The notes under the pieces were generated by a model, which searched no databases, was not told where the DNA came from, and was given only the letters and a program-made list of their open reading frames with translations. From contig CACXPH010000024.1 of assembly GCA_902769535.1 (NCBI GenBank), positions 1 through 37,322 on the forward strand: DNA of 37,322 bases, given 5' to 3'. This document shows positions 1-37,322 of this stretch, piece by piece. The translations under genes were made by a program, and so were the position numbers. Source of the stretch: an uncultured Bacteroidales bacterium (GTDB taxonomy: Bacteria; Bacteroidota; Bacteroidia; Bacteroidales; Paludibacteraceae). Position 1 is the first letter of the stretch, and the number at the start of each line of letters is the position of its first letter.

Positions 1-98
1 AGTTAAAATTGAAAATGAGTCCTGTACAATACCGAACCCACTTTCAATCTCAAATAAAATAGATTTAATAATCCGTCCAACTTTTTGGGGTCACATCA
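1..98 (+). mobile_element. Right end of an IS3-family (IS150-like) insertion sequence, truncated by the window
   Basis: Bases 3-62 read as the last 19 codons of an IS3-type transposase, and 12 bases after the stop comes a terminal-inverted-repeat-like sequence at 74-93 (core CCAACTTTTTGGGGTCA). Its complement, TGACCCCAAAAAGTTGG, resembles the tips of IS150-subgroup elements as I recall them. The exact outer end is uncertain: CA dinucleotides at 92-93, 94-95 and 97-98 could each be the tip, and I favour 98. The left part of the element is outside the window, so neither target duplication nor intactness can be judged. Confidence 0.72.
3..62 (+). CDS. IS3-family transposase, C-terminal end (partial)
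   Basis: This is an open frame entering from the left edge and ending at TAG (60-62). The final residues read LKLKMSPVQYRTHFQSQIK. The block SPVQYRTH is typical of the extreme C terminus of the rve-type integrase (OrfB) of IS3/IS150 elements, where it follows the catalytic DDE domain. Only 19 residues are visible, so the catalytic residues and any orfA/orfB frameshift are outside the window. The call rests on this tail plus the adjacent inverted repeat. It could belong to a dead copy. Confidence 0.68.
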   Translation, partial: LKLKMSPVQYRTHFQSQIK

Positions 99-113
99 CT
101 CAGGGTAGCAGGT

Positions 114-145
114 CGAAGGTACAACAAATATTTCATATATGCAAA
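114..145 (-). promoter_or_regulatory. Minus-strand promoter stranded next to the IS end
   Basis: On the minus strand, TTTG (142-145) is followed by exactly 20 nt and then TACCTTCG (114-121), one mismatch from the Bacteroidetes -7 consensus TAnnTTTG. The -33 region TTTGCATATAT is identical to that of the promoter at 545-576. Transcription would start near 107 and run left into the IS. No minus-strand gene follows in the visible bases, so the promoter seems to have been separated from its gene by the IS. Confidence 0.5.
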
Positions 146-202
146 TTTTTCTGAAATTTATAGAAACAAAAACAATAAAAACCATTTTTATCAATTGACG
201 AC

Positions 203-246
203 ACGATAAACATACGATAAACATAGGATATACATAGGACAAACAT
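203..246. repeat. Four tandem 11-bp repeats
   Basis: Four consecutive 11-bp units are present: two identical ACGATAAACAT (203-213, 214-224), then AGGATATACAT (225-235) and AGGACAAACAT (236-246), followed by a partial ACGATTA. The array lies between the orphan promoter and the terminator of the small gene. There are no spacers, so this is not a CRISPR. Its function is unknown. Confidence 0.85.
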
Positions 247-275
247 ACGATTAGGTGGCAGAAATTAGCCGCCAC

Positions 276-312
276 ATAAAAAACACCAAAGGCAGCCCGA
301 AAGCTGCCTTTG
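276..312 (-). terminator. Intrinsic terminator of the 49-aa gene
   Basis: A perfect 10-bp stem (287-296 with 303-312) encloses a 6-nt loop (CCGAAA on the plus strand, UUUCGG in the RNA). In the minus-strand sense it is followed by GGUGUUUUUU. It lies about 57 nt beyond the stop of the small gene. The loop is the same as in the rpoC terminator at 7531-7559. Confidence 0.85.
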
Positions 313-369
313 ATTGTTTTGTCACTTAACGCGTACGCGACAATAATGTTCGCGCACACGTGAGGGAAA

Positions 370-519
370 TTAGTCGCCGATGGTTTCTCCTGTACCAGAT
401 CCGCCACCACCACCTAAACCTGCTGTACCACCTGTGCCTTCTGTTACACTAGCACAGATAATAGTCGTCGGCATGACTGCCATTACGTCCATTAACGGTT
501 GATTATATATCTTTTTCAT
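370..519 (-). CDS. Small Gly-rich protein, 49 aa, function unknown
   Basis: ATG at 519, TAA at 370-372. It begins MKKIYNQPLMDVMAVMPTT, continues IICASVTEG, and ends in a Gly/Ser/Thr-rich tail with a run of five glycines and a final ETIGD. The gene is convincing although short: a consensus promoter (545-576) lies just upstream and a strong terminator (276-312) just downstream, so it is a monocistronic unit. The start MKKxYxxPxxxV followed by a mildly hydrophobic middle and a Gly-rich tail resembles a plentiful group of uncharacterised 40-60-aa Bacteroidales proteins that I know only as hypotheticals. There is no clear transmembrane helix, and the hydrophobic stretch is too weak to be a confident signal peptide. 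A peptide precursor is possible, but nothing here proves it. Confidence 0.72.
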   Translation of the reverse strand: MKKIYNQPLMDVMAVMPTTIICASVTEGTGGTAGLGGGGGSGTGETIGD

Positions 520-544
520 AATTCTCTCATTCTTAAATCGGCTG

Positions 545-576
545 CAAAGTTACGGCAAATTTTTGATATATGCAAA
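545..576 (-). promoter_or_regulatory. Promoter of the 49-aa gene
   Basis: Minus strand: TTTG (573-576), a 20-nt spacer, TAACTTTG (545-552), a perfect match to TAnnTTTG. The -33 region is extended as TTTGCATATATCA. The expected transcription start near 538 gives a leader of about 20 nt before the ATG at 519. Confidence 0.82.
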
Positions 577-605
577 TTTTTGCCGTACTTTGCGCCAAAT
601 TCATG

Positions 606-3600
606 TTATTTTACCAGACGACCCGTTGTGTCATACATCTTTTCTCCACGGAGAATGAACATCTGACCGTTGATCATCACCTTAACCGGAGCCTCAGCAG
701 CATTCAGTTCATCAACGCCTGTTACCACTTGCTCATTCAAGACGCCCATCGCTACGCGACGACGACCCGGAGCCGGAGCAACAGCATTCGTTGGAACACC
801 GCCTTCAACACCAATCTTGATGTATGCACGGTTCTCGCCAACATATACATCGTCGCTGTTAACCAACAGGTACTGGTTGTTGTAGAGAATGTAGTTGCCT
901 GCATTCTGCTCCAATTCCGTCTTCGTGTACGAACCAAAGAGACCGTTCGCGTTGCCTGCGGCAGCATTTGCAGCATCGGTGTAGTATACCTTCAGTTGCG
1001 TTACGTTTTCTTCCGGCAAGAAGATATACGGAGTACCTGCTACCATTGCACCATTGAGCACCTCGTCGAAGAAGATCTTCTTCTGGCTTGCATCGAAGTA
1101 TGCAACCTCATAGAGCGCTGCACCTACCATAACACCGCCATTCGGCAAGCAGATAGTTCCGTAGCGGCCTTCGGTTACGTCACGAGTGTAGTCTGCCTCT
1201 GCAGCGGTAAATACAACCTGCTGTACACGGGTTGTTCCGCCACCTTCTTTATCATTCTCCATTTCAATGACTACATCGCCATTAACAAACACTTCATTAG
1301 ACCAACCAAACGAATTACCGCGAGTACCAGCTACAACGGTTCTACCACCATTCTTAACAGTAATCGTACAATTCTCGCCACTGGACGGAGCACGGAAGTA
1401 GAACTTAACGCGTCCGGGAACTGTAGTATTGAAGTGCAGATACGTTCCTTGATATACACCGCCGTTTTGGTTACGACGTGCACGCTCATTCTCTTTACCT
1501 TCGATCATCTCGAAGTTAGCACCATCAATATAGTTAGCAATGATGAGACCCTTGTTAGCCACATCGTTGATTACAGCTTCTTCGCTACCGCTCCAGTTCC
1601 AGGTAGTACTCTCTGTTACATCTTCCATAACAGCGTAGATGTGCTGAACAACGAATGTAACCGTATAGGTTTGAGTAGTCGTACCATCCTCTGCCGTTAC
1701 GAGCACTGTAGAAACAGCCTTGTAGTCTGTAAACGCTGTTGCATCAGTCGGAACTGCCGTTGCTCCGTAAGCAGCCTGCGTAGCCGTAGCAGCCAGAGCA
1801 GGAACATCGGTTGTACCTTCATCAAGAGTAACACGGTAGTTATATTTGTCTGCCTCAAGCACGATTGCCGTAGCCGGAGTGCCATAAGTCAGTGCACTCA
1901 ACGTAGCTATTGTATTGTCACGATAACCGAGCGTAGCATTAGCAGACTGTACGGAACGGTTCTCATAACCAGCCTTCGAAGCCGTAATGATTACATAGTA
2001 CGTACCTTCGGTCGTGGTAGTCAGCGTAGCCTCTGTAGCACCGGCAACCTCGTTGTCATCAGCATCGTACCACTGGTAAGCCAGCGTTGCACCATCGGTT
2101 GCATGAGCAACAACAGTAGCGGTCAAGTTGCCTTGACCAAAGTTCGTATTCGATTCCGGATTATTATCAATAACCGGCTCTGCGCACTTCGGAGCAGCGA
2201 AAGCAATATTGGTAACGCCCAGGTTAGAACCGGCTACGCGGAGATACCATGTACCAGCGGTCAGGTCGAACGAAGTAGCCGCAGCCACTGCTGTCTCATT
2301 ATCCTCACCGTCTTCCGTTTGCGTGATATAGTACTTCGAGTTGTTCGCAGCAGTAACCGTCATGGTTGCATCAGCCGGAACGTTGAAACGATACGCTTTG
2401 TTCTTGGTCAGCGAAAGACCAGTTGAACTCAGCGGTGCAAAGTTGGAAGCTGCATTATAGGTTAATCCGTCATATGCACCATCCGTACCGGAATTGAGGA
2501 ACAGACGACCTTGATTGAAGTTAATCGAGTAGCCCACTTCACCAAATTGCTTCAAAGCAGTACCATTATCAATAACTTTGACTTGCAGCACCTTGATACC
2601 GGTGTTCTGCACAAATGCATACATCGTACGGTTAGCAGAACCATTGAATGTGTAGAAGTCAGTAGTGAATTCTTCCTTCGAAGGAACATTAATTACTTCT
2701 TCCACCATCTCAGTACCACCTTCTACCAACTTCTGCAATTTCATAGTTACTGCACCGTTTTGCGTGTTGTAAAGCACGAACTTGATCTTCGTCTGATCGG
2801 TCTTTGCATTGTAGATGATGAACTTGTTCAATCCCGATGCACCAACCGCTGTGCTTGCTGTGCTTCCGAATGTTGCGCAGTTGTGATCTGCACCACCATA
2901 GTTAACCGTATTCTTCGAAACAGCGGTAATAAAGTCGGTTGTATTGACATTGCCTTCGCCGTCCAATAACTTAATAGCTGCCGGATCTTCTGCAATAGTG
3001 ATCGTTGCATTGCTAGATACCAACGAGGTAGCCGGATGACCTGCCTCTGTGTTGGTTACAACGCAGTGATATACATACGTACCGATTGCGCTTACTGTCG
3101 GAGTATAGGTAGCAGCCGTTGCTCCGTCAATAGCGTTCTCGCCGAGGTACCACTGATAGCTCAGTTCACCCGAACCGGTAGCAACTACTTCCAATGCAGC
3201 TATTGTAGCACCTTCCAGATATTCTGCGCCTTGCGGCTGTGAGGTAATTTCCGGAGCAGCAGAAGGTGTAGCAGCCTCAGTCAGCGTAATCGTATAATCG
3301 GTATAATCACCGTCCTTATCCGTTACACGGTAGGTGTTGTCACCCCAAGCCCAAGCGGCTGTCGGAGCAGCAGAACCGCCTTCGCCGTTCTTAACAATAG
3401 TCGGAACAACGGTCATCGAAGCGAGGTTCGTTCCATTCGGCAAGGTAGCCGAGAACGCATCTCCTGTACCCTTATCAGCAGTAACGCCTGCAAGCGTAAT
3501 TGCTGTCAGAACAGGATTCATCGCACGGGTTACTTCGATATAATCTACATAACCGTTCCATTTATGCGGATTATCCGCATCCGAACGATATACATAAGCT

Positions 3601-6600
3601 GTCGTTGCGCCTACCATAGCGGCATTGATGGTAAAGATATTATCGCCTGTACCACCGATTTCTTCTGTATCGTACAACTCGTTCTTGTCGGTCATGTTAT
3701 CGTAGAAGATAATATGCGAACCTCCGGTATTTGCAGCCTGAGTTGTATGTACATTGATGCGGTCACCTGCTTGGAGGGTTGTTCCATCAAGTGTAAAGCC
3801 GATGTATTTGCCTCCATCCATTTTCTTGCTACTGGACAGATTGACATCTCCGTCACCTGCATAGAGACCGGTAACAGTTTTGTTTGTACCACCGGTAGTA
3901 GCGACCTTAATGATGCTTACACCATCTTTCGGAGCAATCTTCATGGTGATGTTGTATGCTTTAGTGTCGTCAGATTGAGCTACACCACGAATGATAGCGG
4001 TCTCATCCCAAGCGGAAGCCTGTTGAACGATAACCGGTTCTTTTGCATTCGGATTAACTGCCGTTGCTCCAGTAATCTGTGGAATAGCAGCATTCGGAGC
4101 ATACAGGATTGTATAAGTATAGTCCACCAACTCCGGATTAAATGCCGGTTCAAGTGTACCTGCAGCCGAGAAGGTAATCGAAGCCAGACGAGCATCGGTC
4201 GAGATAGCCTCCCATTGTGCGAACAACTCAACGTTGCCTGCCGGGATATATTCGTCACCTGCATCACCGATCTTGTTACCACCGGTTGCAGCATCGAACC
4301 AACCCTTGAAGCTATCCGTACCCTTCGTTGCATTCGGCAAAGGCAGAGCTGTACCATAGAACGTCACAGCAGCAACATCGTCACCACCATTTGCATTGAA
4401 AGTTACTACATATGGATCAGTAATCGTGATTGCTTTCAGTACACAAGTACCGTTAGCATCCTTGGAATTAACTGCCAGCGAGTAGTTTGCAACATCGGCG
4501 TTGTACCAATAATACAACTTATGGGTTTCAACACTCTCATTAGCCGATTCAATAGTGGTCTCTGTATCAACAACACCATTTACAGACATCACGGCAGCAC
4601 CACTGGCCTTCATATAACCGGTTTTCAGAACAATCAGTTTACCAGCTTCTGCTGTAAATGAAATAGAACCATTATTGGAGTTGCTCCACTTCAAACCATC
4701 ATAAATATAGTTGTGTGAGTGGCCTCTATCAATACCGGAAAGGTTGCTATATGCATAACCCTTAGCAGTTAATTGATTTTTCACATCATCCAAATCAACC
4801 GTATTATCACCTACAACATAAGCCTCAATATCGAAGGTTACTGCCAGCGGCTTCACACCATAAGTGCCATCGCCGTTATCCTTCGGAACGTAGTTCTGGG
4901 CACACAAAGCAGCCGGAACTTCGCTGTTAAACGTACCACCGGTTACGCCTCCAACTGCGGGATTGCCCTGCGGATGATAATAAGCCAAAGCAGAACCATG
5001 CTCGGAATTATACGTACCGCTCACGATATTGATTGTCGGAGCTGCACCAGGATAACCGCAAGCATCAACTACGATAGCGTCACCTGTCGGGTTAGAACCA
5101 TTCTGATAGAACGTGTAATCGGTATATGCGCCTGTACCGTTAACCGTACAAGCCGTCAAGGTCAGAACACCAGCCTTCAGATAAATACCCGTCTTACCGG
5201 TGAAGGTCGAATTGCTGATATTGAATACACCTGCACCGTTCAACTGAATAGCATTGTCGTTCGGGCTAACAAATGTTGCATTAGTGATTGTTACGTTCGA
5301 AGCCAAGCAAGTACCATTCACGTGTAGCACGGTCTGACCGTTATCTACACGATAGTAACCGCCATTGATAACCAAGTTACCATTGCTGTTGGTTGCTCTA
5401 CCAAGGTTGATACGACCAACGAACTCAGAGTTCTCTGCAGTACCTGTAATAGTCAGAGTGGCATCACCATAAACCTCGATCAACTTAGCACTTGCATCGT
5501 CACGAGACAACGTATTACCATTCAGGTCAATAGCCAAGTCATAGTTAACAGACAACATTGCGTCTAATTCTACATTCTGAAGCAGAACGATTGTTCCATC
5601 AGCATGGTCTGCCAAAGCTTCAGCGAATGTAGCATATTCTGTCTCGCCAATACGAGCAACAGACGCTGCACTTACCCATTGTGCAGTCAGTGTCAGGTTG
5701 CTTGCCGGCATCTCGAAATGCGTCTCATCAATCGATGTTACAGCCGCACTGTATGTCCAACCATCGAAGTTCTTTGTTCCATTGCTGAATCCTTCAGGTT
5801 TTGCAGGAACTGCTACACTCGATCCTGCCTGATGTTGCGATGTAATATCAGAACCCGTAGCGCCTTCGCCAGCCTTCAAAGTCAAAGTAGGCCATACATT
5901 CCAGGTAGCCTTTAACTCAATGTCACCTGTTACTGCAGCATCCCAATCATAAGCAGCACTCGTGGATTTAACAACCCAACCTGCGAAGTCTGCATAATCC
6001 TTCGTCGGATCTGCCGGTTTCGTTGCAGGAACACCATCCAGTACTTGAATGCTTGTTGCACCGGTGCCACCATCCAAATCAAGAGTGATAGTATGGAATG
6101 TTGCATCACATACCTTTAGAGCAAACATTTGAATTTGTACGTTTTGGTCAGGGCTCAAAGTATAAGTTCCCGGAGTGATTGCATCAATTGTGATAAGTGT
6201 CCAATTACCATCAACAATTTCCGTATTGGTTTTAACAACATCCTCGCCTTTCTTCAGAGAAAGTGTACGAGCAGCACTACCGCTCGACTTCATGTAACCA
6301 TACAAAGTACCTGCTTTGTTTGCAGGAATAGTAAATCCTAATATAGTACCACCTCCACCAGTAGAGCCGGTTCGCTTCGTCAAGGTATAGTTTGATCCAT
6401 CAATAGTAACCGAGTTACTTTGACCATTTGAACCCGTAGGCGCATTCGTAAATCCATCCCAGTTAGTCTTGCCATTTGCTGTAGCATCAGCAGTTGCAAC
6501 GAAGTGGAAATATGTAGTACACGGATCCGGAGCTGCAACGGTTACATCAATATCTTGCGATTTTGCATTATAACCGGTAGAAGCCTCCTGCGATACAGTA

Positions 6601-7343
6601 ACCTTTGCAGTACCAGCTGTTGTAGCAGTAAAGTTCTTGCTGTTTGCGATGCTTGCGCCAGTACCTGCAGCATCCTTAATTGCAAAAGTGATAGCACCTG
6701 TCGTATTCGTTGAAGACAGTTTTGTACTTAAATCCAACGCAGGATCACCGATGACATAGGTTGCTGGAGTATATGTGAATTCCGGATCAACCGGATCACC
6801 TCCGCCACCAGAAGAACGCGTTACAGAAACGGTGCCGAACTTAATATTTGAGTCATTACGTTTGATATAGAACGAGCTTTGTCCTGCAACACCATCACTT
6901 GCGACTACAGTATAGGAAATTGTATTAGTTGTATTCTTGGGGAAATCTCCAGTAACAGCAATCGAGTTATTGATCTTCACTCCCTTCCCTGATTTATCAC
7001 TTCCTGATTCACAACAACATGTAAAAGTAATCACATCACCTGCTGCAAATTTACCGGAAGATAAGGTGAATGTCCATTGGGACGATGAATTGAATTTATA
7101 GAACGTCTGCGTTCCGATAGTTAATTCATTAGTACCTCCGGTGCTCATTGCACTTCCCGAAAGGGTTGCAGTTCCACCGGTAGCAGTATAACCGCCACTG
7201 CTTACTGCAGTTGTGGAGGATGTACATGTAAATCCAAAAATTTCCGCTCCCCACATCTGGCCGATGCCGAGGAGGAGGGCAAATAGCAGGGATGTTAGAT
7301 ACTTGCCCTGCAAGTTAATAAACTTTGAAAATTTGTCTTTCAT
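606..7343 (-). CDS. Giant secreted multidomain surface protein (InlB-type repeats, beta-helix, Ig-like domains, C-terminal tail)
   Basis: About 2,245 aa from the ATG at 7343; that start gives a clean Sec signal (MKDKFSKF, then a hydrophobic LLFALLLGIG core, cleavage near MWGA). An alternative ATG is at 7349. Order of domains: N-terminal sandwich-like domains; Listeria-Bacteroides (InlB B) repeats at about 414-483, 485-560 and 978-1048, recognisable by GW/FxGW and the ending xxAxW; between the second and third a right-handed beta-helix-like stretch (about 560-810) rich in short hydrophobic-N-G turns; Ig-like domains with YQWY at about 1360-1450 and 1718-1808; and a C-terminal tail ending GEKMYDTTGRLVK. 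The tail is shared with five other proteins here. The composition is rich in Thr, Ala and Gly, with no catalytic motif that I recognise. An adhesin or surface scaffold is the natural inference; its ligand is unknown. It has its own promoter and is not part of the rpoBC operon. Confidence 0.85.
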   Translation of the reverse strand: MKDKFSKFINLQGKYLTSLLFALLLGIGQMWGAEIFGFTCTSSTTAVSSGGYTATGGTATLSGSAMSTGGTNELTIGTQTFYKFNSSSQWTFTLSSGKFAAGDVITFTCCCESGSDKSGKGVKINNSIAVTGDFPKNTTNTISYTVVASDGVAGQSSFYIKRNDSNIKFGTVSVTRSSGGGGDPVDPEFTYTPATYVIGDPALDLSTKLSSTNTTGAITFAIKDAAGTGASIANSKNFTATTAGTAKVTVSQEASTGYNAKSQDIDVTVAAPDPCTTYFHFVATADATANGKTNWDGFTNAPTGSNGQSNSVTIDGSNYTLTKRTGSTGGGGTILGFTIPANKAGTLYGYMKSSGSAARTLSLKKGEDVVKTNTEIVDGNWTLITIDAITPGTYTLSPDQNVQIQMFALKVCDATFHTITLDLDGGTGATSIQVLDGVPATKPADPTKDYADFAGWVVKSTSAAYDWDAAVTGDIELKATWNVWPTLTLKAGEGATGSDITSQHQAGSSVAVPAKPEGFSNGTKNFDGWTYSAAVTSIDETHFEMPASNLTLTAQWVSAASVARIGETEYATFAEALADHADGTIVLLQNVELDAMLSVNYDLAIDLNGNTLSRDDASAKLIEVYGDATLTITGTAENSEFVGRINLGRATNSNGNLVINGGYYRVDNGQTVLHVNGTCLASNVTITNATFVSPNDNAIQLNGAGVFNISNSTFTGKTGIYLKAGVLTLTACTVNGTGAYTDYTFYQNGSNPTGDAIVVDACGYPGAAPTINIVSGTYNSEHGSALAYYHPQGNPAVGGVTGGTFNSEVPAALCAQNYVPKDNGDGTYGVKPLAVTFDIEAYVVGDNTVDLDDVKNQLTAKGYAYSNLSGIDRGHSHNYIYDGLKWSNSNNGSISFTAEAGKLIVLKTGYMKASGAAVMSVNGVVDTETTIESANESVETHKLYYWYNADVANYSLAVNSKDANGTCVLKAITITDPYVVTFNANGGDDVAAVTFYGTALPLPNATKGTDSFKGWFDAATGGNKIGDAGDEYIPAGNVELFAQWEAISTDARLASITFSAAGTLEPAFNPELVDYTYTILYAPNAAIPQITGATAVNPNAKEPVIVQQASAWDETAIIRGVAQSDDTKAYNITMKIAPKDGVSIIKVATTGGTNKTVTGLYAGDGDVNLSSSKKMDGGKYIGFTLDGTTLQAGDRINVHTTQAANTGGSHIIFYDNMTDKNELYDTEEIGGTGDNIFTINAAMVGATTAYVYRSDADNPHKWNGYVDYIEVTRAMNPVLTAITLAGVTADKGTGDAFSATLPNGTNLASMTVVPTIVKNGEGGSAAPTAAWAWGDNTYRVTDKDGDYTDYTITLTEAATPSAAPEITSQPQGAEYLEGATIAALEVVATGSGELSYQWYLGENAIDGATAATYTPTVSAIGTYVYHCVVTNTEAGHPATSLVSSNATITIAEDPAAIKLLDGEGNVNTTDFITAVSKNTVNYGGADHNCATFGSTASTAVGASGLNKFIIYNAKTDQTKIKFVLYNTQNGAVTMKLQKLVEGGTEMVEEVINVPSKEEFTTDFYTFNGSANRTMYAFVQNTGIKVLQVKVIDNGTALKQFGEVGYSINFNQGRLFLNSGTDGAYDGLTYNAASNFAPLSSTGLSLTKNKAYRFNVPADATMTVTAANNSKYYITQTEDGEDNETAVAAATSFDLTAGTWYLRVAGSNLGVTNIAFAAPKCAEPVIDNNPESNTNFGQGNLTATVVAHATDGATLAYQWYDADDNEVAGATEATLTTTTEGTYYVIITASKAGYENRSVQSANATLGYRDNTIATLSALTYGTPATAIVLEADKYNYRVTLDEGTTDVPALAATATQAAYGATAVPTDATAFTDYKAVSTVLVTAEDGTTTQTYTVTFVVQHIYAVMEDVTESTTWNWSGSEEAVINDVANKGLIIANYIDGANFEMIEGKENERARRNQNGGVYQGTYLHFNTTVPGRVKFYFRAPSSGENCTITVKNGGRTVVAGTRGNSFGWSNEVFVNGDVVIEMENDKEGGGTTRVQQVVFTAAEADYTRDVTEGRYGTICLPNGGVMVGAALYEVAYFDASQKKIFFDEVLNGAMVAGTPYIFLPEENVTQLKVYYTDAANAAAGNANGLFGSYTKTELEQNAGNYILYNNQYLLVNSDDVYVGENRAYIKIGVEGGVPTNAVAPAPGRRRVAMGVLNEQVVTGVDELNAAEAPVKVMINGQMFILRGEKMYDTTGRLVK

Positions 7344-7422
7344 AAGCATTAAATTTAAATTTGTTAGTAAAAAAATTGGTTTATTTATGTTATTTTGCAA
7401 AGTCCACTTTTCAAAATCGCGG

Positions 7423-7454
7423 CAAAGGTACGAATTATTTTTTATTTACGCAAG
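7423..7454 (-). promoter_or_regulatory. Promoter of the giant secreted protein gene
   Basis: Minus strand: CTTG (451-454 of the 7 kb line, i.e. 7451-7454), a 20-nt spacer, TACCTTTG (7423-7430). The -33 region reads CTTGCGTAAAT. The start near 7416 gives a leader of about 70 nt. Confidence 0.78.
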
Positions 7455-7510
7455 CGCGAGCGCGAAAAGTCAACACAAAACGTCAATTTTTACACAAAAC
7501 ACCCGAAGAT

Positions 7511-7531
7511 GGTGTATGGTGTATGGTGTAA
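7511..7531. repeat. 7-bp tandem repeat, three units
   Basis: GGTGTAT, GGTGTAT, GGTGTAA in direct succession, on the distal side of the rpoC terminator. It is one of six period-7 arrays in the window. Confidence 0.85.
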
Positions 7532-7559
7532 AAGAAAAAGGAGCCCGAAAGCTCCTTTT
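7531..7559 (-). terminator. Terminator of the rpoBC operon
   Basis: A 9-bp stem (7536-7544 with 7551-7559) with loop CCGAAA (plus strand); in the minus-strand sense the stem AAAAGGAGC/GCUCCUUUU is followed by UCUUUU. It lies 40 nt beyond the rpoC stop and closes the long operon. Confidence 0.88.
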
Positions 7560-7562
7560 CCT

Positions 7563-7590
7563 ATAACCGATCACCGATAACCGGTAACCG
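7563..7590. repeat. 7-bp tandem repeat, four units, in the rpoC 3' UTR
   Basis: ATAACCG, ATCACCG, ATAACCG, GTAACCG, exactly in register, between the rpoC stop (7599) and its terminator. Confidence 0.85.
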
Positions 7591-7598
7591 TTACATAT

Positions 7599-10500
7599 TT
7601 ACTCTTCGTCACCGTTCAAAGCAGCCTCGGCAGCTTCGCGGGCAGCCTGGATAGCGGCGTACTCTTCGGCGTTGTGTACCGTGATCTTCGAGAAGTCACG
7701 CATACCCGTTCCGGCAGGAATGAGGTTACCGCAGATAACGTTCTCCTTCATTCCCTCGAGGTAGTCCACCTTACCGCGGATAGCAGCCTCGTTGAGAACC
7801 TTCGTGGTCTCCTGGAAGGATGCAGCGGACATAAAGGACTTCGTACCCAGCGCAGCGCGTGTGATACCTTGCAGGATCTGCTTAGCCGTAGCGCATTCAG
7901 CGTCACGAGCAACCACCAGCTTCTTATCACGACGACGGAGGCTCGAGTTCTCATCGTGCAGACGACGAGCGGTAACGATCTGACCTTCGCGGAGTACCTC
8001 GGAGTCACCGGCATTGGTAACTACCTTACGACCCCAGATACGATCGTTCTCCTCGAGGAAGTCGAGCTTGTCGACAATATCACCCTCCAAGAAACGTGTA
8101 TCACCCGGTTCGAGAATCTCTACCTTACGCATCATCTGACGAACGATGATCTCGAAGTGCTTATCGTTGATCTCCACACCTTGCAGACGGTAAACAGCCT
8201 GTGCCTCGTTAACGATGTAGTTCTGTACCGCTGTCGGACCTTGGATAGCCAAGATATCATCCGGCGTGATTGCACCGTCAGAGAGCGGAGCTCCGGCACG
8301 TACGAAGTCACCTTCCTGAACCAAGATCTGCTTGGTCAACGGGATCAGATAAGCCTTCTGCTCACCGAGTTTCGAAGTAATGAACAGCTCACGGTTACCA
8401 CGCTTGATCTTACCGTAGGTAATCTCACCGTCGATCTCAGCCACGATAGCCGGGTTAGACGGGTTACGAGCCTCGAAGAGCTCCGTGATACGCGGAAGAC
8501 CGGAGGTGATATCACCACCGCTGTTCTTCGCACGAGCGGTCGAGAAGAGGGAGTCACCGATCTTCACGGTGTCACCATCCTTAACGTCGAGGTTTGCCTT
8601 AACAGGCAAGTTGTACGAACGGAGGATGTTACCCGCCTTGTCAATCACGTGTGCTTGCGGCAGTTTGGTCTTGTCTTTCGACTCGGTGATATATACCTCT
8701 TTCTTACCGGTCTGCTCATCGATCTCGGTCTTGCAGGTCACACCTTCGATTACATCCTCGAAGCGGATCTTACCGTCTTGCTCGATCAGCAAAGGAATCT
8801 TATAGGAATCCCACTCGCAGACGCGGGTACCCTTCGGGTATTTCTCGCCCGGAGTAACGAACAGTTTCGCCGAATACGGGATATCGAAGGTAGCCAGTAC
8901 AACACCTGTCTTCTCGTCCTTCAACGAGAGGGTGTTCTTACGGCTGACTGCGATAACGTCACCGGCAGCGGTAGTGATCGTACGGAGATCTTCGATCTCG
9001 ACAATACCGTCACGGGACAGGTCGTAGGTGCTCTGAGCAGCCGAACCACCGGCCAAACCACCGGAGTGGAAGGTACGGAGGGTCAACTGAGTACCCGGCT
9101 CACCGATAGCCTGTGCAGCGATGACACCGACAGCCTCACCCTTCTGAACCATCTTACGGGAAGCGAGGTTACGTCCGTAACACTTCGCGCAGACACCGTG
9201 CTTGGATTCGCAGGTGAGTACCGAGCGGATAACTACCTCTTCGATACCTGCAGCCTCGATAGCCTCGCATTGTGCCTCGCGGATCTCTTCGCCGGCAGCC
9301 ACAATGAGGTTACCGTCGTTATCCAGTACATCGTGTACAGAGACACGACCGAGGATACGCTGGCTCAACGAAGCTACTACACGGTCGCCATCCTTAACGG
9401 CGCGTGTAGCCAAACCACGGAGCGTACCGCAGTCTTCCTCGTTGATGATCACGTCGTGCGATACATCGACCAGACGGCGGGTCAGATAACCGGCATCGGC
9501 TGTCTTCAAAGCGGTATCGGCAAGACCCTTACGGGCACCGTGGGTCGAGATGAAGTACTCGAGCACCGACATACCTTCTTTGAAGTTCGCAAGAATCGGG
9601 TTCTCAATATCCGTACGGGTATCGGTCGAACCGGCTTTCAACGGCTTACCCATGATACCACGGATACCTGCCAACTGCTTGATCTGGTCTGCATTACCAC
9701 GGGCACCGGAGTCCATCATCATGTACACGGAGTTGAAGCCTTCGTCAGCCTCCTCCATGTGCTTCATGACGATCTTCTTCAGTTTCTCATCGATCTCTTT
9801 CCAGGTATCGACGGTCTTACGATAACGCTCGTCGTCCGTGATAAGACCCATCGTATAGTTCATATAGAGGTCATCCACGATGGCGTTACCTTGTGCGATC
9901 TGGTCTTTGCGCTCCTCAGGAATGAGGATATCATTCAAGTTGAAGGACAAACCACCCTTGAAAGCACGGTAGTAACCGAGGTCCTTGATATCATCGAGGA
10001 ACTTCGCAGCACGAGCCACACCGCAGGTCTTGATGACCTTGGTGATGATGGCCTTGACTGCTCCTTTCTTCATCAGCACATTCTGGTAACCGATCTCTTC
10101 CGGCACATACTGGTTGACGATGACACGACCCGGAGTGGTCTGATAGATCTGACCGTTGACACGTACGTTCACTTTCGAGTGTACGTCCACGCGACCTTCG
10201 TTGAGTGCGATGATAGCCTCTTCCTCCGAGTAGAAGGTAAGACCTTCACCCTTCGCACCCGCACGCTCCTTAGTAATATAATACAGACCAAGGATCATAT
10301 CTTGCGAAGGTACGGTAATCGGGTTACCGTTCGCCGGGTCGAGGATATTATGGGATCCGAGCATGAGGAGCTGTGCCTCGACGATAGCCTCGTTGCTCAA
10401 CGGCAAGTGAACCGCCATCTGGTCACCATCGAAGTCGGCGTTGAAGCCGGCACAGGACAGCGGGTGCAGCTGGATAGCCTTACCCTCGATCATCTTCGGC

Positions 10501-11885
10501 TGGAAAGCCAAGATACCGTGGCGGTGCAGTGTCGGAGCACGGTTCAGCAGAACCGGGTGTCCTTCCATCACATGCTCCAGAATCTCATAGATAACCGGTT
10601 CGCGGCGATCGATGATCTTCTTAGCCGATTTAACCGTCTTCACCGTTCCGCGCTCGATGAGCTTACGGATGATGAACGGCTTATAGAGTTCAGCCGCCAT
10701 CTCTTTGGGCAGACCGCACTCGTGCATCTTCAGTTCCGGACCTACGACGATAACCGAACGCGCGGAGTAGTCCACACGTTTACCGAGCAGGTTCTGACGG
10801 AAACGTCCTTGTTTACCCTTGAGGGAGTCAGAGAGCGATTTCAACGGACGGTTAGCCTCGGACTTCATTGCCGTCGTCTTACGGCTGTTATCGAAGAGCG
10901 AGTCAACGGCCTCCTGAAGCATACGCTTCTCGTTACGCAGGATGACATCCGGCGCCTTGATCTCCATCAATCGTTTGAGACGGTTGTTACGGATGATCAC
11001 ACGGCGGTAGAGGTCGTTGAGGTCAGACGTAGCAAAACGTCCACCATCCAGCGGAACCAACGGACGCAACTCCGGCGGGGTTACAGGCACAGCCTGCAGA
11101 ATCATCCACTCCGGACGGTTCTTGCCCTTGGAAGCGCGGAAAGCCTCTACTACCTGCAGACGCTTGAGAGCCTCTTGACGGCGTTGCGCCGAAGTAGCCT
11201 TGTCTGCCGTAGCACGCAGTTCGTAACTCAGTTCATCGAGGTCGATAGCGCAGAGCAGGTCGTAAACGGCCTCAGCACCCATCTTCACGATGACTTTGTT
11301 CGGATCGGTATCCTCGAGCAGATCGTTGTCCTCCGGGAGGATAGCCATTACCTGCTGGTACTGATCCTCATCAAGCAACATCTTGTCCTCGATAGGAAGA
11401 CGGTTCTTATCGTTCTCGTGCTTCTCGCCGATCTCCTGACCGAGGAGTGCGCCGGCACGTACGACGAGGTATTTCTCGTAATAGATGACGGTCTCCAGTT
11501 TCTTGGTCGGGATACCGAGCAGCGCTGCCATCTTGGACGGCAACGAACGGAGATACCAGATATGCGCTACCGGAACGACGAGTTTGATGTGACCCATACG
11601 CTCACGACGCACTTTCTTCTCGGTTACCTCTACGCCGCAACGCTCGCAGACGATACCTTTATAACGAATACGTTTGTATTTACCGCAGTGGCACTCATAA
11701 TCCTTGGTCGGACCAAAAATGCGCTCACAGAACAAACCGTCACGTTCAGGTTTGTAGGTACGATAGTTAATCGTTTCCGGTTTGAGCACCTCACCCGAGG
11801 AGATCTGCATGATCTCGTCCGGGGAAGCCAGACCAATAGAGATCTTGGTGAAACCGGTTTTCTTATTTTCTTGTTTAAAAGCCAT
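7599..11885 (-). CDS. rpoC: DNA-directed RNA polymerase subunit beta'
   Basis: 1,428 aa, a normal length for Bacteroidetes. Beta' forms half of the active-site cleft of RNA polymerase and binds the catalytic magnesium. Visible landmarks: the N-terminal zinc site ECHCGKYK...CERCG; the rudder/lid region; the absolutely conserved metal-binding NADFDGD; the bridge-helix/trigger-loop region with [16 protein letters not shown]; and the second zinc site [13 protein letters not shown]. The start [12 protein letters not shown] lies 14 nt after the rpoB stop, so the two are co-translated from one mRNA. A stem-loop terminator follows. An open frame of 1,445 codons runs antisense across the whole gene, but it is a codon-usage artefact. 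Confidence 0.99.
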
Positions 11886-11899
11886 ATTCTAGTCCTCCA

Positions 11900-14800
11900 T
11901 TATTCCATGTTAATACTGAGTGCCAGACCTTGTAACTCGTGCAGGAGCACGTTGAGCGACTCGGGCAGACCCGGCGTCGGGAACGGCTCACCTTTGACGA
12001 TAGCCTCGTAGGTACGTGCACGACCGGTGACGTCATCGGACTTGATGGTAAGGATCTCCTGGAGCACGTGCGCAGCACCGTGTGCCTCGAGTGCCCAAAC
12101 CTCCATCTCACCGAAACGCTGACCACCGAACTGTGCCTTACCACCCAACGGCTGCTGGGTAATCAAGCTGTACGGACCAATCGAACGTGCGTGCATCTTA
12201 TCATCGACCATGTGACCGAGTTTCATGAAGTAGGTCACACCGACCGTTGCCATCTGGTCAAACGGTTCACCCGTCTCACCGTCGTACAACTGGGTCTTAC
12301 CGCCACGCGGCAGGCCGGCCTTGTCGGTCCACTCGTCGAGTTGCTCCATCGTACATCCGTCGAAGATAGGCGTCGAGAATTTAACACCTAACTCCTGACC
12401 AGCCCATCCGAGGACAGCCTCGAAGATCTGACCGATGTTCATACGGGAAGGCACACCCATCGGGTTTAGCACGATATCAACCGGCGTACCGTCTGCGAGG
12501 AACGGCATATCCTCTACGCGGACGATCTTGGATACGATACCCTTGTTACCGTGACGACCGGCCATCTTATCACCCACGCGGATCTTACGACGCTTAGCCA
12601 CGTAAACCTTCGCCATCTGGATGATACCGTTCGGCAGTTCATCGCCGATAGTCAAGTTAAATTTCTCACGCTTGAGCAGCGCGTCCATCTCTTTGAACTT
12701 AACGATATAGTTCATGATACACTGAGCTACCAACTCGTTCTTGTGCTCGTCAGCGGTCCAACCCTCGAGGAGAACCGAGAAGTAATCGATCTCATTGAGG
12801 CGCTCCTTGGTGAAGTGCTGGCCTTTACTGATGAGTTCGGTACCGAGGATATCCTTGACGGATACCGCCTGACGACCGTTGAGCAGGTTGTAGAGCTTGT
12901 CGATGAGCAGGTCGCGCAATGCTTCTGCTTGCTCGCGGAACTTGAGATCCATCTTCTGCATGGTCTCTTTGTCCTCCATCTTCTGCTTGCGGTCTTTGGT
13001 AGCACGCGTATAGAGTTTCTTATCGATGATGACACCGTCGAGCGACGGGCTGCACTTCAACGAAGCGTCCTTCACGTCACCGGCTTTGTCACCGAAGATA
13101 GCCTTGAGCAGTTTCTCCTCCGGACTCGGATCGGTCTCGCCTTTCGGCGTGATCTTACCGATGAGGATATCACCCGGTTGTACATACGCACCGATGCGAA
13201 TGATACCGTTCTCGTCGAGGTCTTTGGTTGCCTCTTCGGACACATTCGGGATATCGGCGGTGAACTCCTCCATACCGCGCTTGGTGTCACGTACCTCGAG
13301 CAACTGTTCAACAACGTGAACAGAGGTGTACATATCGTCACGAACGATGCGCTCGCTGAGCACGATAGCATCCTCGTAGTTATAACCTTTCCAAGGAATA
13401 TACGCTACCTTGAGGTTCTTACCGAGTGCCAGTTCGCCGCCTTGGGTTGCATAACCCTCGGTGAGCATCTGACCTTTCTCTACCTTGTCGCCCTTGCGAA
13501 CGAGCGGATGGAGGTCGATGGTCGTGTTCTGGTTCGTTTTCTCGAACTTCGGCAGTTTATACTCTTTCTCGGCCGGCTCGAAGGAGATGAACTCCTCCTC
13601 TTCCGAGCGCTCGTACTTGATACGGATCGTATCGGCATCCACATAAGTCACCAGACCGTCTGCCTCCGCCACTATCTGCGTACGGCTGTCGGTAACGAGT
13701 TGCTCCTCAATACCGGTACCTACGATAGGTGCTTCGGATGTAATCAAAGGCACGGCCTGGCGCATCATGTTCGATCCCATGAGGGCACGGTGAGCATCAT
13801 CGTGCTCGAGGAACGGAATGAGCGCTGCAGCTACGGAAGCGATCTGACACGGAGCCACGTCCATGAGGTTCACCTCACTCGGCGCTACGACAGGGAAGTC
13901 GGCACCCAGACGAGTCTTAACCTTCGTGCGGATGAAGCTACCGTCCTCGCGGAGCGGTGCGTTACCCTGCGCAACGACTTGCTTCTCCTCGTCTTCTGCA
14001 GAGAGGTAGATCACGTGATCGTTGTCCAGATCGACCATGCTGTTCTCTACCTTGCGGTACGGCGTCTCAATGAAGCCGAGGTCGTTGATCTTCGCGTAGA
14101 TACACATCGAAGAGATAAGACCGATGTTCGGACCTTCCGGCGTCTCGATAGGACAGAGACGACCGTAGTGCGTATAGTGTACGTCACGTACCTCGAATCC
14201 GGCACGGTCACGACTCAGACCACCAGGACCGAGGGCTGACATACGACGCTTGTGCGTGATCTCAGCCAGCGGGTTCTGCTGATCCATGAACTGGCTCAGT
14301 GCGTTGGTTCCGAAATAGGAGTTGATGATAGACGAGATCGACTTCGCGTTGATCAGGTCGGTCGGCGTGAAGACCTCGTTGTCGCGAACGTTCATACGCT
14401 CACGAACGGTGCGGGCCATACGAGCCAGACCGATACCGAACTGGTTGAAGAGTTGCTCACCTACGGTACGTACACGACGGTTGGAGAGGTGGTCGATATC
14501 ATCCACCTCGGCGTTGCTGTTGATGAGCATGACGAGGTACTTGATGATCTCGATGATATCCTCTTTGGTCAGGACACGTACATCCTCCGGAATGGAGGTG
14601 TTGAGCTTACGGTTGATACGATAACGTCCTACCTCACCCAGGTCATAACGCTTCTGGGAGAAGAACAGGTTCTGGATCATCTCACGTGCCGTAGCGTCAT
14701 CAGCCGGCTCAGCGTTACGTAACTGACGGTAGATATAGAGGACAGCCTCTTTCTCCGTCTTAGCCGGGTCTTTCTGCAAGGTGTTGAAGATGATGGAGAA

Positions 14801-15712
14801 ATCGTTCTCGCGCTCTTGGTCCTTGTGGAGCAGTACGGACTTGGAACCGGACTCCATGATGATGTCGATGATCTCCGGGGTCAGTTCGGTCTCACGCTCT
14901 ACGACGATCTGGTTACGCTCGATGGACGATACCTCACCGGTATCCTCATCGACAAAGTCCTCAATCGTCGGCTTCATTACATAACCGGCCAGACGGCGAC
15001 CGATGCAAGCCTCGAGAGCCTCACGGTTCACCTTTACCTCCTCTGCGAGGTCAAAGCAGTTCAGGATGTCCTTGTCGGACTCAAAACCGATGGCACGTAG
15101 CAGGGTGGTTACCGGTAATTTCTTCTTACGGTCGATGTAAGCATACATGACCTTGTTGATATCCGTCGAGAACTCAATCCACGATCCGCGGAACGGGATG
15201 ATACGCGCCGAATAGAGTTTGGTTCCGTTCGAGTGCATCGAAGTGCCGAAGAACACGCCCGGCGAACGGTGCAACTGACTTACAATGACACGCTCGGCAC
15301 CGTTGATAACGAACGTGCCTTTCGGAGTCATGTACGGAATGGTTCCGAGATAAACATCGGAAACGACGGTATCGAAGTCCTCGTGATCCGGATCCTCACA
15401 GCTCAGACGCAGTTTCGCTTTCAAAGGTACCGAATAGGTCAGGCCGCGCTTGATGCACTCCTCGATGGAGTAACGGGGACGGTCAACCGAATAGTCCAAG
15501 AAAGCCAGCGTGAAACTGTTACGGGTATCCTGGATCGGGAAGTTCTCCTGGAATACCTTAAAGAGTCCCTCTTTACGACGCTGCTCCGGAGTGGAATCCA
15601 TCTGGAGAAAATCGGCGAAGGACTTCAGCTGAATTTCAAGAAAGTCAGGATACGGCATATGCTTTTGCATACGACTGAAATTGACTCTCTGCTGTTTTTT
15701 TGTTGTAGCCAT
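11900..15712 (-). CDS. rpoB: DNA-directed RNA polymerase subunit beta
   Basis: 1,270 aa. The beta subunit of RNA polymerase carries most of the rifampicin pocket and the substrate-binding residues. It starts [14 protein letters not shown] and ends in the canonical C-terminal clamp block with [20 protein letters not shown]. The rifampicin cluster reads [19 protein letters not shown] followed by MSALGPGG: the Gln, Asp, His and Ser positions most often changed in resistant mutants (E. coli 513, 516, 526, 531) all have the sensitive-type residue, so by sequence this allele is wild type. Between rplL and rpoB lie 234 nt with two hairpins and no obvious strong promoter, as expected for read-through from the ribosomal protein genes. 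Confidence 0.99.
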
Positions 15713-15874
15713 TATTTTATATGGTTGAAATTGGTTTGACAGAATTAAACTGCTGATAATAAATAATTTAGCTCTAAATCGATGGGTTTGTATTTTATAT
15801 TATTTTAACTTTCACCCGCGCGCTATTATCAGATTTTTCAGTTATTTAATCATTCTGTTCTATTGAGCAGAAAA

Positions 15875-15910
15875 GGTTTAGACTCCCATTTTGATCTGGG
15901 AATCTAAACC
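15875..15910 (-). promoter_or_regulatory. Long hairpin between rplL and rpoB (attenuator or processing site)
   Basis: GGTTTAGA-C-TCCCA (875-888 of 15 kb) pairs with TGGGA-A-TCTAAACC (897-910), with an 8-nt loop and one internal mismatch. In the RNA sense it is followed by UUUUCU, only a weak U-tract. This fits partial termination or RNA processing in the rplJL-rpoBC leader, a site known in E. coli for an attenuator and an RNase III cut. Confidence 0.7.
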
Positions 15911-15914
15911 TATT

Positions 15915-15931
15915 CCACTCGATAAGAGTGG
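15915..15931 (-). promoter_or_regulatory. Small hairpin just after rplL
   Basis: CCACTC-GATAA-GAGTGG, a perfect 6-bp stem with a 5-nt loop, 16 nt beyond the rplL stop and immediately before the larger hairpin. There is no U-tract after it. Confidence 0.6.
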
Positions 15932-15946
15932 TTCTTGGTAAGGGTA

Positions 15947-16327
15947 TTACTTGAGTTCTACCTCAGCACCTACCTCTTCGAGAGCTTTCTTCAAAGCCTC
16001 AGCAGTTGCTTTGTCAACGCCCTCTTTTACGTTAGCCGGAGCTGCGTCAACGATGTCCTTAGCCTCTTTCAGACCAAGACCGGTTTGCTCCTTAACGGCC
16101 TTAACAACCTGGAGCTTGTTTGCACCTGCGCTCTTGAGAACTACGTCGAACGAAGTCTTCTCCTCTGCAGCCTCAGCAGCAGCGCCGCCAGCAGCAGGAG
16201 CAGCAACTGCAACAGCTGCAGCAGCCGGCTCAATTCCGTACTCCTCTTTGAGGATAGTAGCGAGTTCATTAACTTCCTTAACAGTAAGGTTTACCAATGT
16301 TTCAGCAATAACTTTAAGATCTGCCAT
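15947..16327 (-). CDS. rplL: 50S ribosomal protein L7/L12
   Basis: 126 aa, acidic and Ala-rich. L7/L12 forms the mobile stalk dimers that recruit EF-Tu and EF-G to the ribosome. N-terminal dimerisation region [18 protein letters not shown]; then a flexible Ala-rich hinge (the stretch around [14 protein letters not shown]); then the C-terminal domain with the factor-binding [19 protein letters not shown] and [11 protein letters not shown]. The end [10 protein letters not shown] is typical. The gene follows rplJ after 82 nt, which hold a 7-bp repeat array. The two hairpins at 15875-15931 follow and could set the rplL:rpoB ratio. Confidence 0.98.
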
Positions 16328-16375
16328 GATCGTATAAATTTTAAATGTTTTTTAATTCGTTAATTTTGATTGGCG

Positions 16376-16410
16376 GCCATTAGCTTTTCGCCTCTAGCCA
16401 TTCGCCTTCT
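16376..16410. repeat. 7-bp tandem repeat, five degenerate units, rplJ-rplL junction
   Basis: GCCATTA, GCTTTTC, GCCTCTA, GCCATTC, GCCTTCT in exact 7-bp register, running into the rplJ stop codon (16410-16412). The units are more diverged from each other than in the other arrays. Confidence 0.65.
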
Positions 16411-16937
16411 CACGCGCGCTCCTCCAAAGTCTGAAGTACGCCGTGGATTGTATTTTGTCCGCTCTGGAGAGCCGATACGACGTTCTTCGCCGGCGATTGC
16501 AGCAATGCAACCAATTCTGCGATGAGTTCGTTCTTCGACTTGATAGCGCACAGGAACTCGAGATTCTGCTTGCCTACGTAAATAGTCTCTTCTACGTAAG
16601 CAGCTTTGAGTTGCGGCTTAGCCTCACCCGTCTTGTCACCCTTTGTGAACTCTTTGATGAGTTTAGCAGGAGCGTTACCGGTGTTGCTGAGCATGAGAGC
16701 GGTGTTGCCCTTGAGAGCGCCGAAGATCTCTGCCTCTACACCCTTCTTCTCGAGGGCTTTCTGGAGCAGGGTATTCTTAGCTACAAGGAGCTTGATGTCC
16801 TGTTTGAAGCATGCACGACGCAGGTCACTGGTCTTCTCTGCATTCAGACCCTCGATATTAACGAGGTAGAAATGCGAGTACTCACCGAGTTGAGCGCCAA
16901 GAGCTTCAATGACGAGATTTTTATCTTCCTTTTTCAT
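16410..16937 (-). CDS. rplJ: 50S ribosomal protein L10
   Basis: 175 aa. L10 anchors the L7/L12 dimers to 23S rRNA to form the stalk base. The start MKKEDKNLVIEALGAQLGEY is typical for Bacteroidetes L10. The RNA-binding N-terminal domain carries LRRACF and LLVAKNTLLQKAL, followed by GNTALMLS. The C-terminal helix that binds L7/L12 is at the end (LQSGQNTIHGVLQTLEERA). The gene sits 22 nt after rplA. In many bacteria L10 represses its own operon by binding the rplJ leader; the 22-nt gap here leaves little room, so any such site would lie inside rplA. Confidence 0.98.
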   Translation of the reverse strand: MKKEDKNLVIEALGAQLGEYSHFYLVNIEGLNAEKTSDLRRACFKQDIKLLVAKNTLLQKALEKKGVEAEIFGALKGNTALMLSNTGNAPAKLIKEFTKGDKTGEAKPQLKAAYVEETIYVGKQNLEFLCAIKSKNELIAELVALLQSPAKNVVSALQSGQNTIHGVLQTLEERA

Positions 16938-16959
16938 ACTTGTCTTTGATTTTTAGAGA

Positions 16960-17649
16960 TTAAAGCGATTTGGTATCGATCTTAATACCCTGACTCATAG
17001 TGCTGGAAAGATAAACGCTCTTGATGTATTCACCTTTCGACACAGCCGGCTTGAGGTGCTTGATCGTCTCGATGAACGCAGCTGCGTTCTCTGCGATCTT
17101 GTCAGCGCTGAAGCTTACTTTACCGATAGAAGTGTGAACAATACCGAACTTATCAACTTTGAAGTCAATCTTACCGCCCTTTACCTCTTTAACAGCTTTC
17201 GCTATATCCATGGTAACGGTACCGCTCTTGGGGTTCGGCATGAGGCCACGCGGACCCAGTACACGACCGAGAGCACCGATCTTACCCATGATCTGAGGTT
17301 GGGTGATGATGACGTCAATGTCCGTCCATCCACCTTTGATCTTTTCAATATACTCATCCAGACCAACATAGTCAGCACCAGCCTCTTTAGCTGCTGCCTC
17401 TTGATCCGGCATACAGAGTGCGAGAACGCGAACAACTTTACCTGTTCCGTTAGGGAGAGCAACGACGCCACGAACCATTTGGTTAGCCTTACGCGGGTCA
17501 ACACCCAGACGTACGTCGATATCTACAGATGCATCGAACTTAGTGGTAGTGATCTCTTTTACGAGCGCAGCTGCCTCTTCGATAGTGTAGAGCTTGCCAG
17601 CTTCAATCTTCTCAGCAGCAAGCTTCTGTTTTTTTGTCAGTTTTGCCAT
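16960..17649 (-). CDS. rplA: 50S ribosomal protein L1
   Basis: 229 aa. L1 forms the second ribosome stalk, which helps release deacylated tRNA from the E site, and can repress translation of its own operon. The start [18 protein letters not shown] is typical. Signature blocks are present: [20 protein letters not shown], the [16 protein letters not shown] loop, and [17 protein letters not shown]. It lies between rplK (24-nt gap) and rplJ (22-nt gap) in the universal L11-L1-L10-L7/L12 order. Confidence 0.98.
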
Positions 17650-17673
17650 AATTGTTGATGTGATTGAAGTTGA

Positions 17674-18096
17674 TTACTTAACTACGATACCCATACTGCG
17701 TGCAGTACCTTTGACCATCTTGAGAGCGGACTCTACGGTGAAGCAGTTGAGGTCCACCATCTTGTCCTGAGCGATCTGCGTAGCCTGCTCCTCGGTGATT
17801 GTAGCCACCTTGTTACGGTTCGGCTGGTCGCTACCGCTCTTCACCTTAGCTGCCTCGAGGAGCTGGATAGCTACAGGAGGAGTCTTAACGATGAAGTCAA
17901 ACGACTTATCCGCATAAACGGTAATTACTACAGGTAATACCTTACCTGCCTTGTCTTGCGTTCTGGCATTGAACTGTTTGCAAAACTCCATAATGTTCAC
18001 ACCCTTCGAACCGAGAGCCGGTCCTACCGGAGGTGCCGGGTTGGCTGCGCCACCCTTGATTTGGAGTTTAATAAAACCAGCAATTTCTTTAGCCAT
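17674..18096 (-). CDS. rplK: 50S ribosomal protein L11
   Basis: 140 aa. L11 binds the GTPase-associated centre of 23S rRNA with L10, and is the protein through which RelA/Rel senses uncharged tRNA. N-terminal domain with [20 protein letters not shown], the conserved proline-rich linker, then the C-terminal rRNA-binding domain with [20 protein letters not shown] and the typical end RSMGIVVK. 107 nt separate it from nusG; I see no promoter-like sequence there. Confidence 0.98.
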
Positions 18097-18203
18097 AGTT
18101 TTACGTTGTTAATAGTTTTTGACTTGCAAACGGACTTAACGTCCTCAGTCGGTTAATAATTTGAAACTACCGAGTAGTAACTAACGACCTGTAACGGAGT
18201 CTC

Positions 18204-18755
18204 CTACTCTTTTTCTACCTGGTTGTAGCCCAGCTCCAACGGAGTCTGGCGATCAAAGATCGTAACAACCACTTTGAGTTTATGCTTCTCTGCGCTTACC
18301 TCCTGTACGGTTCCCTTGAAGCCGTTGAACGGACCGTCGCAAACCTTAACACTCTCACCCACGAGGAAGGTGATCTCACTTGCTGCACGCGTTTCACTTT
18401 CACTGGCGATACCAACAAGTTTGTTTACTTCCTCTTGAGATACGGGTTCGGGTTTAACCGTAGTCTTTCCACCGCTCAAGAAACCCAATACATTCGGGAT
18501 GTTACGCAACAGAGGGAAGCTCTCGTCGCACAAATAGCACTCTACCAGCAGATAGCCCGGGAGCAGATTACGCTCTTTCTCCGTGCGCTTGCCGTTTTTA
18601 AGAGTGACTACTTTTTCCCGCGGGATGAGCACCTGTGACACATACTCACGGAACAGAGAAGAGGAGACGAGTGCATTGTTGATGTACTCCTCTACCTTAT
18701 TCTCCTTACCGGAGATAGCGCGCAACACATACCATTGTTTTTTGTTCTCAGCCAT
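18204..18755 (-). CDS. nusG: Transcription termination/antitermination factor NusG
   Basis: 183 aa. NusG binds the beta' clamp helices and links RNA polymerase to Rho or to ribosomal protein S10. The NGN domain starts WYVLRAISGKENKVEEYI and includes LLPGYLLVECYL. The C-terminal KOW domain starts near VGESVKVCDGPFNGFKGTV. It is slightly longer than the shortest family members because of a loop between NGN and KOW, normal for Bacteroidetes. It follows secE after 50 nt that hold a 7-bp tandem repeat. Confidence 0.98.
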   Translation of the reverse strand: MAENKKQWYVLRAISGKENKVEEYINNALVSSSLFREYVSQVLIPREKVVTLKNGKRTEKERNLLPGYLLVECYLCDESFPLLRNIPNVLGFLSGGKTTVKPEPVSQEEVNKLVGIASESETRAASEITFLVGESVKVCDGPFNGFKGTVQEVSAEKHKLKVVVTIFDRQTPLELGYNQVEKE

Positions 18756-18764
18756 CTTAATCTA

Positions 18765-18796
18765 AAATCTTAAATCTTAAATTTGAAATCTTAAAT
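18765..18796. repeat. 7-bp tandem repeat in the secE-nusG gap
   Basis: AAATCTT, AAATCTT, AAATTTG, AAATCTT, AAAT in exact register. The array fills most of the 50-nt gap between the secE stop (18806) and the nusG start (18755). Confidence 0.85.
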
Positions 18797-18805
18797 GCTG
18801 ATGGT

Positions 18806-18994
18806 TTAGAACAAACCATAAACGAATGTCATGATACTCTCAAAGCACCAGTCCATAAGCCACACGATCAGTGCCAGTATTATGGAAGCAATCAATACGA
18901 TCACTGCGCTCTGTGCCAACTCCTTGCGGGTCGGCCAGCTCGTCTTGTGGACCAGTTCGTTGTACGATTCTTTTACGTTTTCTACAAAAGCCAT
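18806..18994 (-). CDS. secE: Preprotein translocase subunit SecE
   Basis: 62 aa, the short single-helix form of SecE, which clamps the two halves of SecY in the inner membrane. A cytoplasmic amphipathic part holds the SecE signature NELVHKTSWPTRKEL. One membrane helix follows (SAVIVLIASIILALIVWLMD), with a short tail ending FVYGLF. It lies between tRNA-Trp and nusG, its usual position. Confidence 0.97.
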   Translation of the reverse strand: MAFVENVKESYNELVHKTSWPTRKELAQSAVIVLIASIILALIVWLMDWCFESIMTFVYGLF

Positions 18995-19130
18995 ATCAGT
19001 AGATTTATTTATATTATCGTTTTTTATGTTAGTTTACTTATTCCCGCGCAACAATCCGGCTCCAGCCAGCGCTAAAGTCGAATTGGAAGCTATGTCTCAT
19101 ATGTATCCCGAGTCGTAACTCTCGGGTGAG

Positions 19131-19201
19131 CACGGAAGGCAGGAATCGAACCCACATTGACGGTTTTGGAGACCGCTCTCCTACCATTGGAGGACTTCCG
19201 T
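19131..19201 (-). tRNA. tRNA-Trp (anticodon CCA)
   Basis: The acceptor stem ACGGAAG/CTTCCGT is a full 7 bp (19195-19201 with 19132-19138), with discriminator G (19131). The anticodon CCA is read from 19167-19169 in the loop CTCCAAA. The T-arm has GGTTCGATTCC. CCA is not encoded. It lies between tuf and secE, as in other Bacteroidales. A 6-bp hairpin (CCCGAG...CTCGGG, 19107-19126) follows it before secE. Confidence 0.97.
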
Positions 19202-19246
19202 AAGACGCCCGGGCTCGAGGCCCGAGCGGATTACCAACTAATGGAA

Positions 19247-20434
19247 TTAGTCGATGAGTTTGGTAATCTGACCGGAACCTACGGTACGGCCACCCTCACG
19301 GATAGCGAAACGCAGACCCTCAGAGCAAGCTACCGGGTAGATCAGCTTAACGGTGATCTCCAGGTTGTCGCCCGGCATTACCATCTCAGTTCCTTCCGGC
19401 AGAGTGATCTCACCGGTAACATCCATGGTACGGATGTAGAACTGCGGACGATAGTGGTTGTGGAACGGAGTGTGACGGCCACCTTCCTCTTTCTTGAGGA
19501 TATAAACGGAAGCCTTGAACTCGCTGTACGGTTTAACGCAACCCGGGTGAGTCAATACCATACCACGCTTAACCTCATCTTTGTCGATACCACGGAGGAG
19601 CAGACCTACGTTATCACCAGCTTCACCTTCGTCCAGCAATTTGCGGAACATCTCAACGCCGGTTACAACGCTCTTCTTACCCTCAGCACCCAGACCGATC
19701 AACTGAACCTCGTCACCAACTTTGATGACACCAGTCTCGATACGACCAGTTGCTACAGTACCACGACCGGTGATGGAGAATACATCCTCAACCGGCATCA
19801 AGAACGGTTTGTCAACGGCGCGAACCGGCAGCTGGATCCAGTTGTCGCAAGCATCCATCAACTCAAGAACCTTCTCTTCCCACTCAGGAACACCGTTCAG
19901 TGCACCAAGAGCAGAACCGCGGATAACCGGAGTGTTGTCGCCGTCGAACTCATAGAAGCTCAGCAGCTCACGCATCTCCATCTCAACGAGGTCGAGCATC
20001 TCAGGATCGTCAACCATATCGCACTTGTTCATGAATACAACCAGGCGCGGTACGTTTACTTGGCGAGCGAGCAGGATGTGCTCACGAGTCTGAGGCATCG
20101 GACCATCAGTAGCAGCAACAACGATGATAGCGCCATCCATCTGAGCAGCACCAGTTACCATGTTCTTTACATAGTCGGCGTGGCCCGGGCAGTCAACGTG
20201 AGCGTAGTGACGGTTAGCCGTCTGATACTCAACGTGAGCGGTGTTAATGGTAATACCACGCTCCTTCTCTTCCGGAGCATTGTCAATAGAGTCGAACGAA
20301 CGGAGCTCAGACAGACCTTTCTTTGCCAATACGGTAGTAATAGCAGCGGTCAGAGTCGTTTTTCCGTGGTCAACGTGACCGATGGTACCGATGTTAACGT
20401 GCGGTTTCGAACGGTCAAATTTTTCTTTTGCCAT
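19247..20434 (-). CDS. tuf: Translation elongation factor EF-Tu
   Basis: 395 aa from the ATG at 20434 ([19 protein letters not shown]). The open frame extends further upstream through tRNA genes, but that part is not coding. EF-Tu delivers aminoacyl-tRNA to the ribosome as a GTP complex. GTPase motifs: GHVDHGKT (P-loop), the switch I region with [21 protein letters not shown] (G3) and NKCD (G4). The family end [15 protein letters not shown] is intact. It is preceded 31 nt upstream by a strong terminator-like hairpin (20465-20500) and followed 45 nt downstream by tRNA-Trp, with a GC-rich hairpin between (CGGGC...GCCCG near 19206-19227). Confidence 0.99.
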
Positions 20435-20464
20435 AGTAATTCTTTTTGTTTGTTTTCTTTTCTC

Positions 20465-20500
20465 AAAAAAAGGCCGGTCAGCATTGACTCTAACCAGCCT
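20465..20500 (-). terminator. Terminator-like attenuator between the tRNA cluster and tuf
   Basis: An 11-bp stem (471-481 with 490-500 of 20 kb; two pairs are G-U in the RNA) with loop AGUCAAUG is followed by seven U residues (465-471). It comes directly after tRNA-Thr(GGT) and ends 31 nt before the tuf start. No promoter fits between the hairpin and tuf, so tuf and the downstream genes must be reached by read-through, or from a promoter inside the tRNA genes. Confidence 0.82.
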
Positions 20501-20505
20501 ATTCA

Positions 20506-20580
<75 letters not shown>

Positions 20581-20586
20581 GGAGAG

Positions 20587-20659
20587 AGCGAAAGACGGGA
20601 CTCAAACCCGCGACCCCCAGCTTGGAAGGCTAGTGCTCTATCGACTGAGCTACTTTCGC
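20587..20659 (-). tRNA. tRNA-Gly (anticodon TCC)
   Basis: Acceptor GCGAAAG/CTTTCGC, anticodon loop CTTCCAA, T-arm GCGGGTTTGAGTCCCGT. Discriminator U; CCA is not encoded. Third in the cluster, 6 nt before tRNA-Thr(GGT). Confidence 0.97.
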
Positions 20660-20688
20660 ATGAGCCCCGCTTGGGGATTCGCTTTTTG

Positions 20689-20770
20689 TGGGTGCGGATG
20701 GATTCGAACCACCGAAGTCGAAGACAGCAGATTTACAGTCTGCCCCATTTGGCCACTCTGGAACACACCC
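20689..20770 (-). tRNA. tRNA-Tyr (anticodon GTA)
   Basis: 82 nt with a long variable arm, as expected for tRNA-Tyr. Acceptor GGGTGTG/CGCACCC with one G-U pair, anticodon loop CTGTAAA in stem GCAGA/TCTGC, T-arm GGTGGTTCGAATCCATC. A short CCCC-AAGC-GGGG hairpin lies between it and tRNA-Gly. Confidence 0.97.
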
Positions 20771-20788
20771 ATTTTTCAAAGAACTCTG

Positions 20789-20861
20789 AGCCTCTAGTCG
20801 GACTCGAACCAACGACCGCTGGATTACAAATCTAGTGCTCTACCAACTGAGCTATAGAGGC
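20789..20861 (-). tRNA. tRNA-Thr (anticodon TGT)
   Basis: Acceptor GCCTCTA/TAGAGGC, anticodon loop TTTGTAA, T-arm GTTGGTTCGAGTCCGAC. First gene of the cluster, about 25 nt after the likely transcription start. It pairs with the GGT isoacceptor at the far end of the cluster. Confidence 0.97.
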
Positions 20862-20892
20862 GTCGTCGATACTCTTCCGACGAAAAAGCGTG

Positions 20893-20924
20893 CAAAATTA
20901 CTGCTTTTTTTTGAATTGACCAAA
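20893..20924 (-). promoter_or_regulatory. Promoter of the tRNA-tuf-secE-...-rpoBC operon
   Basis: Minus strand: TTTG (20921-20924), a 20-nt spacer, TAATTTTG (20893-20900). The -33 to -7 region is nearly identical to the tRNA-Phe promoter at 34247-34278 (shared TTTGGTCAATTC, then AAAAAAAAGCAGTA). An A/T palindrome (20935-20950, TGCA centre) separates it from the xerC stop. Confidence 0.85.
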
Positions 20925-20948
20925 TATTTTTGCAAAAAAATGCATTTT

Positions 20949-21815
20949 TTAGTCGTTTTTCTTGTTTTTACCCTCTCCACTTGCCTTTGCTCGGGGGTGT
21001 GTCGCCATATATACGCGCTTGATCTGCTCGAAGGTGGTATGCGTGTAAACCTGCGTTGTACTGAGAGACGCATGACCGAGTAGTTCCTGAATCGTTCGGA
21101 TATCAGCCCCGTTGTCCAGCATCGCCGTCGCGAAGGTATGCCTTAGTACGTGCGGCGAGTGTTTCTTAAGCGTGCTGACTTCTCCCATACGCGTGCGCAC
21201 GATTTTATATAAGGTGCTCTTGGTCAATCCCGGAAACAATCGACCGTCTGTTTCCTCGCGGATCTCCATATAGTCTTTGATCTGCTGCACCAGTCCCTCG
21301 CCTATCGGAACAACACGTTCTTTACGCCGCTTACCGAAAATACGTACCTGTCCTTGCACAAGGTCTATGTCTTTATCTTGCAGTCCAAGCAATTCCGCTT
21401 GACGCATTCCCGTCTGATACAGCATCGCTATGATCAAGGCCTCGCGCGGGTCGGAGATATCGCATCGCTGCATCTCCTCCTGACGGAAGAAGACAGGCAG
21501 CGGTTTATCGGCCTTCGGAGGAATGACACGGGCCGTGACGTCCTTGGTCACAAGCTTCTGACGCAGCAGGAATTTATAGAAACTACGGAGAGCCGACAGT
21601 TTGCGCTTGACCGAACGCGGAGCCTGGTGCTGCTCTTCGAGCATATCGAGCATCCATGTCTTCACATCCGTCTCGTCCACCCGGTTTGGATCAAAGGCCT
21701 CTATCTCCCAGCCCATAAAACGACAGAAATCTCGCAGATCATCGTGGTAAGCCTCCACGGTGCGCTGCGAGTATTTCCGCTCAATTGCTATGTAATCCAA
21801 GAAATGTTGAATCAT
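20949..21815 (-). CDS. Tyrosine recombinase, XerC/XerD type
   Basis: 288 aa from the ATG at 21815; a TTG one codon earlier also reads open, but the ATG overlaps the kinase stop as TGATG. The family resolves chromosome dimers at dif with FtsK. N-terminal SAM-like core-binding domain (FLDYIAIERKYSQRTVEAYHDD). Catalytic residues in order: Arg in GMRQAELLGL, Lys in FGKRRKERVVP, His-x-x-Arg in HVLRHTFA, His in LGHASLSTTQ, and the Tyr nucleophile in VYTHTTFEQIKRVY. The length and the absence of neighbouring phage genes suggest the housekeeping enzyme rather than an element integrase; XerC versus XerD cannot be settled here. In Bacteroides relatives, as I recall, hpf lies between this gene and the tRNAs; only 87 nt are present here. 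Confidence 0.93.
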   Translation of the reverse strand: MIQHFLDYIAIERKYSQRTVEAYHDDLRDFCRFMGWEIEAFDPNRVDETDVKTWMLDMLEEQHQAPRSVKRKLSALRSFYKFLLRQKLVTKDVTARVIPPKADKPLPVFFRQEEMQRCDISDPREALIIAMLYQTGMRQAELLGLQDKDIDLVQGQVRIFGKRRKERVVPIGEGLVQQIKDYMEIREETDGRLFPGLTKSTLYKIVRTRMGEVSTLKKHSPHVLRHTFATAMLDNGADIRTIQELLGHASLSTTQVYTHTTFEQIKRVYMATHPRAKASGEGKNKKND

Positions 21816-22462
21816 CAAATCTCTTTGCCCATTGTAGCATCGGACTCGAAGGGGAAGAGACCGAAGAGTTCGGCATCGATACGGTCGGTTACCCAGCGGA
21901 AATCCTCCGGGTTCTCGCCGAACTTGATCTTATCGCCTTCGACGATGAGCAGTTTGCCTTTGTAGTCCTTGATCCAATTCTCGTACTTATCGTTGAGTCC
22001 CTGCAGGTAGTCCAGTTTGATAGACTGCTCGTAGCCGCGCGCACGTTTCTGGATCTGAGCAACGAGTGTCGGCAGCGACGCACGCACATAGATGAGCAGG
22101 TCAGGCATCTTAACGAGTGACATCATGAGATCGAACAGATCCTGATAGTTATCAAAATCGCGGTCGGACATAAAACCCTGATCGTGCAGGTTAGGCGCAA
22201 AGATACGGGCGTCCTCATAGATAGTACGATCCTGAATGATATACTTATCCGACTTGCCGATCTCCACTACGTCTTTGAAACGCTTGTTGAGGAAATAGAT
22301 CTGCAGGTTGAATGACCAACGCGCCATATCTCCGTAGAAATCGGACAGATACGGATTATACTCCACGCTCTCAAAACGCGGTTCCCAGCCATAATGTTTG
22401 GCTAACATGTTTGTCAGGGTCGTCTTTCCGCACCCGATATTACCAGCGACTGCAATGTGCAT
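21815..22462 (-). CDS. Deoxynucleoside kinase (dAK/dGK family), paralogue 1
   Basis: 215 aa. Phosphorylates deoxynucleosides for purine/pyrimidine salvage; substrate preference cannot be read with certainty. P-loop AGNIGCGKTTL at residues 5-15; substrate-site YNPYLSDFYGD; the DRT motif in IIQDRTIYED (the family's DRS/ERS); and the LID-like basic stretch QIQKRARGYEQ. It is about 55% similar by eye to the next gene upstream and keeps the same block order. The pair resembles the tandem dAK/dGK kinases of lactobacilli, which work as a heterodimer. The stop TGA overlaps the xerC start by one base. Confidence 0.93.
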   Translation of the reverse strand: MHIAVAGNIGCGKTTLTNMLAKHYGWEPRFESVEYNPYLSDFYGDMARWSFNLQIYFLNKRFKDVVEIGKSDKYIIQDRTIYEDARIFAPNLHDQGFMSDRDFDNYQDLFDLMMSLVKMPDLLIYVRASLPTLVAQIQKRARGYEQSIKLDYLQGLNDKYENWIKDYKGKLLIVEGDKIKFGENPEDFRWVTDRIDAELFGLFPFESDATMGKEI

Positions 22463-22469
22463 AGTGCTA

Positions 22470-22500
22470 TTTATGATTTATGATTTCAAATTTATGATTT
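22470..22500. repeat. 7-bp tandem repeat between the two kinase genes
   Basis: TTTATGA, TTTATGA, TTTCAAA, TTTATGA, TTT in exact register. The array includes the stop codon of the upstream kinase (22492-22494), so changes in copy number could alter the last residues or the gap. Confidence 0.85.
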
Positions 22501-23130
22501 ACTCCAATTGTTTTCCGAGAAGAGGCCGAACAACTCGGCATCGACCTTGTTGACAACGGCGCGAAAGTCAGCGGGGTTATTCTCAAAATCCATACCGTCG
22601 GACTCGATAACCAGCACACGACCTTCGTACTTGTTGAAGATAAAATCTTCGTATTTCTCGTTGAGGCCTTTGAGGTAATCGATCTGCATAGCCTGCTCAT
22701 AGTCCCGTCCGCGCTTCTGGATCTGGGCGATGAGTGCCGGCACAGACTTACGAAGATAGATCATCATATCCGGCATCTTCATCTGTGATTTCATGAGATC
22801 AAACAGTTCCATGAAGGTCTCGTAGTCACGCTGACTGAGGTCTCCGCGTTCGTAGTTGTTCTTGACAAAGACATAGACGCCTTCGAAGATCGAACGGTCT
22901 TGCACGATGGTATGCGATGATTTCTGGACCGCCAGCATATCTTTGAAACGCTCCTTAAGGAAATAGGTCTCGAGGCAGAAGGCCCAGCGATTGATGTCAC
23001 TGTAGTAGTCCTCCAGGTACGGATTGAAGCTCACGCTCTCAAAGCGCGGCTCCCAACCGTAATACTTCGCTAACATCTTCGTTAGCGTCGTCTTTCCGGC
23101 TCCGATATTTCCCGCTATCGCGATGTACAT
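22492..23130 (-). CDS. Deoxynucleoside kinase (dAK/dGK family), paralogue 2
   Basis: 212 aa. P-loop AGNIGAGKTTL, FNPYLEDYYSD, DRS motif in IVQDRSIFEG, and QIQKRGRDYEQ. It is the close paralogue of the following kinase, with which it probably forms a salvage pair. It differs in the classical DRS (rather than DRT) motif and in Ala for Cys in the P-loop. Its ATG shares a base with the stop of the secreted GH13 gene upstream (TAATG), so its translation is likely coupled to that gene. The last codons fall inside a 7-bp repeat array. Confidence 0.93.
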   Translation of the reverse strand: MYIAIAGNIGAGKTTLTKMLAKYYGWEPRFESVSFNPYLEDYYSDINRWAFCLETYFLKERFKDMLAVQKSSHTIVQDRSIFEGVYVFVKNNYERGDLSQRDYETFMELFDLMKSQMKMPDMMIYLRKSVPALIAQIQKRGRDYEQAMQIDYLKGLNEKYEDFIFNKYEGRVLVIESDGMDFENNPADFRAVVNKVDAELFGLFSENNWSKS

Positions 23131-25568
23131 TATTTTACCAATTGGCCGGTAAGGGTATAAACCTTGTTATCGCGGAGGATATAGATCTGTCCGTTGCGAA
23201 GGATCTTAACTGCCTGTTCTCCGTCGAGCTGAATATTCTCGATCGGCAGCAAACTCTCAAGGTTGGTATTGATGGTCGGAAGGGTAACCTGCGTACCGGT
23301 GAAGATCTTCACCTCACCCGGCTGGAGGCTAACCGAACCTGAGCACGAACCACCGTTATAGTAATCATACCACGTGCCGGAAGGCAAAGTATAACTCAGC
23401 GCATTCGACGGGTCGAAGTTCGCTACCGCAATCACATTGTTGCCCCACTGTACGTAACGAACTCTCGTGCCGGAACCGAGTGCTTGTGCTGTCGGATCGC
23501 CGGCGAACCACTCCGGATGTAACTTGGTACGCAACTGGATAGCTTGCGCACATTTCGCATAAGCCGCTACACGATTGGCGTCTTTGAAATATCCCTCTGC
23601 CTCCGGACGAGCCTTGATGTTACAACGATAATCCTCTTTCTCCTGACCAACAAAGCGGTGATCGACATCGCTGTTGATCGAGTAGTCATAACCAATCTCC
23701 TCGAATTGCCACAACATATGCGGGCCGTTGAGCAGTACGTTCATCACCACGTTCTCTGCGATACGATCAAGACGAGTTGCCTTATTGGTCGTCATATCGC
23801 CTGCACCCCAACGCTTTGCCTTGTACTGCATACGCTCTTCGTCGTGGCTCTCGCAGTAGGATACATAACCGTCCTTATTGGCATCATTGAACGCATCGCC
23901 ATCCTTGAGCCATCCCATAGTCGTTTGCATATACGCGTTGGCGGTGTTATTCCAGCAGAGCATTCCCTGCTCTACCAGTCTCGGACGCTGCGTGCCCATG
24001 TTCGGTCCCCAGTGCTCGAGGATGAAATACGGTTCACCATTCGGGAAACTGTTGCCTTGTTTAGCCGCAGCCAACACACCATTGTTGTAGTAATGAGCGA
24101 TATTGTTCATCAATTTCTCGTAGTCGTACGTAGATTTGGTTCCGCAACCACATAGACCGTGACTCAGGTCCATACGATAACCGTCCACTTTGTACTCCTT
24201 AATCCAGTACTGCAGTGCGCGGGTGAACATATCGCGTGCAGGTGCGAAGTCGTGATTCCATTTCTCATACACGTTATCATCGTGCGGAACCTGGGTGCAG
24301 AACCACGGGTTGTTTGACAGGTCCGTTCCGTACGGATAGAGCTTGTTCATCGGGTTGAGGCCGGTAGCGTGATTGAACACCATATCCATGATCACCGCCA
24401 TACCGCGTTTGTGACACTCGTCGATGAACTCCTTAATCTGCGTTTCCGAACCGTACGCACGGTCAGGTGCGAAGTAGTGGTTAGGCGAATATCCCCAGTT
24501 ATAGTTTCCATCAAACTCGCAGATAGGCATCAGCTCAATCGCGTTCACACCCAACTGCTGGATGTAATCCAGACGCTCCATAAGACCTTGTATATTACGC
24601 TTAGCGGTATAGTCATACACCCAAAGTTCGTAGATAACGAGGTTGTTCTTGTCCGGACGTTGGAAATTGAGCGTAGCACTACTCCATTGGAACTCCGGTT
24701 TCTGCGTTTGGATAACCGTCACATAGCCACCGTCAGCACCTACCATCGGGTAATCGATCAGCGTCGGATCGGCTTGCTTAGGTTCCCACTGGTCATCCTT
24801 GTGAATAACCTTAGTAGAGAAGAGATCCGAGATCTGCTTACGGACGCCATCCGCACGCTCGATCGCATACTGGAAGCGGTACTCTTTACCCGGAGTCAGA
24901 CCGGTGAGAGTAATCCAGAAATAATTATCGTCACGCTTGAGTTGGTATTCGGACTTCAGAGTCCAATCCGTCATATCACCTAATAGAAAGACACGCTTCG
25001 CCGGTTGGGTCTTGCTGGCTGCATACGTACAGAGCGTAACAGACGTACCGTCCGAACCGTAATAGATACCTTGGTCAATACCCGAAGGACGCGTACCGGT
25101 AATAGGCGCAACGCCATCAACCGCATCCCAGATATCCGCCACCGATTCCTGACCCAGCACCACGAAGATATCCTGACCTCCTGCTGTCTTTCCCTCTTTC
25201 GACCCGCCAGGGCCGTCATTGAATACAAAGCACAGCGCATACACATCCGTTCCCGAAGGAATATTATAGTACGTGTACATGTTATCGATTTCCAACTGCC
25301 ACTTGTCACCCACTTTGGTCAACTCGGGGGCACTCGACGAACGCCAACCCGCCTTCACACCCTGCCAGTTAGCCGTAGGCGTACAATAACCGGTATGTGC
25401 ATAGCATTTGGTTGCTGTTGCCATACCGCCGTTGCCTGCCTTCGGGTCAAAAGTAATAGTGATTTTACCGGTGTAACCTTTCGGTACAGGATTCGGAGAG
25501 GTTGTTACCTGAGCAGCAACGAAAAGTGAGCAAAGACTCAATACGAATAAAAACGCAAACTTCTTCAT
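23130..25568 (-). CDS. Secreted GH13 alpha-amylase-family enzyme with C-terminal tail
   Basis: 812 aa from the ATG at 25568, chosen because it gives a clean Sec signal (MKKFAFLFVLSLCSLFVAAQ); the frame is open 26 codons further up. N-terminal beta-sandwich (about 20-150, with FDPKAGNGG), then an E-set/CBM48-like domain (about 200-290, with FLLGDMTDW and LTGLTPGKEYRFQYAIE), then a GH13 barrel. Catalytic residues: Asp nucleophile in DGYRMDLSHG (about 466), Glu acid/base in FILEHWG (about 519), transition-state Asp in ESHDEERM (about 573); region I is MVFNHATG. The module order is that of pullulanase or branching-enzyme-like GH13 members rather than plain alpha-amylase; exact specificity is unclear. 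It ends KVYTLTGQLVK, the tail shared by six proteins here. Its own promoter is at 25616-25647; the stop overlaps the kinase start. Confidence 0.9.
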   Translation of the reverse strand: MKKFAFLFVLSLCSLFVAAQVTTSPNPVPKGYTGKITITFDPKAGNGGMATATKCYAHTGYCTPTANWQGVKAGWRSSSAPELTKVGDKWQLEIDNMYTYYNIPSGTDVYALCFVFNDGPGGSKEGKTAGGQDIFVVLGQESVADIWDAVDGVAPITGTRPSGIDQGIYYGSDGTSVTLCTYAASKTQPAKRVFLLGDMTDWTLKSEYQLKRDDNYFWITLTGLTPGKEYRFQYAIERADGVRKQISDLFSTKVIHKDDQWEPKQADPTLIDYPMVGADGGYVTVIQTQKPEFQWSSATLNFQRPDKNNLVIYELWVYDYTAKRNIQGLMERLDYIQQLGVNAIELMPICEFDGNYNWGYSPNHYFAPDRAYGSETQIKEFIDECHKRGMAVIMDMVFNHATGLNPMNKLYPYGTDLSNNPWFCTQVPHDDNVYEKWNHDFAPARDMFTRALQYWIKEYKVDGYRMDLSHGLCGCGTKSTYDYEKLMNNIAHYYNNGVLAAAKQGNSFPNGEPYFILEHWGPNMGTQRPRLVEQGMLCWNNTANAYMQTTMGWLKDGDAFNDANKDGYVSYCESHDEERMQYKAKRWGAGDMTTNKATRLDRIAENVVMNVLLNGPHMLWQFEEIGYDYSINSDVDHRFVGQEKEDYRCNIKARPEAEGYFKDANRVAAYAKCAQAIQLRTKLHPEWFAGDPTAQALGSGTRVRYVQWGNNVIAVANFDPSNALSYTLPSGTWYDYYNGGSCSGSVSLQPGEVKIFTGTQVTLPTINTNLESLLPIENIQLDGEQAVKILRNGQIYILRDNKVYTLTGQLVK

Positions 25569-25615
25569 ATGATTAGATTTATTAATTATTTCGAGGTACC
25601 ATATAATTTGCGGTG

Positions 25616-25647
25616 CAAATTTACTGCTTTTTTTTGACATATGCAAG
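25616..25647 (-). promoter_or_regulatory. Promoter of the GH13-kinase-kinase-xerC unit
   Basis: Minus strand: CTTG (25644-25647), a 20-nt spacer ending GCAG, then TAAATTTG (25616-25623). The -33 region is CTTGCATATGTCA, the same as at the transporter gene (37023-37054). Confidence 0.82.
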
Positions 25648-25663
25648 GTTTTTGGCTTTTTTC

Positions 25664-25700
25664 ATAAAAAAAAGCGAGCAGTATTGCTACTGCCCGCCTT
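25664..25700 (-). terminator. Terminator of the starch operon
   Basis: A 13-bp stem (671-683 with 688-700 of 25 kb, two G-U pairs) with the tight loop GCAA is followed in the RNA sense by eight U residues (666-673). It lies 20 nt after the stop of the 579-aa protein and 17 nt before the -33 box of the next promoter. Confidence 0.9.
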
Positions 25701-25719
25701 TTTCAGAAGGAACTTTTGA

Positions 25720-27459
25720 CTATTTGATCATCTGTCCCATGAGGGTATAGCTGTGCTCACCACGGATGATCACAACTTGACCCTCGCGAAGAACTTTAAC
25801 AGCCTTCGTATCTGTTGCAACATTCTGAACATCTACCGTGCCGGTCGGAGCAATAAAGATGCAACCAGCGAACCAGCCTTCATTGCCGTCGTAGTTCGGA
25901 CGGAAGTACATGGTAGTCGTACCTACGTGGTTAGCATCTACAACATAGTTGTTACCACCGGGATACCAAGTTTTGATAGCGTCATTCTCTACGTAAACCA
26001 CCTTGATGGAATCACCTTGAGTCAGATTTACGCTGAGCATGTACTCACCTGCAGTCTCTGTATTCTCTGCGAAGAGATATTGAGCAGCAGGAGTCCAATC
26101 GTTAACTACCTTACCTACGAGGTAGTAACCATTCTCCAGAACGTTAGCCGGCTTCTCCGGGAAGATGATTCCCAGCGAGTCGTTTGCAAACGTCCATGTG
26201 AAGGTGTACTGACCATCCGCATCAAGTTGGAGAACCATGTTTGCATCGTTGTTACCGGTGATGCCGGCAGCACCTGCAAAGTCACGATGATACGTGTAAC
26301 CGTTCGAACGCCACTCGCCATTGATGATCATCTTAAACTCATACGTACCCTTCTTGATGTTCTCTACTGTCAGAGATGCACTCAGCTTGTCTTGAGCCAG
26401 AACGAACGGAATGGAATCACCCCATGCATTCATCGAGCCCTTAACTGCTACCGTCGGATCCGGAACTACCGGTGCTACATACTTACCCGTTACCGTTGCT
26501 GCTATAGTGCTGTCGGCCGGATTGAACGTAAAGTATGCCGTATCCTTGGCTGCTACACCTGCAATCTCTGCATAGTATCTCGCGCCTTCATCTGTTGCTG
26601 CACTATGGATATTCATACCACCACCGTAGTATACGATCGTGTCTGTCAACCACTTGCCTTCTACCTCTTTCAGTGCGTGCCAGTTCCAATCACCATTCTC
26701 TGCTGCATACTTAGCATAGTAGTTAACCACTACAGGCTCTACATAGAAGTTACCTTCCAGTTTGAAGAGTTCATTCGTGTAGATCACTTTAACGGTACCC
26801 GCTTCAGCGAGGGTGAAGTGGATGTTATTATCCTTATCGGTGCTCAGGCCATCCGCTTTAACGGTCAGGTCGCTGTAACCCTTCGCGGTGTTCCATGTAC
26901 CATCAACCGTTACTTTGAGTGTGTAGCTACCTGCGGCGAGCTTCAGAACGAGGGTGTCGCTTTCAGACTTAATTGCATTCGATTGCCATGCAAGCGAGTC
27001 AACGAGTGCGCTGTCACCGGTTACGTAGAACTTAGCAGGTACTACAGGAGTAATAGGCTCTTCACCGTAAACCGACCACTCACCTGCTACTCCGGGATCA
27101 CCCCAGACAGCGGCTTCGCTAGTGATCGTGTACAGGTTCTTGCCATCTGTCGGAAGTGTCAGGTCTGCGGTTTTTGCACCCCAGTCAGCAACTGCACCGC
27201 TAGCATTTACGCGAACGAAGATAAGTCCGGTAATATCAGCAGGAACGTCATACGACCAAGTGTCAGCTTCACCTTCTACCGGAGCCATACGGATACCCGG
27301 CCAATTGATAGCAGCCGAAGCACCTCCCCAATAATAAACAGCGACAGCAGCACCGTCTGCTTTCCACCATGATTTGTCAACTTTGCAATAAATTGTAGTA
27401 GCGCTCATAGAACCTACCATCAACATCATTGCAAACAATAAAGAAAGAAATTTTCTCAT
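25720..27459 (-). CDS. Secreted protein with starch-binding-like modules and C-terminal tail
   Basis: 579 aa, Sec signal MRKFLSLLFAMMLMVGSMSA. Residues 22-115 form a CBM26-like module: AVYYWGG, INWPGIRM and a repeated WSVYGEE border, the Trp-Pro-Gly block being typical of starch-binding modules 25/26. Two further beta-sandwich modules follow, about 147-245 (LVLKLAAGSYTLKVTVDGTW) and about 330-430 (VKGSMNAWGDSIPF, KGTYEFKMIINGEW), which resemble pullulanase-type or SusE/F-type starch modules. No catalytic domain is visible. It ends GEHSYTLMGQMIK, the shared tail. As the last gene of a starch operon it probably captures starch at the cell surface or extracellularly. Ligand binding is inferred from motifs only. 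Confidence 0.78.
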   Translation of the reverse strand: MRKFLSLLFAMMLMVGSMSATTIYCKVDKSWWKADGAAVAVYYWGGASAAINWPGIRMAPVEGEADTWSYDVPADITGLIFVRVNASGAVADWGAKTADLTLPTDGKNLYTITSEAAVWGDPGVAGEWSVYGEEPITPVVPAKFYVTGDSALVDSLAWQSNAIKSESDTLVLKLAAGSYTLKVTVDGTWNTAKGYSDLTVKADGLSTDKDNNIHFTLAEAGTVKVIYTNELFKLEGNFYVEPVVVNYYAKYAAENGDWNWHALKEVEGKWLTDTIVYYGGGMNIHSAATDEGARYYAEIAGVAAKDTAYFTFNPADSTIAATVTGKYVAPVVPDPTVAVKGSMNAWGDSIPFVLAQDKLSASLTVENIKKGTYEFKMIINGEWRSNGYTYHRDFAGAAGITGNNDANMVLQLDADGQYTFTWTFANDSLGIIFPEKPANVLENGYYLVGKVVNDWTPAAQYLFAENTETAGEYMLSVNLTQGDSIKVVYVENDAIKTWYPGGNNYVVDANHVGTTTMYFRPNYDGNEGWFAGCIFIAPTGTVDVQNVATDTKAVKVLREGQVVIIRGEHSYTLMGQMIK

Positions 27460-27525
27460 GATTTTTGTGTTTTGGTTAATGAATAAAGTTAGTTAATTAT
27501 ACTATACTATATGGTATATATCGTG

Positions 27526-28392
27526 TTAGAGTTGGCGACCCGTAGCGTCGAACATCTTCTCGCCGCGGATGATCACCAACTGACCGTTAATAATGGTCTT
27601 GTACGCCTTATTGTTTACGCGTGTGTTCTCAACACCTTCCGTACCACCTACCAGCGTCTTACCCGGCAGCGGCTCCGTCGATAGTTCGAGCGATCCATCA
27701 CCGTTGTCATAGAGGTAGAAAGTCACGGTTCCTTGCGGTACGGCCATTTTCTGATTATGAGTGCCATCTTCCTTTACCAATGTGCAGTGGCTTGCCGTGG
27801 TATATTCGGCAGTCATATAGCAGTCACCTACCACCTGACCCTGCTCGCATACCAAGATAAAGAAATAACCCAGACCGCTGGCGTCACCCGTGAAGGTATA
27901 TTCCAAAATACCACCTTCAAACTGCTCGTCCGCTGTAGGGGTATCAATATCCTTGCCATTGAAATAGCCTTTCAGGAAATAGTCCTTTGCGCCACCCGGT
28001 TGCGGAGTCGGAGGAGTTACCGTACCGCCTCCTTCACCATAAACAGACCAAGAACCATTAGTCCAGTCCGTCATCGTGTACAGGTTCTCCGTTGCCGGCA
28101 CTTCCAAATCAGCAGTTTGATCCCATTTTGACCCCCAACTGATGTTACCTGCCGGGTTGAGACGAACAAAAATAACATGCGCATACGTATCAGGTATCTC
28201 ACCTTGATATACGGTTGCGTCTGCCGGAGTCATATAAGCACTCCAACCGTTGTCAGTTTCGCTGTTGAAATAATACATTGCAAACTTTGCATCAGCATCT
28301 CCCCAATTCGGACCGGGGTTTAGATACAAAGTCTTTGCATTCAGTGCCAATCCGCACAAAATAGCAGCAAATAAAGTAAAAATTTTCTTCAT
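27526..28392 (-). CDS. Secreted small protein with a CBM26-like module and C-terminal tail
   Basis: 288 aa from the ATG at 28392 (MKKIFTLFAAILCGLALNA signal); the frame opens four codons earlier. The N-terminal module (about 20-125) is homologous to that of the next gene: AMYYFN, VIFVRLNPAGNISWGSKWD, LYTMTDW and the closing GSWSVYGE. A Gly/Pro linker (GGGTVTPPTPQPGG) leads to a second beta-rich domain (about 140-250, DYFLKGYFNG, TFYLYDNGDGSLELS). It ends GEKMFDATGRQL, the shared tail. No enzymatic motif. It lies 21 nt after the GH13 gene upstream in the same operon, so a starch-binding accessory role is the best inference. Confidence 0.75.
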   Translation of the reverse strand: MKKIFTLFAAILCGLALNAKTLYLNPGPNWGDADAKFAMYYFNSETDNGWSAYMTPADATVYQGEIPDTYAHVIFVRLNPAGNISWGSKWDQTADLEVPATENLYTMTDWTNGSWSVYGEGGGTVTPPTPQPGGAKDYFLKGYFNGKDIDTPTADEQFEGGILEYTFTGDASGLGYFFILVCEQGQVVGDCYMTAEYTTASHCTLVKEDGTHNQKMAVPQGTVTFYLYDNGDGSLELSTEPLPGKTLVGGTEGVENTRVNNKAYKTIINGQLVIIRGEKMFDATGRQL

Positions 28393-28413
28393 AGTATATA
28401 TCAATTTAACAAT

Positions 28414-30204
28414 TTATTGCTTCACCATTCTTCCCATGATGTCATACACCTTGTCGCCGCGACGGATGAACAACCGGCCATCCTTTAGGAATTTCTCTCC
28501 GTGTTTTTCCGCCTCCACGTTCTCGACACCTTCTCCGTAACTTACATAATACATCGCATAATCGGAACCTTTCACCGCTTGCGTGTATCCTTGCGGAGCG
28601 GCATCACCGGCAGCGGTACCCAACATCAGTTTGATACTACCGTGCTTTCCTTGCACAGTAGCCCGGTAATAGCCCGTGCCAGCCTCTTCTGTCATCGTAC
28701 TCTCCGAATGAACACCGGCAGCTTTACGGGCTTTAATCATCGCCTGAATCTCGGATTTATACTTCACCCAATGCGGATAGAACACGCAGGGCACACCCGG
28801 CATAGAGAGCAGATAGGCATTGCAACGCATCATCAGACTCTTGTCATTGATACTCGATCCGTTTCCGGCACCATTCGGCTCATTAGCGTTGCCACGATTG
28901 AACGTATCATGGTTATCAATGAACGTCACGGCATACTTACTGTATCCCTTACCCAACAAACCCGCACCTTTACACTTGGTATAGTTCTTCTGGTATATTC
29001 CATCGCGGTACACCGTGTACTTGGCCGCGAAGTCAAACGCCAGCGTGTTCTTGTTGGCTTGGTCAATACGTGTCTTCAGTTCCGCAGCATCACCTACCCA
29101 GTACTCAATCACCGAGAAATAAGGTTTGGAAGCCGTGTTATAATCATTGATGTGACTTACATGATAACCGCCTACATAGTCATAGCGGAAACCGTCATAC
29201 AGCATCACGTTCTTCATCCACTGCAAGTACGCCTTGCACATATTTTGTACATTGACGTTCTTGTGATCCCAGTCGCGTGCCGGACCGTAGTTAGCCTCGT
29301 GCTGGCCGTCATCCGCATTCGCGCCGCCCGAACAACCATAACTGGTCACTCCCTCGTCGTTCGACGTCATCCAGTTGCTCTGAGGTGAGAACTGACCGTA
29401 TGTTCCGAAATCCAACGAACGGAAGTTGCAGGCACTGTTGTCATTGCCGCAGTGGTTAATCACGATGTCGGCTATGACGCGCACACCGTTGTTATGCAAA
29501 CCGGATATCAGACTCTGCAAGGCTGCTTTCTTACCCAACGCAGTAGAGGACTGCGTACTGTAGCACTTGGGTATATAGCCCAGACCGCCTTGCGACTCGT
29601 GGCTAGGCGGCAACCATACGAGATCGAAATAGGAACCTATCTCGCTCACCTGACCACTCAACGTCTGCCACTTGGTATCGCCGAACCCTTTGTCCTGATA
29701 ACTATCCCAATAGAACGCCTGTAACATCACGTCCTCGCATTGCGACGGAACGGCCGTAGCATAATCACTCGGAGTCACCGGCGTGTCCGGATCGGATGGC
29801 GTCGAACTGCAGTCCGAACCGGCTCCGATATAGAGCTGGTCGTTCTGGTACTTGAGCTTGATATAGAAATCATAACATCCGTCCGTAGAACAAGTGTACC
29901 GGTCGTTATTCAGCGCAAACGCATTGATAGAGGACTCGTTCAACTTCACCGCCCACGCTGCCTGATTATCTGCATCGTATAGTTGGCAGTAGTCTCCGGC
30001 ATGCACATAGACATGCGCCAGATACTGTTCAAAACCTTCACCGTACGGATCTTCACCTACATACGTAGCCGCATAGAAATCCGAACCGTTGACGCGAATT
30101 CCGTAAGCGGCGTACGCCTTACAACTTACGGCCGAAAATATCGTACATAACGCCGTTATGCACAATAACGAGGCGACCGTCGATGATAAATTTGTATGTC
30201 TCAT
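28414..30204 (-). CDS. Secreted GH13 alpha-amylase, second of a tandem pair
   Basis: 596 aa. The N terminus MRHTNLSSTVASLLCITALC, with a cleavage-like AYA, works as a signal peptide (AVSC could also be a weak lipobox). It is encoded inside the last 86 bp of the upstream amylase gene, in another frame. Then comes a module of about 100 aa starting YGIRVNGSDFYA and ending YDFYIKLKYQNDQLYIG, found twice in the upstream paralogue. The GH13 barrel follows: VIADIVINHCG (region I), Asp nucleophile in DGFRYDYVGG (about 340), Glu in VIEYWVG (about 366), Asp in FIDNHDTF (about 431). The barrel looks like the plant/bacterial small alpha-amylase type with endo-acting specificity on alpha-1,4-glucan. It ends GDKVYDIMGRMVKQ, the shared tail plus one residue. 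No other ATG lies between the overlap and the mature domain. Confidence 0.9.
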   Translation of the reverse strand: MRHTNLSSTVASLLCITALCTIFSAVSCKAYAAYGIRVNGSDFYAATYVGEDPYGEGFEQYLAHVYVHAGDYCQLYDADNQAAWAVKLNESSINAFALNNDRYTCSTDGCYDFYIKLKYQNDQLYIGAGSDCSSTPSDPDTPVTPSDYATAVPSQCEDVMLQAFYWDSYQDKGFGDTKWQTLSGQVSEIGSYFDLVWLPPSHESQGGLGYIPKCYSTQSSTALGKKAALQSLISGLHNNGVRVIADIVINHCGNDNSACNFRSLDFGTYGQFSPQSNWMTSNDEGVTSYGCSGGANADDGQHEANYGPARDWDHKNVNVQNMCKAYLQWMKNVMLYDGFRYDYVGGYHVSHINDYNTASKPYFSVIEYWVGDAAELKTRIDQANKNTLAFDFAAKYTVYRDGIYQKNYTKCKGAGLLGKGYSKYAVTFIDNHDTFNRGNANEPNGAGNGSSINDKSLMMRCNAYLLSMPGVPCVFYPHWVKYKSEIQAMIKARKAAGVHSESTMTEEAGTGYYRATVQGKHGSIKLMLGTAAGDAAPQGYTQAVKGSDYAMYYVSYGEGVENVEAEKHGEKFLKDGRLFIRRGDKVYDIMGRMVKQ

Positions 30205-33200
30205 TATGCTTATTGTCGATTACTTGTTCTACGCTCTCTTCCCAGATACCGTTGCAATCATGATCCACTACGGCACGACCGCAATCGGCATTCCAGAGGT
30301 AGCACGTGTTCTCATCTACGAAGATATCCTGGCTCTGCGGCTTCTTGTCACCTTCGGTGAAGATGATATAGATCTCCTTGATATCATCCGGCATGGTATG
30401 TACGTACCACTTACCTTCTGCATCCATCGTGGTCCACTTCATACCCGGCCACTTAGCGCTCTTGCCGTCCAGCGAGTATGGCGTATCTTTGTACTTGGTG
30501 CCCACTTTCACACGCGTGAACGCGTATAGATATAGGGTCTCCCACTCTTCCGGCTTGATGAACTTAACCGTGATGGCTCCTTGTTGCGGAGCCTTATAGG
30601 TGTACGTCTCGCTATAGGTCTGCGTGCGCTCTTTATCCAGCGCCGCATAGGCCTTAACGGTCGTGGTCTTATTCACCGTGAAGGTTACTTCGCCTTGCGC
30701 TGTCTGCGATGCCGTCGTCGGTTCCGTTCCGTCCGTCGTGTAGTAGATCATCGCATTCTCCGCGCCTATTGTACGGATCGTCACTTGTTGACCTTCCGTC
30801 TGGTCATAGAAGAAACCGCTCTCCGGAGTCACTGCCAGATCGAAGGCAGGATTCAACTCGGTCTCGCAATCCAGCAACAATTCCTCCGAACTGTCCGTCT
30901 CTTTGCCTTCGCGCCAACCGTAACATACATCGTAGTCAGCCACCAGGTCGTTCGAACGAACATTCACACCACCACAGTCATCACCGGAGTTGAGGCAGAA
31001 ATGTACGCTATCCATCGAAGCGTCAAACTCATAGCTAAACCAACCTTCGACATCCTGATAGATACGCTGTCCCGGGTAAGCTCCCATGATATTCTCCGAA
31101 GTCGGTTTGCCTTGCTCGTCCACACCGGGTTGCCAAGCATAGACATAGACCTTGCTCCATTCAGCCGGTTTGTTGAAGCGCACACGAATACCACGTGCCA
31201 GCGGCTCACGATAGGTGTACGTATATTCCTGCACTTTCGAAGATGCTGTACCGCATACCGCCATCACCTTCAACGTAGTCGTTTGCGTGAAAGTGAGCGT
31301 ATCGGTATAGACAGCCGACTCGGTCGTCGGATCTGTTCCGTCCGTCGTGTAGTAGATCACAGCCGTTCCGCTTCCGCCTACTGCCTGCATTCCCACCTTA
31401 ATACCTGCAATCGAGTCCTCAAACGTAGTACTCGGTGTCACAATCAGACCCGGCGCTACATAAGCCGACGCATTCGTCCAGATAGCATAGCCGTTGCCGC
31501 TTGCCACTTTGCGATAACCCGCGAACGTGCCGTTCGCCTTATTACCCAGACACAGAATCAAGTTACCGTTCTTACCGTGGATAGTAGCCTTGTAACCACC
31601 CTGCTCTGCCTCTTCATCCGATACCGCACTCTCCGAGTGAACACCTGCCAAGTGACGGGCATTGATCATCGGCTTGATATCTTCTTTGTATTTCTGCCAG
31701 TGGGGATAGAACACGCATGGTACACCCGGCATACTCAGCAGGAACGCATTCGCCTGCATCAAACGGTCTTTCAATGCCGGTTTCATCGAGTTACCGTTAC
31801 CGCCGAACTCCTGACCGTTATCGCGCAAGAACCAGTCGTGGCTGTCCACAAACGTGATCGCATATTTCGCATAGCCGCGTCCTAACAGACCGCTACCCTT
31901 GCACTTGCTATAATCATAACCGGCAATACCGTCAAACGCACTGTATTTCGTCTGGAAATCCAACGCCATCACGTTACGGTTCGCCTGCTCGATACCGTGG
32001 ATGATCTCATCATTACCGCTCCAGTACTCCATAAACGCGATATACGGCTGCGAGTTCTTATTGTAGTTATCCATGTGCCAGTTATTGAAACCGTCACCCT
32101 TGTCGTAACGCCAACCGTCGTACTTCATCACGTCTTTCATCCATTTCAGGTAAGCGATCATCATCTCTTGCACATAGACCTTGTCATGACTCCAGTCACG
32201 CGCTGCGTCCCAGTTAGCACCGTCATCCGGTGAACCTGTCGCGGTGCCGAAACACTCACCTGCCTCTTTCTTATTGGCGGGATCGTTCATCTCGTCCGTC
32301 GAGCATATATACGAACCATCCGGTTCAAACCGACCGTACTCACCGAAGTCCTGTACAGCGAAGTCGCACCAGCTGGCCATCGCCTCTACGTGATTGATCA
32401 CGATGTCAGCTACCACTTTCGTACCGCTGTTATGGAACGCCGATATCAGCGCCTCCAACTCAGCACGGCTACCCCAATCACTGTTCTGGTTGCTGTATTG
32501 TTTGGGGTGATAACCCGTTCCGCTCGCGTAGGCACTAGGCGGCAACCAGATCAGGTCGAAGTATGCACCGATCTCGCCGGCTTGACCCAACAAGGTCTTC
32601 CAACGCGTATCGCCGTAGATCTCCGTTCCTGCATGATCTGTATCCACCGAGTAGGAATCGAAATAGAAACCCTGCATCAGCACGTCACCGCACTCACTCG
32701 GCACTGCGCTGTGAGGAGGTTCTATCGTACAACCCTTACACGAGATATACACCTCATCATTATCCATGATGAACTTGATATAGAAATCATACGTACCATC
32801 CTCGGCTACTTTGTACTTGCCGTCCGCTATCGGGAACTCATAACTCGTGTTCGCATACTTGGTAATCACCCAAGCGGCATTGTTACAACTGTCGTAGACC
32901 TGGAGCAACTGACCTTTCTGCAACTGCAGACCGGTGATCATATACTCCAACCACTCCGTCTGCGCAGTGTTCTTCACTCCCGGTACGTACACGCCATCTA
33001 CCAACAAACCGAATGACTCACACGGCTCAGTCGGCGTATAAGGCTCACCCGAACCGCAGTCATTGTTACCGTTGCCAATGTACAACTGATCCTGAGCGTA
33101 CTTCAGCTTGATGTAGAAGTGGAAACAACCGGTATTAGTCGTCGTGTAATAACCGGCTGCCTCATTGCGCGAGAAGCCTGCAACCGAGTACTGATCCAGA

Positions 33201-33415
33201 GCTACCGTCCAAGTATCACCGGTCGACTTGTTGCACAACGCAAAATGATCGCCGCTGTTCAACTGCACCTTCGCCAAGTACTGGGTGAAACCATCGTTCT
33301 CATCCACTTTCGTTCCAGCGAAATACACACTGTCATTCACCAAAATTCCATAACTCTGGGCGAACATTCCCACTGCCCAGAATACCGTCAAAAGAAGCGT
33401 TAAAGACTTTTTCAT
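30119..33415 (-). CDS. Large secreted GH13 alpha-amylase with N-terminal modules and two CBM26-like modules
   Basis: 1,098 aa from the ATG at 33415 (signal MKKSLTLLLTVFWAVGMFAQ). Two copies of an N-terminal module: about 21-117 (SYGILVNDSVYFAG ... FHFYIKLKYAQDQLYIG) and about 130-235 (FGLLVDGVYVPG ... YDFYIKFIMDNDEVYIS). GH13 barrel about 250-640: ADIVINHVE, Asp nucleophile in DGWRYDKGD (about 437), Glu in FMEYWSG (about 463), Asp in FVDSHDWF (about 524). Then two chitobiase-C-like domains with YYTTDGTDPTT and YYTTDGTEPTT (about 657-733, 858-935), each followed by a CBM26-like module (about 740-830, about 945-1043) with FNKPAEW/FIKPEEW, YAYPGQ-like and WPGMKW blocks. It ends GVMYDIFGRKL, the shared tail. 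First gene of the starch operon, with its promoter at 33452-33483. Its last 86 bp also encode the next gene's signal peptide. Confidence 0.92.
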   Translation of the reverse strand: MKKSLTLLLTVFWAVGMFAQSYGILVNDSVYFAGTKVDENDGFTQYLAKVQLNSGDHFALCNKSTGDTWTVALDQYSVAGFSRNEAAGYYTTTNTGCFHFYIKLKYAQDQLYIGNGNNDCGSGEPYTPTEPCESFGLLVDGVYVPGVKNTAQTEWLEYMITGLQLQKGQLLQVYDSCNNAAWVITKYANTSYEFPIADGKYKVAEDGTYDFYIKFIMDNDEVYISCKGCTIEPPHSAVPSECGDVLMQGFYFDSYSVDTDHAGTEIYGDTRWKTLLGQAGEIGAYFDLIWLPPSAYASGTGYHPKQYSNQNSDWGSRAELEALISAFHNSGTKVVADIVINHVEAMASWCDFAVQDFGEYGRFEPDGSYICSTDEMNDPANKKEAGECFGTATGSPDDGANWDAARDWSHDKVYVQEMMIAYLKWMKDVMKYDGWRYDKGDGFNNWHMDNYNKNSQPYIAFMEYWSGNDEIIHGIEQANRNVMALDFQTKYSAFDGIAGYDYSKCKGSGLLGRGYAKYAITFVDSHDWFLRDNGQEFGGNGNSMKPALKDRLMQANAFLLSMPGVPCVFYPHWQKYKEDIKPMINARHLAGVHSESAVSDEEAEQGGYKATIHGKNGNLILCLGNKANGTFAGYRKVASGNGYAIWTNASAYVAPGLIVTPSTTFEDSIAGIKVGMQAVGGSGTAVIYYTTDGTDPTTESAVYTDTLTFTQTTTLKVMAVCGTASSKVQEYTYTYREPLARGIRVRFNKPAEWSKVYVYAWQPGVDEQGKPTSENIMGAYPGQRIYQDVEGWFSYEFDASMDSVHFCLNSGDDCGGVNVRSNDLVADYDVCYGWREGKETDSSEELLLDCETELNPAFDLAVTPESGFFYDQTEGQQVTIRTIGAENAMIYYTTDGTEPTTASQTAQGEVTFTVNKTTTVKAYAALDKERTQTYSETYTYKAPQQGAITVKFIKPEEWETLYLYAFTRVKVGTKYKDTPYSLDGKSAKWPGMKWTTMDAEGKWYVHTMPDDIKEIYIIFTEGDKKPQSQDIFVDENTCYLWNADCGRAVVDHDCNGIWEESVEQVIDNKHNETYKFIIDGRLVIVHNGVMYDIFGRKL

Positions 33416-33451
33416 TGTATTAGTGTTTGTGATTTTTTTCAAAATTGGCCA

Positions 33452-33483
33452 CAAAATTACTGCTTTTTTATTACTTATGCAAG
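33452..33483 (-). promoter_or_regulatory. Promoter of the starch operon
   Basis: Minus strand: CTTG (33480-33483), a 20-nt spacer ending AAAAAAGCAG, TAATTTTG (33452-33459). It drives the four genes from 33415 to the terminator at 25664-25700. I see no operator or riboswitch in the 36-nt leader. Confidence 0.82.
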
Positions 33484-33500
33484 CGCGCGTGGATTTTTTT

Positions 33501-34169
33501 TTACATTTTTTGTATCTTTTTAATGATTACCACGCCTTTTTCGACACCAAATGCAACATTCCAACCTGCATAATCCAACTTATACTCCCGATCCGGATCG
33601 TCCTGATAACCCGGCCGCGGATCCTGCGATAAAATATATTCTATATCTCGCCTAATTTCATCATTAAGCGAAGCGTCACCATTGAGCAACGCTGTTGCGC
33701 TCATTTCAACATTCAGTTTATACCCCTTCGTCTCTTCCGCAAACCCGTTCCGCGCATCCTCGTGACTGTCACTGAAACTCAGGTACGGCTTAATGTCGTA
33801 TATCGGTGTTCCATCGAGCACATCCGCACCACTCACAATCAGGTCGCCGTCCTCCACACGCACCAACCGTACACTGCTCAATCCCAATGGATTAGGCCGA
33901 AACGGACTACGTGTTGCAAACACTCCCATCCGCTTGTTACCTCCCAACCGCGGAGGCCTAACCGTCGGACTCCAAGAGTCCACTTCGCTAAAGCCCCAGA
34001 TGAGCCACAGATGGCTATACCCTTCTATCCCGCGAAGCGCTTCTGCTACCTTGTATTCCGGTTCAAAAACAATCCGCGTTTCTATCGGACTCTCTTCCCG
34101 ACTCTGGCGAGGTATCCCGAACTTATCCGTGTGCCCGTTACGAGCATATGCAATCACTTTTAACTCCAT
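33501..34169 (-). CDS. trmO: tRNA (t6A37) N6-methyltransferase TrmO family
   Basis: 222 aa. TrmO (formerly YaeB/TsaA, UPF0066) methylates N6-threonylcarbamoyladenosine at position 37 of threonine tRNA using S-adenosylmethionine. The beta-barrel fold is recognisable by FGIPRQSREE, IEGYSHLWLIWGFSE, RPPRLGGNKRMGVFATRSPFR and PNPLGLSSVRL, with GTPIYDIKPY further on. The C-terminal extension (EYILSQDPRPGYQDD) is the usual end domain. Own promoter at 34190-34221, divergent from tRNA-Phe. No clear terminator between its stop and the starch promoter. No gene in the window seems to be its functional partner, although two tRNA-Thr genes are present. Confidence 0.93.
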   Translation of the reverse strand: MELKVIAYARNGHTDKFGIPRQSREESPIETRIVFEPEYKVAEALRGIEGYSHLWLIWGFSEVDSWSPTVRPPRLGGNKRMGVFATRSPFRPNPLGLSSVRLVRVEDGDLIVSGADVLDGTPIYDIKPYLSFSDSHEDARNGFAEETKGYKLNVEMSATALLNGDASLNDEIRRDIEYILSQDPRPGYQDDPDREYKLDYAGWNVAFGVEKGVVIIKKIQKM

Positions 34170-34189
34170 AAATAGTCAAAATTTGAGTG

Positions 34190-34221
34190 CAAAGATAACA
34201 AAAAATCACGGAAAATGCAAG
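34190..34221 (-). promoter_or_regulatory. trmO promoter
   Basis: Minus strand: CTTG (34218-34221), a 20-nt spacer, TATCTTTG (34190-34197). The leader is short, about 14 nt. Confidence 0.78.
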
Positions 34222-34246
34222 TTTTTGCAAAAAAAACACGAAAAAA

Positions 34247-34278
34247 TTTGGTCAATTCAAAAAAAAGCAGTACTTTTG
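34247..34278 (+). promoter_or_regulatory. tRNA-Phe promoter
   Basis: Plus strand: TTTG (34247-34250), a 20-nt spacer, TACTTTTG (34271-34278). From the -33 box to -7 it differs from the tRNA-cluster promoter (20893-20924) by a single base in the -7 box. It is back to back with the trmO promoter. Confidence 0.85.
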
Positions 34279-34285
34279 CACCCGC

Positions 34286-34405
34286 TTTCGTCAGGAGCGT
34301 CATTTTTTTGCCCTCTTAGGCGGAAGCACAGGTGTTACAAGGTAAGCAATTTTATTTGCCCCTTCCGGCGGAAGCCGGTTTCCCCGATTAACGGGGACAC
34401 CTCCG
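34286..34405 (+). other. Structured leader upstream of tRNA-Phe (possible small RNA)
   Basis: About 120 nt separate the expected start from the tRNA. They contain two perfect hairpins: CCGGC-GGAA-GCCGG (34365-34378) and TCCCCG-ATTAA-CGGGGA (34381-34397). A 20-nt imperfect direct repeat also lies here (34308-34327 and 34356-34375, 16 of 20 identical, sharing GGCGGAAGC). There is no convincing open frame. The segment may only be processed away from the tRNA precursor, or it may be a stable RNA. Confidence 0.45.
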
Positions 34406-34478
34406 GGTGCCATAGCTCAGTTGGTAGAGCAAAGGACTGAAAATCCTTGTGTCCCTAGTTCGATTCTCGGTGGCACCA
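34406..34478 (+). tRNA. tRNA-Phe (anticodon GAA)
   Basis: Acceptor GGTGCCA/TGGCACC with discriminator A; anticodon GAA at 34439-34441 in a loop closed by AAGGA/TCCTT; D-arm GCTCAGTTGGTAGAGC. The T stem CCTAG/CTCGG has one unpaired T-C position (51-63), unusual for a tRNA; CTAGG would restore pairing. CCA is not encoded. It is the only complete plus-strand gene in the window. Confidence 0.96.
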
Positions 34479-34485
34479 CGAAAAA
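34459..34485 (+). repeat. 27-bp direct repeat, copy 1 (3' end of tRNA-Phe)
   Basis: It covers the T-loop, T-stem 3' strand and acceptor 3' strand of tRNA-Phe plus CGAAAAA beyond it. It is identical to 34576-34602. It is the kind of segment used as an attachment site by integrative elements. Confidence 0.88.
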
Positions 34486-34509
34486 GTCTCTCATTCGAGG
34501 GACTTTTTT
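34484..34509 (+). terminator. Terminator directly after tRNA-Phe
   Basis: A 9-bp stem (34484-34492 with 34497-34505; one G-U pair) with loop ATTC, ending in TTTTTT (34504-34509). Confidence 0.88.
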
Positions 34510-34575
34510 GTGCCAATAACGGAATCTCACTAGAGTTCTCCGCCGCTACGCTCTGTCGATTATTGCTATGCAATC

Positions 34576-34602
34576 TTCGATTCTCGGTGGCACCACGAAA
34601 AA
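34576..34602 (+). repeat. 27-bp direct repeat, copy 2 (tRNA-Phe fragment)
   Basis: Exact copy of the tRNA-Phe 3' end, 117 bp downstream. GTGCCA at 34510-34515 could be the decayed 5' acceptor strand of the same fragment, but no anticodon arm or D arm is recognisable, so it is not a functional tRNA. Confidence 0.88.
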
Positions 34603-34625
34603 CGACCTGATGAGGGTCGTTTTTT
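34598..34625. terminator. Bidirectional terminator between tRNA-Phe and the DUF2130 gene
   Basis: AAAAACGACC / GGTCGTTTTT stem around a 7-nt loop, with T6 on the plus side (34620-34625) and A5 on the other (34598-34602). It begins 4 nt beyond the stop of the convergent DUF2130 gene and can stop both transcripts. Confidence 0.85.
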
Positions 34626-34628
34626 GTT

Positions 34629-35774
34629 TTATTTGGCTTTATCAAACATCGCCTTCATGGTCGGGTTGCCGTAGGTAAGGCGTTTCACGGTGACATCCTG
34701 CAGTTTCTTGTCGGCTTGATTGAGGTTATCGCCTGATTTGACGAGGTTCTCACGCACTTTCGTGAGGTGCGCTATCGTCTTGTCTATCTCATCGATAGCG
34801 TCCGCAAAACGCTCGTTAGCAAGGCGTACATTACGCGCGAAAGCATCCTTGAAGGTCGTCAGTTTCTCTTCGAAATTGGTCACATCCACCTGTTGCGCCT
34901 TCACCAACGCCAACTCGCGTTTGGCATCCAGACTCTTCTTGCTCGTCTGGCATAGTAAGGTGATGAGCGGAATGAAGAACTGCGGACGGATGACGTACAT
35001 CTTCTCATAGCGGTGACTCATATCGACGATACCGCCGTTGTATAGTTCGCTCTCCGGCTCGAGCATCGACACCAGCACCGCGTACTCGCAGTTTTTCTTG
35101 CGGCGGTCGCTGTCGAGTTTCGCCAGAAAGTCCTCGTTCTTATGCTTGGTAGCCGTCTCGTCGTTCTCGTTCTTCATCTCGAACATGATGCTCACGTACT
35201 CCACGCCGTCCTCGCTTTTGTCCCTAAACACGAAATCACCTTTCGTACCTTCTACCACCTCGTTGTCCTTCTCGAAATAGGCGTTCGGCATCAGCGGTCG
35301 CAACAACTGGTTGAAGAGCGTCGAGCAGTGGATCTCTAAGGTCTCACCCACCATCTTCGTGCTCATGCGCAGCTTCATCTCTTTGTAGTACGCCACCTGC
35401 TCCTGCGCCGCTTTGAGCTGCTCTTCCCATTTGGTCTTTTCCTGCGCCAACTCCTGCTGCACTTTCATATACGACTCCGTCGCCTTCTGTCTCACCTCCG
35501 CTACGGCCAGCTGCTTTGCTTGCTCAGCCTGCTGGATCTGCGCCTGCAAGGACTGAATCTGACTCTGCAACTGCGATTCCTTCGCCTGCGACTGGCTTCT
35601 GACTTCTGAAAGCTGAACGCTGACAGCCATCTTTTGATTCTGTTCCAACTCATGGATACGACGACTCAACTCCTGCTCAAACTCAGCATTCTTCACTTGG
35701 TTAAGTAACAAAGCGTAATCCGCCTCGTCCACCGTGAACGTACTCCCGCATTTCGGACATTTTAACTCTTTCAT
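34629..35774 (-). CDS. DUF2130-family protein with zinc ribbon, coiled coil and possible nuclease-like core
   Basis: 381 aa from the ATG at 35774 (MKELKCPKCGSTFTVDEADY); the frame opens 16 codons earlier, but that part overlaps the promoter. N-terminal half zinc ribbon CPKCG (a second Cys pair is not seen). Residues about 40-140 form a Gln/Glu/Ala-rich coiled coil. The C-terminal DUF2130 core follows (LEIHCSTLFNQLLRPLMPNA). Within it, GDFVFRD...IMFEMKNE has the spacing of a D...ExK pair, as in PD-(D/E)xK nucleases, and FLAKLDSDRRKKNCEYAVLVSML follows. The function is unknown; a link to RmuC-like DNA repair proteins is only a guess from architecture. Monocistronic: own promoter 35796-35827, terminator 34598-34625. 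Confidence 0.85.
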   Translation of the reverse strand: MKELKCPKCGSTFTVDEADYALLLNQVKNAEFEQELSRRIHELEQNQKMAVSVQLSEVRSQSQAKESQLQSQIQSLQAQIQQAEQAKQLAVAEVRQKATESYMKVQQELAQEKTKWEEQLKAAQEQVAYYKEMKLRMSTKMVGETLEIHCSTLFNQLLRPLMPNAYFEKDNEVVEGTKGDFVFRDKSEDGVEYVSIMFEMKNENDETATKHKNEDFLAKLDSDRRKKNCEYAVLVSMLEPESELYNGGIVDMSHRYEKMYVIRPQFFIPLITLLCQTSKKSLDAKRELALVKAQQVDVTNFEEKLTTFKDAFARNVRLANERFADAIDEIDKTIAHLTKVRENLVKSGDNLNQADKKLQDVTVKRLTYGNPTMKAMFDKAK

Positions 35775-35795
35775 TCTCAAAAACTTTTGCGGCTG

Positions 35796-35827
35796 CAAAA
35801 GTACAAAAAAAATTGCAAACACACAAA
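35796..35827 (-). promoter_or_regulatory. Promoter of the DUF2130 gene
   Basis: Minus strand: TTTG (35824-35827), a 20-nt spacer, TACTTTTG (35796-35803). It sits immediately after the stop of the DUF1294 gene. The -33 box lacks the GCATA extension seen elsewhere. Confidence 0.75.
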
Positions 35828-35828
35828 T

Positions 35829-36119
35829 TTATTTGCAATTTTCTAACCATATTCCTACTGCTGCCGCTATTTGCATGAGTAATATCAACGGCAAACCGTA
35901 TTTGAACTTCTTGTGCTGCGTCTTGTGGTGCCAGGCTTTCATGCCCAGCCACGCACCGACACTTCCACCCAGAACCGCCATCCAGATAAGCGCAGCTTCC
36001 GACACACGCCACTTGGAACGCTTCGCTTTCCATTTATCCACGCCATACATAAAGAACGTTATTCCATTGATGGCGGCAAGATAGATGAGGACAATATGTA
36101 TCCAGTTTATTTGTGGCAT
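35829..36119 (-). CDS. DUF1294-family small membrane protein
   Basis: 96 aa from the ATG at 36119 (MPQINWIHIVLIYLAAINGI); an upstream extension of the frame overlaps the transporter and is ignored. Two to three hydrophobic helices, and the family signature FxxYGxDKxxAKRxxWRxxE (here FFMYGVDKWKAKRSKWRVSE), then LGGSVGAWLGMKAWHHKTQH and KKFKYGLPLILLMQ. Its biochemical role is unknown. It overlaps the transporter's 3' end by 13 bp, so the two are translationally coupled. Confidence 0.9.
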   Translation of the reverse strand: MPQINWIHIVLIYLAAINGITFFMYGVDKWKAKRSKWRVSEAALIWMAVLGGSVGAWLGMKAWHHKTQHKKFKYGLPLILLMQIAAAVGIWLENCK

Positions 36120-36970
36120 ATTTTCGTTATTCCCACGTACGCCAGCAGAATAAGATTCATCATCAAAGCATAGATGATGGCCGGAATAGCGATAATCTCG
36201 TTGTTGAAAATCAACGGACTGCACGCTATTGTGATGGCTTGAGCGGCATTCTGCATACCAATCTCAATGACCAGTGTACGACGCTCTTTGGTCGTTAAGC
36301 GAAATAACCATGCCATCAATGCACCGCACGAAGTAGTAGCGAGGATAAGTATGGACATCGTCAGTCCGAGGCTACCGAACTCTTCCACGATAGTCTGTTT
36401 GTGTTGAACGAAGAAAACAGTCACTAACAGCACTAATGCCGGCATCGCGATACGTTTGAGGACGTTATGAATTTTCTCTGCCACGAGGGGTTTGAAGAAG
36501 TTGACGATAAAACCGATAGATATTGGCACGACCATCAGCACAATGTTCTGTACAAGCAATTTGCCAATAGGCAACTGTATACTGACATCTGAAAACTGGA
36601 CACTTTTTGTCACCCACACCATGATAAGCGGCAAGGTAAAGAGCGTGATGATACTGCTGCACGCCGTCAGTGTAACAGACAGCGCTATGTCACCCTTCGC
36701 CAGCATGGAGAACACATTGCTGGAACTACCACCCGGACTGCAGGCCACAAGCATGATGCCGATGATAAATAAAGGTGAAAGGTGAGAGGTGAAAGGTGAA
36801 AGGATAATCCCCCACGCTATCAACGGCAGCAGAATGATTTGTCCCACTAAACCGATAAGAACCGGCTTTGGACGCTCTGCTATCAGTTTGAAGTCCGCCG
36901 GCTTGAGCGCCAAGCCCAAGTCGAACATCAGTAGCGTCAGTATAGGCAGTACGATAAAAATGGTATTCAT
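36107..36970 (-). CDS. BASS/SBF-family (bile acid:sodium symporter-like) transporter
   Basis: 287 aa, about nine to ten hydrophobic helices. Family blocks: LMFDLGLALKPADF at the start, ACSPGGSSSNVFSMLAKGD (the conserved PGGxxSN crossing region), ALSVTLTACSS and, near the end, IEIGMQNAAQAITIA (the second substrate/sodium motif, usually ExGxQN). The family moves organic anions with sodium: bile acids, pantoate, keto-acids, sulfonates. The substrate here is not readable. In the loop after the second helix, the residues LSPFTSHLSPLF are encoded by a five-unit 7-bp tandem repeat (36772-36806). Own promoter at 37023-37054. Confidence 0.9.
   Translation of the reverse strand: MNTIFIVLPILTLLMFDLGLALKPADFKLIAERPKPVLIGLVGQIILLPLIAWGIILSPFTSHLSPLFIIGIMLVACSPGGSSSNVFSMLAKGDIALSVTLTACSSIITLFTLPLIMVWVTKSVQFSDVSIQLPIGKLLVQNIVLMVVPISIGFIVNFFKPLVAEKIHNVLKRIAMPALVLLVTVFFVQHKQTIVEEFGSLGLTMSILILATTSCGALMAWLFRLTTKERRTLVIEIGMQNAAQAITIACSPLIFNNEIIAIPAIIYALMMNLILLAYVGITKICHK
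36772..36806. repeat. 7-bp tandem repeat inside the transporter gene
   Basis: AAGGTGA, AAGGTGA, GAGGTGA, AAGGTGA, AAGGATA in exact 7-bp register (plus strand). Since 7 is not a multiple of 3, gain or loss of one unit would shift the reading frame; only changes of three units keep it. Confidence 0.9.
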
Positions 36971-37022
36971 TCCTTTAGAATCTATGATCGTTTATCTGAT
37001 AGTCTTCTAACATATTCGGGTG

Positions 37023-37054
37023 CAAAGGTACAATAAAAAAATGACATATGCAAG
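37023..37054 (-). promoter_or_regulatory. Promoter of the transporter-DUF1294 unit
   Basis: Minus strand: CTTG (37051-37054), a 20-nt spacer, TACCTTTG (37023-37030), with -33 region CTTGCATATGTCA. Confidence 0.82.
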
Positions 37055-37090
37055 CATATGCCATTCCTTTTTGCAGATTTACTGCTTTTT

Positions 37091-37121
37091 CGGTCTTAGA
37101 CCGAGACGCGGTCCACGACCG
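37091..37121. other. Two tandem small hairpins with the same stem
   Basis: CGGTC-TTA-GACCG (37091-37103) and CGGTC-CAC-GACCG (37109-37121), just beyond the stop of the right-edge gene. There is no U-tract after them in that gene's sense, so they are not a canonical terminator; they may stabilise the 3' end. Confidence 0.55.
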
Positions 37122-37141
37122 AGGTGGATAAGCCATGCGGC

Positions 37142-37322
37142 TTAGCCGTTTTGCTGGTCGTACGCCTGACCGCAAACCTTCCACAGGTACTTGGTCATCG
37201 TCTTGCAGCCAGTCGGCGAGTCTTTCTGCGCGTTGAACGCTTGCAGATCTTGTGCCATGTGGCTCAGGTCTTTGCGACGAGCCTTCACCGCTGCCGATAC
37301 TGCTGCGAAGCGAGTACGTGCG
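37142..37322 (-). CDS. C-terminal end of an unrecognised protein (partial)
   Basis: 59 residues entering from the right edge and ending at TAA (37142-37144). The visible part starts ARTRFAAVSAAVKARRKDLS, continues HMAQDLQAFNAQKDSPTG, and ends CKTMTKYLWKVCGQAYDQQNG. It is basic, rich in Ala, Lys and Gln, probably helical, with two Cys residues 11 apart. I do not recognise the family. It might be a longer gene's tail or a small protein; the start is outside the window. The frame is supported by sensible composition and an uninterrupted run to the edge. Confidence 0.6.
   Translation of the reverse strand, partial: ARTRFAAVSAAVKARRKDLSHMAQDLQAFNAQKDSPTGCKTMTKYLWKVCGQAYDQQNG

What the first reader, a model, noticed from the sequence alone, without database searches (positions are those of the whole stretch)
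7511..36806. Six heptanucleotide tandem arrays, each with its own 7-bp word
Arrays at 7511-7531 (GGTGTAT), 7563-7590 (ATAACCG), 16376-16410 (GCCATTA-like), 18765-18796 (AAATCTT), 22470-22500 (TTTATGA) and 36772-36806 (AAGGTGA) all have a period of exactly 7 bp. Their words are unrelated, so a single repeat family cannot explain them; the period itself is conserved. Five of six lie in the few dozen bases after a stop codon inside or at the end of an operon. This recalls the 7-bp short tandemly repeated sequences of cyanobacteria, where the function is also unclear. A mechanism that generates or keeps 7-bp periodicity is implied.
Basis: partly seen in the sequence, partly recalled or inferred. 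Interest (0 to 1): 0.82.

Follow-up and report, generated by a model that had tools for sequence, protein, structure and literature searches.

The report
Seven-base repeat patches rewriting bacterial genes
In a group of gut Bacteroidales, short arrays with a fixed 7-base step but ever-changing words sit at gene ends and even inside essential genes in frame, which simple repeat slippage does not readily explain.

Summary
The observation largely holds and is genome-wide. In 437 kb of the window's genome (a Paludibacteraceae-like Bacteroidales MAG), period 7 gives 72 array segments; every period that is not a multiple of 7 gives 0-16. A fifth-order Markov null gives none at the stricter cut-off. 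The stop-codon link is real: 31 of the 41 arrays outside gene interiors lie at a stop codon, against 17% expected.

At one site, related species carry a different word, a different period, or native sequence. In HisS, two close pairs differ by a 45-50-nt array patch at random-level identity with no length change; the adjoining windows are 90-98% identical. Units look concerted. Arrays are patchy across the order; reverse transcriptase and Y-family polymerases do not track them. Best reading: lineage-restricted misaligned DNA copying with a 7-nt step, filtered by reading frame. Heptamer excess is known; in-frame rewriting looks new.

The parts
7509..7530 (-). array, word TACACCA (ATGGTGT on +), 3.1 units, just after the T-run of the likely terminator behind rpoC
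   Evidence: TRF score 44, 100% matches; sequence
7563..7590 (-). array, word CGGTTAT/CGGTTAC (ATAACCG on +), 4 units, starting 8 nt after the rpoC stop codon
   Evidence: TRF score 42; distance 8 nt
16376..16410 (-). degenerate GGCNANN series between rplJ and rplL; weak as an array
   Evidence: not found by TRF; lag-7 score below cut-off; similar words at the same site in L072 (by eye)
18754..18796 (-). array, word AAGATTT (ATCTTAA on +), 6.3 units, filling the secE-nusG spacer
   Evidence: TRF score 58; the lag-score segment 18759-18796 lies 9 nt after one gene and 3 nt before the next
22469..22501 (-). array, word AAATCAT, 4.7 units, between two co-directional genes and reaching into the end of the upstream one
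   Evidence: TRF score 45; the lag-score segment 22469-22486 lies 5 and 6 nt from the neighbouring genes
   Evidence: TRF score 30; sequence; gene call
36771..36803 (-). array, word CACCTTT, 4.7 units, in frame inside a membrane transporter (peptide LSPFTSHLSPLF)
   Evidence: TRF score 59; translation; different words at the same site in relatives
36107..36970 (-). SBF/BASS-family transporter gene carrying the in-frame array
   Evidence: PF01758 E 7e-36 over residues 9-196
203..251 (+). 11-bp array ACGATAAACAT, 4.5 units; another array class of this genome, not found inside genes in the stretches read
   Evidence: TRF score 70; 0 of 16 period-11 arrays in coding sequence

Best explanation
The arrays are not a regulatory element or a mobile repeat family. 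They are the footprint of a mis-copying process, active in some Bacteroidales lineages, in which DNA synthesis re-uses template about 7 nt away (slipped or misaligned synthesis, with or without return to register). In spacers it adds and removes whole 7-nt units. Inside existing arrays it copies one unit onto its neighbours, so that the word drifts while the period stays. Arrays appear and are replaced at permissive places. What we see is what selection spares: in genes, the stop-free, in-frame ones in tolerant loops; at gene ends, arrays that carry a sense stop codon, which therefore lies near their first unit. Shown: period lock in 437 kb, in-frame arrays in conserved genes, turnover of words and periods at one site, patches without length change, a whole-unit difference in one spacer, and higher unit similarity within than between arrays. 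Inferred: that misaligned synthesis is the cause. Not shown: which enzyme, why 7, and how a first patch overwrites native codons.
For: Period spectrum: 72 segments at 7 against 0-16 at every period from 1 to 30 that is not a multiple of 7, in 437 kb; G135 26 at 7 and at most 9 at other periods below 14 at cut-off 13. The word is read in three frames, as 7 is not a multiple of 3, so peptide selection cannot make the DNA period. Unit number differs by 14 nt at one spacer shared by G000 and G135 (L005:2962). Of the 15 array sites of G000 (of 72) that could be compared with the 368 kb of G135, 2 share a similar word, 7 hold a different repeat (4 of these 7 scored as arrays by eye), 6 have no array there (my reading of the printed alignments). 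HisS: 27 of 30 loci have no indel at the site, yet 10 carry a clear array and 2 a weak one; the pairs L222/L229 and L233/L240 fall to 24% and 29% identity inside the patch; the fewest changes of state on the HisS tree are 6, though 16 of its 27 inner branches are weak. Concerted units: transporter within-array identity 0.78 against 0.62 shuffled (18 loci), HisS 0.76 against 0.68 (11 loci); with rows chosen on units 1-2 only, units 3-4 0.71 against 0.56 (21 of 23 rows given).
Against: No lag-7 excess outside arrays, so the process does not act everywhere. Stepwise +7 growth inside an essential gene would pass through frameshifts, and a length-neutral first patch is not explained by ordinary slippage. 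Words are drawn from a shared, biased repertoire, more than local birth predicts. L219 and L233, mostly 75-85% alike along HisS, share a nearly identical patch, which fits transfer of the patch. Three HisS loci carry 27-42 nt more at this site, so length is not fixed there. The unit tests are confounded by common descent and, by choosing array-like rows. The RuvA, transporter and HisS sets are the 30 best matches to an array-bearing query, out of 115, 63 and 117 genomes with a match, so array frequencies in them are not population estimates. Two short spacers of the same operon show no arrays (rplK-rplA 0 of 60, rplA-rplJ 0 of 61 near loci).
Confidence: 0.45

Rival explanations
1. Patch transfer: arrays made once are moved as short patches, by allelic recombination between co-resident species or by microhomology template switching from another array, and overwrite the target.
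For: HisS close pairs differ sharply in one 45-50-nt patch; L219 and L233 share the patch although mostly 75-85% alike elsewhere; repertoire of words shared between genomes ten times above chance, and somewhat more alike within G135 (0.028) than between genomes (0.018); the RuvA array peptide weakly matches other loci in relatives.
Against: Words in G000 are no more alike within the genome (0.016) than between genomes (0.018); mosaic states of units at one site; G135 differs from G000 in repeat or lacks it at 13 of 15 compared sites.
Confidence: 0.25
2. Selected function: the arrays are kept as multi-frame stop signals or spacers. A 7-nt unit with a stop triplet gives stops in all three frames just after a gene.
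For: 31 of 41 non-interior arrays at stop codons; among those 31 the sense strand has more stop triplets than the antisense in 20 and fewer in 5; 90% of words have a stop triplet on one strand against 53% of intergenic 7-mers.
Against: 31 of 72 arrays are inside genes, where that function would be absent; at the rplJ-rplL junction only 13 of 64 near loci score as arrays; 6 of 15 compared sites have no array in G135. An array with an in-frame stop near a gene end makes itself the stop, so the bias needs no function.
Confidence: 0.13
3. Phase-variation (contingency) repeats, as the 7-bp repeats of Haemophilus.
For: 7-bp units in frame could switch genes by +-7; one spacer differs by two units.
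Against: Arrays lie in housekeeping genes (RuvA, HisS, RsgA, IspD), are short and imperfect, and the length at the site is constant in 27 of 30 HisS loci; in the transporter it varies (nine lengths among 30 loci).
Confidence: 0.06
4. Reverse-transcriptase-made or diversity-generating insertions.
For: Variable positions inside units; patches of new sequence. RVT_1 is found in 8 of 16 genomes taken as array-rich and 5 of 16 taken as array-poor.
Against: No RVT_1 match in array-rich G135 (96% complete), G129 (100%), G338 (98%), G309 (99%), nor in G000 (85%).
Confidence: 0.03
5. Assembly or binning artefact.
For: The array-bearing genomes read here are MAGs, uncultured or unnamed.
Against: The same sites recur in assemblies from different studies and arrays inside genes keep open reading frames.
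Confidence: 0.02

Closest known systems
Heptanucleotide long simple sequence repeats of prokaryotes (Mrazek and co-workers 2007; known to me here through PMC4679880 and PMC4692102, not read itself)
   Same: 7-nt units the most abundant class in most genomes of that survey; a link to the polymerase footprint was proposed there
   Different: As told in PMC4679880, units of multiples of three are the ones most likely in coding regions; here 7-nt arrays lie in frame in conserved genes, are imperfect, and can change word at constant length
TAACTGA direct repeats of Beggiatoaceae, cyanobacteria and five Bacteroidetes (PMC4679880)
   Same: 7-nt tandem units, mostly two to six copies, spacers, mixed heptamers in some Bacteroidetes, absence in close relatives of some
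   Different: One word, in the main species mostly just before start codons; here many words, at stops and inside genes
Cyanobacterial STRR heptamers (recalled)
   Same: 7-nt tandem units, function unclear
   Different: A few fixed words; no in-frame rewriting known to me
G-rich heptamer repeats of Xanthomonas and Nostoc (PMC4692102)
   Same: 7-nt period, close to the borders of reading frames, length and sequence variation between close relatives
   Different: One G-quadruplex-forming word type; here 7 of 72 words hold a GGG run
Haemophilus heptanucleotide contingency repeats (PMC2651432)
   Same: 7-nt units, even a similar word (TGAAAGA)
   Different: Long tracts, mostly at surface genes, read as mediating phase variation
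Rickettsia palindromic elements (recalled)
   Same: In-frame DNA insertions in conserved genes
   Different: A conserved palindromic sequence; here word-free, period-locked arrays

Membership tests
Heptanucleotide SSR excess (Mrazek class) | excess of period 7 over other periods | tested here: met
   72 at period 7 against 0-16 in 437 kb
Heptanucleotide SSR excess (Mrazek class) | non-triplet units kept out of coding regions | tested here: not met
   31 of 72 arrays mid-gene, 26 genes
TAACTGA direct repeats | the word TAACTGA | tested here: not met
   consensus of 0 of 72 arrays
TAACTGA direct repeats | placement just before start codons | tested here: not met
   in co-directional spacers 20 of 28 arrays are nearer the stop; several fill the whole spacer and so also reach the next start
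Cyanobacterial STRR | a few fixed heptamer words dispersed in the genome (recalled) | tested here: not met
   43 words in 72 arrays
G-quadruplex heptamers | GGG run in each unit | tested here: not met
   7 of 72 words hold GGG on either strand
Contingency (phase-variable) repeats | unit-number variation within a species | not testable with these tools
   one genome per species held
Rickettsia palindromic element-like insertions | in-frame insertion in conserved genes | tested here: met
   RuvA site 1: 11 of 30 loci carry 24-48 nt inserts
Rickettsia palindromic element-like insertions | one conserved element sequence | tested here: not met
   six different words at one RuvA site
Structured RNA element | a common fold | tested here: not met
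   five window stretches folded: two have no fold to speak of, two z -1.8 and -2.2, and the one at -5.95 holds the likely terminator
Retroelement (RT-made) diversity | a reverse transcriptase in array-rich genomes | tested here: not met
   no RVT_1 match in G129, G135, G338, G309

The most novel reading that the evidence does not exclude
A lineage-restricted DNA-copying process writes 7-nt-periodic patches over existing sequence, in essential genes too, at times without changing length, and then keeps rewriting them so that word and peptide change while period and frame stay. It would be a mutational route by which protein loops are replaced wholesale by DNA-level periodic sequence.
Probability: 0.3. 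Interest if true: 0.87.

Novelty: new variant of a known kind. Interest (0 to 1): 0.7.

Why it matters
Heptamer excess in bacteria was reported in 2007 with a guess at its cause (as told in PMC4679880). Here is a clade of dozens of close species in which presence, absence and word changes of arrays can be read at single sites, array-rich and array-poor genomes exist inside one genus, and arrays in reading frames separate mutation from selection. That makes the old question (why 7?) directly testable, and points to a source of protein change that ordinary alignments would call divergence.

Tried and rejected
Genome-wide templated substitution at lag 7: rejected, no lag-7 excess after masking arrays. 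Intragenomic copying of a dominant word: not supported in G000, slightly favoured in G135; the six AACTATT arrays of G010 belong to a dispersed element, most with a shared flank, and are a different thing. Reverse transcriptase: RVT_1 in 8 of 16 array-rich and 5 of 16 array-poor genomes, absent from several near-complete array-rich ones. Y-family polymerase: in 13 of 16 array-rich and 11 of 16 array-poor genomes, absent from array-rich G135, G309 and G362. RNA structure: no common fold in five stretches. Phage-borne element: 22 viral stretches hold AAAGKTG three times, in a collection described as 2.9 million contigs; not followed further.

Limits. Array-rich and array-poor rest on one word pattern, except G135 and G010, which were not in that search; period spectra were read for parts of 12 of the 32 genomes, and the five G369 stretches were taken from contigs with pattern hits. 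The interior and stop counts depend on my own simple gene caller, which missed one long gene in the window. Only 437 kb of the 1.887 Mb genome was read.

In those listings I saw no paper on in-frame heptamer rewriting; the library is partial. Papers seen: PMC4679880 abstract and two sections; PMC4692102 passages and discussion; PMC4060949 and PMC2651432 passages only; the rest as listings.

Corrections to my notes: a note counted 20 of 30 RuvA loci without an insert at site 1, recounting one search gives 19; notes called the period-8 words palindromic, but only 2 of 13 hold a 6-nt palindrome.
Full report
WHAT THE WINDOW SHOWS. The window is one whole contig of a 1.887 Mb, 39-contig genome, 85% complete. 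Its nearest named relatives by ribosomal protein L10 are Paludibacteraceae or uncultured Bacteroidales MAGs, many from ruminants by their record titles. The array at 36771 lies inside a transporter of the SBF/BASS family, not after a stop codon.

EXCESS OF PERIOD 7. With an ungapped lag score (match +1, mismatch -2, at least 11) on 437,322 bases (20 stretches of 20 kb plus the window), period 7 gives 72 segments; every period from 1 to 30 that is not a multiple of 7 gives 0-16, the highest being 11 (16) and 8 (13). At the stricter cut-off of 13, period 7 gives 54 and the fifth-order Markov null none in eight replicates. A close relative, G135, gives 26 at period 7 in 368 kb. At the same cut-off the loci of 64 near relatives give 59 in 988 kb, 14 stretches of same-genus genomes 14 in 254 kb, five stretches of other families 2 in 85 kb (both in G034), and 16 far relatives 0 in 272 kb, mostly over the same ribosomal region. 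Lag-7 identity is not raised outside arrays: the arrays are discrete.

WORDS. There are 43 consensus words in the 72 arrays. They are not one family, but not random either: two arrays share a word with probability 0.016 inside this genome, 0.028 inside G135 and 0.018 between them, against 0.0015 for random intergenic 7-mers; 65% (G000) and 77% (G135) lack either G or C, against 40%; in G000 90% have a stop triplet on one strand, against 53%. In 170 words from G000, G135 and near loci, GTGA, GAAA, GGTG, AATC and TTAA are enriched and ATA, TAG and ATG depleted. Period-8 arrays often hold 4-nt palindromes (GATC, CTAG, TTAA, by eye), but only 2 of 13 hold a 6-nt one. Period-11 arrays were not found in coding sequence here (0 of 16).

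PLACES. Using a simple gene caller of my own, 31 of 72 arrays are more than 60 nt inside a gene, in 26 genes; 31 start within -25 to +12 nt of a stop codon; 10 are elsewhere. Random placement outside gene interiors would put 16.9% at stops; 31 of 41 is far above that. At stops the sense strand has more stop triplets than the antisense in 20 arrays and fewer in 5; in the 31 interior arrays it is 9 and 14. I read this as follows: an array with a sense stop that arises near a gene end supplies the stop itself, so the stop sits at the array's 5' edge; one that lands mid-gene survives only if stop-free in frame. One example as I read it: at L016:4292 the array separates a stop and a start that overlap in G135, and its first unit holds the new stop.

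INSIDE GENES. Ten of the 26 genes were given to Pfam and all ten matched: RuvA, HisS, RsgA, DAHP synthase/chorismate mutase, IspD, a pseudouridine synthase, an RNA methyltransferase, a DHH protein, the window's transporter and an MTS methyltransferase. In 8 of the 10 the main domain match runs across an array; in the two methyltransferases it does not. Even inside genes the period is 7: 20 mid-gene arrays at cut-off 13 against 2 for period 6, 3 for 8, 3 for 9 and 3 for 12. So the period is not chosen by the reading frame; it comes with the process.

ONE SITE, MANY WORDS. The gene sets are the 30 best matches among the same-genus genomes searched. RuvA: 11 of 30 loci carry an in-frame insert of 24-48 nt at one loop, with six different words; 19 have none. 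Transporter: the same loop in 30 loci holds TTTCACC, TTTCAAT, TTTCAAC, TTTCGAC, TTCAACA, TTACACC, TCAGC-type or TTACGAA repeats, or no clear one; within a subset length and register agree. Between rplJ and rplL, 13 of 64 near loci score as arrays, 9 of them period 8 and 2 period 7; between nusG and rplK 12 of 56 do, 11 of them period 7; rplK-rplA (0 of 60) and rplA-rplJ (0 of 61), both short spacers, none. G000 against G135: of 15 array sites that could be compared, 2 share a similar word (one differs by exactly two units), 7 hold a different repeat (4 scored, 3 by eye), 6 have no array.

LENGTH-NEUTRAL PATCHES. In HisS, 27 of 30 loci have no indel at the array site. Ten have a clear array and two a weak one, fifteen have native sequence, three have 27-42 nt of another repeat. 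The pairs L222/L229 and L233/L240 are 90% and 88.5% alike over HisS. In 60-column windows they are 0.93 and 0.98, and 0.93 and 0.90, on the two sides of the site and fall to 0.24 and 0.29 inside a patch of about 45-50 nt; elsewhere along the gene the lowest windows are 0.77 and 0.70. The tree without the patch needs at least six changes between array and native state, but 16 of its 27 inner branches are weak; two of the changes lie inside fully supported sister pairs. Which state is the newer in each pair was not tested. A KorA-like gene (name by recall) shows the same: array in G000, none in G135, no length change (L008:10965). L219 and L233, mostly 75-85% alike along HisS, share nearly the same patch, so exchange of patches between lineages is likely in part.

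CONCERTED UNITS. Units are more alike within an array than when units are dealt among species at the same position: transporter 0.78 against 0.62 in 18 chosen loci, HisS 0.76 against 0.68 in 11. Choosing rows by units 1 and 2 only and testing units 3 and 4 gives 0.71 against 0.56 in 21 of the 23 loci given. Common descent inflates all three.

RANGE. A word-based pattern (ARAGKTK three times) is found in 64 of 295 genomes of the order, patchily: 51 hits in G338 and none in two others of its genus (G025, G240), 14 in G242 and none in G027 of the same genus. The control, the pattern read backwards, also hits in many of the same genomes, so the signal is of heptad arrays rather than of this word. 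Period spectra: G369 15 at 7 and 9 at 8 (contigs chosen for hits), G338 3 and 3, G325 9 at 7 and 8 at 9; array-poor G025/G240 and G027 none at 7. In the window's own genus the distant G010 lacks the class. RVT_1 and Y-family polymerases do not track it.

MECHANISM. I commit, at 0.45, to misaligned DNA synthesis with a preferred 7-nt step that expands, contracts and homogenises arrays, its products filtered by reading frame and stops. Steps shown: period lock, turnover, concerted units (with the caveat above), one whole-unit spacer change. Steps inferred: the copying error itself. The weak point is the first length-neutral patch in an essential gene; short-patch transfer is the main rival (0.25).

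KNOWN. Heptamer excess in bacteria and the polymerase-footprint idea are known (told in PMC4679880 and PMC4692102). Heptamer repeats in some Bacteroidetes spacers are known (PMC4679880). Haemophilus has 7-bp tracts linked to phase variation (PMC2651432). What I did not see in my searches is period-7 rewriting of conserved genes in frame.

Noticed in passing
window 203-251 and L019:10760, L009:11199, L004:12494: 11-bp arrays (ACGATAAACAT, ATCACCTACTA and others) form a separate class: 0 of 16 in coding sequence, 5 of 16 in divergent spacers.
   Followed up: partly
L013:3218-3252, L006:13521-13549, L003:4222-4255: 8-bp arrays built on CGAGATCA/CGTGATCA also occur in frame in genes, as peptides like ITRSRDHEIT.
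   Followed up: partly
L260:13195, L268:19492, L265:2551: G010 has a dispersed sequence around TTAATAATTAATAGTTAATAT, in several copies followed by a like flank, seemingly a small mobile or REP-like repeat.
   Followed up: no
L232, L239, L236 (HisS site): Three HisS loci carry 27 or 42 nt more, built of what looks like a 16-bp repeat, at the very site where others carry 7-bp arrays.
   Followed up: partly
window 606-7400: A 2264-aa open reading frame directly behind rpoC, not identified.
   Followed up: no
L244:14213-14289: G135 has an 11-unit AATCACC array at the place of a GAGCGGT array in a G000 gene; whether the gene stays whole was not tested.
   Followed up: no
L301:1543-1626: G325 has two arrays in inverted orientation about 20 nt apart (AATGAAG and ATTCTTC), which could pair as a hairpin.
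   Followed up: no
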